A stretch of DNA of 64,000 nucleotides, taken from Variovorax paradoxus. GTDB lineage: Bacteria > Pseudomonadota > Gammaproteobacteria > Burkholderiales > Burkholderiaceae_C. The position numbers were made by a program, and so were the translations under genes. The stretch lies in assembly GCF_018614955.1 (NCBI RefSeq), contig NZ_JAGGNV010000026.1, positions 62,001-126,000 of the forward strand, given 5' to 3'. This document shows positions 1 to 64,000 of this stretch, piece by piece; the stretch's first letter is position 1, and every line of letters starts with the position of its first letter. The notes under the pieces are model-generated. The model worked only from the letters and a program-made list of their open reading frames with translations. It was not told where the DNA came from and made no database searches.

Positions 1-1
1 C

Positions 2-160
2 GTGTGGATGACCAAGCGCGGCGGCTGGGCCAACGCCGAGGCGTCCAGCCTGCAGGCGGCGATCGAGCTGGAAAACCGCACGCAGATCCTGACCCGCACG
101 ACCGGCGAGCTTCAGCGCGCCGCGCAGGCGCTGGTCACGCGCAGGCGCAACAAGGCGTAG
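2..160 (+). CDS. Enoyl-CoA hydratase/isomerase, C-terminal fragment (gene starts before window)
   Basis: Only the last 52 codons are inside the window, reading from base 2 to a TAG at 158-160. The peptide has the look of a crotonase-family C-terminus: a W-M-T-K-R-G start, a helix around A-S-S-L-Q-A-A-I-E-L-E-N-R-T-Q, and a basic tail. In this family that helix is the last part of the acyl-CoA pocket and trimer interface. The gene runs towards the minus-strand reductase and overlaps its 3' end by 49 bp. The catalytic part lies outside the window, so hydratase versus isomerase cannot be decided. Confidence 0.75.
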   Translation: MWMTKRGGWANAEASSLQAAIELENRTQILTRTTGELQRAAQALVTRRRNKA

Positions 161-1098
161 ACCTCGTCGATGGTCGGCGTGCTCACGCCGGCGAGCTCGC
201 GCATCGCGGCGATGGAGTCGGTGAGCACGTCGATCTCCAGCGGCCGGCCCCGGTCCCAGTCCTGCAACATGGACATGCGGTGCGCGCCGGAATTGCGCGC
301 CGCTTCGATCCGCTGGTCCGTCGTGATCGGCCACTCGCTGACGCCGAACGCCTGCGCCACTTCTTCGGCTTCGCCCATCAGCCGGCGTACCAGCCGCACG
401 ACGTCGGGGTCGTGGGTCATCACGTCGAGCGTGGCCTCCGTCAGCACCGCCAGCGGATTCCAGCTCAGGCTGCTGATCATCTTGGCCCAGATCCAGGCGC
501 GGATGTCGGGGACGACCGGCGCATTAAGACCTGCGGCGTTCATGGCTTGCGCAAAGCGCGCGATGCGCGGCGACTCGCTGCCGTCGGGCTCGCCGATCGG
601 AAAGTGCAGCAGCTTGCCGTCGTGATGGATGACGGCGGGTTCCAGCACCTCGGCCGGCGTCCAGTACACACAGCCGATCGCGCGCTCGGGACCCAGCGTG
701 CGCCACTGCGCGCCGCCGGGGTCCAGCGATTCCAGCTGTCGGCCCTCGAAGGGACCGGAAAGCCCGTGGAAATACCAGTAGGGAATGCCGGTCGTGGGCG
801 GCAACACGATGGTCTCCGGGCCCAGCAGCGAGGCGAGGGCCGGCAGCGCCGGCGCGACCTGGTGCTGCTTGAGCGCGATGAACACGGCGTCTTGCGGCCC
901 GAGGTCCTCGGCGCGGTCCGTCGCCTCGACGCGCGCGTGCAGATCGCCCGCGGGCGAGACCACGCGCAGGCCACGGGCGCGGATGGCGGCCAGCTGCTCG
1001 CCGCGCGCCACCACGCTGACCGACAGCCCGGGAACCTGGGCCAGTCGGGCCGCGACGAAACCGCCGATGGCTCCGGCGCCAAAAATACAGATACGCAT
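112..1098 (-). CDS. Ketopantoate reductase family (ApbA/PanE-like) NAD(P)H dehydrogenase
   Basis: A 328-residue protein with the Rossmann signature G-A-G-A-I-G at residues 7-12, a mid-protein A-W-I-W-A-K-M helix carrying the family lysine, and a C-terminal S-M-L-Q-D-W-D-R-G-R-P-L-E-I-D segment matching the PanE substrate-binding helix. The family reduces 2-oxo acids such as ketopantoate to 2-hydroxy acids with NADPH in the cytoplasm. As third gene of an operon after an alcohol dehydrogenase and a MaoC hydratase, it is more likely a catabolic 2-oxo or 2-hydroxy acid dehydrogenase than the pantothenate enzyme. The ATG at 1098 directly precedes the Rossmann motif. Its last codons overlap a convergent hydratase gene. 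Confidence 0.85.
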   Translation of the reverse strand: MRICIFGAGAIGGFVAARLAQVPGLSVSVVARGEQLAAIRARGLRVVSPAGDLHARVEATDRAEDLGPQDAVFIALKQHQVAPALPALASLLGPETIVLPPTTGIPYWYFHGLSGPFEGRQLESLDPGGAQWRTLGPERAIGCVYWTPAEVLEPAVIHHDGKLLHFPIGEPDGSESPRIARFAQAMNAAGLNAPVVPDIRAWIWAKMISSLSWNPLAVLTEATLDVMTHDPDVVRLVRRLMGEAEEVAQAFGVSEWPITTDQRIEAARNSGAHRMSMLQDWDRGRPLEIDVLTDSIAAMRELAGVSTPTIDEVYALLRLRVTSACAAR

Positions 1099-1109
1099 GC
1101 GATGTTTCC

Positions 1110-2018
1110 TCAGTTCGCCAGTTCGCAGATGCCGCGATCGATCAGGCGCACATTGCGCTCGACCGCCGTGACGCAAAAACGCAGTGCCGTGGCCGCGCAC
1201 GATGTCCCGCCGCCGGCCGCGGTGTTTGCGCAGCGGAACACGTCCACCCGCACCGTGTCGCCTGGCAGGCCCGGGGACACCCAGCGTCCCGCGATGTAGC
1301 GCAGGCGTTCCGGCGCGCCGGGCGCAAGGCTCTTGAGAATGGCGCGGCAGGCTCTCCCCATGTTGTTCAGCCCGTGCGCGATCGGCCGGTCGAACCCGGC
1401 CGCCGCGGCGACGGCTGGATCGGCATGCACCGGCATCCAGTCCTGGCTGGCAGCGCGGTACAGCAGGGCGCTTTGCAGGCTCGTGGCGTACTCGCGCGTC
1501 GCGCAGGGCGTGTCGGCATCGTTCATCGGCGGCAGGGGCGAAGCGAGCTGGCCCCAGTCGCCGCAGCCGCCGTCGCCGCGCATGAACTGCAGGCTTTCCA
1601 GCGAGGCGATGCGCTCGCCGCTGTCGCGGTCGACCAGCTCGGTGTCCATCTGCAGCAGGGCGCCGCGCCCGGCGCCCTTGTCCTGTACGCCGACGATGCG
1701 GTGGTGCGCGCGCACGCGTCCGCCCGGGCGCAGCGGTCGGTGGATGCGGATCCGCTCTTCGCCGTGCAGGATGCGCTGCCAATCGATGCCGGTGGCGGGG
1801 TCGTCCTGCCAGAAAGGAATCCAGCCCAGGATCACCGCCTGCGACGGCACGACCTGCTGCGGCCGGCCGGGCATGGCTTCGAAGACGTAGGGCAGCTCGT
1901 CCGTATCCAGCGGGTCGCTGCCCATGCCCAGCGACAGCGCATAGAGCAGGCTGTCGCGAAAGTGGTAGTCCTGCTCGGTGGGCTCGAAGCGTCGGGAAAC
2001 GACGTGGTCGAGGTTCAT
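1110..2018 (-). CDS. MaoC-like (hydratase 2 type) enoyl-CoA hydratase, double hotdog
   Basis: 302 residues, the length of a two-hotdog MaoC protein. The C-terminal half has D-W-M-P-V-H-A-D-P followed by A-G-F-D-R-P-I-A-H-G, which matches the hydratase-2 motif with its Asp/His pair (usual form N-P-x-H-x-D-P...P-I-x-H-G). The N-terminal hotdog holds E-A-M-P-G-R-P-Q. Such enzymes hydrate trans-2-enoyl-CoA to (R)-3-hydroxyacyl-CoA and include the bile-acid-type cholestenoyl-CoA hydratases. It lies 12 bp after the alcohol dehydrogenase and 11 bp before the reductase in one minus-strand operon. The substrate is not readable from sequence. Confidence 0.82.
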   Translation of the reverse strand: MNLDHVVSRRFEPTEQDYHFRDSLLYALSLGMGSDPLDTDELPYVFEAMPGRPQQVVPSQAVILGWIPFWQDDPATGIDWQRILHGEERIRIHRPLRPGGRVRAHHRIVGVQDKGAGRGALLQMDTELVDRDSGERIASLESLQFMRGDGGCGDWGQLASPLPPMNDADTPCATREYATSLQSALLYRAASQDWMPVHADPAVAAAAGFDRPIAHGLNNMGRACRAILKSLAPGAPERLRYIAGRWVSPGLPGDTVRVDVFRCANTAAGGGTSCAATALRFCVTAVERNVRLIDRGICELAN

Positions 2019-2030
2019 CGCTCGTTTTTC

Positions 2031-3059
2031 TCAGGCCACGGACACGACGACTTTGCCGAACTGCTCGCCGTTGCCCAGCCGGTCGAAGGCGGCCTGGTAC
2101 TGCGCCAGTGGAACCACCCGGTCGATCACCGGCTTGAGCCTGCCCCGGCCGAACAGCGACACCACGCGGCGAAACTCCTCCACGCTGCCGCCCGTGGAAC
2201 CGTACACCTCCAACTGGCGGATGAACATGCGCTGCAGGTCGGCGCCGGGCTGCGAGCCGGTGGTCGCGCCGCAGGTGAGGAGCCGGCCGCCGCGCCGCAG
2301 GCTGCGCAGCGAGTCGCCCCAGCTGGCCTGCCCCACGCTGTCGACCATCATATCCACGCCTTCGCCGCCGGTGAGCTCCATCACGCGTTCGGAGACCTTC
2401 TCGGTGCGGTAGTTGATGCCGGCTTCGGCGCCGAGGCCGCGCGCGCGTTCGAGCTTGTCGTCGCTGCTGCTGGTGACGATGGCGCGGGCGCCCGCCAGCT
2501 GCGCCAGCTCCAGGCAGGCCGCGGCCACGCCGCCGCCGATGCCCACGATCATCACCGTCTCGCCGGCCTGCAGTGGACGCGCCTTGCCGAAGAGCATGCG
2601 CCAGGCCGTGAGGTGGCCCACCATGAGCGCGCCGGCGCTCACCAGGTCGGCGTCGTCGGGCAGGGGCATGAAGCACGAGCTCGGCATGGCGACGTACTCG
2701 GCCAGTGCGCCGTGGCGGTGTTCGCCCATGATGTCGGTGTTCACGCACAGCGGCTGGTCGCCGGCGCGGCAGTAGCGGCAGTGGCCGCAGAAGGCGTTGG
2801 AATAGAGCACGGCCTTCTGCCCGACGCGCAGGCCGCTGCCGGCCGGCGCATGGGCCACGACGCCAGCCGCCTCGACGCCCTGCACCAGCGGCAGGCTGTG
2901 GGTGATGCCGATGCCCGAGTCGCGCATGTACAGGTCGACCCGGTTCAGGCCGACGGCATGGACCTTCAGCACGGCTTCTCCGGCCGCAGGAAGGGGATCG
3001 GGAAACTGTCGCAGGTGCAGGCCTTCGCGGCCCCGGCTTTCAAGAACGGCTGCTTGCAT
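2031..3059 (-). CDS. Zinc-binding MDR alcohol dehydrogenase/quinone reductase family
   Basis: 342 residues of the medium-chain dehydrogenase/reductase fold: GroES-like domain to about residue 130, then a Rossmann domain with V-G-I-G-G-G-V-A-A-A. A cluster of four cysteines spaced C-x2-C-x2-C-x7-C (F-C-G-H-C-R-Y-C...L-C) is the structural zinc site. The usual catalytic Cys after the first strand is replaced (N-R-V-D-L-Y), as in acryloyl-CoA reductase and quinone-reductase relatives. That favours a role as an enoyl-CoA or alpha,beta-unsaturated carbonyl reductase over a classical alcohol dehydrogenase. First gene of the minus operon; its 274-bp upstream region carries two copies of the window-wide palindrome and is shared with a divergent ligase operon. 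Confidence 0.82.
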   Translation of the reverse strand: MQAAVLESRGREGLHLRQFPDPLPAAGEAVLKVHAVGLNRVDLYMRDSGIGITHSLPLVQGVEAAGVVAHAPAGSGLRVGQKAVLYSNAFCGHCRYCRAGDQPLCVNTDIMGEHRHGALAEYVAMPSSCFMPLPDDADLVSAGALMVGHLTAWRMLFGKARPLQAGETVMIVGIGGGVAAACLELAQLAGARAIVTSSSDDKLERARGLGAEAGINYRTEKVSERVMELTGGEGVDMMVDSVGQASWGDSLRSLRRGGRLLTCGATTGSQPGADLQRMFIRQLEVYGSTGGSVEEFRRVVSLFGRGRLKPVIDRVVPLAQYQAAFDRLGNGEQFGKVVVSVA

Positions 3060-3152
3060 CGTGTGTGTTCAGTGGGGAGTGAGAACGGCGCCGCCGCAAA
3101 CCGAGATCACCTGTCCGGTGACGCGTTGTGAATCGATCTGCCGTAAGCGTAT

Positions 3153-3190
3153 ACATAGTGCGCACGTGTACGGTAATGGAAAACACTTAG
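3153..3190 (+). repeat. 38-bp promoter block, copy 1 (copy 2 at 33792-33829)
   Basis: The block begins ACATAGTGCGC, contains operator copy A, and ends TAATGGAAAACACTTAG. The copy at 33792-33829 matches at 34 of 38 positions, with all four differences in or next to the operator core. Both copies sit in a divergent intergenic region, followed about 105 bp later by a second operator-like site, so the whole promoter layout looks duplicated. Confidence 0.7.
3158..3171. promoter_or_regulatory. Palindromic operator copy A
   Basis: GTGCGC-AC-GTGTAC, one mismatch from the window consensus GTRCRC-NN-GYGTAC. It lies in the divergent region between the alcohol dehydrogenase operon (start 3059) and the ligase operon (start 3334), so it could control both. 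The right arm runs into TACGGT, a possible -10. It is embedded in a 38-bp block (3153-3190) repeated at 33792-33829. Confidence 0.65.
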
Positions 3191-3268
3191 TGCAGCCATC
3201 GTTTAAATAGGGCGAGTGCTCGCCTTTACCGTTGACGGCGACCGTTACCCGTGACTAGCATCCAGGTC

Positions 3269-3282
3269 GTAAGGTAGTGAAT
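3269..3282. promoter_or_regulatory. Weak palindromic operator copy A2
   Basis: GTAAGG-TA-GTGAAT, a degenerate match to the consensus. It is credible mainly because it occupies the same place as copy G2 in the paralogous promoter at 33.9 kb, 111 bp after the first site. It is 52 bp before the ligase start codon. Confidence 0.4.
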
Positions 3283-3333
3283 TAAATAGCAGCGCCCGGC
3301 CGCACGAAGCGGGCCCAATGGAGACAAGAGAGC

Positions 3334-4980
3334 ATGACCTCGAACTCGTACGATCCCGCCGGGCACGCCGCCAAGATGCGCGGCAATAACTGGTGGCCCG
3401 ACGTGACCACCGATGAGTTGATCGCGCAGGCCACCCGGCGCTTTCCCGACAAGGAGGCTCTGGTCGCCTACCGCGCCGACGCGGGCGAGACGGCGGTCAA
3501 GCGGCTGAGCTTCAGCCAGCTGGAAGACCTGGTCAGCCGCGGCGCCGCCGCCCTTCACGCGATGGGCGTGGGCCCGGGCGACGTGGTCTCGGTGCAGGTG
3601 CCCAACCACTGGGAGTTCGTCGTGGCGTCGTTGGCCGTGGGCCGGCTGGGGGCCGTGGTCAACCCGCTCATGCCCATCTTCCGCGAGCGCGAGATGAGCT
3701 ACATGCTGGGCTTTTGCGAAGCCAAGGTGCTGATCGTTCCCAAATCGTTCCGTGGCTTCGACTATGAGGAAATGGCGAAGGCGTTACGGCCGCAGTGTCC
3801 CGGGCTGCAGCACGTGCTGGTGGTGGGCGGCGACGGCGAGAACGGCTTCGAGCGCGCGCTGTTCAGCGGCTCCGGGCGCATCGCGCCGGCGCCCGACGCC
3901 GCATCGGCGCCCAGCCGCGCGGACGAGATGGCGGTGATGATGTTCACGTCGGGCACCACCGGCGAGCCCAAGGGCGTCATGCACAGCTGCAATTCGCTGG
4001 TGGCCTGCGTGCGTGGCCTGGCCAAGCGCTTCGGCCTGAGCGAGAACGACGTGCTGCTGGCCTGCTCGCCGCTGGGCCACATGACGGGCTACGCGGCCGT
4101 AATGTTCCAGGGACTGTGCCTGGGCTGCACGGTCGTGCTGCAGGACGTATGGGACGGCAAGCGCGGCGTGGCCATCATGGCGGCCGAAGGCGTCACGCAC
4201 ACGGCCACCTCCACGCCTTTCCTGGTGGACATCTGCGAAGCCGTGGCAGCCGGCGGTCCCCGGCCGGAGCTGCGCACCTACCTGTGCGGCGGCGCGCCGA
4301 TACCGCCGGTAGTGGTGGAGCGCGCCGCGCGCGAGCTGAACCTGAACGTCTCCAGCCTGTGGGGCATGACCGAATCGCTGGGCGGCACGTTGACCGAGCC
4401 AGGGCGCGCGCACGAGAAGTCCGCCTCCACCGACGGTCGTCCGCTGGAGGGTACCGAGGTGAAGGTCACCGACCTCGACGGCGAGCCGCTGCCCCCGGGC
4501 GAAACCGGACGCCTCATGGTGCGCGGCGCGCAGATGTTCATGGGCTACTACAAGCGCGAAGACCTCGAGCCCTTCGATGCCGAGGGTTGGTTCGACACGG
4601 GCGACCTGGCCTACATGGACGCCGAGGGCTACATCCGCATCAACGGCCGCACCAAGGACGTGCTGATCCGCGGCGGCGAGAACGTGCCGGTCATGGAAGT
4701 CGAGAACCTGCTGCTCAAGCATCCGGCCGTGTCGGGCGCGGCGCTGGTCGGCATGCCGGACCTTCGACTGGGAGAGCGGGGCTGCGCCTTCGTCACCTTG
4801 CGTCCTGGCCAGTGCCTCGATCTGGCCGGCCTGCAGGCCTACATGAACGAGTGCAAGGTCGCCAAGCAGTACTGGCCCGAGCGGCTGGAAGTAGTCGCCG
4901 AGCTGCCCAAGACGCCCAGCGGCAAGATCCAGAAATTCGTCCTGCGCGAAAAGGCCAAGGCCTTCTCGCAAGCGGCGTGA
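3334..4980 (+). CDS. Acyl-CoA ligase, cyclohexanecarboxylate-CoA ligase-like (ANL superfamily)
   Basis: 548 residues of the ANL family. The ATP loop is textbook T-S-G-T-T-G-E-P-K-G near residue 207; W-G-M-T-E-S supplies the A5 motif, Y-M-D...G-R-T-K-D-V the hinge, and P-K-T-P-S-G-K-I-Q-K-F the C-terminal catalytic lysine. Overall style is that of AliA-type cyclohexanecarboxylate ligases (N-N-W-W-P-D near the N-terminus), though substrate assignment is inference. It activates a carboxylic acid to its CoA thioester at the cost of ATP, the entry step to beta-oxidation. A GAGACAAGAGAG stretch precedes the ATG. It is translationally coupled to the following SDR by a 1-nt stop/start overlap. Confidence 0.88.
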   Translation: MTSNSYDPAGHAAKMRGNNWWPDVTTDELIAQATRRFPDKEALVAYRADAGETAVKRLSFSQLEDLVSRGAAALHAMGVGPGDVVSVQVPNHWEFVVASLAVGRLGAVVNPLMPIFREREMSYMLGFCEAKVLIVPKSFRGFDYEEMAKALRPQCPGLQHVLVVGGDGENGFERALFSGSGRIAPAPDAASAPSRADEMAVMMFTSGTTGEPKGVMHSCNSLVACVRGLAKRFGLSENDVLLACSPLGHMTGYAAVMFQGLCLGCTVVLQDVWDGKRGVAIMAAEGVTHTATSTPFLVDICEAVAAGGPRPELRTYLCGGAPIPPVVVERAARELNLNVSSLWGMTESLGGTLTEPGRAHEKSASTDGRPLEGTEVKVTDLDGEPLPPGETGRLMVRGAQMFMGYYKREDLEPFDAEGWFDTGDLAYMDAEGYIRINGRTKDVLIRGGENVPVMEVENLLLKHPAVSGAALVGMPDLRLGERGCAFVTLRPGQCLDLAGLQAYMNECKVAKQYWPERLEVVAELPKTPSGKIQKFVLREKAKAFSQAA

Positions 4981-5747
4981 TGGAGTTCGGTCGCCGCTTC
5001 GCCGGCCAGGTCTGCGTGGTCACCGGCGCCGCGCGCGGCATCGGCGAATCCATCGTGCGGCGGCTGGCCCAGGAAGGCGGGAAGGTCGCCGCCCTGGACG
5101 TGAGCGAGCGCAGGCTCACGCCCACCGTGGAAGCCTTGCGCGCCGAAGGGCTCGACGTGCGCGGCTTCGCCTGCGACGTGGGGTCGCGCGAGCAGGTACG
5201 GGCGACCATGGCGGCCGTGCAGGCGCAATTCGATGCGGCGGTCGCCGTGCTGGTCAACAACGCCGTGTGGGCCCGTTTCGGTCCCCTAGCCACGCTCGAC
5301 GAAGAAACGGTGGACCGCACGCTGGCGGTCGGGCTCAAGGGCCTCATGTGGACCCTGCAGGCCGCGTTGCCGCAGATGCAGCAACGCGGCGGCGGCGCCA
5401 TCGTGAACCTGAGCTCGACCTCGGCGCTGCACCCCACCACCGAGGCGATCGTCTACGCCGCCATGAAGGCCGGCGTGCTCGGCCTGACCCGCGCCGCTGC
5501 CGTCGAACTCAGCCCGCATCGCATCCGCGTCAACGCCATCCTGCCGGGCATGGTGGGCACGCCGGCGTCCAAGGCCCAATACGATCCCGCCACGCTGGCC
5601 GACCGCGAGGCAGGCATGCCGCTGGGGCGCTTTGGCGACCCGCAGGACATCGCCGCGGCGGTGGCGTTCCTCGCAAGCGCCGACGGCGCTTATGTGCAGG
5701 GCGCGCAGTTATTCGTGGATGGCGGCTGGACGGTCGGCGTGGTTTGA
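4980..5747 (+). CDS. Short-chain dehydrogenase/reductase (SDR)
   Basis: 255 residues. The cofactor loop is T-G-A-A-R-G-I-G at about residues 15-22, N-N-A follows near 90, and the catalytic Ser plus Y-A-A-M-K are present around 143-163, so this is an intact classical SDR. D-V-S-E-R after the second strand (Asp rather than Arg) points to NAD(H). It probably oxidises a 3-hydroxyacyl-CoA or a ring hydroxyl group. The ATG overlaps the stop of the upstream ligase, so both are one transcript. The exact substrate is unknown. Confidence 0.87.
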   Translation: MEFGRRFAGQVCVVTGAARGIGESIVRRLAQEGGKVAALDVSERRLTPTVEALRAEGLDVRGFACDVGSREQVRATMAAVQAQFDAAVAVLVNNAVWARFGPLATLDEETVDRTLAVGLKGLMWTLQAALPQMQQRGGGAIVNLSSTSALHPTTEAIVYAAMKAGVLGLTRAAAVELSPHRIRVNAILPGMVGTPASKAQYDPATLADREAGMPLGRFGDPQDIAAAVAFLASADGAYVQGAQLFVDGGWTVGVV

Positions 5748-5852
5748 GGGCGAGGTTTGCGGAGGAAGGGACGTTATTCGCTTCACCCCGATCGTCCTGG
5801 GCCCGCCGAGGGCCCGGGCCTGTCGAAAACCCTGATGGTATGATGGCGTAAG

Positions 5853-5866
5853 GTACGGTACCGTAC
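5853..5866. promoter_or_regulatory. Palindromic operator copy B
   Basis: GTACGG-TA-CCGTAC, a perfect dyad, 106 bp upstream of the SDR start at 5972. The right arm continues as TACGAT, resembling a -10 box. It lies in the 224-bp gap after the preceding SDR and so marks a separate operon. Confidence 0.65.
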
Positions 5867-5971
5867 GATCGGACGTGCAGACGAGGAACCGCCATCCACG
5901 GGAGAGCTCTGCTGCCGTGCGGCGCGGCGCCGAAACAAGCAAGCCTTCGACCTCAAGAACCGGGAGATTCC

Positions 5972-6853
5972 ATGTCGGCATACAAATCGGTGTTCAGCCG
6001 CGACCTGTTCGCTGGCCAGACCATCATCGTGACGGGCGCCGGGAGCGGCATCGGGCGCTGCACCGCGCACGAACTGGCCGCCCTGGGCGCGCATGTGGTC
6101 CTGATCGGCCGCAACGCCGAAAAGCTGGAAAACGTGCGGAAGGAAATCACGGATGACGGTGGGAGCGCCAGCGCCAAGCCCTGCGACATCCGAGACGAGG
6201 CGCTGGTGGGTGCGACCATCGACGCGGTGATCGCCGAACGCGGCGGCGTGCATGGCCTGGTCAACAACGCGGGCGGCCAGTACCGCGCAGCACTGAGCAC
6301 GATTTCCACCAAGGGCTTCGAGGCCGTCGTTCGCAACAATCTCACCGGCGGCTTCATCTTCATGCGCGAGGTCTACAACCGCTGGATGGGCGAGCACGGC
6401 GGCGCGATCGTCAACATCATCGCGGACATCTGGCATGGCTGGCCCGACATGGGCCACTCGGGCGCGGCCCGAGGAGGCATGCTCAACCTCACCGAGACGG
6501 CTGCCTGTGAATGGGCCGCGGCGGGCGTGCGCGTGAACACGGTGGCGCCCGGCGGCATCGCCTCGAGCGGCTTCGACGCGTACACGCCAGATGCCAAGCC
6601 GAAGATCCTGGACTTCGTGAACGTCGTGCCCATGAAGCGCTTCGGCACCGAGTCCGAGGTGTCGGCGGCGATCGTGTTCCTTTTGTCTCCGGCGGCGGCG
6701 TACATCACCGGTTCGTGCATCCGCGTCGACGGTGGCACGCCCAACTACCGCAACAACTGGAAGCTGCAGCCCGCGCAACGCAACGAGGCGTTCAACGGGT
6801 TTCACCGGGCCGTCGAGCCGGAACTGCTCAAGGACATGCAACCACCGCGCTGA
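5972..6853 (+). CDS. SDR related to peroxisomal trans-2-enoyl-CoA / 2,4-dienoyl-CoA reductases
   Basis: 293 residues; T-G-A-G-S-G-I-G cofactor loop near 21-28 and N-N-A-G near 93. The classical Y-x3-K is absent: the region reads M-G-H-S-G-A-A-R-G-G-M-L-N-L-T. This H-S-G-A-A-R block is typical of peroxisomal trans-2-enoyl-CoA reductase (PECR) and recalls 2,4-dienoyl-CoA reductases, which use a displaced tyrosine. R-N-A-E after the second strand favours NADPH. Predicted role: reduction of unsaturated acyl-CoA intermediates. A GGGAGATTCC site precedes the ATG. Co-transcribed with the ligase that starts at 6933; the gap of 79 bp has its own GAAGGAG site. Confidence 0.85.
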   Translation: MSAYKSVFSRDLFAGQTIIVTGAGSGIGRCTAHELAALGAHVVLIGRNAEKLENVRKEITDDGGSASAKPCDIRDEALVGATIDAVIAERGGVHGLVNNAGGQYRAALSTISTKGFEAVVRNNLTGGFIFMREVYNRWMGEHGGAIVNIIADIWHGWPDMGHSGAARGGMLNLTETAACEWAAAGVRVNTVAPGGIASSGFDAYTPDAKPKILDFVNVVPMKRFGTESEVSAAIVFLLSPAAAYITGSCIRVDGGTPNYRNNWKLQPAQRNEAFNGFHRAVEPELLKDMQPPR

Positions 6854-6932
6854 AGCCTGCCACTGGCCGCGCCGAGGCGCGGCGTGGCGCAATCGCCCGA
6901 ACCGCCGGATCCGATTCGAAGGAGACTTCTTG

Positions 6933-8594
<1,662 letters not shown>

Positions 8595-8674
8595 GGGCCC
8601 CGGGGCGAGGCGCCAATGAAATCCGCCTCGCGAAACGCGGAGGACCGGAAGACCAGTCTGCGGACGGCGTGTGA

Positions 8675-8794
8675 ATGGAAAAAGGATGCATGCGGCTGCT
8701 GAGGAGCAAGGCGCGGGAATACTTTGAGCGCGCTCCCGAACAGGTGAACACGCTGTACCGCCGTCTGATCAGGCAACAGCTCGGATGGGAATAG
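8675..8794 (+). other. 39-codon ORF, possible gene remnant
   Basis: ATG at 8675 to TAG at 8794 encodes an arginine-rich peptide ending R-R-L-I-R-Q-Q-L-G-W-E. The same style of sequence continues upstream, past a stop codon in the same frame (…P-E-D-Q-S-A-D-G-V), suggesting the 3' end of a broken gene. It abuts the convergent helicase relic (stop at 8795). I do not recognise the family. Confidence 0.25.
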
Positions 8795-9996
8795 TCACTC
8801 GGCTGGAACGCCGACGGATACTTCTTCCGGCGTGAACCAGTTCTCTTTCAGCACGAACCTGCAAATGCGGTCAGGGTCGGGGGTATAGGCGACCAGAGCC
8901 AGACTTTTTTCAGCACGACTGCAAGTCACATAGAACAGGCGTCGCGTGTTCTCAGTAAATTAAAACCCCTCGCTTCCAGGTCGTCCATGATGACCATCAC
9001 ACGCTCAAATTCGAGGCCCTTGACGCCCTGATCGGTGTCGAAGGCTTCGTGCGCGAGATGGCTCGAATGCGCGCTCACGATTAACTGGGTGCGAAGATCC
9101 GTGGAGCCCTTGAGCTTGTCGTGTTTGCGCAGTACGTCATAAGCCTGCTTGATGAAGACCTGCTGGACCTGCGCATGGAGGTGGGCCTCCGGCTCTTCAA
9201 TCAGAACAAGGTGAAGAGGAGCGATGACCACATCGTCTGGATTCACAGACTTCGAGGCCTTGCCGACTTTCATCCACTTATCGCGGAAGCTCATCAGCGC
9301 GAAGACGATCGAAACCAGGTTCTGGTAGCCCAGGCCGTTCGAGTCCTCTGGCAGTCGATGCGCAAAGCCGCCAACGCCCATGTGGGTCGGTACCTCATAT
9401 TGCACTGCGGACGCATGGTTAAGCCCGTCGATGGGTTTGATGCTGGTCGAGATCGTCAACTTCGGATCGGTGACGCCCGGATAGCCGATGTCTTCCAGTT
9501 CCTTGAGCGCATCCGAGAAACCGCTCTCCAGTCGCTTGCCGAACGCGGCTTGCGCTGCGTGCAAAGCCTGAAAGGCTTCGAGATCCTTTGGCTCCGGCTT
9601 GTCGAACGGGTCGAGGTGCTGGGAGTAGTAAGAGCGCAGTTGACCGGAGAGCTTCTTTCCGCCACGAGGCACCCCGTCGTCGCTGGAATCATCGCCGCGA
9701 GCAGACGCGGGCGCGAAGCCGAAGCCGCGCTGCGCGCTGATTTCATCAATGCGGATCAATCCCTTGAACGGATCGCCGTCGATCGGTTCGCTTCCCGCTG
9801 ACAGAGCCTGAGGGAATGCAACACCTTCTTTCGGAGCGACCAACTTGGCCGGGTCAAGCAGATACGCGCGGACTTCAAAGGTTGCGCGCATACGCCGGGA
9901 CAGAAAGTCCATCATCGACTTCGGCCACAGCGCGAAGGCATCGACTGCGTCTGCAACTGCGGCCACAAGTGCCGTCCCGGCGAGGCGTGGACTCAT
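8795..9996 (-). pseudogene. Relic of an OLD-type ATPase plus UvrD-type helicase (Gabija-like) system, internally deleted and frameshifted
   Basis: Residues 1-330 of the minus ORF from 9996 resemble the ATPase part of an OLD-family nuclease: signature N-G-L-G-Y-Q-N, Walker B L-V-L-I-E-E-P-E-A-H-L-H, and an H-loop T-Q-L-I-V-S-A-H-S-S-H. No Walker A and no Toprim domain are present. Directly after the H-loop the protein becomes the C-terminus of a UvrD/Rep helicase (V-K-G-L-E-F-E-R-V-M-V-I-M-D-D). A second deletion with a frameshift near 8940-8955 puts R-R-L-F-Y-V-T-C-S-R-A-E-K-S-L-A, the helicase motif VI region, in another frame running to a TGA at 8795. Two adjacent genes appear collapsed into one chimera. 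Certainly non-functional; the Gabija assignment is inference from the pairing. Confidence 0.7.
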
Positions 9997-10266
9997 GGGC
10001 TAGTGGTGCCCGATATCTATCATCTCTTCAAGGCATACGGCAGTGCTCCGATCCCCCCGAGGAGCGACTTCGACCCGATGTCCATCGACGCTGACACACG
10101 AGAACTTCTAGATGAAGTCTATGAGGTGTATGGGCAGTACTCGGCATGGAAGCTTCGGAACATGATGCACGAAGAAGCGCCGTGGAAGGATGCGTATGCG
10201 CATGGGGCGGGCTCGAACGTTAGCCACCGCGCTTTGCGCGCATTTTTCGCTACCCGCCTTCAGTAG
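9979..10266 (+). pseudogene. 5'-truncated Panacea-domain (DUF4065-like) antitoxin relic
   Basis: The frame reading G-E-A-W-T-H-G-L-V-V-P-D-I-Y-H-L-F-K from 9979 matches the family core (E-A-W-x-H-G-P-V-V-P-x-V-Y), and H-E-E-A-P-W-K-D-A-Y near the end matches its H-x-x-x-P-W motif. About the first third of the usual 150-200 residues is missing and there is no convincing start; the first possible codon in frame is a GTG at 10003. These domains are promiscuous antitoxins. The truncation point coincides with the 5' truncation of the ATPase relic on the other strand. Confidence 0.65.
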
Positions 10267-10272
10267 CCGCAG

Positions 10273-10684
10273 ATGGCTGGCAAGCTCCATCGGCCTAAGG
10301 GCAACAGTGGCGCGAGGCTGCGCGCGCCTAATCCGACTCCGATGTCTTCCCATCATCTGAGGCCTAGATTTTCGCTAGAGCACTTGGCAAGGGACTTCTG
10401 CCTCTCAGCATGCACAATAAGCGAAAAGGCCGCTTTCGCTGACAGGCTCCATGAACTAAGCCAACTGACGTGGCACAGATAGCGCAAGCAGATAGGCACG
10501 GGCAAGGTACAGAGTCGACCGCCCGCGGCGCCATTCGGCCTAGCATTCCCAGTTGCATTACTGAGGACGTAAACATCATCGCCTTCGTTGCATGGGGAAG
10601 GCACCGATAGTCGGCTACAGGGTTCACGACACCTTCTACGTCGTCTGGATCGACCGAGCCTTCGCTCTCTACGACCATGGATAG
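10273..10684 (+). pseudogene. Frameshifted remnant of a conserved hypothetical protein following the Panacea relic
   Basis: Three consecutive frames give one continuous protein style. From about 10342: R-F-S-L-E-H-L-A-R-D-F-C-L-S...A-D-R-L-H-E-L-S-Q-L-T-W (stops at 10482). Then, one frame over: A-Q-I-A-Q-A-D-R-H-G-Q-G-T-E, to about 10600. Then from 10592: K-A-P-I-V-G-Y-R-V-H-D-T-F-Y-V-V-W-I-D-R, ending Y-D-H-G at a TAG (10682-10684). At least two frameshifts are needed, so it is dead. Position directly after a Panacea relic suggests it was the partner (possible toxin) of that antitoxin; this is inference. Base composition is lower in GC than the flanks. Bases 10685-10788 hold nothing recognisable. 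Confidence 0.5.
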
Positions 10685-10788
10685 TCGTTACATCTCAAAC
10701 TTAGACACTACCCTGCTTCGCGAAGGCTTGTCAGAGGATGGGCACCTGCTTCACCTCGCGCCGGCTGTGTCGCAATGCGCCAGGCCCG

Positions 10789-11928
10789 TCAGCGCTGCGA
10801 CGCCAGCAGCGAGCGCGCGATGATCTCGCGCTGGATCTGGCTGGTGCCTTCGTAGATGCGTGAGGCACGCACTTCGCGGTAGAGGTGTTCCAGCAGGTGC
10901 CCCTTCTGGAGCGCGACGGCGCCATGCACCTGGATCGCGTTGTCCACGATGTACTGGCCCGCCTCCGAGGCGTAGAGCTTGGCCATGGCCGAGGCGGACT
11001 TGATCCGCGCGGTGTCGCCGCGGTCATACACCGCGGCGGCTTCGTAGGTGAGCAGGCGCGCCGCCTCCAGCCGTGTTGCCATCTCCGCCAGCAGGTGCGA
11101 GACCGCCTGGAAATCGCCGATCAGCTGGCCGAACGCGCGCCGCTGGCCCGCATAGCGCACGCTCTCCTCGAGGGCAACGCGCGCAAAGCCCAGGATGTGC
11201 GCGCCCACGGATGGGCGGAACGCGTCGAAGATGGCCATGCCCAGCTTGAAACCTTCGCCCACCGGGCCGAGCACGTGCGCGTCGGGCACGAACACATCGT
11301 CGAAGAAAAGGTTGCCGATGCGATCGGGCCAGAGTCCGTCGATCGCCTCGGCGGTGAAGCCGGGCGTGCCCTTGGGCACGAGAAACGCGGTGATGCCGCG
11401 CGGGCCCGCGCCGGAGGTGCGCGCGAAGACCGTGTACACGTCGGCGTCGGGTGCCTTCATGATCCAGACCTTCTTGCCGGACAGTCGCCAACCGCCGGGC
11501 GCCTGCGTTGCCGGCATCGTCATGCTCGCCACGTCGGAGCCCCGTTCCGGTTCTGTCAGCGCCAGCGCCGTGACCACGTCGCCCGAGACCACGCGCGGCA
11601 CCCACTCCTTGCGCACCGCGTGCAGCCCATGGCGGGCCACCACGAAGATCCCGCCGATTTGCGTGGCCAGGGCCGTGGACGCCTGCGGCGACACGCGCGC
11701 CAGGCCCTCACGGTAGCGGCACAGCAAGGTCGCCGAGATCTCGCCGTTGCCGGTACCGCCGAACTCGCCGGCAAAGAAGGGCGCCATCAGGCCCAGGCGC
11801 GTGAACGCCTTGATCATGGCGCGGTTCACGCCCTGGCTCGCGTCGGGTTGGACGATGGGCGCAATGTGCTCCTGCGCCAGTCGGTGGACGGCGTCGACGT
11901 CCAGGGTTTGATTGGGATCTTGGCTCAT
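10789..11928 (-). CDS. Acyl-CoA dehydrogenase
   Basis: 379 residues, normal for the family. FAD/substrate signatures are clear: L-T-E-P-E-R-G-S-D near 128, W-I-M-K-A near 158, R-R-A-F-G-Q near 275 and the C-terminal I-Y-E-G-T-S-Q-I-Q-R, whose Glu is the usual catalytic base. Oxidises an acyl-CoA to the 2-enoyl-CoA and passes electrons to ETF. The start at 11928 is preceded by AACAGG; an in-frame ATG at 11943 is an alternative. Last gene of the minus operon that also holds an APH-type kinase, its small partner and a DHSWG protein, so it may act on the kinase product rather than a simple acyl-CoA. Confidence 0.88.
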   Translation of the reverse strand: MSQDPNQTLDVDAVHRLAQEHIAPIVQPDASQGVNRAMIKAFTRLGLMAPFFAGEFGGTGNGEISATLLCRYREGLARVSPQASTALATQIGGIFVVARHGLHAVRKEWVPRVVSGDVVTALALTEPERGSDVASMTMPATQAPGGWRLSGKKVWIMKAPDADVYTVFARTSGAGPRGITAFLVPKGTPGFTAEAIDGLWPDRIGNLFFDDVFVPDAHVLGPVGEGFKLGMAIFDAFRPSVGAHILGFARVALEESVRYAGQRRAFGQLIGDFQAVSHLLAEMATRLEAARLLTYEAAAVYDRGDTARIKSASAMAKLYASEAGQYIVDNAIQVHGAVALQKGHLLEHLYREVRASRIYEGTSQIQREIIARSLLASQR

Positions 11929-11960
11929 GGCCTGTTCTTGCATCGGGTCTTGAAGATCGC

Positions 11961-12968
11961 TCAAACCCAGACGCTGGGTGCCGGGTCGTCGTAGAAGCGC
12001 CCGCGGCGCTGGTTGAGATAGGGCAGGTTGTAGTTGGGCAGCACCACGCCGTAGCCCTGGCGGTCGCCATACGACCAGCTCATCATCGAATTGAAGGTGA
12101 TGGCGCTGGGATAAGGCATCCAGGGCGCGCCGATGTCGGGCGTGGCGCGCAGATGGAAGCGCTTGCCGCGCGTGTCCGTCACCGTCATCTGCAGCCCGGC
12201 GCACATCAGCCCGTGGTGGGTGCTGGTCATCTCCAGTTCGCTGGTCAGGCCATACACCTCACCCTTGTCGAGCACGTAGCCGTGCGTGAGCTGGAACTGC
12301 CCGGAGCCCTTGAGGTCGGGGTTCCACGGGCAGATCATATGGAAGGCCAGGTCTTCTCCGAAGGTGGCGGAGACGATGTACATGTTCTTGATGACCATCG
12401 GATCGCGCGGGCCCCAGCTGTGGTCCATGCGCTCGATGCTGTCGACGTCGAAGGTGCGGCCGCGCACGGTGAGCGTGCCACGCGCGCGCCCGGTCAGGTC
12501 GAAGTGGCCGGCCTGGTGCTTCTTGCGCGCGTCGATGTCGGCGTGCATGTCCTCCACCTTGCCGGCTTGCGGGCTGTGTTTCGGGTCGTGAATGTCGAAA
12601 GGCTCCATCAGCCCTTCCCAGTCGACGTGGATCTCGGTGCCGTCGAAGCCCTGGTAGTCGATGCGGAAGTCGCGCGGGGCGCGCGTTGCGCGGATGCTCA
12701 GGCCGATCGGCGACGTGAGCTCGGAGAACTTCTCCGGCGCCGGCAGGTGCTGGTTGTCGTTGTAGTGCAGCAGGTCCGAGCGGTTGTCCGACAAGGCGCC
12801 GCAGACCATGACCTGGTTGGACATGACGCCCATGGCGGGGCGGGCGCACACGTACACCAGCGCGTAGATGTGCTCCTTGGGAATGACGATCGGGATCAGG
12901 TACGTCTCGACCCAGTTGTAGTCGGCGTCCGGGGGGTTCTGGTAGTCGATCTGTTCGGGTTTGATCAT
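11961..12968 (-). CDS. Conserved protein of the DUF7064/DUF7065 (CrtC/lipocalin-like) type with DHSWG motif
   Basis: 335 residues without signal peptide or membrane segments. The recognisable landmark is M-D-H-S-W-G-P-R-D near residue 186, shared with the paralogue at 49280-50389, followed by beta-rich sequence, as in CrtC-type hydratases and AttH-like lipocalin folds. Function is not established. Adjacent genes are an acyl-CoA dehydrogenase (32 bp downstream) and a kinase with its partner, so it probably acts on the same intermediate. The conserved Asp-His pair could be catalytic (inference). Start ATG at 12968, 21 bp after the preceding gene. Confidence 0.7.
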   Translation of the reverse strand: MIKPEQIDYQNPPDADYNWVETYLIPIVIPKEHIYALVYVCARPAMGVMSNQVMVCGALSDNRSDLLHYNDNQHLPAPEKFSELTSPIGLSIRATRAPRDFRIDYQGFDGTEIHVDWEGLMEPFDIHDPKHSPQAGKVEDMHADIDARKKHQAGHFDLTGRARGTLTVRGRTFDVDSIERMDHSWGPRDPMVIKNMYIVSATFGEDLAFHMICPWNPDLKGSGQFQLTHGYVLDKGEVYGLTSELEMTSTHHGLMCAGLQMTVTDTRGKRFHLRATPDIGAPWMPYPSAITFNSMMSWSYGDRQGYGVVLPNYNLPYLNQRRGRFYDDPAPSVWV

Positions 12969-12989
12969 GATGCAGTGAGGTCGGGTGGA

Positions 12990-13517
12990 TCAGCGCTCGC
13001 GCAGGATGCTCTCCAGCGTGGGCAAGGCCTCGGCTTCCTTGTCGAAGCCGAGCGGGCGAAACCAGGCGCGGCGCGTGTCCAGCCACGCGCGCGAGGCCTC
13101 CAGCACGGCGCGCTCTATGGCGGGGCCCTGCGAGGCGGGCAGGGACCTGGCGCAGCGGACCAGGGCGCTCACGGCCGCTTGCAGGCCCTGCGTCGCCGCG
13201 ACGACGTCAGCCTCCGCGGCGCTGGATCGGGTCTGCAGGTCGTGGGCGGCCGCGACGCCCCGGCCCAGCGCGTCGAGCACTTCTGGCGGGCTGCCTGCCG
13301 CGTGCGCCTGCACGCTGCCTGCCAGCGCGCAGGCTTGGTCGAGCTCGCGGCGCAGCCGCTGCTCACGCCAGGAGAGCCGGTCGGCCACCAGCGCGAGGTA
13401 ACTGCAGGCCAGGCGAAGCTGCTCGTTGGCCAGCGGGTTCGCTGGGTCGACCGCCGGCGCGACCGTTTCTTTCAGTGCCTTGATGGCGGCGCGCATGCCG
13501 TTTGCCGATGTGTCCAT
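12990..13517 (-). CDS. Small alpha-helical protein partnered with APH-type kinase
   Basis: 175 residues, almost entirely helix-forming, Ala/Arg/Leu-rich, with L-K-E-T-V-A-P-A-V-D then E-Q-L-R-L-A-C-S-Y-L near the N-terminus and W-R-E-Q-R-L-R-R-E-L after it. No known catalytic motif. The ATG overlaps the kinase stop codon (TGATG), implying coupled translation and fixed stoichiometry. A protein of similar size and pattern (43987-44487) follows another kinase in this window. In Pseudomonas, LvaB is a small protein required by the kinase LvaA; a comparable role is an inference from position and size, not demonstrated homology. Confidence 0.7.
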   Translation of the reverse strand: MDTSANGMRAAIKALKETVAPAVDPANPLANEQLRLACSYLALVADRLSWREQRLRRELDQACALAGSVQAHAAGSPPEVLDALGRGVAAAHDLQTRSSAAEADVVAATQGLQAAVSALVRCARSLPASQGPAIERAVLEASRAWLDTRRAWFRPLGFDKEAEALPTLESILRER

Positions 13518-14755
13518 CAGAGGACCTCCTCCAGGTAGCGTCGCAACTGCTCGGCGGCGCTGTAGCCCACCGGTTCGACCGACGCCAGCAGGATGTCCTG
13601 GTGGGACTTGCCCAGCCGCACGACGCGGTAGGCCGTCGCGATCGCCGACATCACCAGCTGGTAGGCGTTGAAGATCGTGAAGTAACGCAGCCGGGCCGGA
13701 TCGACGCGGAGGCCGCTCTGCTTTTCGTACGCTTCGAAAAAGGCGTCGCTGGGCATCAGCCCGCTGGCCAGGAAGGTCTTGCCATCCTCGGCCAGGTGGC
13801 CGAAGGCATGGTCCGCCGTCCAGGCGAGGTCGCGGTGGCGGTCGCCCAGGTAGCCGCGCTCCCAGTCGAGCACCGCGGTGATCTCGCTGCTGGCCTCGTC
13901 GAACAGGAAGTTGCCCGAGCGGTAATCGCCATGCAGGATGCTCAGGCGGTCCAGCACGGGCAGGTTGCGCTCCAGCCAGTTGCCCGCCAGCTCGATCAGC
14001 GGCAGGTCTTCGCCCCGGTCTTCCTCCCAGATGCGGCGCGCGCGGTTGAGCTGCCACAGCGCGCTCTGGGTCGAGCCGACCTCCGGAACGTCGAATGCGT
14101 CGAGGGCGGCGGCGTCGATCGGCATCGTGTGGATCGTGGCCAGGTGCCGCACGAATTGCGGCGCCAGCCGGGCGCGCAGTTCCGGGCCGAAATTGGTGCC
14201 GATGCCGGCTACCTGGCCGGTGGTCGCCACGCGGGGCTTGGTGACGCCACTGGAAAATGCATAGATGAGCGCGGGCTCCGGGAACCAGCGTCCGTCGGCG
14301 TCGACCCAGTACGCCTCGGGCACGGGCAGCACGCCGTGGAACAGCCTCAGCGCCTGGAACTCTCGCGCGCGGCTGGTCGAGTTGACCGATTCGCTGGGCT
14401 CCATGCGCACGACCATCCGGGTGGTGGTCGCCGACTGTCCCGGCGGGGTCCAGCCCAGCGTAAAACCCATCTGGATCTTGGAGGCGCCGCCGGAAAACCA
14501 GCGCTGCTGCGTGATCTGAAAGGGCGGGTCGAGGTGGGCGCGCAGGAAGTCCTCGAGGTGGCCTGTCATGCGCTCGAGGCTCGCGCCCTCATAGGCGGGC
14601 AGGGCGCGTCGGCGCATCTTGCGGGTCAACATCCCGGCCATCTCGCGCTCGGTGGGAAACAGCCCGCGCATGCGCTCGATGAAGGCGTCGTCCGGCCGGT
14701 CGCGCAGGCTGTCCTGCGCATTCAGGGGGGCGGTCTGGAAGTGGTCGGTAGGCAA
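13517..14755 (-). CDS. APH-family phosphotransferase, probable hydroxyacyl-CoA kinase (LvaA-like)
   Basis: 412 residues of the aminoglycoside-phosphotransferase fold. The Brenner motif is I-L-H-G-D-Y-R-S-G-N-F near residue 277 (catalytic Asp, metal Asn) and A-V-L-D-W-E follows (DFG-equivalent Asp). The N-terminal lobe has F-S-G-G-A-S-K as nucleotide loop. Being inside an operon with an acyl-CoA dehydrogenase and a coupled small partner, it fits the LvaA/ACAD10-11 kinase group that phosphorylates the hydroxyl of 4-hydroxyacyl-CoAs rather than antibiotics. The first 70 residues extend beyond the kinase core. Overlaps the following gene by one base; 52 bp after the DctP gene. Confidence 0.82.
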   Translation of the reverse strand: MPTDHFQTAPLNAQDSLRDRPDDAFIERMRGLFPTEREMAGMLTRKMRRRALPAYEGASLERMTGHLEDFLRAHLDPPFQITQQRWFSGGASKIQMGFTLGWTPPGQSATTTRMVVRMEPSESVNSTSRAREFQALRLFHGVLPVPEAYWVDADGRWFPEPALIYAFSSGVTKPRVATTGQVAGIGTNFGPELRARLAPQFVRHLATIHTMPIDAAALDAFDVPEVGSTQSALWQLNRARRIWEEDRGEDLPLIELAGNWLERNLPVLDRLSILHGDYRSGNFLFDEASSEITAVLDWERGYLGDRHRDLAWTADHAFGHLAEDGKTFLASGLMPSDAFFEAYEKQSGLRVDPARLRYFTIFNAYQLVMSAIATAYRVVRLGKSHQDILLASVEPVGYSAAEQLRRYLEEVL

Positions 14756-14807
14756 GAGGTCTCTCCAGCGCGGCGCTGGCGCGTGCGCGCCAACGCCATG
14801 CGCACAC

Positions 14808-15839
14808 TCAGCGGCTGGCCGCGCTCAGGTCGGCGCGCAGCGCATTCACCAGCGCCACGGGGTCAGGCACGCCACGCTTGCGAGCCTTCTCGTACGTGGC
14901 CTGCTCGACCGGCAGCGTCTTTTGCTTCATCGCCGCAACGACGGCGGGGCTCAGGCGTTCGACGGTGCCGCCGGCCTTGCGCGTCGCCTCCAGCGCCTCC
15001 TGCTCGGCCTTGTCGTACGCCGTGCCGACGCCCAGCGCCAGCTTCTCGCCGGACACGGACATGATCGCGTCCTGGTCGGCCTTGGACAGCGCCTGCCATT
15101 TGGCCGGATTCATGGCCAGCACGATCACGGTGGCCGAGAAGCCGCCTTCGACGATATGCGCCTTGGGTACCACCGTGGTCAACTTGAAGCTGAGCGAGTC
15201 GGGGGTGGTGAACACCGCGCCGTCCAGAAGGCCGCCGGACACCATCTCGTAGATGTCGGGGGCGGGTTTCACGACCGGCACGCCGCCCAGCAGGCTGATG
15301 CCCTGCGAGACGGTGGGGCTGGGGCTTCGCAGCTTCAGGCCCTGGATGTCGTCGACCGTCTTGATGGCCCTCTTGGCCGTGTAGATGTGCTGCGCCGGGC
15401 CCGTGAACACGCTCAGCGGCTGGATGCCCTTGTACTCGTTGAACTGCGCCAGGTGCTTGGTGAAAAAGCGGTGGGTGGCCGGAGAGCGGATCGACGCCTT
15501 CTCGGCCAGGAACGGCAGTTCCATCAGCTCGGTGATCTCGAACTTGCCGGGGGTATAGGACGGCACGAACAGCGCCACGTCGGCCAGCCCATCGGAGATC
15601 GTGTCGAACTGCCCGGCCACCGTACCGACCACCTTGGGCGCCCACTCGACCTTGACCCGGCCCTGCGTGACCTTGGCCACTTCCTCGGACCACGGCTCCA
15701 TCACCTGCGCTCGCAGCGGGTGGCCCGCCGGCAGCCAGTTGGAATAGCGCAGAACGGTCTGCGCAAAGGCGAGCGGCGACCCTGCGGTCGCGGCAATCAG
15801 CGTTCCGATGGCCAGCGATGCGCGGAAAAAGGTTTTCAT
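14808..15839 (-). CDS. TRAP-type (DctP-family) periplasmic substrate-binding protein
   Basis: 343 residues. A Sec signal peptide ends at about A-F-A|Q-T-V, followed by L-R-Y-S-N-W-L-P, the start of a DctP fold. G-L-K-L-R-S-P near residue 165 and G-G-V-P-V near 183 carry the family ligand-binding arginine and the next strand. AGGAGAT precedes the ATG. No DctQ or DctM membrane subunits are in the window, so it is an orphan binding protein that must share a permease encoded elsewhere. First gene of the minus operon, under operator copy C; a homologue at 53149-54225 is likewise next to a ligase. Confidence 0.85.
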   Translation of the reverse strand: MKTFFRASLAIGTLIAATAGSPLAFAQTVLRYSNWLPAGHPLRAQVMEPWSEEVAKVTQGRVKVEWAPKVVGTVAGQFDTISDGLADVALFVPSYTPGKFEITELMELPFLAEKASIRSPATHRFFTKHLAQFNEYKGIQPLSVFTGPAQHIYTAKRAIKTVDDIQGLKLRSPSPTVSQGISLLGGVPVVKPAPDIYEMVSGGLLDGAVFTTPDSLSFKLTTVVPKAHIVEGGFSATVIVLAMNPAKWQALSKADQDAIMSVSGEKLALGVGTAYDKAEQEALEATRKAGGTVERLSPAVVAAMKQKTLPVEQATYEKARKRGVPDPVALVNALRADLSAASR

Positions 15840-15946
15840 CAGATCTCCTGGGAGTGAAGGAGCCTTGCGGGCAGGGCTCCTGGTGTACGGATGAGTGCTC
15901 GCCGGCCCGACCGGGCAAAGCAGCGTGAATGAATTGTTGCCAGCTA

Positions 15947-15960
15947 GTGCACTAGCGAAC
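15947..15960. promoter_or_regulatory. Palindromic operator copy C
   Basis: GTGCAC-TA-GCGAAC, two differences from the best-matching dyad, 108 bp upstream of the DctP start codon on the minus strand. Confidence 0.6.
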
Positions 15961-16077
15961 AATACGTCGACTCACAACAACTGCGTTCGGGACTAACCCC
16001 TATGGCCGGCAGTGCGCATCCCCTTGCTGTCATGACACGCCGGCGACGTCCCGGGAAAACCCGGATCAAAGCGTACC

Positions 16078-16091
16078 ATACACATGCGTAC
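16078..16091. promoter_or_regulatory. Palindromic operator copy D
   Basis: ATACAC-AT-GCGTAC, 88 bp upstream of the ligase at 16179. The right arm continues into TACTAT, five of six matches to a -10 hexamer, so a bound protein would block RNA polymerase. Confidence 0.62.
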
Positions 16092-16178
16092 TATAGGCGC
16101 GGCCGACGAGATGCGTGAGCCTTTGCTCCTGCGCGCGGAGTCGCCCGCGGTCCTCACGTCACCTGGAGAAAACACACC

Positions 16179-17732
16179 ATGCAAGTCACCCAGATCCTTC
16201 GTCAGGCGCTCATGGAGCAGCCCGATCGAAAAGGAACTGTCTACAACGGCCGCAGCCGGACCTGGCGTGAAATCGGCGAGCGCGTTCCGCGCATGGCAGC
16301 GGCCTTGCGCGCGCTGGGCGCTCGTGAGGGCGACTGCGTGGCCGCGCTGGCGATGAACTCGGACTGCTACTTGGAGCTGTTCTTCAGCATTCCCTGGTGC
16401 GGCGCCGCATTCGCGCCGCTGAACATCCGCTGGTCGGTGCCGGAGAACCAGTTCGCGCTGCGTGATTCGGGCGCGCGGATCCTCTTCGTCGACGACGCCT
16501 TTCTCGCTGAAGCGCAGACGCTCAAAGGCGACGCCGACCTCACGTTGATCTACATGGGCGAAAAGCAGACGCCCGAGGGCATGCTCTCGTACGAAGACCT
16601 AATGAGAGCCCACGAGCCCATCGCCGACGCGGACCGCAAGGCCGACGACCTGTACATCGTGCTCTACACGTCGGGCACCACCTTGCAATCCAAGGGCGTC
16701 GCCTTGTCTCACCGCAACGTGATCTCCGTGTCCGTCGCGTTCCTGGCTACGCTGCCACATCGCGACAACCTGACCCACCTGCACGTAGGCGGCATGTTCC
16801 ACCTCTCCGGCGCAGGGCCTGCCTGGTACATCACCATGAGCGCCGGCACGCACGTGATCCTGCCGAAGTTCGAACCCGTGCCGGTCATGGAGGCGATCAC
16901 CGAGCACAAGGTCACCAACTGCGTGCTGGTGCCCACGATGATCAACATGCTGCTGAACCAGCCCACGCTCAAGCAGTACGACCTCTCCAGCGTGCGCACC
17001 TGCGTGTATGGCGGTTCTCCCATGCCCGAGGCCATCATGAAGGCGGCCATGCGCGATCTGCCCACCTGGGGTTTCCATCAGATCTACGGCATGACGGAAA
17101 CCGCCGGCTACGCCACCGCGTTCAAGTGGCATGAACACCTCATCGCGGTCGAGAGATTCCCCGAGCGGATGAAGTCCGCCGGGCGACCGGTTGTCGGCAT
17201 GCAGGTGCGCATCGCGCGCCCGGACGGGTCGGAGGCGCCGGTGCGGGAAACCGGCGAGATCCAGATCCGCGGCGACAACGTGATGACCCGCTACTTCAAC
17301 AACGAGAAGGCCTCGGCCGAATCCCTGGTGAACTCGTGGATGCGCAGCGGCGACGCGGGCTACATGGACGAAGACGGCTTCGTCTACATCGCCGACCGGC
17401 TGAAGGACATGATCGTCACCGGTGGCGAGAACGTCTACTCGGTCGACGTGGAGCGGGCGCTCTACCAGCACCCCTCGGTGCGCGAGGCGGCTGTGGTGGG
17501 CATCCCGAGCGAGAAATGGGGCGAGGCGGTGCACGCGATCGTGGTGCTCAAGGACGGCATGTCCGCGACTGCCGACGAACTGATGGCGCACTGCCGCAGC
17601 CTCATCGGCGGCTACAAGTGTCCGCGCAGCGTCGAATTTCGCTCCGAAGCCCTGCCGACCACGCCGATCGGAAAGATCCGCAAGAACGTGCTGCGCGACG
17701 CGTACTGGCAGGGCCGCACGCGCAAGATCTGA
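16179..17732 (+). CDS. Acyl-CoA ligase (ANL superfamily, medium/long-chain type)
   Basis: 517 residues. ATP loop Y-T-S-G-T-T-L-Q-S-K-G near 165 (the usual G-x-P is L-Q-S, lysine kept), A5 Y-G-M-T-E-T-A-G, A7 S-G-D-A-G-Y-M-D, hinge D-R-L-K-D-M-I-V-T-G-G-E-N-V-Y-S and a terminal P-I-G-K-I-R-K-N lysine. It is close to the ligase at 54237-55793 and to the truncated one at 55913, forming a paralogue set distinct from the two at 3-8 kb. Makes an acyl-CoA for the downstream dehydrogenase/hydratase operon. A 167-bp gap with its own operator separates it from that operon. Confidence 0.88.
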   Translation: MQVTQILRQALMEQPDRKGTVYNGRSRTWREIGERVPRMAAALRALGAREGDCVAALAMNSDCYLELFFSIPWCGAAFAPLNIRWSVPENQFALRDSGARILFVDDAFLAEAQTLKGDADLTLIYMGEKQTPEGMLSYEDLMRAHEPIADADRKADDLYIVLYTSGTTLQSKGVALSHRNVISVSVAFLATLPHRDNLTHLHVGGMFHLSGAGPAWYITMSAGTHVILPKFEPVPVMEAITEHKVTNCVLVPTMINMLLNQPTLKQYDLSSVRTCVYGGSPMPEAIMKAAMRDLPTWGFHQIYGMTETAGYATAFKWHEHLIAVERFPERMKSAGRPVVGMQVRIARPDGSEAPVRETGEIQIRGDNVMTRYFNNEKASAESLVNSWMRSGDAGYMDEDGFVYIADRLKDMIVTGGENVYSVDVERALYQHPSVREAAVVGIPSEKWGEAVHAIVVLKDGMSATADELMAHCRSLIGGYKCPRSVEFRSEALPTTPIGKIRKNVLRDAYWQGRTRKI

Positions 17733-17783
17733 CGATCCGTCCGGTGCCCTCCCTGCCGGGGTAAACCCGTGCTGTAAAACACA

Positions 17784-17797
17784 GTATGCATGTGTAC
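17784..17797. promoter_or_regulatory. Palindromic operator copy E
   Basis: GTATGC-AT-GTGTAC followed by GAT, so TACGAT forms a -10-like hexamer; 103 bp upstream of the acyl-CoA dehydrogenase start at 17900. Confidence 0.6.
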
Positions 17798-17899
17798 GAT
17801 TATGGGCGCCCGGCCTGCAGCATCGCCGGGTTGCAATTTTCAAGCATCGGCGCACCGCGCAGTCCATCCGCGCGGAGCCACATCGAAAGAGCCTGGATC

Positions 17900-19039
17900 A
17901 TGGATTTCAGCGTCACGGCCGAGCAGCGCGGGCTGGTGGAAGCGGCCAGGGTATTCGCCCGCGACCATATCGCGCCGAACTACCGCCTGCGCGACCAGCA
18001 AGGAGCGCTGGACCGGGCCACGCTGCGAAAGATGGGCGAGCTGGGTTTCTTCGGCGTGGAGCTGCCCGAGGAGGTCGGCGGCTTGGGCCAGAGTTGCCAG
18101 ACGGCGGGCCTCGTGGTGGAGGCGCTGTGCGGCGAAGACCTGAACCTGGGCTACATCTCCATTACCGCTTCATTGCTCGGCCAGATCCTGCACAACTTCG
18201 GCCAGCCCGACGCCGTTCGCCCCTGGATCGAGGGCATGCTGCGCGGCGAGCTCATCCCCGCGATCTCGCTGACCGAGCCCGGCGGCGGATCGGACGCCGC
18301 GAACCTGAAGCTCAAGGCTCGGCGCGACGGCGATTTCTATGTGATCGACGGCGAGAAGACGTCCACCAGCATGGCGTCGCAGGCGGACTTCGCGGTGGTG
18401 TTCGCCCGCACCGGCACGACCGAGTCGCGCGCCAAGGGCATCAGCTCGTTCCTGGTGCCGCTGGACACCCCAGGCATCACGCGTACCTCGTTCGACGACC
18501 ACGGCACCCGCAGCGTGGGCCGCGGCTCGCTGTTCTTCGACTCGGCCCGCATCCCCGCAAAGTACCTGCTGGGGGAGGAGAACAAGGGGTTCTCGCAGGT
18601 CATGACCGGTTTCGACTACAGCCGGGCGCTGCTGGGCATTCTGTGCCTGGCAGTGGCCCGTTTGTCGCTCGACGCGGCATGGCGCTACGCCGGCGAGCGC
18701 CACACCTTCGGCAAGCCCCTGAGCGAATACCAGGGCGTGACCTTCCCCCTGGCCGAGGCCGAGACGCACTGGACGGCCGCCCGGCTCTTGTGCCTGCAAA
18801 CCCTGTGGCTCAAGGACCAGGGGCTGCCGCATACCTCGGAGGCCGCCATGTGCAAGTGGTGGGGCCCCAAGCTCGCCTACGACATCGTCGGGACCTGCCT
18901 GCTCACGCACGGCCATGGCGGCTATTCGAAGGACATGCCCTTCGAGCAGCGCCTGCGCGACCTGCTAGGCCTGCAGATCGGCGACGGCACCGCGCAGATC
19001 ATGAAGATGGTCATCGCGCGCCAGAAAACCCGTGAATGA
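17900..19039 (+). CDS. Acyl-CoA dehydrogenase (cyclohexanecarboxyl-CoA dehydrogenase-like)
   Basis: 379 residues from the ATG at 17900 (GAAAGAG upstream). Motifs: L-T-E-P-G-G-G-S-D, T-S-T-S-M-A, R-H-T-F-G-K-P and C-terminal G-L-Q-I-G-D-G-T-A-Q-I-M-K. At the position of the usual catalytic Glu (Y-E-G-T) there is Asp (G-D-G-T), as in the paralogue at 41145. Style resembles AliB-type alicyclic acyl-CoA dehydrogenases. First gene of a long operon that continues with a hydratase and a complete Liv importer, so the imported compound is probably its precursor. Confidence 0.87.
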   Translation: MDFSVTAEQRGLVEAARVFARDHIAPNYRLRDQQGALDRATLRKMGELGFFGVELPEEVGGLGQSCQTAGLVVEALCGEDLNLGYISITASLLGQILHNFGQPDAVRPWIEGMLRGELIPAISLTEPGGGSDAANLKLKARRDGDFYVIDGEKTSTSMASQADFAVVFARTGTTESRAKGISSFLVPLDTPGITRTSFDDHGTRSVGRGSLFFDSARIPAKYLLGEENKGFSQVMTGFDYSRALLGILCLAVARLSLDAAWRYAGERHTFGKPLSEYQGVTFPLAEAETHWTAARLLCLQTLWLKDQGLPHTSEAAMCKWWGPKLAYDIVGTCLLTHGHGGYSKDMPFEQRLRDLLGLQIGDGTAQIMKMVIARQKTRE

Positions 19040-19064
19040 ACCTGTTGAACGAGGCTGACCTGCC

Positions 19065-19853
19065 ATGACCTACGAATCCTTCAAACTGAACATCGCCGAC
19101 GGGATCGCCAGCATCACTTTCAACCAGCCCGACCGTGGCAACCCGATGGACCTGCGCTTCAACACCGAGTTGAGCCGCATCGCCTCGGAACTGGACGAGA
19201 ACCCGGCGGTGCGCTGCGTGCTGATCGAATCGAGCGGCAAGTACTTCGGCGTGGGTGCCGATCTCAAGACCATGAACCGCGATCGCGACGCGCTGCATGT
19301 GTTCATCAAGAACGCCACGGTGGGGCTGCACTCGGCACTGTCGCGTTTCGCGCGCATGAACGCGCCCGTCATCGTCTCGGTCCACGGGCTCGCCGTGGGC
19401 GGATTCACCGCCCTGTGCGCCGCCGCCGACTTCTGCATCGCGGCGCGCTCGGCCAAGTTCTATGCCGCGTACACCGGCATCGGCCTGCTGCCCGACGGCG
19501 GCGGCACCACCTTCATACCGCGCCGGGTGGGCCCGCGCCGCGCGGCCGAGTTCTTCATGCGCAACCAGACCTGGACGGCGGAGTACGCGCACGAGGTGGG
19601 TCTCATCAGCCAGGTGGTGGACGACGACCAGTTGCGCGAAGCGGCGTGGGGCCTGGCCCACGAACTCGCCGCCGGCCCGACCGTGGCGTTCGGAGAAATC
19701 AAGAACCTGCTGCTGTCGACCTATTCGCAGCCGATCGAAGCCCAGATGGAGCAGGAGGCCCGCGCAATGACCCGCGCCACGCGCAGCGAAGACGGCTGGC
19801 ACGGCATCTGCGAAGTCGCGCAGCGCCGCAAGCCGAACTTCGTGGGCCGCTGA
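19065..19853 (+). CDS. Enoyl-CoA hydratase/isomerase, PaaG-like active site
   Basis: 262 residues of the crotonase fold. The oxyanion region V-S-V-H-G-L-A-V-G-G-F near 107 is intact. The first crotonase glutamate is replaced (A-A-Y-T-G-I-G-L-L-P-D-G-G-G-T), while an Asp follows the Pro, as in PaaG-type isomerases; the second glutamate position has A-A-E-F. It may therefore isomerise or hydrate a ring-derived enoyl-CoA rather than be a classical hydratase. 25 bp after the dehydrogenase, in the same operon. Confidence 0.85.
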   Translation: MTYESFKLNIADGIASITFNQPDRGNPMDLRFNTELSRIASELDENPAVRCVLIESSGKYFGVGADLKTMNRDRDALHVFIKNATVGLHSALSRFARMNAPVIVSVHGLAVGGFTALCAAADFCIAARSAKFYAAYTGIGLLPDGGGTTFIPRRVGPRRAAEFFMRNQTWTAEYAHEVGLISQVVDDDQLREAAWGLAHELAAGPTVAFGEIKNLLLSTYSQPIEAQMEQEARAMTRATRSEDGWHGICEVAQRRKPNFVGR

Positions 19854-19921
19854 GGCTTCGCGCCCCGCCGCCGCCCTGGCTTCGTCCGATCACCGTCTTC
19901 GAGGGACACCGACGCACGATC

Positions 19922-20869
19922 ATGGAATACGCGCTGATCACCCTGCTGAACGGCCTGAGCTACGGCTTGCTGCTGTTCATGCTGTCGTCCGGGCTCACGC
20001 TGATCTTCAGCATGATGGGCGTGCTCAACTTCGCCCACGCCAGCTTCTACATGCTGGGCGCCTACTTCGCCTATGGGATCAGCGTGAAGATCGGCTTCTG
20101 GCCGGCCTTGTTTCTTGCCCCGGCCATCGTCGGGCTGGTCGGCGCCCTGGTCGAGCGCCATGGCCTGCGCACGGTCCACAAACACGGACACGTCGCCGAG
20201 CTGCTGTTCACGTTCGGGCTGGCCTACATGATCGTCGAGGTGGTGCAGGTGATCTGGGGGCGCACCACGGTGCCCTATGCCGTGCCGCCGGCGCTGGACG
20301 GCACGCTGTTCAAGCTGTTCAACACCAGCTTTCCCACGTATCGCGGGTTCATGATGCTCATCTCGCTGCTGATGCTGGCGTCGGTCTACCTCGTCCTCAA
20401 GCGTACCCGCGTCGGCCTGGTAATCCAGGCGGCGCTGAGCCATCCGGAGGCGGTCGAGGCCCTGGGCCACAACGTGCCGCGCGTGTTCATGATGGTCTTT
20501 GGCGGCGGTGCCGCGCTGGCCGGGCTGGCGGGGGTGATCGGCGGCAACGCCTTCGTGACCGAGCCGAGCATGGCGGCCTCGGTGGGCAGCGTGATCTTCG
20601 TCATCGTCGTGGTCGGCGGGCTGGGATCGCTCATGGGCGCCCTGGTCGCGTCGCTGCTGATCGGCCTGATCCAGACGGCGGCGGTGTCGATGGACTTTTC
20701 GCTGCTGCAGCTGCTGGGAGCCTTGCGCATCGACCTGCCCGCCCAATCGGCTTGGCGCGAGGTGCTCGGCGTGACGGTGGCCCAGGTCGGGCCGCTGCTG
20801 CCCTTCGCCCTGATGATCCTGATTCTTCTCTTCAGGCCCAAGGGCCTCATGGGCACCCGGGAAACTTGA
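19922..20869 (+). CDS. livH: Branched-chain-amino-acid-type ABC permease, LivH
   Basis: 315 residues with about eight hydrophobic helices. Family signatures: N-G-L-S-Y-G-L-L-L-F at the N-terminus, N-F-A-H-A-S-F-Y-M-L-G-A-Y near 33-45, and V-V-V-G-G-L-G-S-L-M-G-A near 225. Forms the inner-membrane channel with LivM. Importers of this class take up branched amino acids, but many carry aromatic or aliphatic acids; the location between acyl-CoA genes argues for an organic acid. Two bases separate it from livM. Confidence 0.9.
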   Translation: MEYALITLLNGLSYGLLLFMLSSGLTLIFSMMGVLNFAHASFYMLGAYFAYGISVKIGFWPALFLAPAIVGLVGALVERHGLRTVHKHGHVAELLFTFGLAYMIVEVVQVIWGRTTVPYAVPPALDGTLFKLFNTSFPTYRGFMMLISLLMLASVYLVLKRTRVGLVIQAALSHPEAVEALGHNVPRVFMMVFGGGAALAGLAGVIGGNAFVTEPSMAASVGSVIFVIVVVGGLGSLMGALVASLLIGLIQTAAVSMDFSLLQLLGALRIDLPAQSAWREVLGVTVAQVGPLLPFALMILILLFRPKGLMGTRET

Positions 20870-20870
20870 C

Positions 20871-22184
20871 ATGATTGCCAGCGCGGTTGCCTCCGCCCCA
20901 CTGCCGCTGCAGAGCTGGCCGCGCGCCTACCAGTGGGTGCTGACCTGGAGCCTGGCCGTGGCCGCGACCTTGCTCGTGCCGCTGGTCTTCAACAACAACG
21001 CCTCGCTGACCTTCCTGTCGCAAATGGCGACCATGATCGTCTTTTGCCTGTCCTACAACCTCTTGATGGGGCAGGGCGGGATGTTGTCGTTCGGGCACGC
21101 GCTCTATTCGGGCATGGGCGCCTATTTCACCATCTACGCCATGAACTGGGCGGCGGCCGCCACCGGCTGGAAGATGCCGCTGGTGTTCGTTCCCCTGGCG
21201 GGCGGCCTCGCCGGCATGGTCTTCGGTGTGGTGCTCGGCTATGTCGCCACCAAGAAGGCCGGCACGGCCTTCGCCATGATCACGCTGGGGTTGGGCGAGC
21301 TCGCGCATGCGGCGGCCCAGATGTTCCCGCGCTTCTTCGGCGGCGAATCGGGCGTCGCGGCCAGCCGCACCTACGGCGAGCCCTTCCTGGGCCTGAGCTT
21401 CGGGCCGCAGATCCAGGTGTACTACCTCATCGCGGGCTGGACCCTCTTGTCGGCCTTCCTGATGTACGCCTTTACCCAGACGCCGCTGGGCCGCATTGCC
21501 AACGCCGTGCGCGACAACGCCGAGCGGGCGGAGTTCGTCGGCTACGACACGCGCAAGGTGCGCTACATCGTGTTCATCGTCGCCACGTTCTTCGCCGGCG
21601 TGAGCGGCGGCCTGGCCGCGATCAACTTCGAGATCGTCAGCGCCGAGAGCATGAGCGCGCTGCGGTCGGCCGACGCGTTGATCTTCACCTTCATCGGCGG
21701 CGCCGGGTACTTCCTGGGGCCGGTGCTCGGCGCCATTCTCGGCAGCTTCCTCAACGCCAAGCTGTCCGACTACACGGTCGCGTGGCAGCTGTACCTGGGC
21801 GCCTTGTTCGTGCTGTTCGTGATGTACGCGCCCGCGGGCGTGGCGGGTATCGTCGCGGGCAACTGGCGGGTCTTGCGCGCCGGCATGTTCCGCCGTGTCC
21901 TGCCACAGTGGTTGATGGTCGTGGGCGCCGCGCTCGTGCTGGTCGTGGGCGCGGTGATCCTCGTCGAGCTGTGCTACGCCGTGACGCTCGGTTCGGACCG
22001 TGCGGCCGTGGTGAAACTGCTCGCCGAGCTGTCGCAGCCGCAGGCGGCGGCGCTGTGGGCGGCGGGCGTGGCGCTGGTCGTCGCCGGGCTGTTCGTGCTG
22101 CAAAAAGCCCGGCGCGTTTTCCGGCAGGCCTGGAACGCGGCGCAGGGCGAGATCAACGACGCGCAGGCCGGAGGTGCGCGATGA
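20871..22184 (+). CDS. livM: ABC permease LivM with C-terminal extension
   Basis: 437 residues, about 100 longer than typical LivM. The core (residues 30-330) has S-Y-N-L-L-M-G-Q-G-G-M-L-S-F-G-H and G-A-G-Y-F-L-G-P-V-L-G-A, the diagnostic loops. After it come a hydrophobic helix near 347-367, one near 393-408 and a charged tail, i.e. two extra membrane segments. Pairs with LivH; stop and livG start overlap by 4 bp (ATGA). Confidence 0.9.
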   Translation: MIASAVASAPLPLQSWPRAYQWVLTWSLAVAATLLVPLVFNNNASLTFLSQMATMIVFCLSYNLLMGQGGMLSFGHALYSGMGAYFTIYAMNWAAAATGWKMPLVFVPLAGGLAGMVFGVVLGYVATKKAGTAFAMITLGLGELAHAAAQMFPRFFGGESGVAASRTYGEPFLGLSFGPQIQVYYLIAGWTLLSAFLMYAFTQTPLGRIANAVRDNAERAEFVGYDTRKVRYIVFIVATFFAGVSGGLAAINFEIVSAESMSALRSADALIFTFIGGAGYFLGPVLGAILGSFLNAKLSDYTVAWQLYLGALFVLFVMYAPAGVAGIVAGNWRVLRAGMFRRVLPQWLMVVGAALVLVVGAVILVELCYAVTLGSDRAAVVKLLAELSQPQAAALWAAGVALVVAGLFVLQKARRVFRQAWNAAQGEINDAQAGGAR

Positions 22185-22948
22185 CCCCGCTGGCGCTCGA
22201 GTTGCGCGACGTGCGAAAGCGCTTCGGTAGCACCGAGATCATTCGCGGCGCCCACCTGCAGGCGTCTCCCGGAGAGCGCCTGGCGGTCATCGGGCCCAAC
22301 GGCGCCGGCAAGACCACCCTGTTCAACCTGATCTCCGGGCGCTTCGGCGTCAGCAGCGGCGACATCCTGCTCAATGGGCAGAGCATCGTGGGTCTGCGCC
22401 CCTTCGAGATCAACCGGATGGGGCTGTCGCGCAGTTTCCAGATCACCAACGTGTTCCACCGGCTCAGCGTGTTCGAGAACCTGCGTTGCAGCGTGCTGTG
22501 GTCGCTGGGCTACCGCTACTCGTTCTGGCGCCACCTGCCCCGCCTGGCGGACGCACGGGAACGCGCCGAGCAGATCCTCGAGCAGATCGGCTTGACCCAC
22601 CGCCGCGATGCGCTCGCTGGCCTGCTGCCGTACGCCGAACAGCGCGCCCTCGAGATCGGCATCACGGTGGCCGGCGGCGCGGACGTCATCCTGCTGGACG
22701 AGCCGACGGCAGGCATGAGCCGCGCCGAATCGGATGGCGCGGTCGAGCTGATCCGCAAGGTCACCGCGGGCAAAACGCTGCTGATGGTCGAGCACGACAT
22801 GGGCGTGGTGTTCGGCCTGGCCGATCGCATCGCCGTGGTGGTCTACGGCGAGGTGATTGCCTGCGACACGCCGGCCCGGGTGCGCAGCAATCCGGCGGTG
22901 CAGGAGGCCTACCTGGGCTTGCACGCGCCCGCGGAAGCGACGGCATGA
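22181..22948 (+). CDS. livG: ABC transporter ATPase LivG
   Basis: 255 residues. Walker A G-P-N-G-A-G-K-T-T near 39, Q-loop F-Q-I-T-N-V-F, signature region L-P-Y-A-E-Q-R-A-L-E-I-G (normal for LivG), Walker B V-I-L-L-D-E-P-T and the H-loop V-E-H-D-M. One of the two ATPases that drive the importer. Overlaps livM and livF by 4 bp each, so it is translated from the same message. Confidence 0.92.
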   Translation: MTPLALELRDVRKRFGSTEIIRGAHLQASPGERLAVIGPNGAGKTTLFNLISGRFGVSSGDILLNGQSIVGLRPFEINRMGLSRSFQITNVFHRLSVFENLRCSVLWSLGYRYSFWRHLPRLADARERAEQILEQIGLTHRRDALAGLLPYAEQRALEIGITVAGGADVILLDEPTAGMSRAESDGAVELIRKVTAGKTLLMVEHDMGVVFGLADRIAVVVYGEVIACDTPARVRSNPAVQEAYLGLHAPAEATA

Positions 22949-23646
22949 CGCCCCTGCTCCAAATCAGCGACCTTCATGCCTACTATGGCAAGAGCCATGT
23001 GCTGCACGGGGTGAACCTGCAGGTCGGCCAGGGCGAGATCGTCAGCCTGCTGGGCCGCAACGGCGTCGGCCGCTCCACCACCATCAAGGCCGCCATCGGC
23101 CAGGTGCAGGCCCGCGGGTCGGTGCGCTTCAAGGGCGAAGAGATGCTGGGCCTCAAGGCCTTCGAGATCGTGCGCAAGGGCCTGGGCTACGTACCGGAAA
23201 ACCGCGACATCTTCGCCACGCTCACCGTGGAGCAGAACCTGATGCTCGGCGAAGTGGCGGGCAGGAAATCCCGCTGGTCCTTCGACGACATGTACCGCAT
23301 GTTCCCTCGCCTGCACGAGCGCCGGCATGTCCCCGCGGGCGTTCTTTCCGGCGGCGAGCAGCAGATGCTGACGCTGTGCCGCACCCTCATGGGCGACCCT
23401 GACCTCATCATGATCGACGAGCCCACGGAAGGCCTGGCGCCCAAGGTCGTCGCGCTGGTCGCCGAGTACCTCGATGTGCTCAAGTCGCGCGGCGTCTCCG
23501 TGCTGCTGGTCGAACAGAAGCTTGCCATTGCGCTGGAGATATCCCAGCGCGTCTACGTCATGGGCCATGGCGGCATCGTCTTCGAAGGCTCTCCCGCGCA
23601 GCTGCGCGCCGACAGCGAGGTCCGCAAGACCTGGCTGGAGGTCTAA
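22945..23646 (+). CDS. livF: ABC transporter ATPase LivF with arginine in Walker A
   Basis: 233 residues. Signature L-S-G-G-E-Q-Q-M, Walker B L-I-M-I-D-E-P-T-E-G-L and H-loop-region V-E-Q-K are normal. Walker A is G-R-N-G-V-G-R-S-T-T: the ATP-binding lysine is arginine. The other LivF proteins in this window keep G-K-S. Whether this site hydrolyses ATP is uncertain; the partner LivG has a normal loop. Follows livG with ATGA overlap. Confidence 0.9.
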   Translation: MTPLLQISDLHAYYGKSHVLHGVNLQVGQGEIVSLLGRNGVGRSTTIKAAIGQVQARGSVRFKGEEMLGLKAFEIVRKGLGYVPENRDIFATLTVEQNLMLGEVAGRKSRWSFDDMYRMFPRLHERRHVPAGVLSGGEQQMLTLCRTLMGDPDLIMIDEPTEGLAPKVVALVAEYLDVLKSRGVSVLLVEQKLAIALEISQRVYVMGHGGIVFEGSPAQLRADSEVRKTWLEV

Positions 23647-23692
23647 GTGGCCAGTAAGGCCACTGGTTCGTTTATTCCCCGAAAGGTCATCC

Positions 23693-24937
23693 ATGCAAAA
23701 ACCGTTCTCCTTGCGCTTGCGCCATCTGGCCATCGGCCTGGCCGTCGTCGGCGCCTCGGCGCAGGCGGAGGTCCTGAAGATCGCCCACATCGACGCCTTG
23801 TCCGGGCCGGCGGCGGCGCTGGCGAGAAACTTCGACAACACGCTGCGCTATGCGGTGGACATCGCCAACAAGGAACAATGGGCCGGCGCGGGCATCACGT
23901 TCGAAGTGGTCGAGATGGATGGCAAGAACAACTCGCAGGAGTCGCTGCTCCAGCTGAAGAACGCCCTCGACCAGGACATTCGTTTCGTGATGCAGGGCGG
24001 CAGCTCATCGATCGCCGCTGCCCTGATCGAGAGCGTGAACCGCCACAACGAGCGCAACCCCGGCAAGGAAGCCCTGCTGTTCAGTCCCACCAACCAGTCG
24101 CCCGAGCTGACCAACGAGCGCTGCAGCTTCTGGTACTTCAACTTCGACTCCAACGCCATCATGCGGGCCGAGGGGCTGGTCAACATGATGGCCAACGACA
24201 AGTCGATCAAGAAGGTGTACCTGATCAACCAGAACTATGCGCTGGGCCAGCAGTCCGCCATCGGCGTCAAGGAAGCGCTCAAGCGCCGGCGTCCCGATGT
24301 GGAGATCGCCGGCGACGACCTGCACCCCATGCTGCAGGTCAAGGATTTCACGCCTTACGTGAACAAGATCCGCGCGTCGGGCGCGGACGTCATCATCACG
24401 GCCAATTTCAGCGCCGACCTCACGCTGCTGATCAAGGCGCTGAAGGAAACCGGCCTCAAGCTGCCGGTCTACGCCTTCAACGCCTCGACGACCGGCGGCC
24501 CCACTGCGCTGGCCGCGGCCGGCGTCGAGAACGTCCGGGTGGTCACCCAGTGGCTGCCCAACGATGACCCCAAGGCGGCCAAGCCGTACATCGATTCCTA
24601 TAACGCCAAGTACAAGGACGACTTCAACCTCGTCCCCTGGTACAACGCAGTCAGGATGCTGGCCCAGGCCGTGAAGGACAGCAAGTCTACCCAGCCCGCT
24701 GCGGTCGCGAAGGCGCTCGAGGGCATGAAGATCAAGACCATCAATGGCGAGGTCGAGATGCGCAAGCAGGACCACCAGTTGCAGCAGGCCCTCGTGGTCG
24801 GCGACTGGGCCAAGGTCAACGCCAAGGACGTGCCGTACGACATGGAAAAGACCGGCTATGGCTTCAAGGTCGTCAACAAGATCCCGGCCTACGCCGCCTC
24901 CACCCCGACCTCCTGCCAGATGAAGAGGCCGGGCTGA
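23693..24937 (+). CDS. Periplasmic substrate-binding protein of Liv-type ABC importer
   Basis: 414 residues: Sec signal peptide to about A-S-A-Q-A|E-V, then the type I periplasmic fold with I-D-A-L-S-G-P-A-A-A-L-A and Q-N-Y-A-L-G-Q near 176. Delivers the ligand to the LivHM permease encoded just upstream; ligand unknown. GAAAGG precedes the ATG. Placed last among the transporter genes, before the Nudix gene; the gap to it contains a strong hairpin (24958-24980). Confidence 0.9.
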   Translation: MQKPFSLRLRHLAIGLAVVGASAQAEVLKIAHIDALSGPAAALARNFDNTLRYAVDIANKEQWAGAGITFEVVEMDGKNNSQESLLQLKNALDQDIRFVMQGGSSSIAAALIESVNRHNERNPGKEALLFSPTNQSPELTNERCSFWYFNFDSNAIMRAEGLVNMMANDKSIKKVYLINQNYALGQQSAIGVKEALKRRRPDVEIAGDDLHPMLQVKDFTPYVNKIRASGADVIITANFSADLTLLIKALKETGLKLPVYAFNASTTGGPTALAAAGVENVRVVTQWLPNDDPKAAKPYIDSYNAKYKDDFNLVPWYNAVRMLAQAVKDSKSTQPAAVAKALEGMKIKTINGEVEMRKQDHQLQQALVVGDWAKVNAKDVPYDMEKTGYGFKVVNKIPAYAASTPTSCQMKRPG

Positions 24938-24957
24938 TCGGTCGCGTCCTGCGCACG

Positions 24958-24980
24958 CCGCCGCGGCCTGGCCGCGGCGG
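24958..24980. other. GC-rich perfect hairpin between binding protein and Nudix genes
   Basis: An 11-bp perfect inverted repeat, CCGCCGCGGCC and its complement, centred on a single T. No U-tract follows, so it is not a standard intrinsic terminator; it could reduce readthrough or stabilise the upstream mRNA. Confidence 0.35.
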
Positions 24981-25005
24981 GCTTCGCATCTTCGACAAGG
25001 GTTTC

Positions 25006-25881
25006 ATGCAAGACACCACGCCCCTCCCCGCCGTCTTGCCCAAGGCCGCGGCCACCCTGGTTCTCCTGCGCGACGACGCGAAGGGCGCCGAGGTGCTCCT
25101 GCTCAAGCGGCACGGCCTGTCGGACGTCCTGGGCGAGGCGCATGTCTTCCCCGGCGGCAAGGTCGACGCGTCCGACCTTGGCGCCGAAGCGCTGTCGCTG
25201 CTCGAGGAGAGCCCCGCCGCGCTGCGCGAGCGGCTGGGCGAGCCCGACTGCGAGGACCCGGTGGCGGGTGCCTTGTTCGTGGCCGCCATCCGCGAGGCCT
25301 TCGAGGAGTCGTCCATCCTCATGGGCGCCGGCGCCACGCAATTGCAATGCGAACAGGCTGCGTCGCAACTGCGGGGTGGAGCGAGTTTCCTGCAGGTGAT
25401 GACGAACCTGGGCGTCAAGCTGGCGAGCTCGCAGCTCGTGCCCTGGTCGCGCTGGGTGACGCCGACCGCGCCTCAGCTGCAGGCGAAGCGCTTCGACGCG
25501 CGCTTCTTCGTGGCACGCCTGCCGAGCGACGCCGTCGCGCTGCACGATGGGCACGAGACTACCGAAGCCGTCTGGATGACCCCGAGGGACGCGCTCGAGC
25601 GCAACTGGAAGCGCGAGATCAGCCTGGCGCCGCCGCAGATCATGACGATGGTCCACATGGCGATGCACGCCGACGTGCGCGGCATCCTGGACGATGCGCG
25701 TCGACGCGCACCCTACCTGATCGAACCGCATGTGCTCCAGACGCCGGAGGGCGTGCGGCTGTGCTACCCAGGCGACCCCGCGCATCCGGTGGCGCAGCGG
25801 CGCATGCCAGGTCCGCTGCGCCTGGCAATCCGCGACAAGCGCTACGAGCCGCTGGGAGGCTTCGAGGAGTTCTTCCAGTAG
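25006..25881 (+). CDS. Nudix hydrolase, NUDT19/CoA-diphosphatase-like
   Basis: 291 residues. F-P-G-G-K-V-D near 47, then a long insertion, then A-I-R-E-A-F-E-E-S-S-I near 100. The Nudix box is split in the way seen in NUDT19-type enzymes, with R-E-x-x-E-E intact for Mg binding. That group cleaves CoA and acyl-CoA to phosphopantetheine and 3',5'-ADP. Being the last gene of an acyl-CoA/transport operon, it plausibly recycles or detoxifies dead-end CoA esters (inference). Confidence 0.78.
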   Translation: MQDTTPLPAVLPKAAATLVLLRDDAKGAEVLLLKRHGLSDVLGEAHVFPGGKVDASDLGAEALSLLEESPAALRERLGEPDCEDPVAGALFVAAIREAFEESSILMGAGATQLQCEQAASQLRGGASFLQVMTNLGVKLASSQLVPWSRWVTPTAPQLQAKRFDARFFVARLPSDAVALHDGHETTEAVWMTPRDALERNWKREISLAPPQIMTMVHMAMHADVRGILDDARRRAPYLIEPHVLQTPEGVRLCYPGDPAHPVAQRRMPGPLRLAIRDKRYEPLGGFEEFFQ

Positions 25882-25924
25882 ACCGAAAGCGGCTGGCCAA
25901 TGGCGACCGGTCGCTTTCTTCGCC

Positions 25925-26251
25925 TCAGGCCGTGGCGCCTTCAGGCAGTCGGTTCAGCAGGTAGATCGCGCGGTTTGCGACTATGCCCTTGGTCTTCACG
26001 CCGAACTCCTTCATGTGGGCGCCGGCCGCATGCGCCCCGAGCGAGGCCATGTCCGTCCACACCTCCTGGATCACCAGGCCGTCCGGACCGCAGGGCGTCT
26101 GGAAGGGCGGCCCGCCTTCCATGTCGATGGCCACGGCGTAGTCGACGCAGCCGGGCTGCGCCCGGGCCACCTTGGCGTTGACATGGAAAGCCTCGAGAAA
26201 GGCTGCTCGCATGCCGGGCTTGAGCGTGATGAGGGCGACGACGTGGATCAT
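25925..26251 (-). CDS. Antibiotic-biosynthesis-monooxygenase (ABM) fold small protein
   Basis: 108 residues: M-I-H-V-V-A-L-I-T-L-K-P-G start, G-C-V-D-Y-A-V near 35, Q-E-V-W-T-D near 60 and H-M-K-E-F near 79, the pattern of dimeric alpha+beta-barrel ABM/YgiN-type proteins. They act as quinol-type monooxygenases or small cofactor-free enzymes. Last gene of the minus Liv operon, 74 bp after an SDR. Function beyond fold is not assignable. Confidence 0.75.
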   Translation of the reverse strand: MIHVVALITLKPGMRAAFLEAFHVNAKVARAQPGCVDYAVAIDMEGGPPFQTPCGPDGLVIQEVWTDMASLGAHAAGAHMKEFGVKTKGIVANRAIYLLNRLPEGATA

Positions 26252-26325
26252 GGGAGCTCCAATGAAGTTGAGGAAATCGAGGCCGGGCGCGGCGCCGAGC
26301 CCGACCGGGGTTGAAAGCGGCGGGT

Positions 26326-27174
26326 CTAGGGAGTCTGGAACAGCGGCAACAGGCGCCCGGCGGTGAAACCGCCGTCCACCATGAGGCAGTCGCCGGTGAT
26401 GAAGTCCGCCTCGTCGGACAGCAGGAAGGCCACGGCACCCGCGACATCGCCGGGCTCGCCGACGCGGCCGCGCGGCATCATGCGGACGGCAGCCTCGCGG
26501 AACGCGGCCGTGCCGAAGTGGTCGTGCGTGACGATCAACCCCGGCGCCACGGCGTTCACGCGGATGCCGTGAGCGCCCAGCTCCCACGCGGTGGATTTGG
26601 TGAACATCACGATGGCGGCCTTGGACGCCGCATAGTGCGACGCGCCCTGGCGCGCGGAGAAAGCCGAGACGGACGCGATGTTCACGATGGCGCCCCCGCC
26701 GCCCTCGGCGCGGCGCATGCGGCCGAACTGCTGCGTGCATCGAAAGGGGCCGTTGAGGTTGACGTCCAGCGTTGCGGTCCAGACCTCCTCGGGCATGTCG
26801 AGCATGGGCTGGTCCGACCAGATGCCCGCGTTGTTCACCAGCGCCGTTGGCGTGCCGAGCTGCCGCTGCACGCCGGCAAACACCTCGTGCACCTCGTCGC
26901 CGTTGCGAACATTCAGCGCCCAGGGGTGGACGCGGACGCCGGGCGCGGCGACCTCACTGCCGATCTCCCGGGCCGTTTCGCTCGCCGCGGCGGCGTCGAC
27001 ATCGGTCACGGCGACGTCATAACCCTGGCGGGCCAGGCGCTCGGCAATCGCCCGGCCGAGGCCGCGGGCGGCGCCGGTGACGATGGCGACCCGAGGCGCG
27101 CCGGCATTCGTTGGAGTACCTTCACCTTCGGCTCCGGTGCGAGCTTGCTTGGGGCGGCCCGGCACTGCGCTCAT
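26326..27174 (-). CDS. Short-chain dehydrogenase/reductase (SDR)
   Basis: 282 residues. T-G-A-A-R-G-L-G near 35, V-T-D-V-D after the second strand (Asp, so NAD(H) likely), N-N-A-G near 115 and Y-A-A-S-K near 180: a complete classical SDR. About 28 extra N-terminal residues precede the fold. The ATG at 27174 overlaps the stop of the preceding gene (ATGA), which decides this start. Probably oxidises a hydroxy intermediate of the compound taken up by the neighbouring importer. Confidence 0.86.
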   Translation of the reverse strand: MSAVPGRPKQARTGAEGEGTPTNAGAPRVAIVTGAARGLGRAIAERLARQGYDVAVTDVDAAAASETAREIGSEVAAPGVRVHPWALNVRNGDEVHEVFAGVQRQLGTPTALVNNAGIWSDQPMLDMPEEVWTATLDVNLNGPFRCTQQFGRMRRAEGGGGAIVNIASVSAFSARQGASHYAASKAAIVMFTKSTAWELGAHGIRVNAVAPGLIVTHDHFGTAAFREAAVRMMPRGRVGEPGDVAGAVAFLLSDEADFITGDCLMVDGGFTAGRLLPLFQTP

Positions 27175-27902
27175 GGGTTTGCCCCCGTGCTGCGCACCGC
27201 ACGATGCGCCTGGTCGGCGTCCATCGCGAAGACCAGCTGGTAAGAGTGGGCCTGCCACTCCGTCGCCGCATCCGGCCCCAGCTGGCCCAAGCGCGCGCGC
27301 AGCGCCTCGGTGGCAGCGTCCAGCGCGGCGGGACGACAGGCTTCGACGACGATGCCCCAGGGGTAGTCGTCGCGCCGCAGCGTGTCGGTGGCGCGTCCCT
27401 CCTGCGTGCGGTCCTTGAAGTGCGTGACGCCGACGTCCGGCCGGTACAGCTGCACGGCGGTAACCGAGTTGCAGGCGTAGGCGGCATCCAGTGCCGAGGC
27501 GACTGCATCGTCGGTTTGCGCACCCAGGGTCGACAGTCCTGGCAGCCGCAGCGTCCGCACGTAGACGCCGTTGCCGGCGCCGCGCTCCTGCACGACTTCG
27601 CCGGCCGTGCGCGTGAGCTCGCGCAGCATGGGAACGACCCGCCGTGTCAGCGGGGTCGGGCCATCCAGCCGCGCTTCATAAGCTGGCGATTGCAGCGCCT
27701 GGAGATCCTGCGCGTCGTAGATGACCAGGTAGCCGTGTCCCTTTTGTGCTGGCGCGCCGATGGCGACGAAGCGCCGCCCCTGGACAAAGCCCGGGATGGT
27801 CACGCGCTCGATCACGTGCTCACGGTTGTGCCAGGTGTCGAAGTCTGCTTCGTGCTCGGCCGGCAGGTCGAACCAGTTGATCAACAGGGCGCGGCGCGTC
27901 AT
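27171..27902 (-). CDS. DUF4286-like protein, dimeric ferredoxin-like fold
   Basis: 243 residues. N-terminal half: A-L-L-I-N-W-F-D-L-P then D-F-D-T-W-H-N-R-E-H and P-G-F-V-Q-G-R-R-F, typical of DUF4286 (EthD-like alpha+beta barrel) with the conserved W-x-N-x-E-H. The second half looks like a degenerate repeat of the fold. Function unknown; relatives accompany ring-degradation genes. Both ends overlap neighbours by 4 bp. Confidence 0.7.
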   Translation of the reverse strand: MTRRALLINWFDLPAEHEADFDTWHNREHVIERVTIPGFVQGRRFVAIGAPAQKGHGYLVIYDAQDLQALQSPAYEARLDGPTPLTRRVVPMLRELTRTAGEVVQERGAGNGVYVRTLRLPGLSTLGAQTDDAVASALDAAYACNSVTAVQLYRPDVGVTHFKDRTQEGRATDTLRRDDYPWGIVVEACRPAALDAATEALRARLGQLGPDAATEWQAHSYQLVFAMDADQAHRAVRSTGANP

Positions 27903-28894
27903 GACTGGCCGGCCTTGTACATGGCGATGCATTCCCGCGCGCCTGCTTCGAAGCCATAGGCCGGCGTCCAGTCCAGCTCCTTGCGCAGGGCGCTGGAGTC
28001 GAGGTCCGCATAGTTGAAGCCGGGCACATCCATGCCGGCGCCTTCGGTCGCGGTGACGTCCTCGAAACCGATGGATGCGCCTTTGGGGAGCGACTTCTCG
28101 GCCAGGTCCATCATCTGGCGGATGCTGTAGTACTCGCCGGTACCCAGGTTGTAGACCTCGCGCGCGAACCGCGCGGGCCACAGGCAGGCGCGCACGAACA
28201 CGTCGGCGCAGTCCTTGACGTACATGGGATTGATGCTGGTCTGCGGGGACCAGGGCCGCGTCACCGTGCCGCGGCCGTCCAGCGTGGCGTCCCGCATCGC
28301 CTGGTTCAGGATGCCGACAGCGCCCGTGAGCCGGCCCACGCCGAAGGTCATGACGGGGCGCAGGCCGACGATGTCGGCGCCGGTGCGGATTTCCTGCGCG
28401 GCCAGTCCCTCGCACACGTACTTGGTGCTGCCGTACAGGTCGCCGGGCATCGGCGGATCGTCTTCGGTCACCCGATGTCGGCCCAGCAACTTCTCATAGT
28501 AGGGACGCGGCGCGTAGACGGCCGCCGTGCTGGCATAGACCACGCGCTTCATGCCCAACGCCCTGGACAGCTGGAAGATGTTGCTCGTGCCGATGCAATT
28601 GATCGCCACGCCGCGGGTCGGCTTGAGCGCGGCCTGGATGGTCAGCACGGCCGCCAGGTGGATGACCCGGCTGACCGAATGCCGAGACGCCACTTCGAGC
28701 AGGTCGCCCAGGTCGCTTACGTCGCCGCGCTCCACCGCCACGCGCTGGCGGATGTCGGCGATGTTCTCGTCGGACGGCGCGGCGTCGAAAAGCACGGGCT
28801 TCAGGCCTCGGTCCAGCAGGTAGCGCGCCACGTGGGCGCCGATCAGGCCCGTGCCGCCGGTCACCAGCACGCTGTCGCCGTGTGAGTCAGCCAT
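27899..28894 (-). CDS. NAD-dependent epimerase/dehydratase (extended SDR)
   Basis: 331 residues. T-G-G-T-G-L-I-G near residue 12, H-L-A-A near 75, S-T-A-A-V-Y near 120 and the catalytic Y-G-S-T-K near 154 show an intact extended SDR. Such enzymes epimerise nucleotide sugars or oxidise/reduce hydroxy groups on lipids and steroids; in this operon (importer, SDR) a 3-hydroxy/3-oxo lipid substrate is more likely than a sugar. Start ATG at 28894 chosen because the cofactor loop follows at once. Confidence 0.82.
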   Translation of the reverse strand: MADSHGDSVLVTGGTGLIGAHVARYLLDRGLKPVLFDAAPSDENIADIRQRVAVERGDVSDLGDLLEVASRHSVSRVIHLAAVLTIQAALKPTRGVAINCIGTSNIFQLSRALGMKRVVYASTAAVYAPRPYYEKLLGRHRVTEDDPPMPGDLYGSTKYVCEGLAAQEIRTGADIVGLRPVMTFGVGRLTGAVGILNQAMRDATLDGRGTVTRPWSPQTSINPMYVKDCADVFVRACLWPARFAREVYNLGTGEYYSIRQMMDLAEKSLPKGASIGFEDVTATEGAGMDVPGFNYADLDSSALRKELDWTPAYGFEAGARECIAMYKAGQS

Positions 28895-28926
28895 TTGTTC
28901 GTTCCTTGAAAATGCAGGATGGGAAG

Positions 28927-29772
28927 TCAGTGGTGTTCCTCGGTCGCGGACTGCGCGCCGAGAATGAGATTGACGAGCTGCGAGCGGTGGTCGACGCCGT
29001 CGGAAGCGTCGTCGTTCACGGCGATCGAGCGCTCCACCCGTCCGAGCACCAGCACGTGCAGCTCGTCGGCGCAGCGCACCGCCAGGTCCACGTGCTGCTC
29101 GGCCAGGAGGATGGCCTTGCCCGCGGACGCCAGCCGTTCGATGGTCGCGGCCACCTGGTCCACCATCACCGGTGCGAGCCCGAGCGCCGGTTCGTCCAGC
29201 ATGATGAGCTTCGGCTCGCTCATGAGCGCGCGGGCGATCGCCACCATCTGCTGCTCGCCGCCGCTCAGGCTGCCGGCGGTCTGATCGCGACGCTCCGCCA
29301 ACCGCGGAAAAATCGTTGCCACCTCGTCGAAGCGGCGTCGGATGAGGGCGGCCGAGGCCTGCGGCGCCCCGGCGCGCAGGTTGTCCATGACGCTCAGCCG
29401 CGAAAACAGTCCGCGTCCCTCGGGCACGTGGGCCATGCCCATCAGCGCGCGCCGATGCGCCGGCAGCCGGCCCAGGGGCTTGCCGTCGAACTGGCAATCG
29501 CCCGACGCGAAAGGCGTGAGGCCCGATATCGCCCGCAGCAACGAGCTCTTGCCCGCGCCGTTCGTGCCGACGAGGCCGACCACCCGGCCCGGCCGGACAT
29601 CGAAGCTCACCGAATGCACGGCCGTGACCGGACCGTAGCGCACGCTGACGTCCTGGATCGCCAGGCCCTGGACGCCTCGCGGATTCGCGTTCATCGATTG
29701 GCCTTGACCTTTGCCGCCGCGGGCTGCGGCGAGATCCGCCTCGGGAGCGTTGGCAGCGTCGAGCCGGCTCAT
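28927..29772 (-). CDS. livF: ABC transporter ATPase LivF
   Basis: 281 residues if started at the ATG that overlaps the livG stop; a second ATG at 29694 would give 255 and a more usual N-terminus. Walker A G-T-N-G-A-G-K-S-S, signature L-S-G-G-E-Q-Q-M, Walker B L-I-M-L-D-E-P-A-L-G-L, H-loop-region A-E-Q-H. Second ATPase of the 25.9-33.6 kb importer. Confidence 0.9.
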   Translation of the reverse strand: MSRLDAANAPEADLAAARGGKGQGQSMNANPRGVQGLAIQDVSVRYGPVTAVHSVSFDVRPGRVVGLVGTNGAGKSSLLRAISGLTPFASGDCQFDGKPLGRLPAHRRALMGMAHVPEGRGLFSRLSVMDNLRAGAPQASAALIRRRFDEVATIFPRLAERRDQTAGSLSGGEQQMVAIARALMSEPKLIMLDEPALGLAPVMVDQVAATIERLASAGKAILLAEQHVDLAVRCADELHVLVLGRVERSIAVNDDASDGVDHRSQLVNLILGAQSATEEHH

Positions 29773-30470
29773 ACGACGGCTCCACCGAGGTAGACGCGGC
29801 GCACGCTGTCGGAGGCCAGCACGTCATCGGTATCGCCCGAGGCGACCATCTCGCCGGAATTGAGCACGAGCATTCGCCGGGCCAGGCGGCGCAGGAACCG
29901 CATGTCGTGATCGATGACGCAGATGCCGATGTTGCGGGCCGCGCTCGAGGCGAGCGCCTTGGAGATTTCACTGGACTCGTCGGCGCTCAGGCCGGAGGAG
30001 GGCTCGTCGATCAGCAGGAAGCGGGGACGCATCAGCAACGCGAGCGCCAGGCCGAGGTTGCGCTTGACCCCATAAGGCAGGTCCTTGGGACGATGCGGGA
30101 GGTAAGGCGTGAGCCGAAGCATCTCGAGGATTTCGCGAACGTCCCCATCGGCCGGATCCGCATGGGGCACGACCGCCAGGTGTTCGAGCACGGTCAGCGA
30201 ATCGAAGACTCGCGTGGCCTGGAAGCTCCGCACCAGCCCACGCTTGGCACGCTGGTCGGGCGGCAGCCCTTCCATGTCCTGGCCGTCCACCCGGACGCGG
30301 CCGCTGACGAGGTCGGTGAAACCGCTGATGCCGTTGAGCAGCGTGGTCTTACCCGCGCCGTTCGGACCGATGATCCCAAGGATTTCGCCCGGGCGCACCT
30401 CGAGCGAGATGCCGCTCACGGCGGTGAGTCCGCCGAAGCGGATGGTCATGTTCTCGACCAGCAGCGACAT
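29769..30470 (-). CDS. livG: ABC transporter ATPase LivG
   Basis: 233 residues. Walker A G-P-N-G-A-G-K-T-T near 36, Q-loop S-F-Q-A-T-R, signature L-P-Y-G-V-K-R-N-L-G, Walker B F-L-L-I-D-E-P-S-S-G-L, H-loop I-D-H-D-M. Overlaps livM (TGATG) and livF (ATGA), indicating translational coupling through the whole transporter. Confidence 0.91.
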   Translation of the reverse strand: MSLLVENMTIRFGGLTAVSGISLEVRPGEILGIIGPNGAGKTTLLNGISGFTDLVSGRVRVDGQDMEGLPPDQRAKRGLVRSFQATRVFDSLTVLEHLAVVPHADPADGDVREILEMLRLTPYLPHRPKDLPYGVKRNLGLALALLMRPRFLLIDEPSSGLSADESSEISKALASSAARNIGICVIDHDMRFLRRLARRMLVLNSGEMVASGDTDDVLASDSVRRVYLGGAVV

Positions 30471-31561
30471 CAGCGCGCTCCTTTGTCGGTGTCGCCGGCG
30501 GGCGGGGCGGCCCGGCGTCGGTGGGCGAGATAACGGTCGAGGACGGTTCCGCCGATACCGTCGGGGAACAGCGTGATGGCCAGGATGAGCCCGCCACCGT
30601 AGATCCACGCCGCGATCAGCGGACCCACGTCCAGCAGGTCGGGCAGGAAGACCACCGCGATGGCGCCGAGCATCGGGCCGGGCACGATGCGCCAGCCGCC
30701 GATGATCAGGGCGGTGACCGCGGCCAGCGCATGGGTCGCGCTGAAGACGCTGGGGTCGATGAAGCGCAGGCTGAAGGTGATGAGCGCGCCGGCGAAGCCG
30801 CACAGCATCGCCGACAGGGCGAACAGCCCGTACTGGAAGCGCTGGGGCGAGACCCCGAGCGCGCGCGCCATGGACGGATCGTCGCCGATGGCGATGGCAC
30901 GCAGGCCCGTCGCCGAGTGGCGAAAGGCGAAGAAGCCCGCGGTGGTGAGCGCCACGGCGGCCAGGGCCACCCAGTAGACGGCCATGCGGTGATCCTCCAC
31001 GAACCACAGCACGGACCCTTCGTACTTCAGCGAGATGCCCGACCAGCCGCCGGTGAGCGACTGCCACGAGACGATCACGCTGCGGAACAGTTCGGCCAGT
31101 GCGAACGTGATCAGCGCGAAATGGATGCCCTTGAGGCGGAACACGACGGGCGACACGATCAGCGCGACCACGCCGGGCAGCACGGTCGCGACGAGGATGC
31201 CCAGCGCCAGCGGCCACCCGCGTTCGCCGACGCCGAGAACCACGGTGTAGGCGCCGAGGGCATAGAAGCCGCCCACGCCGAACATCAGCAGGCGCAGGTA
31301 GGTGTAGATGGCGCCCACCGCATGCCCCAGCAGCACGAAGACCAAGGTCGTGGTCGCGACGGCGATCAGGTAGTTGGGAGCCATGAAGGGAAAGAGCGCG
31401 CCGCACACGAGCACGACGGCAAGCCACGCCACGCCCGCCTTGCGCAGAAGCGGCCCGCGCAGGCGCTGCGGGACGGCGGGATCGACCGCCGGCCGTGCGG
31501 GCGCCGCCGTTTCAGGCCTCACGGCAAGGTCATGGGCGCTCACTGACGACCTTTCGGGCAA
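30470..31561 (-). CDS. livM: ABC permease LivM
   Basis: 363 residues, eight to nine hydrophobic segments from about residue 43. G-H-A-V-G-A-I-Y-T-Y-L near 78 and L-K-G-I-H-F-A-L-I-T-F-A near 140 are LivM-like. The 40 N-terminal residues are polar and proline-rich. The chosen ATG overlaps livH by 32 bp; a GTG at 31543 (V-S-A-H-D) is a reasonable alternative. Confidence 0.88.
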   Translation of the reverse strand: MPERSSVSAHDLAVRPETAAPARPAVDPAVPQRLRGPLLRKAGVAWLAVVLVCGALFPFMAPNYLIAVATTTLVFVLLGHAVGAIYTYLRLLMFGVGGFYALGAYTVVLGVGERGWPLALGILVATVLPGVVALIVSPVVFRLKGIHFALITFALAELFRSVIVSWQSLTGGWSGISLKYEGSVLWFVEDHRMAVYWVALAAVALTTAGFFAFRHSATGLRAIAIGDDPSMARALGVSPQRFQYGLFALSAMLCGFAGALITFSLRFIDPSVFSATHALAAVTALIIGGWRIVPGPMLGAIAVVFLPDLLDVGPLIAAWIYGGGLILAITLFPDGIGGTVLDRYLAHRRRAAPPAGDTDKGAR

Positions 31562-32399
31562 GCAGGCCTTCCGGCTTGAGGATCAGCACAAGCGCCACCA
31601 GGCCGAACTGGTAGACCAGCGCGTAGCTGGGCGAGATGAAAGCCAGGCCGAGGTTGGTCGCTACGCCCAGCAGGATGCCCGCGACCAGCACGCCGGGAAT
31701 GCTGCCCATGGTGCCGATGATGATGACCATGAAGGCGATCATGGTGGGCTCCTCGGCCGAGAACGCCGTCACCGGCTGGATGGTCGCCATGAGCGCGCCG
31801 GCCACCGCCGCCACGCCCGCGCCCACCGCAAAGTTGATGTTCACGACTCGCCCGACGTTCATGCCCATCAGGGAGGCGACTTCGCGGTTGTCTGCCAGCG
31901 CGCGGGTCTGCAGGCCGAAGCGCGTGAAGCGGATCACGCCCCAGTAGGCCACGACCGCGGCAAAGCCCAGCAAGCCGACCATGAGCCGCTGTTCGCTGAC
32001 CGAGATGCCGAGGATGGATACCGTGTCGAACGACCAGGGATCGATGGTCCGCACCCGCGTGCCGAACAGCCCGAGGGCGGTGTTCTGGATGATGGCCAGC
32101 AGGCCCACCGAAATGATCAGGCCGTTGATCGGGTTGGAGAGCGTCTGGCGGAACAGGCCCCGTTCGGCCAGGCTCGCGAGCAGGTACACCACGGCGAACG
32201 AGATGAGCACGGCCACGGGGAACGACACGCCCATGTTCACCAGCACGACCGTGCAATACGCGCCGACGAGCACGAAGCCGCCATGCGCGAAGTTGATGAT
32301 GTCGATGATGCCGAAGGTCACCGTCAGCCCGATGGCGTAGGCGGCAAAGATGCCGCCAGCCACCAGGCCCATGATGATCTGGGTCCACAACAGGTCCAT
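31530..32399 (-). CDS. livH: ABC permease LivH
   Basis: 289 residues. N-F-A-H-G-G-F-V-L-V-G-A-Y near 36-48 and I-I-I-G-T-M-G-S-I-P-G-V near 225-236 are the LivH signatures; about eight transmembrane helices. Inner-membrane channel of the second importer. 30 bp after the binding-protein gene. Confidence 0.91.
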   Translation of the reverse strand: MDLLWTQIIMGLVAGGIFAAYAIGLTVTFGIIDIINFAHGGFVLVGAYCTVVLVNMGVSFPVAVLISFAVVYLLASLAERGLFRQTLSNPINGLIISVGLLAIIQNTALGLFGTRVRTIDPWSFDTVSILGISVSEQRLMVGLLGFAAVVAYWGVIRFTRFGLQTRALADNREVASLMGMNVGRVVNINFAVGAGVAAVAGALMATIQPVTAFSAEEPTMIAFMVIIIGTMGSIPGVLVAGILLGVATNLGLAFISPSYALVYQFGLVALVLILKPEGLLARKVVSERP

Positions 32400-32429
32400 G
32401 GTGCTTCTTTCGTGCTGCCTGGCCGACGC

Positions 32430-33605
32430 TTACTGGTCGACGCGCTTGCAGTTCGGGGTGACGGTGAGGCTGCACACCTGGAAACTGGTGGCGCCCTGGC
32501 CGTTGGGCAGGATACGGATCGCCGGCACCGGACCGTTGGGGAACTCGAAGCGCTGGCCACGCAGGCTCGCCATCACCTTGGCCGAGTCGGTCACGGTGCC
32601 CGCGCGCTTGAGCGCTTCCACATAGGCGTACACCCACGGGTAGCTCAGCATGGACAGCGCGTCCTGGGACGAGCTTTGCGTGCCGGTGAAGGCTTCGTAG
32701 CGCTTGACGTAGTCGACCATTCCGGCTCCTGTGTCGGAGAGGCCGACCACGGGCGCCACCCACACGTACGTGGACAGGGGCTCCTTGCCGGTTTTGGTGG
32801 CCGGCACGGTGGAGGCGCCCGGCGCGCCGATGTACCACTTGGCGAGATCGGCCTGCCGCGCCTGCGTGACGAAAGGCACCATCCAGCTGTCTGAATAGCC
32901 GAGGAACAGCGCGTCGGGCTTCAGGGCCTTCAGGCGCGAGATCACCGCGCTGAAATCGGTGGTCGACGACGGCAGGAACTCATCGGCCAGCACCTTGCCG
33001 CCCGCTTTCTCGAAGCTTTGGCGGAACAGTGGCGAGATGATCCGCGACGAGGCTTCGTCCTGGTTGACCATCACCACCGTCTTGATGCCCAGCTTGGCGA
33101 AGGTTTGCGTTCCCAGCGTGGTGAGCACGCCGTTCTCGCCTCCATAGGGGTTGTTGCTGTTGATGAGGAAGGGCACCTTCTCGGTCGTCTCGTTAACGGC
33201 GGCCTGCGCGACCAGCGGTGGCGCGAAGTGGGGCACCTTGGCGCGCTGCGTCACGTCGATCATGGGCTTGGTCGTCGTGCCCGCGATGTCGCCGAAGACG
33301 ACCGACACGCGATCGCGCTCGACCAGCTTGCTGATGCCGCTGAGGGCGGCGCTCGGATCGCTCTTAGTGTCCACTTCGATCAGTTGCAGCTTGTAGGTCT
33401 TGTCGCCGACCTTGAAGCCTTCCTTGTTGATCTCGGCCACCGCCAGGCGCGTGCCTTGTGCGGCCGCCAGGCCCAGGGAGCTGGCGGCGCCGGAGATGGA
33501 CCAGATCGATCCCACCTTCACCACGTCCTGCGCGTGCAGGGCCAGCGGCGCTGCAAGGCAGGACGCAGCGACGAGAGTGGCGAGGTAACGCCTGCGGTGG
33601 ACCAT
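32430..33605 (-). CDS. Periplasmic substrate-binding protein of Liv-type ABC importer
   Basis: 391 residues from the ATG at 33605 (AAGGGAGA 6 bp upstream). Signal peptide with cleavage near L-H-A-Q|D-V, then I-W-S-I-S-G-A-A-S-S-L-G and V-V-F-G-D-I-A-G-T-T-T for ligand contact. A C-terminal pair of cysteines (V-C-S...N-C-K) may form a disulphide. First gene of the minus Liv operon, 74 bp downstream of operator copy F. Confidence 0.9.
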   Translation of the reverse strand: MVHRRRYLATLVAASCLAAPLALHAQDVVKVGSIWSISGAASSLGLAAAQGTRLAVAEINKEGFKVGDKTYKLQLIEVDTKSDPSAALSGISKLVERDRVSVVFGDIAGTTTKPMIDVTQRAKVPHFAPPLVAQAAVNETTEKVPFLINSNNPYGGENGVLTTLGTQTFAKLGIKTVVMVNQDEASSRIISPLFRQSFEKAGGKVLADEFLPSSTTDFSAVISRLKALKPDALFLGYSDSWMVPFVTQARQADLAKWYIGAPGASTVPATKTGKEPLSTYVWVAPVVGLSDTGAGMVDYVKRYEAFTGTQSSSQDALSMLSYPWVYAYVEALKRAGTVTDSAKVMASLRGQRFEFPNGPVPAIRILPNGQGATSFQVCSLTVTPNCKRVDQ

Positions 33606-33678
33606 GGTGTCTCCCTTCGGATGAACGTGCAGGACGCACAAAAAGTTGAACCGAAGGCCAATGATGCAGCAGCACACG

Positions 33679-33692
33679 GTACGCTAGCGTAG
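33679..33692. promoter_or_regulatory. Palindromic operator copy F
   Basis: GTACGC-TA-GCGTAG, one base from a perfect 14-bp dyad; 74 bp upstream of the binding-protein start at 33605 (minus strand). Confidence 0.68.
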
Positions 33693-33791
33693 AGGTTTCC
33701 CTATGCGCGGCGTCTCGGGGGGGCGTTGGGCTGCTTTCGGCGGCCCGCCAGCGCCGAACATGCAAATGCGCATGAAAGGCGGTAAGTCGAC

Positions 33792-33829
33792 ACATAGTGC
33801 GCTGGCGTACGATAATGGAAAACACTTAG
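33792..33829 (+). repeat. 38-bp promoter block, copy 2 (copy 1 at 3153-3190)
   Basis: Starts ACATAGTGCGC, holds operator copy G and ends TAATGGAAAACACTTAG; 34 of 38 positions agree with copy 1. Same orientation relative to the plus-strand operon that follows. Confidence 0.7.
33797..33810. promoter_or_regulatory. Palindromic operator copy G
   Basis: GTGCGC-TG-GCGTAC followed by GAT (TACGAT as possible -10). A TCGACA at 33787-33792 lies 15 bp before that hexamer and could serve as a weak -35. Confidence 0.65.
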
Positions 33830-33898
33830 ACAAATCTGCTGGCCGCCTTGCATTCGATGTTGACGCGGTCCTTCCCGGGTCGCTACGATCGACAATTC

Positions 33899-33912
33899 GT
33901 ACGGTAGCGAAC
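33899..33912. promoter_or_regulatory. Palindromic operator copy G2
   Basis: GTACGG-TA-GCGAAC, 27 bp upstream of the SDR start at 33939 and 102 bp after copy G, mirroring the A/A2 spacing of 111 bp at 3.2 kb. Confidence 0.6.
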
Positions 33913-33938
33913 CAACAACATCGCGAAAGGCTGAGTCC

Positions 33939-34727
33939 ATGAACAGGCTGCAGGGCAAGCGCTGCGTCGTCACTGGCGGCGGCAGCGGCATCGGCCGCGC
34001 GAGCGCGCAACGGCTGGCCGGGGAGGGCGCGAGCGTCCTCGTGGTCGGCCGCAGCGTCGACAACACGAACGAGACCGTGTCCCTGATCACCGCCGCTGGC
34101 GGCCGCGCCGCCGCGCTGGTGGCCGACGCCACCTCCGAAAGCGACGTGCAGGCCATGGTGCGCCGCTGCCTGGGCAAGTTCGGCGGCCTCGACGTGTTTT
34201 TCGCGAACGCCGGCACGCCGGGCACCAACGCGGGCATCTTCGACCAGACGGTCGAGGAGTGGAACGAGGTGTGGCGCATCAACGTGATCAGCTGCATGCT
34301 GGCCATCAAGCACGCCGGCCTGCACATGGCAGAGCAGGGGGCCGGCTCCATCATCCTCACCTCGTCGGCCGGCTCCCTACGGGCAAACGCGGGCGCCATC
34401 TCCTACAGCGCAAGCAAGGCGGCCGTGAACAACCTGACGCAGACGGCCGCCAACGCCTTTACGGGCAAGGGCGTGCGCGTGAACGCCGTGCTGCCGGGCC
34501 TGGTGGAGACGCAGATGACGCGCAAGGTCTTCGAGTACGCGCGGGAGCGCGGCAAGGCCGACCGCATCGGCCACATGACGCCCCTGCAGCGCGCCGGCCA
34601 GCCGCATGAGATCGCCGCCATGGTCGCTTTCCTGGCCAGCGACGACAGCTCGTTCGTCACGGGGCAGCTGTATGCGGTGGATGGCGGCATCAGCAGCACC
34701 CATCCGCACGGCCGCATCCCCGTTTGA
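33939..34727 (+). CDS. Short-chain dehydrogenase/reductase (SDR)
   Basis: 262 residues. T-G-G-G-S-G-I-G near 13, V-G-R-S after the second strand (Arg, suggesting NADP(H)), A-N-A-G near 90, L-T-S-S-A and Y-S-A-S-K near 152: complete classical SDR. GAAAGG upstream of the ATG. First gene of a two-gene operon with an exporter-type permease; oxidises or reduces a hydroxy/oxo acyl intermediate of unknown structure. Confidence 0.87.
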   Translation: MNRLQGKRCVVTGGGSGIGRASAQRLAGEGASVLVVGRSVDNTNETVSLITAAGGRAAALVADATSESDVQAMVRRCLGKFGGLDVFFANAGTPGTNAGIFDQTVEEWNEVWRINVISCMLAIKHAGLHMAEQGAGSIILTSSAGSLRANAGAISYSASKAAVNNLTQTAANAFTGKGVRVNAVLPGLVETQMTRKVFEYARERGKADRIGHMTPLQRAGQPHEIAAMVAFLASDDSSFVTGQLYAVDGGISSTHPHGRIPV

Positions 34728-35635
34728 GCGAGGCGGTTCCGGCGCAGCGGCGCGCATTGGCCGTCGGGCTCGCGCTCATCCTCGTGTGGGGCGCCAGTTT
34801 CAGCATCCAGAAGGCCTGCTACGCCGCCATGAGCCCGGGGGGTTTCCTGTTCTTCCGTTCATTGCTCATGTCCGTCCTGGCCGTGGCGCTGATGCGCTTC
34901 AACGGCCTGCCGCTGTGGCCGCGACTCGACCGCGCCGACTGGCGCCTGCTGATCATGTGCACCTTGTTCGGCCAGGTCATGCACATTGGGCTGGTCACCT
35001 ACGGCATTCACCTGTCGACCGCCTTCACCAGCTCGGTGATCATGGCCTGTGGCCCGGTAATTACGCTCGTGCTGTTGCGCATGCTGCACGGCGCCAGGCT
35101 GCGCCTGGCGCAGTTGCTGGGCGTGGCGGCCGCGCTCGCGGGCGTGCTGCTGTTCCTGGCCGACAAGCTTGCCAACGCCGAGGTGCGCGCCAGCCGCGGC
35201 GACCTGCTCATGCTGGCGGGCGCGGCGCTGTTTTCGCTCTACACGATCCGCGTCGTGCCCCTGCTGCAACGGCACGGCGGCACGCAGGTCATGTGCTGGA
35301 CCACGCTGCTGGCGGCGCCCGCGATGATGGCCGCGACGGCCGTCCCGGCTTTCCATTCGTCGTGGGAACAGGTACCTGCCCACATCTGGCTGGCGTTCGT
35401 CTGGTCGGCCACGGTGTCGGCGTTCGGGGGCTGGCTGGTGTGGTCGTGGGTGAACCTGGTGCGCGGCGTCGCACGTACGGCGCCGCTGCTCTACCTGGTG
35501 CCGCCCGTCGCCGGCCTCATCGGCTGGATCTGGCTGGGCGAAAGCCTGGGGCCGTGGAAGCTGCTGGGTGCCGGGGTGGCCATGGCCGGCGTGGCCATGG
35601 TGCAGTGGCCGGGGCCCCGGGCGAGCAATCACTGA
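34724..35635 (+). CDS. EamA-family (DMT) inner-membrane transporter
   Basis: 303 residues with ten predicted helices in two EamA repeats; W-G-A-S-F-S-I-Q-K near 22 and W-L-G-E-S near 275 are family landmarks. The start is a TTG overlapping the SDR stop codon (TTGA); a later ATG would cut the first helix. DMT proteins move metabolites across the inner membrane, often outward. Here it may export or import an acid intermediate of the same pathway. Confidence 0.85.
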   Translation: MSEAVPAQRRALAVGLALILVWGASFSIQKACYAAMSPGGFLFFRSLLMSVLAVALMRFNGLPLWPRLDRADWRLLIMCTLFGQVMHIGLVTYGIHLSTAFTSSVIMACGPVITLVLLRMLHGARLRLAQLLGVAAALAGVLLFLADKLANAEVRASRGDLLMLAGAALFSLYTIRVVPLLQRHGGTQVMCWTTLLAAPAMMAATAVPAFHSSWEQVPAHIWLAFVWSATVSAFGGWLVWSWVNLVRGVARTAPLLYLVPPVAGLIGWIWLGESLGPWKLLGAGVAMAGVAMVQWPGPRASNH

Positions 35636-35653
35636 GTTCCCGGGTAGATCCCG

Positions 35654-35682
35654 TTGACACATATCGTACGCACGTGTACGGT
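35654..35682 (+). promoter_or_regulatory. Predicted sigma70 promoter overlapping operator copy H
   Basis: TTGACA at 35654-35659, a 17-bp spacer and TACGGT at 35677-35682. The spacer and part of the -10 are occupied by the palindrome, so a bound dimer should exclude RNA polymerase. Best-defined promoter in the window. Confidence 0.5.
35666..35679. promoter_or_regulatory. Palindromic operator copy H
   Basis: GTACGC-AC-GTGTAC, full match to the consensus, 63 bp before the acyl-CoA dehydrogenase start at 35742. Confidence 0.7.
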
Positions 35683-35741
35683 CTACCAGCTCATCAAGAT
35701 CATTCATCGAACGGCCTGGCGCCGCACTTCAGGAGACTTCC

Positions 35742-37010
35742 ATGGATTTCCAACTGCCCGCCGAGATCACTTCCAAGCTGGCTGAGCTCGACGCCTTCAT
35801 CGACGCCCGGATCAAGCCGCTCGAGCGCGAGAACATGCAGTACTTCGACCATCGCCGCGAATATGCGCGCACCGATTGGGAGAACGACGGACGCCCGCGC
35901 GACGAGTGGCGCGCCCTGATCACCGAGATGGAGGAGCGCGCAGACAAGGCCGGCCACCTGCGCCTGGGCCTGCCCAAGAGCGTGGGCGGGGGCGCGGCGT
36001 CCAACCTGATGATCGCGGCCATCCGCGAGCACCTGGCCGCCAAGGGCCTGGGCCTGCACAACGACCTGCAGGACGAGTCGTCGATCGTCGGCAACTTCCC
36101 CATCGTGCCGGTGCTCGAGGCCTATGGCACGCCCGACCAGAAGAAGTACATCGAGGGGATCATCACCGGCAAGATGCACCTGAGCTTTGCGCTGACCGAG
36201 CCGAACCACGGCAGCGACGCGACCTGGCTGGAGACCACCGGCGTGCGCGCCGAAGACGGCTCGGGCGACTGGATCATCAACGGCATGAAGCGCTGGAACA
36301 GCCAGGTGGCGCGCGCCCATGGCAACCTGGTGTTCGCGCGGACCTCGGGCAAGCCCGGCGACGCCACGGGCATCACGGCCTTCATCGTGCCGACGGACGC
36401 GGAGGGCCACAAGATCCTCTACAACCACTGGACCTTCAACATGCCCAGCGACCACGCCGAGGTCGAGCTGAAGAACGTCCGCGTGCCGGCCGCCGCCATC
36501 CTCTACAAGGAAGGTCAGGGCCTGATGGTGGCGCAGCGCTTCGTCCACGAAAATCGCATCCGCCAGGCCGCGGCCAGCGCCGGCGCCGCCCGCTACTGCA
36601 TCACCCAGGCCGCCAAGTACGCACGTGAGCGCATCGCTTTCGGCGAGCCGCTGTCGAAGAAGCAGGCGATCCAGTTCCCGCTGGTCGAGCTGTACGCCGA
36701 ATGCGAGATGGTGCGCAACTTCATCTTCAAGACCGCATGGCAGATGGACCGCCAGGACGCGCTGGAGATCAGCGACATGGTGTCGATCTGCAACTTCCGC
36801 GCGAACCGCCTGGTGTGCGAGGCTGCCGACCGCGCCATGCAAACGCACGGCGGCGTGGGCTACAGCCGGCACATGCCCTTCGAGCACATCTACCGCCACC
36901 ACCGCCGCTACCGTATCACGGAGGGTTCGGAGGAAGTGCAGATGCGCCGCGTCGCGCAGTACCTGTTCGGCTTTGCGGGCAAGAAGGCCACCTCCAGCGT
37001 GCAGGATTGA
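35742..37010 (+). CDS. Acyl-CoA dehydrogenase, ACAD10/11-like
   Basis: 422 residues, longer than short-chain types because of a charged N-terminal helix region. L-T-E-P-N-H-G-S-D near 147, F-A-R-T-S-G near 191, R-I-A-F-G-E near 290, and a C-terminal Y-R-I-T-E-G-S-E-E-V-Q-M whose Glu is at the catalytic-base position. These features match the dehydrogenase half of ACAD10/ACAD11, in which it is fused to an APH-type kinase. Here the kinase is the very next gene. Probable role: dehydrogenation, or elimination from a phosphorylated hydroxyacyl-CoA. An AGGAGA site precedes the ATG. Confidence 0.88.
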   Translation: MDFQLPAEITSKLAELDAFIDARIKPLERENMQYFDHRREYARTDWENDGRPRDEWRALITEMEERADKAGHLRLGLPKSVGGGAASNLMIAAIREHLAAKGLGLHNDLQDESSIVGNFPIVPVLEAYGTPDQKKYIEGIITGKMHLSFALTEPNHGSDATWLETTGVRAEDGSGDWIINGMKRWNSQVARAHGNLVFARTSGKPGDATGITAFIVPTDAEGHKILYNHWTFNMPSDHAEVELKNVRVPAAAILYKEGQGLMVAQRFVHENRIRQAAASAGAARYCITQAAKYARERIAFGEPLSKKQAIQFPLVELYAECEMVRNFIFKTAWQMDRQDALEISDMVSICNFRANRLVCEAADRAMQTHGGVGYSRHMPFEHIYRHHRRYRITEGSEEVQMRRVAQYLFGFAGKKATSSVQD

Positions 37011-37012
37011 GC

Positions 37013-38071
37013 GTGTCCACCACCATGCAAATGGACGCGGGGCGCGGGGTCGACTTCGAGGTCGCCCGCCTGGACGCCTATCTCCAGGACACGGAGGGCG
37101 CGGGGTCGGTCCCGCTGGAAGTGCGCCGCACCGAAGGGGGCATGTCCAACCCCACGTATTTCCTGCGGCGTGGCGACTGGGAAGCGGTGCTGCGCAAGCA
37201 GCCCGCCGGCGAAGTGCTGCCTTCGGCGCATGCCATCGATCGCGAGTGGCGCATCCTGGCCGCCCTGCAGGACACGGACGTTCCGGTGCCCAGACCCATC
37301 CATTACTGCCACGACCGCGCAGCGCTCGGCACGCCCTTCTACTTGATGGAGCGGCTGAACGGACGGGTGTTCCACGAGTTCGCGACGCCCGGTCTGGTGC
37401 GCGAGGAACGCGCTGCGCTGTTCGACTCGATGGTGCGCACCATGGCGGCCATACACCGGCTGGAGATCGCTGCGCTGGGCTTGTCCGATTACGGCCGGGC
37501 CGGCAATTACTTCGCGCGGCAGCTCAAGCGCTGGTCCGAGCAATGGGGCAAGTTCCGCCAGGGCCCCGACGACAACCCGGCCCTCGATGAGGTGGTCGCG
37601 TGGCTGGCCGCGCGCGTGCCCGAGAGCGAGCTGCAGACGCTGTGCCACGGCGACTTCCGCATCGGCAACATGATGTTCCATCCGACCGAGCCCCGCGTCA
37701 TCGGCGTGCTCGACTGGGAGCTCTCCACGCTGGGCCATCCGCTGGTGGACGTGGCCTTCAACAGCCAGGCATGGCGCATGGCGCCCGACGAGAACGGCGG
37801 CCTGCTCGGACTCGACCTGGCGGCGCTGGGCATTCCCGAGGAGTCCGACTATCTGGAGCGCTACTACCGCCTGGCCGGATCGCGCGAGCGCATGACCACC
37901 TTCCACCAGGTGTTCGCCATGTTCCGCGGCGCTGTCGGCTCCGCGGGCGTGGCCGTGCGAGGCGAGCAGGGCAACGGCTTCCTGCCCGATGCGGCGCGCA
38001 TCGGGCGCAAGCTGGCCCGCGCTTACGCGGGTCGCGGACTGGCGCTGATCAAGGAAAAAGAGGGCGCGTGA
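37013..38071 (+). CDS. APH-family phosphotransferase, ACAD10/11 kinase-domain-like
   Basis: 352 residues from a GTG at 37013 (CAGGA upstream); ATGs at 37025 and 37031 are alternatives. G-G-M-S-N-P-T-Y is the nucleotide loop, L-C-H-G-D-F-R-I-G-N-M the Brenner motif and G-V-L-D-W-E-L-S-T-L-G-H-P the metal/DFG-like segment. This last stretch is the hallmark of the ACAD10/11 kinase family. Predicted to phosphorylate the hydroxyl of a hydroxyacyl-CoA for the dehydrogenase encoded 3 bp upstream. Unlike the other two kinases in the window it has no small partner gene. The stop overlaps the nitroreductase start. Confidence 0.85.
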   Translation: MSTTMQMDAGRGVDFEVARLDAYLQDTEGAGSVPLEVRRTEGGMSNPTYFLRRGDWEAVLRKQPAGEVLPSAHAIDREWRILAALQDTDVPVPRPIHYCHDRAALGTPFYLMERLNGRVFHEFATPGLVREERAALFDSMVRTMAAIHRLEIAALGLSDYGRAGNYFARQLKRWSEQWGKFRQGPDDNPALDEVVAWLAARVPESELQTLCHGDFRIGNMMFHPTEPRVIGVLDWELSTLGHPLVDVAFNSQAWRMAPDENGGLLGLDLAALGIPEESDYLERYYRLAGSRERMTTFHQVFAMFRGAVGSAGVAVRGEQGNGFLPDAARIGRKLARAYAGRGLALIKEKEGA

Positions 38072-38733
38072 TGCGGCTCGACGACGCGATCCGCCAGCGC
38101 CGCTCGGTGCGCGGCTTCCTGCCCGACGAAGTGCCGCGCGAGCTCCTGCGCGAAGTGTTCGAACTGGCCCAGTGGACGCCTTCGAACTGCAACGTGCAGC
38201 CGTGGATTCCGCACGTGGTGTCGGGAAAATCGCTGGCCGCGCTGCGCGAGGCGCTGGTTTCGGCGGCGCGCGCCAACGAGCCCCTCGCGCCTGACTGGCC
38301 CGCCGATGGCAAGTTCGAGGGCGTCTACCGTGAACGCCAATACGACGCGGCGGCACGCCTCTACGGCGCCATGGGCGTGGAGCGGCGCGACGTGAAGGGC
38401 CGCGACGAGGCCTATCTGCGCAACCACATGTTCTTCGACGCGCCGCACGCAGTGCTGGTGTTCATGCAGCAGCCCTTCGACACGCGCGAGGCCACCGACA
38501 TCGGCATGTACGCGCAGACCCTGATGCTCGCGATGACGTCCCGCGGCATCGCCTCGTGCGCCCAGGGCGCGCTCGGGCTGTATCCGCCCATCGTGCGCAA
38601 GACGCTCGGGCTCGCGGAAGACCACCGGCTGCTGTTCGGCATTTCCTTCGGCTTTGAAGACCCCTCGGTGCCCGCGAACGCCGCTCGCACCCTGCGCGTT
38701 CCGCTGGAAGCGGCCGTGCGGTTTCACGACTGA
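38071..38733 (+). CDS. Nitroreductase-family FMN oxidoreductase
   Basis: 220 residues. I-R-Q-R-R-S-V-R-G-F at the N-terminus binds the FMN phosphate; W-T-P-S-N-C-N-V-Q-P-W follows near 38, and G-I-A-S-C-A-Q-G-A near 157 completes the flavin pocket. Members reduce nitro groups, quinones or enones with NAD(P)H; in a beta-oxidation operon an ene-reductase-like reaction is plausible but unproven. TGATG overlap with the kinase. Confidence 0.83.
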   Translation: MRLDDAIRQRRSVRGFLPDEVPRELLREVFELAQWTPSNCNVQPWIPHVVSGKSLAALREALVSAARANEPLAPDWPADGKFEGVYRERQYDAAARLYGAMGVERRDVKGRDEAYLRNHMFFDAPHAVLVFMQQPFDTREATDIGMYAQTLMLAMTSRGIASCAQGALGLYPPIVRKTLGLAEDHRLLFGISFGFEDPSVPANAARTLRVPLEAAVRFHD

Positions 38734-38737
38734 ACTC

Positions 38738-39970
38738 ATGGACGAAATTGCCGTGGTGGGGCCGGGCCTGATGGGCCTGGGCATTGCGCAGGTTTGCGCC
38801 GCGGCAGGTTTGCGCGTGCGGCTGGTGGGTCGCGACGCCGCGTCGGCGCACGCCGGCGCCGCGCGGTTGGCCGCGCAGGTGGGGCGGCAGGTCGAGAAGG
38901 GGCGGTTGGATCGCGCCGCCGCCGAGGCGCTGCTCTCGCGCGTGACGGCGGTCGACGAGATGGACGCGCTGCGCGGCTGCGCCATGGCCATCGAGTCGGC
39001 GCCCGAGGACCGGGCGCTCAAGCGCGATGTGCTGCAGCGCATCGAGCTCGCCTTGGCGCCAGGCGCGCTCATCGCCACCAATACCTCGGGCCTGCCGGTC
39101 AGCGGCCTGGCGACGGCGCTGCGCCGGCCCGAGCGCTTTCTCGGACTGCACTTCTTTTCTCCGGTCGACCGCATGGACCTGGTGGAGGTCGTGCGCGGCC
39201 GCCTGACTGCGCGGGCCACGTTGCAAGAAGCGCTGGCGCTGGTCGAGCGCCTGGGCAAGTCGCCGGTGGTCGTCAGCGACGCGCCGGGCTTTTTCACCTC
39301 GCGGGTCTTCGCCGCCTATCTGGACGAAGCCATCGCCATGGTCGGCGAGGGTGTGGAGCCGCAACGCATCGAGCAGGCCGGGGTGGCGCTCGGTCGCGCA
39401 ATTGCGCCGCTCGCGCTGCTGGACGATATTTCGTTGTCGCTCAACCTGCAGCAGATCCGCCAGGCGCAGGCCGACGGACTGCCGCCCGAGCGTTGCCGTC
39501 CCCTGGCCGAGCCGGTGCTTGCTGCGCTGGTCGCGCGGGGACGCGGCGGCCGGCGCGAGGGCGGCGGCTTCTACGAGCCCGCGGCCGATGGTGCACGCGC
39601 GCTCTGGCCAGGCCTGGCGACGCTCTTCCCCGGTGCCGGCCAACAGCCCGACGCGGACCGCGTCGCCGAGCGCCTGCGCATCGCCGAAGTGGCCGAAGCC
39701 TTGCGCTGCCTCGAAGAGGGCGTGGTCGACAGCGCCGACGAGGCCGACGCGGCCTCGGTGCTGGGGCTGGGCTTTCCCCGGCGCGAGGGCGGCGTGCTGC
39801 GCTGGGCCGAGACGCTGGGCCTCGCCCGCCTTGTCGCGCGTTGCGAGCTGCTGGCCCGCGAGCACGGCGCACGCTTCGCGCCTTCCGACTGGTTGCGCCG
39901 GCACGCCGAACAAGGCGGCGACCTGCGCGACTACCGCCAACCTACCACCCACTCCACGGCGCCCGCATGA
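38738..39970 (+). CDS. 3-hydroxyacyl-CoA dehydrogenase
   Basis: 410 residues. N-terminal Rossmann G-P-G-L-M-G-L-G-I-A-Q, E-S-A-P-E-D near 86 and N-T-S-G near 115, then G-L-H-F-F-S-P-V-D-R-M with the catalytic His, and S-D-A-P-G-F-F-T-S-R-V-F-A-A-Y at the domain junction. About 290 residues cover the standard two domains. The remaining C-terminal 100 residues form a second helical 3HCDH repeat. Oxidises (S)-3-hydroxyacyl-CoA to 3-oxoacyl-CoA with NAD. ATG at 38738 lies 4 bp after the nitroreductase stop; ATGA overlap with the next gene. Confidence 0.88.
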   Translation: MDEIAVVGPGLMGLGIAQVCAAAGLRVRLVGRDAASAHAGAARLAAQVGRQVEKGRLDRAAAEALLSRVTAVDEMDALRGCAMAIESAPEDRALKRDVLQRIELALAPGALIATNTSGLPVSGLATALRRPERFLGLHFFSPVDRMDLVEVVRGRLTARATLQEALALVERLGKSPVVVSDAPGFFTSRVFAAYLDEAIAMVGEGVEPQRIEQAGVALGRAIAPLALLDDISLSLNLQQIRQAQADGLPPERCRPLAEPVLAALVARGRGGRREGGGFYEPAADGARALWPGLATLFPGAGQQPDADRVAERLRIAEVAEALRCLEEGVVDSADEADAASVLGLGFPRREGGVLRWAETLGLARLVARCELLAREHGARFAPSDWLRRHAEQGGDLRDYRQPTTHSTAPA

Positions 39971-41076
39971 CACAAGGTCCTCTTTCAGGTCTTCGCATCC
40001 TCGAACTCGCCGGCATCGGCCCCGCGCCCTTCTGCGGCGCACTGCTGGCCGACTTGGGCGCTGACGTCGTGCGCGTCGACCGCTTGCCGATTCCCGGCCG
40101 TCCGCCGGAGCAGGCGCCGCAGTTCGACTTCTACAACCGCAACAAGCGCTCGGTCGCCTTCGATCTGAAGCAGCCCGCCGGGCTGAAGAGCGTGCTCGAC
40201 CTCGTGCGGCGCGCGGACGTGCTGCTCGAGGGCTTCCGCCCCGGCGTCACCGAGCGGCTGGGCCTGGGTCCGGACGCCTGCCTGGATGCCAACCCGCGCC
40301 TGGTCTATGCACGCATGACCGGCTGGGGGCAGCAGGGGCCGCTGGCAATGGAGGCAGGCCACGACATCAACTACCTGGCGCTGACCGGCGCCCTCGGCTC
40401 CATCGGGCAGCCCGGCCTGCCGCCTCCCGTGCCGCTGAACCTGGTCGCCGATCTCGGCGGCGGGGGCATGTACCTGGCAGTGGGCGTGCTCGCCGCCGTG
40501 ATGGAGGCGCGCAACTCCGGCAAGGGACAGGTCGTGGACGCTGCCATGGTCGACGGCGTGGTTCACCTGATGTCGGCCTTCCAGGCCTTCCGCCAGCAGG
40601 GCACATGGACGGCGAATCGCGGCGAGAACATCGTGGACGGCGGGGCGCCGTTCTATGGCTGCTACGAGACCCGCGACGGCCGCTACCTCGCCGTGGGTGC
40701 CATCGAGCCCCAGTTCTATGCCGCGCTGCTCGGCGTGATGGGCTTGGACGCCGCACAGCTGCCCGGCCAGAACGATCGGAGCGCCTGGCCCGGCATGCGC
40801 GAGCAGTTCGCGGCCGTGTTCCGTACGCGCACTCGCGACGAATGGGTGGCCGCCGCGGCCGGCCGGGATGCCTGCCTGTCGCCGGTGCTGACCATGGACG
40901 AGGCGCCACGCCATCCACACCTGGCGGCCCGGCGCAGCTTCACCGAATTCGACGGCGTGGTCCACCCCTCGCCAGCGCCGCGCCTGTCGCGCACGCCGGG
41001 GTCGCTGCGCCGGCCGGCACCCGCGGCCGGCCAGCACCATGACGAGGTGCTGCGCGACTGGGGCATTCCCGAATAA
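39967..41076 (+). CDS. CaiB/BaiF CoA-transferase family III, alpha-methylacyl-CoA racemase-like
   Basis: 369 residues. G-I-G-P-A-P-F-C-G-A-L-L-A-D-L-G-A-D-V-V near 14-33 is the racemase-type start. A-G-H-D-I-N-Y-L-A-L-T-G-A near 127 and N-L-V-A-D-L-G-G-G-G-M near 156 contain the His and Asp that carry out 1,1-proton transfer in alpha-methylacyl-CoA racemase. This points to 2-methyl-branched acyl-CoA esters as substrates, matching terpenoid, sterol-side-chain or branched-acid catabolism. Last gene of the 35.7-41.1 kb operon. Confidence 0.85.
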   Translation: MTQGPLSGLRILELAGIGPAPFCGALLADLGADVVRVDRLPIPGRPPEQAPQFDFYNRNKRSVAFDLKQPAGLKSVLDLVRRADVLLEGFRPGVTERLGLGPDACLDANPRLVYARMTGWGQQGPLAMEAGHDINYLALTGALGSIGQPGLPPPVPLNLVADLGGGGMYLAVGVLAAVMEARNSGKGQVVDAAMVDGVVHLMSAFQAFRQQGTWTANRGENIVDGGAPFYGCYETRDGRYLAVGAIEPQFYAALLGVMGLDAAQLPGQNDRSAWPGMREQFAAVFRTRTRDEWVAAAAGRDACLSPVLTMDEAPRHPHLAARRSFTEFDGVVHPSPAPRLSRTPGSLRRPAPAAGQHHDEVLRDWGIPE

Positions 41077-41107
41077 AAACACTCGAAGTACTTTGCACGG
41101 CCGAACG

Positions 41108-41121
41108 GTACACTAGCGTAC
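41108..41121. promoter_or_regulatory. Palindromic operator copy I
   Basis: GTACAC-TA-GCGTAC followed by GGTAA, 24 bp before the acyl-CoA dehydrogenase start at 41145. It separates this operon from the upstream one, whose stop is 32 bp earlier. Confidence 0.72.
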
Positions 41122-41144
41122 GGTAACCTTATCTGGGAGACACC

Positions 41145-42296
41145 ATGGTTCTGACCGACGACCAACGCGCGCTGCAGGAGACGGCGCGCCGCTTTGCCCG
41201 TGAGCGGCTGCTGCCCGACTACCAGAAACGCGAAAAGCTGGGCGTGCTCGACCGTTCCCTTCTCAGGCAGATGGGCGAGCTGGGCCTGATGGGCGTCGAC
41301 CTGCCCGAGGAGTACGGCGGGCTGGGCCAGGACGGCGTCACCGCCGGTCTCATTGCCGAAGAGCTCGCCTATGGCGACTTCAACGTCAGCGCCGTGCCGG
41401 TCGGCATTTCGCTGAACGCAGCGATCCTGATCCGTCACGCGCAGCCGGAGGTGATCGAGGAGTGGGTGCCGCGCATGATCCGCGGCGAAGCGGTGGTCGC
41501 AATCTGCCTGACCGAGCCGCGCGGCGGTTCCGACGCCAGCAACCTGCAGCTGCGCGCGCGCCGCGAGGGCGACCATTACGTCATCAATGGCGAAAAAACG
41601 TCCATTACCTTCGCCGATCGGGCCGACGCTTACCTCATCTTCGCGCGCACCGGCACGCCCGAGCAGGGCGCGCATGGCGTGAGCGCCTTCTTCATCCCGT
41701 ACGAAGCGACCAAAGGCATCTCGCGTACGAAGTTCGACGACGTGGGCAGCCACATCATCGGTCGTGGCTCGGTGTTCTTCGACGACGTCGAGGTGCCCGC
41801 AAGCCACATGCTGGGCGAAGCGGGCAAGGGCTTCACCCAGGTCATGCAGGGCTTCGACTACAGCCGCGCGCTGATCGGCCTGCAGTGCTGCGGCGCCGCA
41901 CAGGCCTCGCTGGACGAAGCCTGGGCGTACAGCAAGGAGCGCGAGGCTTTCGGCCGGCCCATCGGGCAGTTCCAGGGCGTGACCTTTCCGCTATCAGAGG
42001 GCGAATCGCACATCGCCGCCATCCGCCAACTGTGCTACCACGCCCTGGCGCTGCGCGACGCCGGCCATCCGCACACCTCGGAAGCCGCGATGTGCAAGTG
42101 GATGGGCCCGCGCTATGCCTTCGACGTTATCCACCAGTGCCTGCTGACCTTCGGCCACTACGGCTGGAGCAAGGACCTGCCGCACCAGCAGCGGATGCGC
42201 GACGTCATGGGCCTGGAGATCGGCGACGGCACTGCCGGCGTGATGAAGCTGATCATCGCCCGCCAACGCATCGGCCGCGTGGCCGTGCAATATTGA
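41145..42296 (+). CDS. Acyl-CoA dehydrogenase (cyclohexanecarboxyl-CoA dehydrogenase-like)
   Basis: 383 residues. L-T-E-P-R-G-G-S-D near 124, E-K-T-S-I-T near 151, R-E-A-F-G-R-P near 266 and C-terminal G-L-E-I-G-D-G-T-A-G-V-M-K. Asp replaces the usual catalytic Glu, as in the paralogue at 17900, with which it shares long blocks such as Q-V-M-x-G-F-D-Y-S-R-A-L. GGGAGA lies 8 bp before the ATG. Leads an operon with a histidine phosphatase, an APH-type kinase and its small partner. Confidence 0.88.
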   Translation: MVLTDDQRALQETARRFARERLLPDYQKREKLGVLDRSLLRQMGELGLMGVDLPEEYGGLGQDGVTAGLIAEELAYGDFNVSAVPVGISLNAAILIRHAQPEVIEEWVPRMIRGEAVVAICLTEPRGGSDASNLQLRARREGDHYVINGEKTSITFADRADAYLIFARTGTPEQGAHGVSAFFIPYEATKGISRTKFDDVGSHIIGRGSVFFDDVEVPASHMLGEAGKGFTQVMQGFDYSRALIGLQCCGAAQASLDEAWAYSKEREAFGRPIGQFQGVTFPLSEGESHIAAIRQLCYHALALRDAGHPHTSEAAMCKWMGPRYAFDVIHQCLLTFGHYGWSKDLPHQQRMRDVMGLEIGDGTAGVMKLIIARQRIGRVAVQY

Positions 42297-42318
42297 GCAG
42301 CGCGGAAAAGCGGCAGCG

Positions 42319-42939
42319 ATGAAGCTGGTTCTTGTGCGGCACGGTCGGCCTGACGAGGAGGACGACCTGCGCCCCCACGACCCGGGCCTGCGCGTCGACG
42401 GGCTGCAACAGGCAGAGGCGGTCGCCGAGCTGCTGGCGCGCGAGCGCATCACGCACATCGTCGCCAGCCCCCTGACGCGCGCAGCGCAAACGGCGCAGCC
42501 CCTGGCCCGTCGCCTGGGCCTGCCGGTCCACACGATCGACGGCTGGGCCGAGGCCGACCGCCACACCAGCCGCTACCGCTCCACCGAGACGCTTCGCGCC
42601 CTGGGCAAGACCGAATGGACGCGCTTCCTCGAAGACCCCATTGCCTACCTGGGCGGCGACAGCGGCGCCTTTCGTGCGCAGGTGCTGCAGGCGCTGGACG
42701 AGACCATCGAGCTCGGCGCCGGCGGACAGGTCGCGGTCTTCACGCACGGCCTGCCCATCAACGTCGTGCTCTCGCACACGCTCGGACTGGAAAAAATCGT
42801 TCATTTCCAGCCGGGCTACGGCTCCGTGTCGCGGCTGCGCATCCTTCCCGCGCCACGCCGCATCGGCGTGGTCAGCGTCAATGAAAGCGGCCACCATCTA
42901 CCAGTCGCCGCGCCTACCCCGGATCTCGCACCGCCATGA
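42319..42939 (+). CDS. Histidine phosphatase (phosphoglycerate-mutase-like)
   Basis: 206 residues. L-V-R-H-G-R-P near residue 4 holds the phosphorylated His; S-P-L-T-R-A-A-Q-T-A near 50, G-W-A-E-A-D near 74 (acid residue) and F-T-H-G-L-P near 141 (second His) complete the active site. Size and pattern suggest a small-molecule or phosphoester phosphatase rather than a glycolytic mutase. Its position between a dehydrogenase and the kinase it overlaps (ATGA) suggests it removes phosphate from an intermediate or proof-reads the kinase (inference). Confidence 0.82.
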   Translation: MKLVLVRHGRPDEEDDLRPHDPGLRVDGLQQAEAVAELLARERITHIVASPLTRAAQTAQPLARRLGLPVHTIDGWAEADRHTSRYRSTETLRALGKTEWTRFLEDPIAYLGGDSGAFRAQVLQALDETIELGAGGQVAVFTHGLPINVVLSHTLGLEKIVHFQPGYGSVSRLRILPAPRRIGVVSVNESGHHLPVAAPTPDLAPP

Positions 42940-43967
42940 ACCCACTCCTGGACGAGGCCGCGCTGGCGCCTCGCATTGCCGACTACCTAGCGCAACAGCT
43001 CGGCCATCCGGTGCGCGTCGGCGCCGTGCGGCGCTTTCCCGTCGGTTTCTCGTGGCTCACCTTCCTGGTGCCCGTGCAGGGCCTGGACGGCGGCGCCGGC
43101 GAACGCGACCTGATCCTGCGGCTGGGCCCGGACTTCGGGCTGTTCGCGCCGTACGAGGCGGGCCCGCAGGTGATGGCGATGCAGTCGCTCGAAGGCAGCG
43201 GCGTGCCGGTGCCGCGCGCCTTCTGGCACAGCGAGGACCCGTCCATCCTGGGCGCGCCTTTCATGTTCTGCGAGAAGGTCTCGGGCTCTGCCGTGGTGCC
43301 CTGGGTGTCGCCCAGCGAACCGCAGCTGCCCGAGGACTACCGCAAGCGCCTGGGAACGCAGTTCATCGACGCGCTGGCGGCGCTTCATCGCGTGGAATGG
43401 CAGGACAAGCCCATTGCCGCCATGGCGCACGACATCACCGCCGAGAACGCCGCCTGGCAGAACGTGGAGCACTGGCAAGGGCTGATCGAGCGCTGGGCCA
43501 TGCGTCCGTACCCGCTGGCCGAGTGGGGCATCCGCTGGCTGAAGTCGCACAAGCCGGTGGCGCCGCGCGTGGCCATCGTGCATGGCGACTACCGCACCGG
43601 CAATTTCCTCGAGCAGGACGGCAACATCACCGCCATCCTGGATTGGGAGCTGGTGCACCTGGGCGACCCGCACGAAGACCTGGCCTGGGTCAGCATGCCG
43701 ATGTACATGGGCGGCAGCCCCTACCTGTGCCGGCTGTGCGAGCCCGAGTGGTTCTATGCCCGCTATGCCGAGCAGGCGGGGGTGGACGTCTCCATGTCCA
43801 CCGTGCGCTACTACCAGGTGTTCTCCATGCTCAAGCTGGCGGCCACCCACATGGCGGCGGCGCGCTGCTTCGAGGAAGGACGCTTCAACGACATGCGCAT
43901 GCCCGCCATGGGCAGCCAGGTGGCCGCCTGCCTGCGCCAGATGGACAAGCTGATCGAGACGGCCTGA
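42936..43967 (+). CDS. APH-family phosphotransferase, probable hydroxyacyl-CoA kinase
   Basis: 343 residues. I-V-H-G-D-Y-R-T-G-N-F near 211 (Brenner motif) and A-I-L-D-W-E-L-V-H-L-G-D-P near 228 define the kinase; P-V-G-F-S-W-L-T-F forms the nucleotide loop region. E-K-V-S-G-S near 112 belongs to the hinge. It is ATGA-coupled to the phosphatase and followed 19 bp later by a small helical protein, repeating the kinase-partner order of 12990-14755. Likely acts on a hydroxyacyl-CoA made in this pathway. Confidence 0.82.
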   Translation: MNPLLDEAALAPRIADYLAQQLGHPVRVGAVRRFPVGFSWLTFLVPVQGLDGGAGERDLILRLGPDFGLFAPYEAGPQVMAMQSLEGSGVPVPRAFWHSEDPSILGAPFMFCEKVSGSAVVPWVSPSEPQLPEDYRKRLGTQFIDALAALHRVEWQDKPIAAMAHDITAENAAWQNVEHWQGLIERWAMRPYPLAEWGIRWLKSHKPVAPRVAIVHGDYRTGNFLEQDGNITAILDWELVHLGDPHEDLAWVSMPMYMGGSPYLCRLCEPEWFYARYAEQAGVDVSMSTVRYYQVFSMLKLAATHMAAARCFEEGRFNDMRMPAMGSQVAACLRQMDKLIETA

Positions 43968-43986
43968 CAGGCCAGGGAACAAGACC

Positions 43987-44487
43987 ATGAACAACAGTTT
44001 TGCCCGCCTGATCGATGGCATGAACGCCACCCTGCGCGCCGAGGTGCTGACGCGCCTGGACGACGAGTTCGCGCGCGGACAGGTGTTCGGCGTGATCAAC
44101 CTGCTCAACACGTTCAAGACCCGCGCAGACTGGTCTGGCGGATTTCTTCTGCAGCAGATCACCGCCCAGCAGGAGGCGCTGGCTGGCGCCGCACCGCTGC
44201 TGCAGCAGGCCGCGCCCCGGGCGGCGCAGCCGCTGCCGGCCTTGCCACCCGAAACGACCTTCGATCCCACGCCGGTGTCCAGCCTGTTGGAGCGCCGCGA
44301 CGCCAACAACCGGGCCTTCAGCGAGTTGCTGTCGTGGATCGATGCGAACCGAGAGCAACTGGACGCTTCCGCCACGCAGCAGGCCGAAGCCTTGCTGCGC
44401 CGCGGCATGCGCGCCGAGGTCGACCTCGAGCTCAAGAATTCGCCGCGCCCCCTGTTCGCGGAGATGTCCAGCGGCCGCGAAGGCTGA
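43987..44487 (+). CDS. Small alpha-helical protein partnered with APH-type kinase
   Basis: 166 residues; helical N-terminus M-N-N-S-F-A-R-L-I-D-G-M-N-A-T-L, then R-A-D-W-S-G-G-F-L-L-Q-Q and Q-Q-E-A-L-A-G-A, a Pro/Ala linker near 75-90 and a second helical half. No known domain recognised. Its spacing of hydrophobic, Trp and L-A-G residues parallels the 12990-13517 protein, and both follow a kinase, so they may be distant homologues. AGACC upstream is a poor ribosome site. Confidence 0.65.
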   Translation: MNNSFARLIDGMNATLRAEVLTRLDDEFARGQVFGVINLLNTFKTRADWSGGFLLQQITAQQEALAGAAPLLQQAAPRAAQPLPALPPETTFDPTPVSSLLERRDANNRAFSELLSWIDANREQLDASATQQAEALLRRGMRAEVDLELKNSPRPLFAEMSSGREG

Positions 44488-44618
44488 GAGGGCCTCCGCC
44501 TGCGCGGCGGTGTCGTCCTGCCGGCGGATCACAGAGGCTCTGCCGATTCTCGTGCCCGCATTGCGGGGGTTGCCCTGTTGACACGCCGATCCAATGAGAT
44601 AGCCTTCGCATCTACAAA

Positions 44619-44632
44619 GTACACTAGCGAAT
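44619..44632. promoter_or_regulatory. Palindromic operator copy J
   Basis: GTACAC-TA-GCGAAT, 39 bp upstream of the binding-protein start at 44671. A TTGACA at 44578-44583 with TAGCCT 16 bp later could be the promoter, putting the operator just downstream of the start point. Confidence 0.62.
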
Positions 44633-44670
44633 GATTGGCGGTACAGCTAGCCAAAACCAGGAGACACACC

Positions 44671-45864
44671 ATGGTCAGTCACATCCGCCGCGGCATCGCC
44701 GCATCCGTGCTGGCGCTCGGCGCGCCCTGGGTCCTTGCACAGTCGCAGCCGACGATCAAGGTCGGCGTGCTCACCATCGACAGCGGTCCCTTCGCCACCT
44801 ACGCGAGCCTGGCCGAATCGGGCGCCAAGACGGCGGCCGAGATCCTCAATGCCGAAGGCGGCGCGCTGGGCCGCCGCTTCGAGGTGGTGGTGCAGGCGCA
44901 CTCGGGCACGCCGCAGGCGGCGCTGGCCGCCGCGCAGCGCCTCGCGCAGCAGGGCGTCGTGATGATCACCGGGCAGACGCAAAGCTCGCATTCGCTGGCC
45001 CTCGTGCCGCGTCTGGAGCAGATGAACGTGATCCAGATGGACACTTACGCGCAGAGCAACGACCTGCTCACCAAGACCTGCTCGCCCAACTACTTCCGCG
45101 TCAACACGCCCGACGCCGTGACGACCAGGATGATGCAGGACTACGTCAAGCAGACCGGCGCGAAGTCCTGGAACCTCATTTCCATGGACTACGCCGCCGG
45201 CCACAGCTTCAGCAAGGCGTTCTCCGAGCTGGTGGCCGGCATGGGAGGCGCGGTGCAGCAGAACATCTTCACCCCGCAGGGCACGACCGACTTCGGCAGC
45301 CAGATCTCGCAGCTGTCCAAGCCGGCCGACGCGCTGGTGGTCACGCTCTTCATGAGCGACGGCCAGTCGTTCGCCAAGCAGCAAAAGCAGTTCGGCCTGT
45401 TCGATAAATACAAGACCGTCATCGGCAACGGCTTCGCCACCGACTTCCAGCTCGAGTCGCATGGCGACAACGTGCTGGGCGTGGTCAATGCCCTGAGCTG
45501 GACGCCCGAGATGCCCGGCGCGCGCAACGCGCAGTACGTCAAGGAATTCACCCAGCGCGCCAACCGCCGCCCTTTCTATACCGATGCCGACCTGATGGCC
45601 ACGTTCGAGGTATTCAAGGCCGGTGTCGTCAAGGCCGGCTCCACCGAGGTGCCCGCCGTGCGCAAGGCGATGGAAGGCCTGCGCGCGCCCACCATCTTCG
45701 GCACGGTCGAGATGCGCGCTGCCGACCACCACCTGATCCGCCAGCACGGCATGGCGCAAGTGGTCAAGGGCCCGGACGGCAAGAACAAGTTCGAGATGAA
45801 GGTTCTCAAGCAGGGCAGCGAGATCTACCCGCCGCCGAGCCCCGAGTGCAAGGTCAGTTCCTGA
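44671..45864 (+). CDS. Periplasmic substrate-binding protein of Liv-type ABC importer
   Basis: 397 residues from the ATG with AGGAGA 8 bp upstream. Signal peptide cleaved near V-L-A|Q-S-Q; I-D-S-G-P-F-A-T-Y-A and I-T-G-Q-T-Q-S-S-H-S mark the ligand cleft. Two cysteines (T-C-S-P-N and E-C-K) may form a disulphide. First gene of the third importer; the aromatic-rich cleft (W-T, Y-T-D) would suit an acid with a ring or long chain, but this is speculative. Confidence 0.9.
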   Translation: MVSHIRRGIAASVLALGAPWVLAQSQPTIKVGVLTIDSGPFATYASLAESGAKTAAEILNAEGGALGRRFEVVVQAHSGTPQAALAAAQRLAQQGVVMITGQTQSSHSLALVPRLEQMNVIQMDTYAQSNDLLTKTCSPNYFRVNTPDAVTTRMMQDYVKQTGAKSWNLISMDYAAGHSFSKAFSELVAGMGGAVQQNIFTPQGTTDFGSQISQLSKPADALVVTLFMSDGQSFAKQQKQFGLFDKYKTVIGNGFATDFQLESHGDNVLGVVNALSWTPEMPGARNAQYVKEFTQRANRRPFYTDADLMATFEVFKAGVVKAGSTEVPAVRKAMEGLRAPTIFGTVEMRAADHHLIRQHGMAQVVKGPDGKNKFEMKVLKQGSEIYPPPSPECKVSS

Positions 45865-45885
45865 CCACCCCAACCGACGCATGCC

Positions 45886-46758
45886 GTGGACTTCTCTCAA
45901 CTCTTCAGCGTGGCGCAATTCGCGAACGCGCTTGCGCTGGCCTCGCTGCTGACCATCCTGGCGAGCGGGCTGGCGCTAATCTTCGGCCTGCGCGACGTGA
46001 TGAACTTCGCCCACGGCGCCCTCTACATGCTGGGCGCGTACCTGGGCTTCACGGTCGGGCGGATGCTCAACTTCTGGGCTGCGTTGGTCCTGGTGCCGCT
46101 CATCCTGGCCGTGGTCGGCGTGGCCTTCGAGCTGCTGGTGCTGCGGCCCTTGCAGAAGCGCTCGCACATGGACGTCGCGCTGGTGACCTTCGGGCTTTCG
46201 CTGGTCATCGGGCCATTGGTCCACAAGCTGTGGGGCACGTCTCCCCTGTCGATCGAGGCCCCGGCGCTCCTGGCCGGGTCGGTCGACCTGCTGGGCACCC
46301 GCTATCCGGTCTACCGCCTGTTCCTCATCGCCGCCGGCTTCAGCACCTGCGTGGCGCTGGCCGTGTGGCTCAAGTTCACCCGCTCTGGCATGTACACCCG
46401 CGCAGTCAGCCAGCAGCCGCACGTGGCGCGCATGATGGGCGTCAACACCGACCGCCTGAGCCTGATGGTGGTGTGCCTGGGCACGGCATTCGCCGGCCTG
46501 GCGGGCGTGCTCGCCGGCCCCTACCTCTCGGTCGACCCCGGCATGGGCGCGGCCATCCTGATCAGCTCGCTGATCGTGGTCGTGGTCGGCGGACTGGGCA
46601 GCATCGCCGGCGCCATCGCCGCCGCCGTGGTCTACGGCTTCACCCAGGTGATCGGTGCCGTGCTGTTTCCATCGGTTGCGGTGCTCGCGCCCTACGTGCT
46701 GCTGTTCGTGGTGCTCTTGTGGCGCCCGCAGGGCTTCGGCCGTGGGAGGGTCGCGTGA
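45886..46758 (+). CDS. livH: ABC permease LivH
   Basis: 290 residues starting at a GTG (45886) 19 bp after the binding-protein stop; the ATG at 45881 is out of frame. N-F-A-H-G-A-L-Y-M-L-G-A-Y near 42 and V-V-V-G-G-L-G-S-I-A-G-A near 230 are diagnostic. About eight membrane helices. TGATG overlap with livM. Confidence 0.9.
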   Translation: MDFSQLFSVAQFANALALASLLTILASGLALIFGLRDVMNFAHGALYMLGAYLGFTVGRMLNFWAALVLVPLILAVVGVAFELLVLRPLQKRSHMDVALVTFGLSLVIGPLVHKLWGTSPLSIEAPALLAGSVDLLGTRYPVYRLFLIAAGFSTCVALAVWLKFTRSGMYTRAVSQQPHVARMMGVNTDRLSLMVVCLGTAFAGLAGVLAGPYLSVDPGMGAAILISSLIVVVVGGLGSIAGAIAAAVVYGFTQVIGAVLFPSVAVLAPYVLLFVVLLWRPQGFGRGRVA

Positions 46759-47852
46759 TGTCTGCCGCCTCGTCATCCGCGGTCGCAACGCCAGGGCCCG
46801 CCGCCGCCGCTGAGCAGCCGTCCGCCGTTGCAACGCCTTCGAAACCGCCCGCCGTGCCGACGTCAACCACCACGCCTCCCGTGGCCCGCGCCCGCTGGAA
46901 GTGGCCGCTGATCTGGGGCGTGCTGCTGGTCGCGGGCCTGTTCCTGCCGAAGGCCGTCGCCAGTCCGTTCTACCTCGGGCTGCTGGTCAACGGCGTGATC
47001 CTCGGCATCGCCGCCGTCGGCATCGGCTTTCTCATGCACCAGTGCGGCTTCGTCATGTTCGGCGTCGCAGCATTCATCGGCTTGCCCGCCTACCTCGTGG
47101 GCATCGCCTCGAACCAGCTGGGCATGGGCGTCCATGCGGCCGTTGTCTTCGCGCTGGCCGCGAGCACGGCTTTCGCCGCGCTGGCCGGCGCCCTGGTGGT
47201 GCGGGCGCGGCCCTTGCCATTCGCCATGCTCACGCTGGCGCTCGCGCAGATGCTCCGCTCCACCGCCACGCTGCAGGTCATGCGGCCTCTCACCGGCGGC
47301 GACGATGGCTTGCCGATCACGTTCAAGGGCGCCTTCCTCGGCCTGAGCCAGAACGAGTTGGCCAAGGCAACCTCGTTCTGGCCGATCGTGCTGGTCGCTT
47401 TGGCGGCCGTGCTGTTCATCGCCTGGCGCGCCTCCAACTCGCGCTTCGGCCAGGTGCTGCGCGCCACGCAAGCCAACGAGGAGCGCATGCGCTTCAGCGG
47501 CTTCAACACGTACCTGCCCCGGCTCGCGGCGTTCACGCTGGCCTCGTTCCTGGTGTCGGTGTCGGGCGTGCTGCTGGTACTGCACAGCGGCTTCGCCTCG
47601 GCCGAGCTGCTGGACTTCGCCACCGGCGGCCACGCCTTGGTCGCGATGCTGGTAGGCGGCGCGGCGAGCGTGGCCGGACCGCTGCTGGGCGCCTTGCTCT
47701 ACGTGCTGGGCCAGGACGCCTTCGGCGCCACGGGCTACCTCGAACTTCTCACCGGCGTTGCGGTCGTCTTCATGATCGCGGCCTTCCCCAAGGGCGCCAG
47801 CGGCTTCTTGCTCCAGCTATGGCGCCGCGCGACAAGAAAGCGGAGCGCCTGA
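46758..47852 (+). CDS. livM: ABC permease LivM
   Basis: 364 residues. The first 47 are a low-complexity Ala/Pro/Ser/Thr tail, then membrane helices begin (W-P-L-I-W-G-V-L-L-V). G-F-L-M-H-Q-C-G-F-V-M-F-G near 93 and G-G-A-A-S-V-A-G-P-L-L-G-A near 300 correspond to LivM loops. The usual conserved Gly-Tyr loop is altered, so it is a divergent LivM. Coupled to both neighbours by TGATG. Confidence 0.88.
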   Translation: MSAASSSAVATPGPAAAAEQPSAVATPSKPPAVPTSTTTPPVARARWKWPLIWGVLLVAGLFLPKAVASPFYLGLLVNGVILGIAAVGIGFLMHQCGFVMFGVAAFIGLPAYLVGIASNQLGMGVHAAVVFALAASTAFAALAGALVVRARPLPFAMLTLALAQMLRSTATLQVMRPLTGGDDGLPITFKGAFLGLSQNELAKATSFWPIVLVALAAVLFIAWRASNSRFGQVLRATQANEERMRFSGFNTYLPRLAAFTLASFLVSVSGVLLVLHSGFASAELLDFATGGHALVAMLVGGAASVAGPLLGALLYVLGQDAFGATGYLELLTGVAVVFMIAAFPKGASGFLLQLWRRATRKRSA

Positions 47853-48550
47853 TGCTCAAGACCGAAGACCTCAGCGTGAGCTACGGCAACGTCCACGCGC
47901 TGCAGGGCGTGAACCTCGAAGTGAGAGCGAAGGGCGTGCTGCACGGCATCATTGGCCCCAACGGCGCCGGCAAGTCCACGCTCATGGACGCGATCACCGG
48001 CCGACGCAAGCCGACGCGTGGTCGCGTGCTGGTCGATGGCCAGGACATCACGGCGCGCAGCGTGTCGTGGCGTCGCCGTTTCGGCATGTCGCGCTCGTTC
48101 CAGCGCACCAGCATCTTTCCGGGCCTGACGGTGCGCGAGCAGCTGGCGCTGGTCGCCACCGAACTCGGCGAGCCCGACCTCGACGAGATCGTCGATGCGT
48201 TCGAGTTGCGCGCCTCGCTCGATTTGCCCGCCGACAGCATCGCTTATGGCGACCAGCGGCGTGTCGACATCGCGCTGGCCATGATCGGCAAACCAAATCT
48301 GATGCTGCTGGACGAGCCCGCCGCCGGCTTGTCCACCACCGAGACGATTGGCCTGTTCGAGCACCTGGTGCGCCTGGTGCGCCAGCGCGGCGTTACCGCG
48401 CTCGTGGTCGAGCACGACGTCGACGCGGTGTTTCGCTTCTGCGACGAGGTGACGGCGCTGGACCTCGGAAAATTGATCCTGACCGGCAAGCCGGCCGAGG
48501 TGCGCAGCGATGCCCGCGTCGTCACCGCCTACCTGGGAACTGCCGCATGA
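47852..48550 (+). CDS. livG: ABC transporter ATPase LivG
   Basis: 232 residues. Walker A G-P-N-G-A-G-K-S-T near 36, Q-loop S-F-Q-R-T-S-I, signature I-A-Y-G-D-Q-R-R-V-D, Walker B L-M-L-L-D-E-P-A-A-G-L and H-loop V-E-H-D-V. Energises the third importer. ATGA overlap with livF. Confidence 0.91.
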   Translation: MLKTEDLSVSYGNVHALQGVNLEVRAKGVLHGIIGPNGAGKSTLMDAITGRRKPTRGRVLVDGQDITARSVSWRRRFGMSRSFQRTSIFPGLTVREQLALVATELGEPDLDEIVDAFELRASLDLPADSIAYGDQRRVDIALAMIGKPNLMLLDEPAAGLSTTETIGLFEHLVRLVRQRGVTALVVEHDVDAVFRFCDEVTALDLGKLILTGKPAEVRSDARVVTAYLGTAA

Positions 48551-49242
48551 GCTTCCTGAAGATTCGAGGCCTCACTGCCGGCTACGGCAAGTCCGTGGTG
48601 CTGCGCGACGTGACGCTGGAAGTGGCGGAGGGCGAGTCGGTCGCCGTCGTCGGCAAGAACGGAGCCGGCAAGTCGACGCTGCTCAATTCATTCTTCGGCG
48701 GCACGACGATCAAGGGCGGCAGCATCGAGGTGGGCGGCGTGGCGGTGGAGCGGCTGCCGGCGTATGCCGCGCCAGGCCACGGCGTGTGCATCTCGCCGCA
48801 GGGCCGGCTGATCCTGCCGCACCTCACGGTGCAGGAAAATCTGCAGCTGGGCGCCGCCAGCCGGCGCAAGGGCCACTGGAACCTGGCGCGTATCTACGAG
48901 CTGTTTCCGGTGCTGCGGGAGCGGCGCGACAAGCCGGGCACGGCGCTCAGCGGCGGGCAGCAGCAAATGCTGGCTGTAGGGCGCGCACTGATGGGGAACC
49001 CACGTGTCATCCTGCTGGACGAGCCGTCGGAGGGGCTGTCGCCGCTGCTGGTGGACGAGCTGGCGGCTACCTTCAACACAATCCGGGGCGCCGGCACGGG
49101 CATTCTGATCGTCGAGCAGCACTTGAACCTGGTGCGGCGGGTGACGCAGCGGTTCGTGGTGATGGCAAAGGGCGAGATCATCGACCGTGGGATGACGGCC
49201 GATATCGATAGCGAGGAGCATCGGGCGGCGTTGGCGTTCTAG
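48547..49242 (+). CDS. livF: ABC transporter ATPase LivF
   Basis: 231 residues. Walker A G-K-N-G-A-G-K-S-T, signature L-S-G-G-Q-Q-Q-M, Walker B V-I-L-L-D-E-P-S-E-G-L, H-loop-region V-E-Q-H. Complete and ordinary. Ends 37 bp before the convergent DHSWG gene; that short gap shows no clear terminator. Confidence 0.91.
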   Translation: MSFLKIRGLTAGYGKSVVLRDVTLEVAEGESVAVVGKNGAGKSTLLNSFFGGTTIKGGSIEVGGVAVERLPAYAAPGHGVCISPQGRLILPHLTVQENLQLGAASRRKGHWNLARIYELFPVLRERRDKPGTALSGGQQQMLAVGRALMGNPRVILLDEPSEGLSPLLVDELAATFNTIRGAGTGILIVEQHLNLVRRVTQRFVVMAKGEIIDRGMTADIDSEEHRAALAF

Positions 49243-49279
49243 CTTCTCGCGGGTGGTTTGCTGTTGGTTTGCGGCCCCC

Positions 49280-50389
49280 TCAAATCGGTGGATGCTCCTG
49301 CACCTCCGGATACATCTCGAACCCCTTGCCGACGCCGTACTCGATGATGCCGTAGCCCACGTCATCCCCATCGCGCACCTCGATCAACTGATCAGCCAAC
49401 GTACGCACCTTCTTGCGGATCGCCGCATCGCCCAGGTCCCAGTGCTCGTGCGCCGAAAAGAGCTTGCCCTTGTCGTCCCCGTGGAACCATCCTTCGAGCC
49501 CACCATACAGTCCGCCCTTGAGAAAGTAGCGCGTCTCCAGCGCGCGTACCTGCACGGCGCGCTCGCGGCCATCGGCGAAACGCAGGTGAAAGACTGCGCG
49601 GTCCATGGTCTGGCCGTGCGGGTCGTTCTTCCAGGTCACCTCGTGCCGAGCGTCGACCAGCTGGTTGCGCGACGACGCCCTGCTGCCCACCGAAAACACC
49701 TCTTCGCCTGACAGGTAGATCTTGTCGTCGGGCGCGCGCTCCTTGAAGAAGATCACGAGCCCGCGATCCTTGAACTGCGCCGTGGTCCAGCAGTAGAAGA
49801 ACGGCGGATAGAAAGTTTGCGGCGGCGTCGTCTCGTCGGTGCGCATCTCCGCGCGCACGCCCCAGGAGTGATCCCGCTGGCCCAGCCAGTTCGCCACGTC
49901 CATGCGCTTGCCGTTCCACTGCAGCCAGCCGGTGTATCGCCCCATCTGCTGGCCCCGCGCCATGTTTTCCGTCACGCGGCCGTCGCGGCGGCGCAGATGC
50001 GCCTTTTCCTCGTGCGGGTTCAGGGTGGCGTGGAACTCGATGTCGAAGCTGATGCCCGATTCGTTGTCTGCAAGCGCGAGCCGGTGGCGTCGCAAGCCCT
50101 CGATAACCTGGATGGAGAGCGGCCCCACGGTGGTGGTCAGCGGGTCAGGCCGAAGGCGGCGCGAGACGCGGAAGTTCCACTGGTGGCCGGGCACGGCAAT
50201 GCCGGCGAACGCATCCATGACGTTGCGGTTCGGGTGGTAGCCCAGGCCGATGTCGAACATCACTTCGCCGCCCGGCGCCGGATGGCCGGTGTACCACAGC
50301 CTTTCCATCCAGGCAGGGTCGCTGTTGTCGATCTGGTCGAACGTGGTGGGCAACTGATGGCCGATGAGGTCGTCCTGCGGCGTGAGCAT
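49280..50389 (-). CDS. Conserved protein of the DUF7064/DUF7065 type with DHSWG motif
   Basis: 369 residues, no signal or membrane segment. L-G-Q-R-D-H-S-W-G-V-R near 170 matches the motif in the 11961-12968 protein; flanking beta-rich sequence is alike in style but the two are diverged. N-terminal half contains G-Y-H-P-N-R-N and W-N-F-R-V-S-R. Role unknown; a lipocalin-like hydratase or isomerase is one possibility. It is transcribed alone, divergent from two hydratases and a thioesterase, with which it shares operator copy K. Confidence 0.7.
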   Translation of the reverse strand: MLTPQDDLIGHQLPTTFDQIDNSDPAWMERLWYTGHPAPGGEVMFDIGLGYHPNRNVMDAFAGIAVPGHQWNFRVSRRLRPDPLTTTVGPLSIQVIEGLRRHRLALADNESGISFDIEFHATLNPHEEKAHLRRRDGRVTENMARGQQMGRYTGWLQWNGKRMDVANWLGQRDHSWGVRAEMRTDETTPPQTFYPPFFYCWTTAQFKDRGLVIFFKERAPDDKIYLSGEEVFSVGSRASSRNQLVDARHEVTWKNDPHGQTMDRAVFHLRFADGRERAVQVRALETRYFLKGGLYGGLEGWFHGDDKGKLFSAHEHWDLGDAAIRKKVRTLADQLIEVRDGDDVGYGIIEYGVGKGFEMYPEVQEHPPI

Positions 50390-50416
50390 GATGTCTTTGT
50401 CTCCTGATCGTCGTCG

Positions 50417-50445
50417 TTGACACAGAATGGTCGCGACTATAAAGT
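50417..50445 (+). promoter_or_regulatory. Predicted promoter for the hydratase operon
   Basis: TTGACA at 50417-50422. The -10 is either TATAAA at 50438-50443 (15-bp spacer) or TAAAGT at 50440-50445 (17-bp spacer). Operator copy K begins at the end of the -10, so binding would overlap the start point. Confidence 0.45.
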
Positions 50446-50457
50446 ACTCTAGCGTAC
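50444..50457. promoter_or_regulatory. Palindromic operator copy K
   Basis: GTACTC-TA-GCGTAC, in the 160-bp divergent gap, 93 bp before the hydratase start at 50550 and 55 bp from the minus-strand start at 50389. Confidence 0.68.
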
Positions 50458-50549
50458 TAAGGCGCTAGCATCGACGGCAATGGCCTTTGTGTCAACCGGC
50501 TTTTTCACCGTGGCGGCGAGCGCGCCGCATTCCAAGGAGACCAGGAAAC

Positions 50550-51353
50550 ATGACAACCGAAACACCGGCCCAACCGTCGATCCGCCTGGAGCGCGAGGGC
50601 GCTCTGGGCATCGTCACGCTCTCGCAAGCCGCGCGCGCGAACCCCTTCGACGGCGCCTTCACCCGCGACTTCAAGCGCGTGTTTGCCCAGCTGTGGGACA
50701 TGCCCGACCTGCGCGCCGTGCTGATGAAGGCCGACGGCGCCAACTTCAGCTTTGGCGGCGACCTGAAGTCCTTCGGCCCCGTCCTCGACAAGCTCGGCCC
50801 CCTGGTGCGCGAATGGACCGGGGACCTGCACATGGGCCTGCAGCGCGCCTGGACCTTGCCGGTGCCCATCGTGTGCGCGGTGCAGGGCTTCGCCATGGGC
50901 GGCGGCGTGGCGCTGCTGGCCGGCTGCGATGTGGTGCTGGCCGGCCAATCGGCCAAGTTCGGTTCGGCGTTCGCGCAGCTGGGCTTCAGTTGCGACTCCG
51001 GTTCCAGCGCCGTGCTCACGGCCCGCATGGGCGCTGCACGCGCGCGCCGCTTCGTGCTGCTGGCCGAGGTGCTGGCGGCGCAGGACGCGCTGAACGCGGG
51101 CCTGGTCGATCGCGTGGTTCCCGACGACCAACTGCAGGAGTCCGCCCTGGCGCTGGCCACGCAGCTGGCGAACGGCCCGACCATTGCCTATGGACAGATC
51201 AAGCGGCTCTTCCTGAAGGCCAGCGGCGCCTCCATGACCGACCTGCTCGAGGACGAAGCCATCACGCTGTCGCGCGTGGCCGCCACCGCCGACGCGCAAG
51301 AGGGCATTGCCGCCATGCTGGAAAAGCGCAAGCCAGTGTTCCAGGGGCGTTGA
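50550..51353 (+). CDS. Enoyl-CoA hydratase/isomerase family protein, atypical active site
   Basis: 267 residues; AAGGAGACCAGG precedes the ATG. G-F-A-M-G-G-G-V-A-L-L near 116 forms the oxyanion hole. Both crotonase glutamates are missing: the first region reads F-G-S-A-F-A-Q-L-G-F-S-C-D-S-G-S-S and the second F-V-L-L-A-E-V-L. One Asp follows the usual Pro position, as in PaaG-type isomerases. Likely a double-bond isomerase or another crotonase reaction. Stop is immediately followed by the next hydratase start. Confidence 0.84.
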   Translation: MTTETPAQPSIRLEREGALGIVTLSQAARANPFDGAFTRDFKRVFAQLWDMPDLRAVLMKADGANFSFGGDLKSFGPVLDKLGPLVREWTGDLHMGLQRAWTLPVPIVCAVQGFAMGGGVALLAGCDVVLAGQSAKFGSAFAQLGFSCDSGSSAVLTARMGAARARRFVLLAEVLAAQDALNAGLVDRVVPDDQLQESALALATQLANGPTIAYGQIKRLFLKASGASMTDLLEDEAITLSRVAATADAQEGIAAMLEKRKPVFQGR

Positions 51354-52133
51354 ATGACCGACGCCGCAACGGCTTACGCCAATCTGCGCGTCACGCGCAG
51401 CGACGCAGGCTTCGCCACCATCGTCTTGAACCGACCCGAAAAGCTCAATACCCTGTCCATCGCCCTGCGCCGTGAGCTCGCTGAAGCGGTGGCTGCGCTG
51501 GAGGCCGACCCGGGCGTTCACGTGCTGATCCTCACCGGTGAAGGCCGCGCCTTCACCGCCGGCATGGACCTGGACGAATGGGACGCCGATGGCGGCGTTG
51601 CGGCCCGCGCGTACGAGCTCGACGCGGTCAAGGCGCTGCAGCAGTTCAGCGGCCCGCTGATCGGCGCGATCAACGGCATGGCGATCACCGGTGGCCTCGA
51701 GATCGCGCTTTCCTGCGACCTGCTGCTGGCGTCCAGCGAGGCCCGTTTTGCCGACACCCACGTCAAGGTCGGGCTGCTGCCCGGCTGGGGCGGATCGGCG
51801 CGGCTGCTGCGTCGCGTGGGCATTGCGCGGGCCAAGGAGATTGCGCTGACCGGCGGCTTCTTCAGCGCGGCGGAGGCGCATGCCTGGGGCATGGTCAATC
51901 ACGTCTATGCGCCCGAGCGGCTGCAAGGCGAGGCCGAGGCCCTGGCCCTGCGCATGCTGCAGAACCCGCCCGCGGGGCTGATCGCCTACAAGCGGCTGCT
52001 CGATGCGGAGTCTGGCTGCACGCTGGAAGAGTCGCTGCGCATCGAGCGCGAGGCCTCGGTGGCATCCAACCGCGCCGTGACACGGCAGGAGATCGAGTCG
52101 CGCCTGGCGCGTCTGCGCAGGCAGGGGCGTTGA
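51354..52133 (+). CDS. Enoyl-CoA hydratase/isomerase
   Basis: 259 residues. N-R-P-E-K-L-N-T-L near 24, G-R-A-F-T-A-G-M-D near 62, N-G-M-A-I-T-G-G-L-E near 104 (oxyanion hole). The second catalytic glutamate is present (A-K-E-I-A-L-T-G-G), the first is replaced (F-A-D-T-H-V-K-V-G-L-L-P-G-W-G-G). It may hydrate or isomerise enoyl-CoA together with the preceding paralogue. Starts directly after the upstream stop. Confidence 0.86.
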   Translation: MTDAATAYANLRVTRSDAGFATIVLNRPEKLNTLSIALRRELAEAVAALEADPGVHVLILTGEGRAFTAGMDLDEWDADGGVAARAYELDAVKALQQFSGPLIGAINGMAITGGLEIALSCDLLLASSEARFADTHVKVGLLPGWGGSARLLRRVGIARAKEIALTGGFFSAAEAHAWGMVNHVYAPERLQGEAEALALRMLQNPPAGLIAYKRLLDAESGCTLEESLRIEREASVASNRAVTRQEIESRLARLRRQGR

Positions 52134-52135
52134 GC

Positions 52136-53026
52136 ATGCGCGCCCCACATGTCTGGAGCGGCAGCGAGTTCGCCGAACTGCTCGCGATGGACGAAGTCGC
52201 CCCGCGGCATTTTCGAACTTGCTCCGGGGAAGCCAACCTGAACGGCCGCACCTATGGCGGACAGGTGCTGGCGCTGGCGATGACCGCCGCCGGGAGAACG
52301 GCGCCACCAGGCCGCGAGCCGACCGCCATGCAGTTCATGTTCCTGCAGGGCACTCGACACGATGAGGCGCTCGACCTCCACGTGACGGTGCTGCAAGAGG
52401 GCAAGCGGTTTTCGTCCCGGCGCGTCAGCGGCTCGCAAGGCGGCGAGCGGCTTTGCTTCGATGCGCAGGTGAGCTTTGCCACGCCCATCGCGTCGCCATC
52501 GCACAACGCTCGGCCTGGCGTGCCAATGTCCGACCCTGAAACGCTGCCCCCGGTCGACCAGCTCCCGGCGGAATGGTCACGGGGCCTGAGCGACGCCCTC
52601 TCTTACCCGCTGAGCGAGCGCTCCGTGCTGGATTTCCGGCTCGAAGATCCGCCCGAACGCCTGCGGCTGGACCGCGCCGAGCCTCGCCTTCGGTACTGGC
52701 TGAAGTCGAAGGCGCGCCTGCGGGATGACCCCCATTTGCACGCGGCCGTGTTCGCCTACTTGTCCGATTGGTGGGTGAACTACCCGGCCAGCGGCGCGCA
52801 TCTGGACGAGGCGATCGAGGGTGGTGGCCTGTACGTTGCGAGCCTGAACCACTCGATCTGGCTGCACGCGCCGTTTCGCGCGGACGAGTGGCTGCACTTC
52901 GAGAGCATCAGTCCGGTGGCCAACTCGGGTCGCGGACTGTGCATTGCGCGCGTGCATGACAGGGATGGGCGCCTGGTGGCCAGCGTCGCGCAGGAATGCT
53001 TGATGGGCTACCGCAGGGGTGAGTGA
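52136..53026 (+). CDS. Acyl-CoA thioesterase, TesB-like double hotdog
   Basis: 296 residues. N-G-R-T-Y-G-G-Q-V-L-A-L-A near 37-49 matches the TesB G-G-Q-V core, and L-N-H-S-I-W-L-H-A-P-F-R near 238-249 the second hotdog with the usual N-H-S-I-x-F-H motif (W in place of F). The family hydrolyses acyl-CoA to free acid and CoA, relieving CoA trapping. 2-bp gap after the hydratase. Bases 53027-53148 downstream hold nothing I can assign. Confidence 0.85.
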   Translation: MRAPHVWSGSEFAELLAMDEVAPRHFRTCSGEANLNGRTYGGQVLALAMTAAGRTAPPGREPTAMQFMFLQGTRHDEALDLHVTVLQEGKRFSSRRVSGSQGGERLCFDAQVSFATPIASPSHNARPGVPMSDPETLPPVDQLPAEWSRGLSDALSYPLSERSVLDFRLEDPPERLRLDRAEPRLRYWLKSKARLRDDPHLHAAVFAYLSDWWVNYPASGAHLDEAIEGGGLYVASLNHSIWLHAPFRADEWLHFESISPVANSGRGLCIARVHDRDGRLVASVAQECLMGYRRGE

Positions 53027-53148
53027 ATCGGTGCGCATCTTCGCTAACCTGCGCGACGGCCGGGATGCGCACAGCGGCGTCGAGCAGGTGCGCAGCCAGG
53101 TGATCTTTCGCGAGAACCTGCCCTGAGCAAGCGCGTGGCTCGCCGAGC

Positions 53149-54225
53149 TTATTTCGCCAGCCCGGTGACCAGCGTCACTTCCTTGCGCAGGTCGGCAAGC
53201 ACGCGTTCCGGATCGGTGATGCCCTTTTTGCGCGCCTTCTCGAACCACGCGGCCTCCACCGGCTTGAGCCTCTCCTTCATCTGCGCCACCACCTGCGGGC
53301 TGGCGCGGTGGATCAGCGTGCCGTTCCTGGTGAGCTGCGCCATGGCTTCCTGCGTGAAGATGTCGTGCGCGCGGCCGGCAGCGCGCGCCATCGCTTCGCC
53401 GGAGATCTTCAGGATCGCCTCCTGGTCTTCCTTGCGCAACGAGGCGAACTTGTCGGGGTTCATGGCCCACAGCAAGTTGCTGTTGGTGATGCCGCCTTCC
53501 ACGAATGTCATGCGCTTCATCACGCCGTCGAGCTTGAAGCCGGTAACCACCTCGGTGGGGATCACCGCGCCGTCGATCACCCCGGAGGACGCGAGCTCGT
53601 AGATCTCGGGCACGGGCTTGTACACCGGCACGCCGCCCAGCTGGGTGATGGCCAGGCTGGCGGCCGGCTGCGGGCTGCGCAGCTTCAGGCCCTTCCAGTC
53701 GTCCAGCGACTTGACTTCCTTGTTGGTGGTGAACAGGTGCGCCGCGTTGCCCATGAAGACGGAGATCGGCAGCACGCCCTTGTATTCGCCGAACTTCTCG
53801 AACTCTTTCTTGTAGATGCGCCACGAGGCCACCGAGCGCGACTCGGACACATCGCCCACGAAGGGCATGTCCAGCACTTCCATCAGCTCGAAGCGGCCCG
53901 GCGTGGCGCCTGGAGTGATCAGCGCTACGTCGGCGAGGCCGTCGCGGATGACGTCGAACTGGCCGGGTACCGTGCCGATGACCTTGGGCGAGGTCTCGAA
54001 CTTCACGCGGCCTTCCGTCACCTTCTCGACCTCGGCCATCCACGGGTCCAGCACCTTGGTGCGCACCGGGTAGCCCGGCGGCAGCCAGTTGGAATAACGC
54101 AGCACCGTGCCTTGCGCCTGCGCCTGCGCCTGCGCTTGCGCCTGCGCTTGCGCGATGAACGAGCCGCCGAGCGCAGTGGCTGCGGCGGCCTTGACGATGC
54201 TCCGGCGGGTGAGGTTGTGTTCCAT
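53149..54225 (-). CDS. TRAP-type (DctP-family) substrate-binding protein with Tat-like signal and Gln-Ala repeat
   Basis: 358 residues. N-terminus N-L-T-R-R-S-I-V-K-A-A-A is a twin-arginine-like signal; it is followed by seven Gln-Ala pairs before T-V-L-R-Y-S-N-W-L-P, where the DctP fold starts. L-K-L-R-S-P-Q-P near 178 contains the ligand arginine. AAGGAGA precedes the ATG. Homologous to the 14808-15839 protein; again no DctQM genes nearby. Follows the ligase at 54237 by 11 bp in one minus operon. Confidence 0.86.
   Translation of the reverse strand: MEHNLTRRSIVKAAAATALGGSFIAQAQAQAQAQAQAQGTVLRYSNWLPPGYPVRTKVLDPWMAEVEKVTEGRVKFETSPKVIGTVPGQFDVIRDGLADVALITPGATPGRFELMEVLDMPFVGDVSESRSVASWRIYKKEFEKFGEYKGVLPISVFMGNAAHLFTTNKEVKSLDDWKGLKLRSPQPAASLAITQLGGVPVYKPVPEIYELASSGVIDGAVIPTEVVTGFKLDGVMKRMTFVEGGITNSNLLWAMNPDKFASLRKEDQEAILKISGEAMARAAGRAHDIFTQEAMAQLTRNGTLIHRASPQVVAQMKERLKPVEAAWFEKARKKGITDPERVLADLRKEVTLVTGLAK
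54111..54152. repeat. Seven-unit hexanucleotide repeat in the DctP signal region
   Basis: Units CTTGCG and CCTGCG alternate for 42 bp. On the coding (minus) strand they encode Gln-Ala pairs. Unit gain or loss keeps the frame and would only lengthen or shorten the segment at the signal-peptide cleavage site. Confidence 0.75.
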
Positions 54226-54236
54226 GCGTGTCTCCT

Positions 54237-55793
54237 TCAAATCTTGCGGCTTTGCTGCGCCCAGTGCGGGTCGCGCAGCACGTTCTTTCGTACCTTGCCC
54301 ACGGGCGTGACGGGCAGCGGCTCCGAGCGGAACTCGTAGCTGCGCGGCACCTTGTAGCCGCCGATGTGCTGGCGGCAAAAGGCGGTGAGTTCCTCGGGCG
54401 TGGCGCTCTCGCCCGGCTTGAGGACGACAACGGCGTGCACGGCTTCGCCCCACTCGGCGCTGGGGATGCCGATCACGGCGGCCTCGCCCACGGCGGGGTG
54501 CATGAAGAGCACGCGCTCGACCTCGATGGAATAGACGTTCTCGCCGCCGGTGACCACCATGTCCTTGATGCGGTCGGCCACGTAGAGGAAGCCGTCGTCG
54601 TCGATGGTGCCGGCATCGCCGGTGTACATCCACCCGTCCTTGAGCACGGCGGCGGTGGCGCTTTCGTTGTGGAAGTAGCCGTTCATCAGCGTTTCGCCGC
54701 GCACCACGATTTCGCCCAAGGTGTCGGGCGGGGCCACCGTGCCGTCGGGCAGGCGGACTTCCACCTGCATGCCCGGCGCGGGCTGGCCGGCCGAGCGCAG
54801 GCGCTTCGCCTTCGGGCCCTCGGTGACGTGGTCGCGCCAGCGCAGCATGGTGGCGAAGCCGCCGGTCTCGGTCATGCCGAAGATCTGATAGAAGCGCAGG
54901 CTCGGCAGCTTCTTCATCGCGGTCTTCATCAGCGTCTCGGGCATGGGCGAGCCGCCGTAGACGCAGGTGGCCAGGCTGGACAGGTCGTACTTGTCGAAGT
55001 CGGGGTGGCTGATCAGCATGTTGATCATGGTGGGCACCAGCACCGCGTTGGTGATCTTGTGCTCGGCGATGGTCTGCATCACCAATACCGGGTCGAACTT
55101 GGGCAGCGGCACATGCGTGCCGCCCGCCAGGGTGATGTAGAGCAGGGCGCTGGCGCCCGCGAAATGGAAGTAGCCGGCCACGTACGCGAAGCTCAGGTCC
55201 TCGATGGACGGCAGCATCGCCAGGTAGGTGATCGTGGCCATGAACAGGCCGCGGTGCGACATCATCACGCCCTTGGGATGGGCCGTGGTGCCGCCGGTAT
55301 AGAAGATCACCCAGAGGTCCTCGCCGCCGCGGTTGGAATCCGGCAGGGGTTCGTGCTGCGTCAGCAGCGCCTCGTACGACAGCATGCCCTCGGGCGTGTC
55401 GCCTTCGCCCATGAAGATCAGCGTCTTCAGCCCGGGCAACTGCTTCTGCAAGTCGCGCGCCTGCTCGATGAAGCTCTCGTCGACCAGCAGCACGCTGGCC
55501 TGCGAGTCGGTCAAGGCATAGAGATTCTCGGCCGGCGACCAGCGGATGTTCAACGGCGCGAGCGCCCCGCCGGCCCAGGGCACGGCAAAGAACAGCTCGA
55601 CGTAACGATCGGAATTCATGGACAGCGCCGCCACGAAGGCGCCGTCGGCAATGCCGAAGGAGCGCAGCGCTGCCGCAAGGCGCGGCACGCGCTGGCCGAC
55701 CTCACGCCAGGCGCGGCGCCGTCCGTTGCAGATGGTGGCCGTCTTGTGCGGCGCGCAGGCCACGGCCTGCTTGAGAAAACTCGTGCCCTGCAT
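54237..55793 (-). CDS. Acyl-CoA ligase (ANL superfamily, medium/long-chain type)
   Basis: 518 residues. ATP loop Y-T-G-G-T-T-A-H-P-K-G near 168 (second residue Ser changed to Gly, lysine kept), A5 F-G-M-T-E-T-G-G, A7 T-G-D-A-G-T-I-D, hinge D-R-I-K-D-M-V-V-T-G-G-E-N-V-Y-S and P-V-G-K-V-R-K-N terminal lysine. Paralogue of the ligase at 16179, which is also beside a DctP gene. First gene of its operon, 33 bp downstream of operator copy L, giving a very short leader. Confidence 0.88.
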   Translation of the reverse strand: MQGTSFLKQAVACAPHKTATICNGRRRAWREVGQRVPRLAAALRSFGIADGAFVAALSMNSDRYVELFFAVPWAGGALAPLNIRWSPAENLYALTDSQASVLLVDESFIEQARDLQKQLPGLKTLIFMGEGDTPEGMLSYEALLTQHEPLPDSNRGGEDLWVIFYTGGTTAHPKGVMMSHRGLFMATITYLAMLPSIEDLSFAYVAGYFHFAGASALLYITLAGGTHVPLPKFDPVLVMQTIAEHKITNAVLVPTMINMLISHPDFDKYDLSSLATCVYGGSPMPETLMKTAMKKLPSLRFYQIFGMTETGGFATMLRWRDHVTEGPKAKRLRSAGQPAPGMQVEVRLPDGTVAPPDTLGEIVVRGETLMNGYFHNESATAAVLKDGWMYTGDAGTIDDDGFLYVADRIKDMVVTGGENVYSIEVERVLFMHPAVGEAAVIGIPSAEWGEAVHAVVVLKPGESATPEELTAFCRQHIGGYKVPRSYEFRSEPLPVTPVGKVRKNVLRDPHWAQQSRKI

Positions 55794-55825
55794 CCTGCCG
55801 CCTCGTATGTGTACGGCAGCACATG

Positions 55826-55839
55826 GTACACACGCGTAC
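55826..55839. promoter_or_regulatory. Palindromic operator copy L
   Basis: GTACAC-AC-GCGTAC, a full consensus match, 33 bp upstream of the ligase start at 55793 (minus strand). An extra GTGTAC half-site lies at 55809-55814. Confidence 0.7.
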
Positions 55840-55912
55840 GAAGGCTGGATGGGTATTTACCCGGGTCGCGCCTCGCGGCCGCCCGCGCTCTTCGGAAAGA
55901 AAAGCGCGTGGG

Positions 55913-56902
55913 TCAGCCGACGGTGTGGGACTGCCCGGCCCAGAACTTGTCGCGCAGGACCCGCTTGAGGATCTTTCCCGTGGGATTCATCGGCAGCGCC
56001 GTCTCGAATTCGACGTGCCTGGGAACCTTGTAGCCGGCGATCAGCTCGCGGCAGTGCTCGATGAGTTCTTCCGCGGTGAGCTCGGCGAGCGGCTTTTTGA
56101 CCACCACCGCCGTCACACGTTCGCCCCAGCGCGCATCGGGCGCGGACACGACCGCGCAGGCGGCGACGCCCGGGGGCTTCATGATGGCCTGCTCCACTTC
56201 GGCCGAATAGACGTTCTCGCCGCCGGTGACGATCATGTCCTTCACGCGGTCCACGATGTAGTAGAGGCCGTCCCGGGGATCTCGGAAACCGGCGTCGCCC
56301 GTGCGGTACCAGCCCCGCGACAGGGCCTTGGCGCTCTGCTCGGGCTGGTTGCGGTAGCGCGTGAACAGCGCTGGCGAGCGCACCTGGATCTCCCCGGTCT
56401 GCCCGTCCTCGAGCTCATTGCCGCTTTCGTCGACGATTCGGAAATCGATCAACGGCAGCGGCGTGCCGCAGGAGCGCAGCTTGGACTCGTTCTCCAGGTC
56501 GTGCTGCTCCGGGCGCAGGATGCTCATCGCGCCGCCGCTCTCGGTAGCGCCATAGAACTGCATGAAGTGCGACGGGATCGCATGCATGGCGCGCTTCAGG
56601 AGCGTTGCGCTGATGGGCGATCCCGCGTACATGATGAGCCGCAGCGAACTCAGGTCGGCCGCCTCGAGGCCAGGGTGGTCCAGCATCATCTGGATGACGA
56701 TAGGCGCGACCACGAGGATGGTGGGTCGTGTCTGCGCCACGGGGTCGAGCAAACGCCCGGGTTCCAGGGCCGGCATGACCGACACGGTGCAGCCGTTGTA
56801 CATCGCCTGCACCGGCAGCGCCGTGCCCAGCAGGTGAAAGTTGGGCATGGCCATCATCAGCACGTCGTCTGACTTCCACTGGAAGACCGGTTCGAAGTGC
56901 CG
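55913..56902 (-). pseudogene. Acyl-CoA ligase lacking its N-terminal third
   Basis: The minus frame reads a normal ligase from H-F-E-P-V-F-Q-W (about 56900) down to the stop at 55913, roughly 329 residues: F-Y-G-A-T-E-S-G-G (A5), T-G-D-A-G-F (A7), D-R-V-K-D-M-I-V-T-G-G-E-N-V-Y-S and N-P-T-G-K-I-L-K-R. About 190 residues, including the ATP loop T-S-G-T-T-G, are missing. Upstream of 56902 the frame becomes antisense of a LysR gene, so the open frame that continues there is not ligase. Cannot adenylate; a deletion relic. Confidence 0.8.
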
Positions 56903-56909
56903 GCACAGT

Positions 56910-57518
56910 CGCACGGCGCTGCTGCAGTTGGCGCAGGAAGCGCCGGAGATCCTGGTCACCGTGCACGTCGACACCAGCCGCGCGCTGGTGGAGGGGCTGA
57001 TGAAAGCCCGTTTCGACCTGGTGCTGGCGCGCGTGCGAGACGCGTCGCTGGAGCCCGAACTGAATTTCGAACCCGTCGTGCAAGAGCCGATCTGCGTCGT
57101 GGCGCGCGCGGGCCACCCGCTGGCGCGCAAGCGCAAGCTCATGCTGGCGGACCTGGTGCACCACCCATGGATCCTGCCGCCAGGCGGTGCCGACCTGCGG
57201 GCGCGCATCGACGCGCGTTGCATCCAGCAGGGGCTTCCCCTTCTCACCAGCCTGATCGAAACGCTGTCGTCGCCTGTCATGCTGAGTGTCGTGTGCATGA
57301 GCGACGCATTGGTATTGCTTCCTGAGGATTTCGCGCAGCCTTACTGCGCCAACGGCTGGCTGACCGTGCTGAACATCGACCTGGGCGTGCGCTCCGAGAA
57401 CTTCGGCATCATCACCCGCCGCAACACGGTGGGGTCGCCGCAGCTGCAGCGCGGGTTGGGCGTGTTCCGACGGATGGCCACCGCGATGTACCGGCTGCGA
57501 CCCGGCGCGGCAAGCTGA
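56910..57518 (+). pseudogene. LysR-type regulator lacking its DNA-binding domain
   Basis: From R-T-A-L-L-Q-L at 56910 to the TGA at 57518 the plus frame is a LysR effector domain: P-E-I-L-V-T-V-H-V-D, L-V-E-G-L-M-K-A-R-F-D-L-V-L-A-R-V, then A-R-A-G-H-P-L-A near 70 and H-P-W-I-L-P-P-G. About 200 residues remain; the wHTH (first ~90 residues) is absent. An in-frame ATG at 56841 would add residues that are antisense ligase. It was presumably the divergent regulator of the truncated ligase. Unable to bind DNA. Confidence 0.8.
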
Positions 57519-57579
57519 GCGCTCGCTGCTTCGCCCGCCTGGCTCAGCCCAGCTGAAGCACTACCGACTTGGTCTGCAG

Positions 57580-59022
57580 TTACTCGTGCATGTGCTGCAC
57601 ACCCGACTCGCGCCCGAAGCCGCTCATCTTGTAGCCGCCGAACGGGATGGCCGGGTCCATGACCTGATAGCAGTTGGCCCACACGGTGCCGGTGCGCAGG
57701 CCCTTGGCGACCCGGTGCACCGTGGTCACGTCGCGCGACCATACGCCGCTACCAAGCCCGTACTGCGTGTCGTTGGCGCGGCGCAGCACCTCGTCGAGAT
57801 CGTCGAAGGGCAATGCCGACAGCACCGGTCCGAAGATTTCCTCGCGCGCGATGCGCATGTCGTCGCGCACGCCGGCGAACACCGTAGGCCCCACGAAGTA
57901 GCCGCGCGCCAACGCGCCCGTCTCCAGTCGCGAGCCGCCCGCTAGGGCCTTCGCGCCCTGCTCGTGGCCCAGGCTCAGGTAGGTGGTGACGCGCTGCAAT
58001 TGTTCGGCCGACACCACGGGGCCCAGCTGCGTATGCGGATCGAGCGGATCGCCCACGCGCAGCGTCTTGGCATACAACGCCACCTTCTCCACGAACTCGT
58101 CGTAGATGGCCCGCTGCACGTACAGGCGCGTGCCGGCGCTGCAGATCTGGCCGGAGTTCTGAAACACCGCCATCGCGGCGCCCGGCACGGCGATGTCCAG
58201 GTCGGCGTCGGCGAACACGATGTTCGGCGACTTGCCGCCCAGCTCCATGGACATGCGCTTGAGGTTGCCCGCCGCGGCTCGCACGATCTTCTGACCCACT
58301 TCCGTCGAGCCGGTGAAAGCCACCTTGTCGACGCCCGGATGCGCGGCAAGCGCGCTGCCGGCCTCGGCAAAGCCTGTGACCACGTTGACCACGCCGGGCG
58401 GGATGCCGGCTTCCATGCACAGCTCGGCCAGCCGCAGCGGCGACAGCGGTGCCTGTTCGGCCGGCTTGAGCACCACGGTGCAGCCCGAGGCGAGCACCGG
58501 GCAGATCTTCCAGATGGCCAGGCCGATGGGGCCGTTCCAGGGGTTGATGGCGCCGACCACGCCGACCGGCTCCTTGAGCGTATAGGCGAACACGTCGCCC
58601 GGCGCGGAGTTGGGGATGGTGTCGCCCTGCATCGAGGTGGCCAGGCCCGCGTAGTAGCGCAGCAGGCCGACCGCGCGGCGTCGTCCGAGGATGGTGCGCG
58701 CGATGGGCCCGCCCATGTCCAGCGTGTCGAGCAGCGCCAGCTCGTCGTAGTGCTTTTCCACCAGGTCCGCGAGCTCGAGCATGACGTGCTGGCGCTCGAA
58801 AGGCTTGAAGCGGCTCCAGGGCCCCGACTCGAAGGCGGCGCGCGCCGCAGCCACGGCGCGGTCGACGTCGGCGGCGCCGCCTTCGGCGACCTGCGCCAGC
58901 CGCTCGCCGGTCGCCGGGTTGATGGTGTCGAACAGCTTGCCGCTTTCGGCCGGCACGCTGCGGCCGTCGATGAACAGCAGCTTGGGTCGACCGTCGAGGA
59001 AGGAGGGCAGGGCAGTGATCAT
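57580..59022 (-). CDS. Aldehyde dehydrogenase, prematurely stopped 12 residues from the usual end
   Basis: 480 residues. Catalytic Glu in M-E-L-G-G-K-S-P near 258 and Cys in N-S-G-Q-I-C-S-A-G near 291; cofactor motif F-T-G-S-T-E-V-G near 234; I-N-P-W-N-G-P near 158. Oxidises an aldehyde to the acid with NAD(P). A TAA at 57580-57582 ends it after M-H-E. The same frame continues L-Q-T-K-S-V-V-L-Q-L-G to a TGA at 57544, the family's normal terminus. The lost strand takes part in oligomer contacts, so stability may be affected. ATGA-coupled to the GMC oxidoreductase upstream, together an alcohol-to-acid route. Confidence 0.87.
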   Translation of the reverse strand: MITALPSFLDGRPKLLFIDGRSVPAESGKLFDTINPATGERLAQVAEGGAADVDRAVAAARAAFESGPWSRFKPFERQHVMLELADLVEKHYDELALLDTLDMGGPIARTILGRRRAVGLLRYYAGLATSMQGDTIPNSAPGDVFAYTLKEPVGVVGAINPWNGPIGLAIWKICPVLASGCTVVLKPAEQAPLSPLRLAELCMEAGIPPGVVNVVTGFAEAGSALAAHPGVDKVAFTGSTEVGQKIVRAAAGNLKRMSMELGGKSPNIVFADADLDIAVPGAAMAVFQNSGQICSAGTRLYVQRAIYDEFVEKVALYAKTLRVGDPLDPHTQLGPVVSAEQLQRVTTYLSLGHEQGAKALAGGSRLETGALARGYFVGPTVFAGVRDDMRIAREEIFGPVLSALPFDDLDEVLRRANDTQYGLGSGVWSRDVTTVHRVAKGLRTGTVWANCYQVMDPAIPFGGYKMSGFGRESGVQHMHE

Positions 59023-60707
59023 GGCGTGGACAGGGTGAAGGGTGCGGGAGCGAATGCGGCGCCCAGTTCGGCGCGCGGCGACGAGCTGCGGGGGCGGCGC
59101 ATGAATTCGGCCGCCCGCTCGCCGACCATCATGGACGGGGCGGCGGTGTTGCCGCCAATGATGTTGGGCATGATGGACGCGTCGGCCACACGCAGGCCCT
59201 CGATGCCGTGCACGCGCAATTGCGCGTCCACCACGGACGCCGGGTCGCTGGCCGGGCCCATTCGGCAGGTGCCCACGGGGTGGTAGGTGGTGGCGGCCGT
59301 CGTGCGGATGTACTTTTCCAGCGCTGCGTCATCGTCTGCCGCCGCGCCGGGCAAAAGCTCCGCGCCGGCATAACGCGCCAGCCCCGGCATTGCCATTATT
59401 CGGCGTGCTTCGCGCAGCCCGTGCAGCATCGCGTCGACGTCGCGACGGTCTTCCAGGAAGCGTGGATGCATCACGGGGCGGTCGGCAGGGTTGCTGGAGC
59501 GCAGCTCCAGGCTGCCGCGGGTGGCCGGCCGCAGCACTGCCACATGGCACACGAAGCCGTGGCGTCGCGGCAGCGTCCGAGCGCTTTCTTTCATGCCCAC
59601 CATGAAGGTGAACTGCAGGTCGGGGCGGTCCAGCGCGGGGTTGCTGCGCATGAAGCCTCCCGCCTCCGCGGCGTTGGACGCCAGCATGCCGCGCCGCCCG
59701 AAGGCGTAGCGCCAGGGCGCCGCCGTGTTTCGGGCAAGGGCCCGCCAGCTCATTGCATACGACTCGCCGCCCGGGTTCGCGATGGCGACGGACGCAGTGG
59801 GATGATCCTGCAGGTTGGCGCCAACGCCGGGCAGCGCATGTGCGACGCGGACCCCATGCCGCTCGAGGACCGGCGCGGCGCCGATGCCCGAGAGCATCAG
59901 CAGCTGCGGGCTGTTGATCGTGCCGGCCGACAGCACGACCTCGACCGCGGCGCTGAGTTCGATGCGCTCGCCGCGGTGCCGCACCGACACGCCGGTCGCG
60001 CGCGCGCCTCTCAGCACGACGCGCTCGACCAACGTGTCGGCGAAGACGGTGAGGTTGGGACGCGACAGCGCCGGGTGCAGGAACGCGCGCGAACTCGACA
60101 GCCGCACGCCGTGGCGCTGGTTCAGCTCGAACAAGCCGAAGCCGTCCTGCTGCTCGCCGTTGAAATCGTCGTTGAGCGGGTAGCCGGCCTCTCGCGCCGC
60201 CTGCGCGAAGCCCAGCGCGAGCGCGTGCGGGTCTCGAAGCCGCTGCACGTCGAGCTCGCCACCCGTGCCATGAAAGGCGCTGGTGCCGAGAGCCCGGTTC
60301 TCGTGGCGCGTGAAGGCCGGCAGCACGTCGGCATACGACCAGCCTTCGTTGCCCAGCGCCGCCCAGTCGTCGTAGTCGAGCCGGTGGCCGCGGATATAGA
60401 CGGTGCCGTTGAGCGAGGTGCAGCCGCCGAAGAGCCGCCCTCGCGGGCAGCCGATGACGCGGCCGTTGACGCCGGCGCCTCCGGTGAACTCGTGCATCCA
60501 GTTGTAGCGCGAATGGGGGAGCAGAAAGATGTTGCCGATGGGCAGCAGCGTCTTCAAGTTGACGGGGAAGCGCCGGTCCGATGGGCCCGCTTCCACCAGC
60601 GCCACCCGCACGGCGGGATCGGCGGACAGGCGGTTGGCGAGCACGCAGCCGGCGGCGCCCGCGCCCACGACGATGTAGTCGAAGGCCCGGGCCGGGGAGG
60701 TGTACAC
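59019..60707 (-). CDS. GMC-family FAD alcohol dehydrogenase (choline-dehydrogenase-like)
   Basis: 562 residues. FAD loop V-V-G-A-G-A-A-G-C near 14, G-G-C-T-S-L-N-G near 94 (GMC signature 1), G-T-I-N-S-P-Q-L-L near 265 (signature 2) and C-terminal T-Y-H-P-V-G-T-C with the catalytic His followed by G-G-N-T-A-A-P-S-M. Oxidises a primary alcohol to the aldehyde handed to the co-transcribed aldehyde dehydrogenase. Style is BetA/AlkJ-like but the substrate is not readable. Divergent from the BKACE gene across operator copy M. Confidence 0.87.
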   Translation of the reverse strand: MYTSPARAFDYIVVGAGAAGCVLANRLSADPAVRVALVEAGPSDRRFPVNLKTLLPIGNIFLLPHSRYNWMHEFTGGAGVNGRVIGCPRGRLFGGCTSLNGTVYIRGHRLDYDDWAALGNEGWSYADVLPAFTRHENRALGTSAFHGTGGELDVQRLRDPHALALGFAQAAREAGYPLNDDFNGEQQDGFGLFELNQRHGVRLSSSRAFLHPALSRPNLTVFADTLVERVVLRGARATGVSVRHRGERIELSAAVEVVLSAGTINSPQLLMLSGIGAAPVLERHGVRVAHALPGVGANLQDHPTASVAIANPGGESYAMSWRALARNTAAPWRYAFGRRGMLASNAAEAGGFMRSNPALDRPDLQFTFMVGMKESARTLPRRHGFVCHVAVLRPATRGSLELRSSNPADRPVMHPRFLEDRRDVDAMLHGLREARRIMAMPGLARYAGAELLPGAAADDDAALEKYIRTTAATTYHPVGTCRMGPASDPASVVDAQLRVHGIEGLRVADASIMPNIIGGNTAAPSMMVGERAAEFMRRPRSSSPRAELGAAFAPAPFTLSTP

Positions 60708-60799
60708 GGCGGCGATGTTTGTCTCCTGCTTATTCCTATGAGCATGGTTTCCACGAGTCCCCGGCTGGCGCCGACGGTAGCATAATGCGCTGGAACATA

Positions 60800-60813
60800 G
60801 TGCGCAAGCGTAC
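60800..60813. promoter_or_regulatory. Palindromic operator copy M
   Basis: GTGCGC-AA-GCGTAC within ACATAGTGCGC..., the same left flank as copies A and G. It lies in the 203-bp divergent gap, 93 bp from the GMC start and 98 bp from the BKACE start. Confidence 0.66.
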
Positions 60814-60910
60814 GAACCGGCGTGCGCGATGCGACCCCTGCGCGCCGCGTGGCGGCACGAAGCTTTCGTGCGGCGATTCGGCGGTCCGGCCCTTTTTTCA
60901 GGAGTAGCTC

Positions 60911-61837
60911 TTGTCCAGAAAAGTCATCATCACCTGCGCCGTGACCGGTTCGATCCACACGCCGTCCATGTCGCCGCACCTGCCGATCACGGCCGAGCAG
61001 ATTGCCGAGCATGCCATCGGCGCCGTGGAGGCCGGCGCGGCCATCGTGCACCTTCACGCCCGCAATCCACAGGACGGCCGGCCGGTGCAGACCACTGAGG
61101 CCTTCCTGCCGTTCGTGCGCGACATCAAGGCACGCAGCAACGCCGTGATCAACATCACCACGGGTGGCGCGCCGACCATGACGGTGGACGAGCGCATGCG
61201 CCCGGCGCTGGAGCTCAAGCCCGAGGTGGCGTCGCTCAACATGGGCAGCATGAATTTCGGCTTGTTCCCGGTGCTGGGCCGCTACAAGCAGTTCCAGCAC
61301 GATTGGGAGCGCCCTTACCTGGACGGCACGCGCAACCTGGTGTTCAAGAACACCTTCCAGGACATCGAGTACATCCTGACCAAGGGTACCGAGAACGGCA
61401 CAAAGTTCGAGTTCGAGTGCTACGACACGGCTCATCTGTACAACCTTGCCCACTTCCTGGACCGCAAGCTCGCCACGCCGCCGCTGTTCGTGCAGACGGT
61501 GTTCGGCATCCTGGGCGGCATCGGTACGCATCCGGACGACATCGCTCATATGAAGCGCACGGCCGACCGGCTGTTCGGCAAGGACTACCTGTGGAGCGTG
61601 CTGGGCGCCGGCAAGTCGCAGATGAACATCGCGGCGACGGCGGCGGCGCAGGGTGGCAACGTCCGGGTCGGCCTGGAGGATTCGCTGTGGGATGGCCCGG
61701 GCCAGCTGGCCAAAACCAACGCCGACCAGGTACGCCGCGTGCGCCGCATCCTAGAAGGCATGGGCCTGGAAATCGCGACGCCCGACGAAGCGCGCGCGCT
61801 GCTCGATCTCAAGGGGCGCAACGAAGTGGGGTTCTGA
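60911..61837 (+). CDS. BKACE-family (DUF849) beta-keto acid cleavage enzyme
   Basis: 308 residues beginning at a TTG (AGGAG 9 bp upstream). H-L-H-A-R-N near 48 supplies the two zinc histidines, and G-L-E-D-S-L near 256 the zinc glutamate. S-L-N-M-G-S-M-N-F-G near 108 is a family loop. BKACE enzymes split a 3-keto acid with acetyl-CoA into acetoacetate plus an acyl-CoA, so this is a candidate for the terminal carbon-carbon cleavage of the pathway. Transcribed singly. Bases 61838-61960 downstream show no feature. Confidence 0.88.
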   Translation: MSRKVIITCAVTGSIHTPSMSPHLPITAEQIAEHAIGAVEAGAAIVHLHARNPQDGRPVQTTEAFLPFVRDIKARSNAVINITTGGAPTMTVDERMRPALELKPEVASLNMGSMNFGLFPVLGRYKQFQHDWERPYLDGTRNLVFKNTFQDIEYILTKGTENGTKFEFECYDTAHLYNLAHFLDRKLATPPLFVQTVFGILGGIGTHPDDIAHMKRTADRLFGKDYLWSVLGAGKSQMNIAATAAAQGGNVRVGLEDSLWDGPGQLAKTNADQVRRVRRILEGMGLEIATPDEARALLDLKGRNEVGF

Positions 61838-61960
61838 GGTCGGCGGCGCCATCCGGCACCACCATGCCCGCGTGACTTCTGGCGGGCCTGATGGACTCGC
61901 CTGGCGCACAGAGGCCAGAGCCTACTGGAAGAGCGATTTGCACCAGAGCCCCTCCGCTTT

Positions 61961-62758
61961 CTATGTCAACCACCGCTTTCTCCGACGGTAGTGCTTCACG
62001 GCGTGGTAGTCCTTCTGATGACCTTGCGCGCCGCCAAGGTAGAACTCCTGCACGTCCGGATTGCTGCTCAAGGACTCGGCGCTACCGGTCATGACGACGC
62101 GCCCATTCTCGATCAGGTAGGCGCGCTGCGCGATGCCGAGCGCCGCAACGGCGTTCTGCTCCACCAGCAGTACCGACAAGCCGGCGTCCGCGTTGATGCG
62201 TCGCACGATATCGAAGATCTCGTCGACCAGCAGGGGCGCAAGACCAAGACTGGGCTCGTCGAGCATCAGGAGGCGTGGCTCGGTCATCATGGCGCGGCCG
62301 ATGGCCAGCATCTGCTGCTCACCACCGGAGAGGTAGCCCGCGGGCGAACCCGCCCGCTGCGCCAGGCGCGGAAACCAGGCCATCACCTTGTCCATCAGTT
62401 CGCGGACGTGGCCGCGGTCGCGGTGCATCGACGTTGCGGCGAGCAGGTTCTCGGCTGGCGTCAGGTGTTCGAAAATGCGTCGGCCTTCCAGCACGTGAAC
62501 GATGCCGCGTCGCACGCGCTCGGGCGCGCTCAGACCCAGCAGATCGGCACCATCGAAGGTAATGGTGCCGCCGCTCACCTTGCCGCGCTCGGCGCTCAGG
62601 ACACCGCTGATCGCCTTCAGCACGGTGCTCTTGCCCGCGCCGTTGGCGCCGAGCAGCGCGACCAGTCCACCTGCCTCGATGTCGATGGACACACCCTTGA
62701 CCGCCAGCGACACGCTGTCGTACACCACCTCGACGTTGTTGATGGCGAGAAGAGTCAT
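61961..62758 (-). CDS. livF: ABC transporter ATPase LivF
   Basis: 265 residues. Walker A G-A-N-G-A-G-K-S-T near 37, signature L-S-G-G-E-Q-Q-M, Walker B L-L-M-L-D-E-P-S-L-G-L, H-loop-region V-E-Q-N. After the canonical Y-L-G-G end comes a 20-residue basic tail (H-Y-R-R-R-K-R-W). ATGA overlap with the binding-protein gene upstream. Its permease and LivG genes are not downstream in this window and presumably lie upstream, beyond base 64000. Confidence 0.9.
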   Translation of the reverse strand: MTLLAINNVEVVYDSVSLAVKGVSIDIEAGGLVALLGANGAGKSTVLKAISGVLSAERGKVSGGTITFDGADLLGLSAPERVRRGIVHVLEGRRIFEHLTPAENLLAATSMHRDRGHVRELMDKVMAWFPRLAQRAGSPAGYLSGGEQQMLAIGRAMMTEPRLLMLDEPSLGLAPLLVDEIFDIVRRINADAGLSVLLVEQNAVAALGIAQRAYLIENGRVVMTGSAESLSSNPDVQEFYLGGAQGHQKDYHAVKHYRRRKRWLT

Positions 62759-64000
62759 GTTCCCGTCTTTTTGAACTCCGCCGACGACGCACGGATGAGT
62801 TCCCATACCGCATCCTGGTCGCTCGCGAGCCAGTCGCTCTTGGGCACCCAGCGCGTGCCGTCCCACTGCGCGATGCGGCCCATGCCGCCACCCTGGTGGT
62901 CGATCTTGCTCGTGGTCAGCGGCGGGATCAGGCCATCGGCCGTAAAGTTCTTGATGCTGCGAAGGCCCTCGTTGAGCGCTTCGGCCGTTACGGCCGTTCC
63001 CTTGGTGATCTCCAGCGCCCGTCGCACGCCCTCGACCATCACGGCGCCGGCCATCACGCCGATGTTGTAGTAGGCTGTACCAACCAGTTCCTTGGCGCCC
63101 GCGCCCTTGCCCTTGTGGACGACCTCGCGCAGGATGTCCTGGATCACCTTGGGCTCGCGGCCCGCCGCTGCGCCTTCGTACTTGAGTACACCCTTGGCCT
63201 GATCGGGCCCGACCACCTTCATGTCCGACTCCGACAGCCACACGACCGACGCGATACGGTCGGGCGCGATGCCGTTGCGAAGCGCCTCTTTCACCGAGAC
63301 GGTCTGGCCGACGCCACCGCCCCAGATCAACGTCCAGTCCGGCTTGGCGCGGCGCAATTGCGTCCACACGGCCGACTGCTCGTTGCCGGGCGGCGCATAG
63401 GAGTAGGGCAGCAGTTCGAAGCCGCGCCGCTTGGCCAGTGCCTGCAGCAGCGGCAGGGGCTCGCGGCCAAAGGGCGTGTCGATGTGGACGAACGCGATCT
63501 TCTTGCCTTTCAGGTCCTTGTCCTGGCGGGCCATGTACTCGATCAGGATCGCCGCCTGCGACCAGTAGCTGGCGGACAGCGGCAGCACGTAAGGAAACAC
63601 TGTGCCATCCCCCGCGTCGCTGCGGCCCGAGAAGGTGGTCACCAGGTTGATCTTGTCCTGCAGCGCGCGCGTGACCAATGCCCGACTGACCGGCGTGGAG
63701 AGCGGGTCGATCAACACCACGCCGTTGCGCTTGAAGCGTTCGTAGGCCTCGATGCCGCGTTGCGGCGCATTGCCCGTGTCGACGATGTCAGCAACGATCT
63801 TCCAGCCATTCACGCCGCCGCGTTCGTTGACGAGGGAGAAGTAGTCGCGTTGGCCCTGGCTGTATTCGGCCGTGACGAAGGTATAGACCACCGTGAAGTC
63901 CTGCGCCATGCCGAACTTGACGACTTTTTCCTGTGCATGGGCTTGCGGCGCAAAGGGGAGAGTGCCGATGAGTGCGGTCGCCGCGCCGGCCGCCACGAAC
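62755..64000 (-). CDS. Periplasmic substrate-binding protein of Liv-type ABC importer (5' end outside window)
   Basis: About 414 residues are visible, with the start codon beyond base 64000 or at a GTG at 63996 that would shorten the signal peptide. Visible: hydrophobic A-A-T-A-L-I-G-T-L-P, cleavage near A-H-A-Q|E-K-V, then Y-S-Q-G-Q-R-D-Y-F, D-T-G-N-A-P-Q and S-G-R-S-D-A-G-D for the ligand cleft. Fourth Liv-type binding protein of the window. Confidence 0.88.
   Translation of the reverse strand, partial: FVAAGAATALIGTLPFAPQAHAQEKVVKFGMAQDFTVVYTFVTAEYSQGQRDYFSLVNERGGVNGWKIVADIVDTGNAPQRGIEAYERFKRNGVVLIDPLSTPVSRALVTRALQDKINLVTTFSGRSDAGDGTVFPYVLPLSASYWSQAAILIEYMARQDKDLKGKKIAFVHIDTPFGREPLPLLQALAKRRGFELLPYSYAPPGNEQSAVWTQLRRAKPDWTLIWGGGVGQTVSVKEALRNGIAPDRIASVVWLSESDMKVVGPDQAKGVLKYEGAAAGREPKVIQDILREVVHKGKGAGAKELVGTAYYNIGVMAGAVMVEGVRRALEITKGTAVTAEALNEGLRSIKNFTADGLIPPLTTSKIDHQGGGMGRIAQWDGTRWVPKSDWLASDQDAVWELIRASSAEFKKTGT

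What the first reader, a model, noticed from the sequence alone, without database searches (positions are those of the whole stretch)
3158..60813. A window-wide regulon defined by 15 copies of one palindrome, GTRCRC-NN-GYGTAC
Reading the intergenic gaps side by side shows the same 14-bp dyad at 3158, 3269 (weak), 5853, 15947, 16078, 17784, 33679, 33797, 33899, 35666, 41108, 44619, 50444, 55826 and 60800. Nearly every operon of the acyl-CoA/transport cluster has one copy 24-111 bp before its first start codon; divergent gaps have one to three. Several right arms extend to TACGRT, overlapping a -10-like hexamer, which suggests a dimeric repressor of the TetR/FadR kind. It would unite at least a dozen operons over 58 kb. 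No intact regulator is encoded in the window. I know of no described regulator with this exact site.
Basis: partly seen in the sequence, partly recalled or inferred. Interest (0 to 1): 0.87.

Follow-up and report, generated by a model that had tools for sequence, protein, structure and literature searches.

The report
MarR-type regulon of alicyclic-acid catabolism
Fourteen near-identical 20-bp DNA palindromes in front of the genes of one bacterial catabolic cluster are real and are shared by related bacteria, and they most likely bind one small MarR-type switch protein whose gene lies just outside the window.

Summary
Of the 15 sites, 14 outrank every non-site position of the window under leave-one-out scoring; 3269 does not. 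The motif is a 20-bp palindrome, ATnGTACrCTAGyGTACnAT. Four more copies lie on the same contig (C45), left of the window. The regulator is probably not TetR/FadR: a MarR-family gene at C45:59096-59596, 2.4 kb left of the window, lies between two strong sites and has a weaker copy at its own start. Twenty-eight loci with orthologous MarR genes (69-83% identity, mostly beta-proteobacteria) hold 57 sites of 16 bits or more, against 2 in an equal length around more distant MarR genes. Orthologues of site-bearing genes have a site in 55 of 95 cases, those of site-less genes in 6 of 158. In a MarR-blind scan of 299 family genomes, the only one passing E 0.1 carries this MarR, with the site just behind it. 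Target genes resemble cyclohexanecarboxylate-CoA ligase/dehydrogenase, BadH/BadI and other acyl-CoA enzymes and transporters. Best reading: a MarR repressor, perhaps released by an alicyclic acyl-CoA, controls a cluster of about 85 kb. Its operator differs from BadR's. Eight literature searches listed no description. Binding, sign and ligand are not shown.

The parts
3155..3174 (.). operator site in the divergent gap 2031-3059(-) / 3334-4980(+)
   Evidence: 23.0 bits; leave-one-out 21.8, no better non-site position; site before 1 of 3 and 0 of 1 orthologues
5850..5869 (.). operator site before SDR 5972-6853(+)
   Evidence: 22.7 bits; before 0 of 7 orthologues
15944..15963 (.). operator site at the 5' end of the DctP gene 14808-15962(-)
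   Evidence: 20.8 bits
16075..16094 (.). operator site before acyl-CoA ligase 16179-17732(+)
   Evidence: 26.1 bits
17781..17800 (.). operator site before the AliB-like acyl-CoA dehydrogenase (ORF from 17786; the family model begins about 44 residues in, so the real start is probably further right)
   Evidence: 25.1 bits; NCBIfam match from residue 45
33676..33695 (.). operator site, first of three in the divergent gap between the Liv operon (-) and SDR/EamA (+)
   Evidence: 16.7 bits
33794..33813 (.). operator site, second of three in that gap
   Evidence: 24.8 bits
33896..33915 (.). operator site, third of three in that gap
   Evidence: 21.3 bits; SDR orthologue without site, 0 of 1
35663..35682 (.). 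operator site before ACAD 35742-37010(+); lies between TTGACA and TACGGT at 17-bp spacing
   Evidence: 25.7 bits; promoter-like spacing; before 1 of 2 orthologues
41105..41124 (.). operator site before ACAD 41145-42296(+)
   Evidence: 26.8 bits; before 3 of 6 orthologues
44616..44635 (.). operator site before Liv binding protein 44635-45864(+)
   Evidence: 25.0 bits; orthologue in G115 also has a site, L089:18816
50441..50460 (.). operator site in the divergent gap 49280-50389(-) / enoyl-CoA hydratases 50487-52133(+)
   Evidence: 26.0 bits; before 2 of 3 and 2 of 2 orthologues
55823..55842 (.). operator site before acyl-CoA ligase 54237-55793(-)
   Evidence: 24.5 bits
60797..60816 (.). operator site in the divergent gap GMC oxidoreductase (-) / BKACE (+)
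   Evidence: 26.6 bits; before 0 of 1 and 1 of 11 orthologues
   Evidence: 7.1 bits; two other window positions score as well or better
1110..3059 (-). MaoC-type hydratase and zinc-type alcohol dehydrogenase
   Evidence: Pfam
3334..4980 (+). acyl-CoA ligase like cyclohexanecarboxylate-CoA ligase
   Evidence: TIGR03208 659.6 bits, below its cut-off 792.3
5972..6853 (+). short-chain dehydrogenase
   Evidence: Pfam
14808..15962 (-). TRAP-type DctP binding protein
   Evidence: Pfam
16179..17732 (+). AMP-forming acyl-CoA ligase
   Evidence: Pfam
17786..19039 (+). cyclohexanecarboxyl-CoA dehydrogenase (AliB) type
   Evidence: TIGR03207 577.6 bits, above its cut-off 575.35
19065..24937 (+). enoyl-CoA hydratase and Liv-type ABC transporter genes (part of the stretch)
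   Evidence: Pfam
28927..33677 (-). Liv-type ABC transporter genes
   Evidence: Pfam
33939..35635 (+). SDR and EamA transporter
   Evidence: Pfam
35742..38071 (+). acyl-CoA dehydrogenase and APH-type phosphotransferase
   Evidence: Pfam
41145..43967 (+). acyl-CoA dehydrogenase, histidine phosphatase, APH-type phosphotransferase
   Evidence: Pfam
44635..48550 (+). Liv-type ABC transporter genes
   Evidence: Pfam
50487..52133 (+). two enoyl-CoA hydratase family proteins
   Evidence: Pfam
54237..55793 (-). AMP-forming acyl-CoA ligase
   Evidence: Pfam
55913..60707 (-). AMP ligase, aldehyde dehydrogenase, GMC oxidoreductase
   Evidence: Pfam
60911..61837 (+). beta-keto acid cleavage enzyme (BKACE)
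   Evidence: Pfam

Best explanation
The palindromes are operators of one MarR-family regulator encoded at G000:C45:59096-59596 (+), 2.4 kb left of the window. Its dimer binds the 20-bp palindrome ATnGTACrCTAGyGTACnAT in 15 gaps of C45 between 38 and 123 kb, and a weaker copy at its own start. It most likely represses roughly twenty transcription units that activate alicyclic (cyclohexanecarboxylate-like) carboxylic acids to CoA esters, oxidise and cleave the ring, and import the substrate. A CoA-thioester intermediate probably releases it, as with BadR and CouR. Shown by sequence: the sites, their clustering on C45, their partial conservation, and co-occurrence with this MarR gene. Inferred: binding, repression, operon limits, ligand and substrate.
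For: MarR identity: Pfam MarR_2 62.8 bits (cut-off 27) and MarR 51.4 (cut-off 24.6). A model of the orthologue in L024 (pLDDT 90, 19 sequences from loci) matches DNA-bound SlyA best in PDB. Own site: 12.3 bits at the start of marR; strong sites 58048 (25.8, before the SDR upstream of marR) and 59673 (19.0, before the ligase downstream) lie on both sides. An element TAGAATGTACGCATCATTACAGTAA before marR, typed from these loci, is kept with 6 mismatches or fewer in 17 of 28 related loci, and with 3 in C45; 5 of 560 random segments of the same loci reach that, some perhaps drawn over the element itself. Orthologues: 28 loci at 69-83% identity hold 71 sites of 12 bits or more and 57 of 16 or more in 484 kb (26 of 28 loci have one of 16 or more); 32 loci of more distant MarR genes, not matched for composition, hold 8 and 2 in 487 kb; matrices with permuted columns give about 4 of 12 bits or more over the same 28 loci (sum of the means). 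Promoters: orthologues of site-bearing C45 genes have a site in 55 of 95 cases, of site-less genes in 6 of 158 (Fisher p 7e-23; related loci, not independent). Genome scans: own genome at E<=10, 11 places, all on C45, two outside the training window; 299 family genomes at E<=0.1, only G115, whose MarR match ends 58 bp before the site; at E<=3, 24 of 32 MarR-bearing entries (22 of 30 distinct genomes) against 3 of 32 genomes without it. Two rival regulators do not follow the sites. Pathway names.
Against: No binding or expression data. The marR site is degenerate. The 28 loci were found through the MarR, so their enrichment is partly by selection; one search is the MarR-blind test, and there the own genome itself did not pass E 0.1 (its best is 0.308). 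Conservation is uneven: genes left of the window 45 of 58, window genes only 10 of 37 (against 6 of 158, p 7e-5), with 0 of 7 for the SDR at 5972 and 1 of 11 for the BKACE. 8 of 32 MarR-bearing entries gave no hit at E<=3. The 52-57% relatives in G018 have no site of 12 bits in the two stretches read. Strong lone sites occur without the MarR: 22.0 bits in G007 and 23.5 in G028, with no cluster genes within 5 kb. The profile search is insensitive: 5 of the 14 training sites were not listed at E<=10, so sites elsewhere in the own genome are not excluded; one of 18.3 bits exists at C23:143785. The 32 control genomes were picked by me, mostly large ones, not drawn at random. A MalT/LuxR-type regulator is encoded at C45:32810-35554. 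Ring-pathway genes other than AliB score below their family cut-offs, so the exact substrate is open.
Confidence: 0.86

Rival explanations
1. The sites belong to another regulator of the cluster, the MalT/LuxR-type protein at C45:32810-35554; the MarR gene is only a neighbour.
For: A large LuxR-type regulator (GerE domain, 51.5 bits) is encoded left of the site-bearing region; a LuxR-type gene also lies in the Castellaniella monoterpene island (PMC4109377, section 5).
Against: A relative at E<=1e-30 is found in 12 of 33 genomes incl. its own, at 40% identity or more in only two others (G308, G320); site-rich genomes such as G300, G115 and G325 have none.
Confidence: 0.05
2. A TetR- or FadR-type repressor owns the sites.
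For: 43 TetR_N matches exist in the genome; one lies on C45 at 131097-131852. TetR operators are also palindromes (recalled).
Against: That TetR has a relative at E<=1e-20 in 17 of 33 genomes incl. its own, but at 56% identity or more in only 4 of 32 others, and its nearest site of 12 bits or more is 8.3 kb away. The other TetR genes and any GntR/FadR genes were not tested.
Confidence: 0.06
3. The MarR is an activator, or a repressor with activating roles at some promoters.
For: Sites lie at varied distances from starts, and most lack a good -35 box at 16-18 bp from the arm, so steric repression is not evident for most promoters.
Against: Site 35666 lies between TTGACA and TACGGT, and the marR site directly follows a TAGAAT box, as expected of a repressor; most characterised MarR proteins repress (PMC4737184, passages).
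Confidence: 0.12
4. The palindromes are not a regulatory regulon but a repeated element or chance in GC-rich DNA.
For: The loose 14-bp consensus is not above chance in the window.
Against: Leave-one-out ranking and shuffles, position in gaps, conservation before part of the orthologous genes.
Confidence: 0.01

Closest known systems
BadR of Aromatoleum sp. CIB / Rhodopseudomonas palustris (MarR-type repressor of bad-ali, cyclohexanecarboxylate; PMC9795900, abstract and passages)
   Same: MarR family; represses CoA ligase, AliB-, BadH- and BadI-type genes; released by CoA-thioester intermediates.
   Different: Operator CAAN4TTG, found in none of the 18 sites of 16 bits or more and within 150 bp of only one (33679). 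The MarR-like ORF in two Aromatoleum aliB loci, which hold CAATACATTG, is only 29-30% identical to ours; these two Aromatoleum genomes hold both genes.
CouR of Rhodococcus jostii RHA1 (MarR-type; PMC4737184, passages)
   Same: MarR-type repressor of a CoA-dependent catabolic regulon with one inverted repeat at several promoters; p-coumaroyl-CoA releases it.
   Different: Operator cATTGA-N5-TCAATg; phenylpropanoid substrate; chains match ours only weakly (E 3.6e-7 for 5cyv, which names as CouR; 8.5e-6 for 6c28, labelled CouR).
Monoterpene island of Castellaniella defragrans 65Phen (PMC4109377, section 5 and passages)
   Same: 70-kb island with BadH/BadI-like ring-cleavage genes, thiolases, acyl-CoA dehydrogenases, (R)-enoyl-CoA hydratase, ETF genes and three MarR genes.
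   Different: In the parts read, no operator is described for its MarR genes. Its sequence was not reached here, so identity of the modules is untested.
IadR / MarR_73 of Variovorax (auxin degradation; PMC9613470, passages)
   Same: MarR repressor of a catabolic cluster in a genus that also holds our MarR.
   Different: Binds free indole-acetate; its PDB chain 7kfo matches ours only at E 4.4e-5.
SlyA / RovA
   Same: Closest solved structures by sequence (4aih, E 2.3e-15) and fold (3q5f).
   Different: Enterobacterial regulators with other roles (recalled); NCBIfam SlyA model 67.4 bits, below its cut-off 120.

Membership tests
MarR family | winged-helix MarR domain over curated cut-off | tested here: met
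   PF12802 62.8 bits (cut-off 27), PF01047 51.4 (cut-off 24.6)
MarR family | MarR fold (helical dimer region plus wHTH with wing) | tested here: met
   Orthologue model (L024) pLDDT 90; the best PDB matches listed are MarR proteins. The C45 protein itself was not modelled
MarR family | palindromic operator, one half-site per protomer | tested here: inconclusive
   The associated motif is a 20-bp palindrome (57 related sites, centre TA in 48 of 57), but binding is untested
MarR family | site in own promoter (autoregulation; frequent, not obligatory) | tested here: inconclusive
   Degenerate site 12.3 bits; conserved element in 17 of 28 loci; binding untested
MarR family | homodimer, ligand-responsive DNA binding | not testable with these tools
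   needs protein
BadR (bad-ali repressor) | operator CAAN4TTG | tested here: not met
   0 of 18 sites hold it; one copy within 150 bp of a site; operator from PMC9795900
BadR (bad-ali repressor) | orthology to BadR | tested here: not met
   29-30% identity over 123-129 residues to the MarR-like ORF in Aromatoleum aliB loci L095, L096; that these are BadR is inferred from the neighbouring aliB and CAATACATTG
BadR (bad-ali repressor) | controls aliA/aliB/badH/badI-type genes | tested here: inconclusive
   Site-bearing units include an AliB-type gene over cut-off and ligase-, BadH- and BadI-type genes below cut-off; control is not shown
TetR/FadR regulator | TetR or GntR/FadR gene co-distributed with the sites | tested here: inconclusive
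   The C45 TetR at 131097 is not (4 of 32 other genomes at 56% or more); the other TetR genes and GntR genes were not tested
IadR auxin regulator | close relation to MarR_73 | tested here: not met
   7kfo E 4.4e-5

The most novel reading that the evidence does not exclude
A previously undescribed MarR repressor class, with its own operator ATnGTACrCTAGyGTACnAT, acts as the single master switch of an accessory island of about 85 kb and roughly twenty transcription units for alicyclic or terpenoid acids in beta-proteobacteria, large for a MarR regulon. It senses an alicyclic acyl-CoA, and its operator can be used to delimit such islands in unannotated genomes.
Probability: 0.5. Interest if true: 0.62.

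Novelty: new member of a known kind. Interest (0 to 1): 0.52.

Why it matters
It gives a regulator-operator pair that can be tested with one gel shift, links roughly twenty uncharacterised transcription units into one pathway, and offers a DNA tag for finding related alicyclic or terpenoid acid islands. It also suggests that different MarR lineages with different operators (BadR and this one) control BadH/BadI-type ring cleavage, with genes for both in the same organism (two Aromatoleum genomes). As a kind of system, a MarR repressor of a catabolic cluster, it is familiar.

Tried and rejected
TetR owner on C45: disfavoured on distribution. LuxR/MalT-type owner: disfavoured on distribution. BadR orthology: rejected on operator and identity. 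Auxin regulator: only weak similarity. Site 3269: rejected. Promoter geometry: no general -35/-10 frame around the sites; only 35666 is perfect. Loose consensus with 2 mismatches: not above chance. Genome-wide consensus with 1 mismatch: 84 forward matches against 138 for the reversed control, so uninformative. Some matches off C45 were read in 8 stretches of seven contigs (L014-L021; chosen by me from the list): 3 of 8 hold a position of 11 bits or more (12.1, 12.3 and 18.3); L014 holds an end of an ETF gene, L015 and L021 distant homologues of single cluster genes, the other five none. G007 and G028, without the MarR, have single sites of 22.0 and 23.5 bits without cluster genes within 5 kb; the third such hit (G122) was not read. 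Shared tail AATGGAAAACACTTA after sites 3158 and 33797: found nowhere else on C45 or in the 31 loci searched; unexplained. Substrate: monoterpenoid versus naphthenic-type acid could not be decided; the Castellaniella sequence was not reached. The statement that the site is not in print rests on the listings (open-licence PMC papers only) and on passages of six papers (PMC9795900, PMC4109377, PMC9613470, PMC5343134, PMC4737184, PMC5487221); the primary R. palustris BadR paper was not read, only as quoted in PMC9795900.

Full report
The check. Scored with a 20-bp matrix, leaving each site out in turn, 14 of 15 beat every non-site position of the 64-kb window; 3269 does not. The full contig C45 (214,038 bases; the window is C45:62001-126000) was scanned after fetching its remaining stretches. 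It holds 18 positions of 16 bits or more and 20 of 12 or more (14 of them the training sites), against means of 0.22 and 1.13 in 60 shuffles. The strict forms are the informative ones: 4 of 4 places of GTACRCNNGYGTAC and 7 of 8 places of GTRCRCNNGYGTAC lie on C45.

A sequence profile made from the 14 window sites on both strands found 11 places in the own genome at E<=10, all on C45, two of them outside the training window. The search is insensitive: 5 of the 14 training sites are missing from its list, and its first look scored 150 of 1249 candidates. One stray site of 18.3 bits lies at C23:143785, in a gap before an ORF that looks to me like a fatty acid desaturase (my reading of the translation, not a search). 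From the shuffle rate about seven positions of 16 bits or more would be expected by chance in 7 Mb, so this one needs no explanation.

The regulator. Left of the window the sites go on: 38603, 48470, 58048 and 59673. Between 58048 and 59673 lies a 166-residue MarR-family gene, C45:59096-59596, whose start carries a degenerate copy (AATGTAAGCATGAGTACAGT, 12.3 bits). Upstream of its orthologues the stretch TAGAATGTACGCATCATTACAGTAA is kept with 6 mismatches or fewer in 17 of 28 loci examined (sequences). A model of the orthologue in L024 has mean pLDDT 90, and its best PDB match is SlyA bound to DNA. The stretch DLGKVAxGGLIDRLEK, which holds the presumed recognition helix, is nearly unchanged in the 19 homologues aligned.

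Conservation. One scan of a collection of 84,980 species genomes, by exact peptide patterns, gave 61 loci, of which 28 (L022-L049) encode the MarR at 69-83% identity. By their titles they are mostly beta-proteobacteria (Variovorax, Xenophilus, Rubrivivax, Rhodoferax, Paraburkholderia, Aromatoleum, MAGs), with a Labilithrix and a Hyphomicrobiaceae MAG among them. With the matrix from the window alone, 28 of 28 loci hold a site of 12 bits or more (1-5 each, 71 in all; column-permuted matrices give about 4 in all), and 26 of 28 one of 16 or more, together 57 in 484 kb. The 32 further loci L051-L082, with more distant MarR genes and of other composition, hold 2 in 487 kb. L050 (55% identity, Hyphomicrobiales) still has a 19.0-bit site before its own MarR gene.

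Sites sit before orthologous genes in 55 of 95 cases for site-bearing C45 genes and 6 of 158 for site-less genes (the loci are related, so the p value 7e-23 is nominal). The strength is uneven. The core left of the window is best kept: 18 of 19 for the HMG-CoA-synthase-like/DUF35 gene, 10 of 18 for the SDR, 9 of 13 for the ligase, 4 of 4 and 3 of 3 for the MaoC/ADH pair; in all 45 of 58. Window genes give 10 of 37 (p 7e-5 against 6 of 158), with 0 of 7 for the SDR at 5972 and 1 of 11 for the BKACE at 60911. So the core is ancient and the window's part looks more recently or variably recruited. In G115 the window sites 41108 and 44619 have counterparts before the orthologous genes (L089:15288 and 18816), and C45:48470 has one at L090:6788.

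A test not seeded with the MarR: in 299 family genomes only G115 has a profile hit at E<=0.1, 58 bp behind the end of its MarR match; the own genome did not reach that threshold (best E 0.308). The MarR itself (E<=1e-30) is found in only 4 of 299 genomes: G000, G104, G115 and, as two 52-57% relatives, G018. At E<=3, 24 of 32 MarR-bearing entries (two are duplicates; 22 of 30 distinct genomes) have hits, against 3 of 32 genomes without it, which I picked mostly for size. Two of those three were read and are lone strong sites (22.0 and 23.5 bits) without cluster genes. The three sampled genomes of the window's own genus lack the MarR, so the cluster looks accessory. The G018 relatives have no site of 12 bits in the two stretches read, so the operator may change as the protein diverges.

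Rival owners. The MalT/LuxR-type gene C45:32810-35554 has a relative in 12 of 33 genomes but a close one (40% or more) in two others only. The C45 TetR has a relative in 17 of 33, a close one (56% or more) in 4 of 32 others. Neither follows the sites.

What it controls. Eleven gaps of the window and four to its left carry strong sites, giving roughly twenty transcription units by gene direction (operon limits are inferred). The products are CoA ligases, acyl-CoA dehydrogenases, enoyl-CoA hydratases, SDRs, a BKACE, aldehyde and GMC dehydrogenases, APH-type kinases beside acyl-CoA dehydrogenases, and Liv and TRAP transporters. The AliB-type cyclohexanecarboxyl-CoA dehydrogenase passes its NCBIfam cut-off (577.6 against 575.35). 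CHC-CoA ligase-, BadI- and BadH-type models are the best matches of their proteins but below cut-off (691.2 and 659.6 of 792.3; 416.2 of 467.6; 324 of 431.2). The substrate is therefore probably an alicyclic carboxylic acid, perhaps larger than cyclohexanecarboxylate. The Castellaniella monoterpene island has a similar gene list, including three MarR genes (PMC4109377, section 5), which makes terpenoid acids a fair guess.

How it works. By analogy with BadR, released by CHC-CoA or a later CoA intermediate (PMC9795900, abstract and passages), and CouR, released by p-coumaroyl-CoA (PMC4737184, passages), I expect a repressor released by an alicyclic acyl-CoA. The placement at 35666 between TTGACA and TACGGT (17 bp) and directly behind a TAGAAT box at marR fits repression, but most sites show no clear promoter frame.

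Novelty. BadR's operator is CAAN4TTG, which is in 0 of 18 sites, and the MarR-like gene in two Aromatoleum aliB loci is 29-30% identical to ours, so this is a different MarR lineage for a similar task. The listings of eight literature searches show nothing with this site; most subscription papers are not covered. I file it as a new member of a known kind, with an undescribed operator and a large local regulon.

Noticed in passing
window 3155-3189 and 33794-33828: These two operator sites share an identical 15-base tail AATGGAAAACACTTA, found at no other place on C45 or in the 31 related loci searched with up to 2 mismatches. Possibly a recent promoter duplication or a second element.
   Followed up: partly
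window 8001-12000: Lower G+C (0.632) around an AAA_15-type ATPase ORF 8926-9996(-) in the middle of the cluster; looks like an insertion.
   Followed up: no
C45:32810-35554 (L006:12810-15554, -), left of the window: 914-residue MalT/LuxR-type regulator beside an AidB-like acyl-CoA dehydrogenase and a CoA ligase; possible second regulator of the wider cluster.
   Followed up: partly
window 10789-14755, 35742-38071 and 41145-43967: Acyl-CoA dehydrogenases lie near or beside APH-type phosphotransferases three times, recalling the ACAD10/11-like phosphorylation route for hydroxyacyl-CoA (recalled, not tested).
   Followed up: no
L091 (G018:C2): A related module (thiolase 66%, HMG-CoA-synthase-like/DUF35 46%, MaoC 65%, MarR 58%) without the palindrome at 12 bits or more: operator change within one MarR lineage.
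   Followed up: no
L019:5003-5022 (C23:143785): Single 18.3-bit site outside the cluster, in a gap before an ORF that looks like a fatty acid desaturase, next to what looks like a Crp/Fnr-like ORF (names from reading the translations).
   Followed up: partly
L093 (G007) and L094 (G028), near position 5000: Strong lone palindromes (22.0 and 23.5 bits) in genomes without this MarR and without cluster genes in the 10 kb read; owner unknown.
   Followed up: partly
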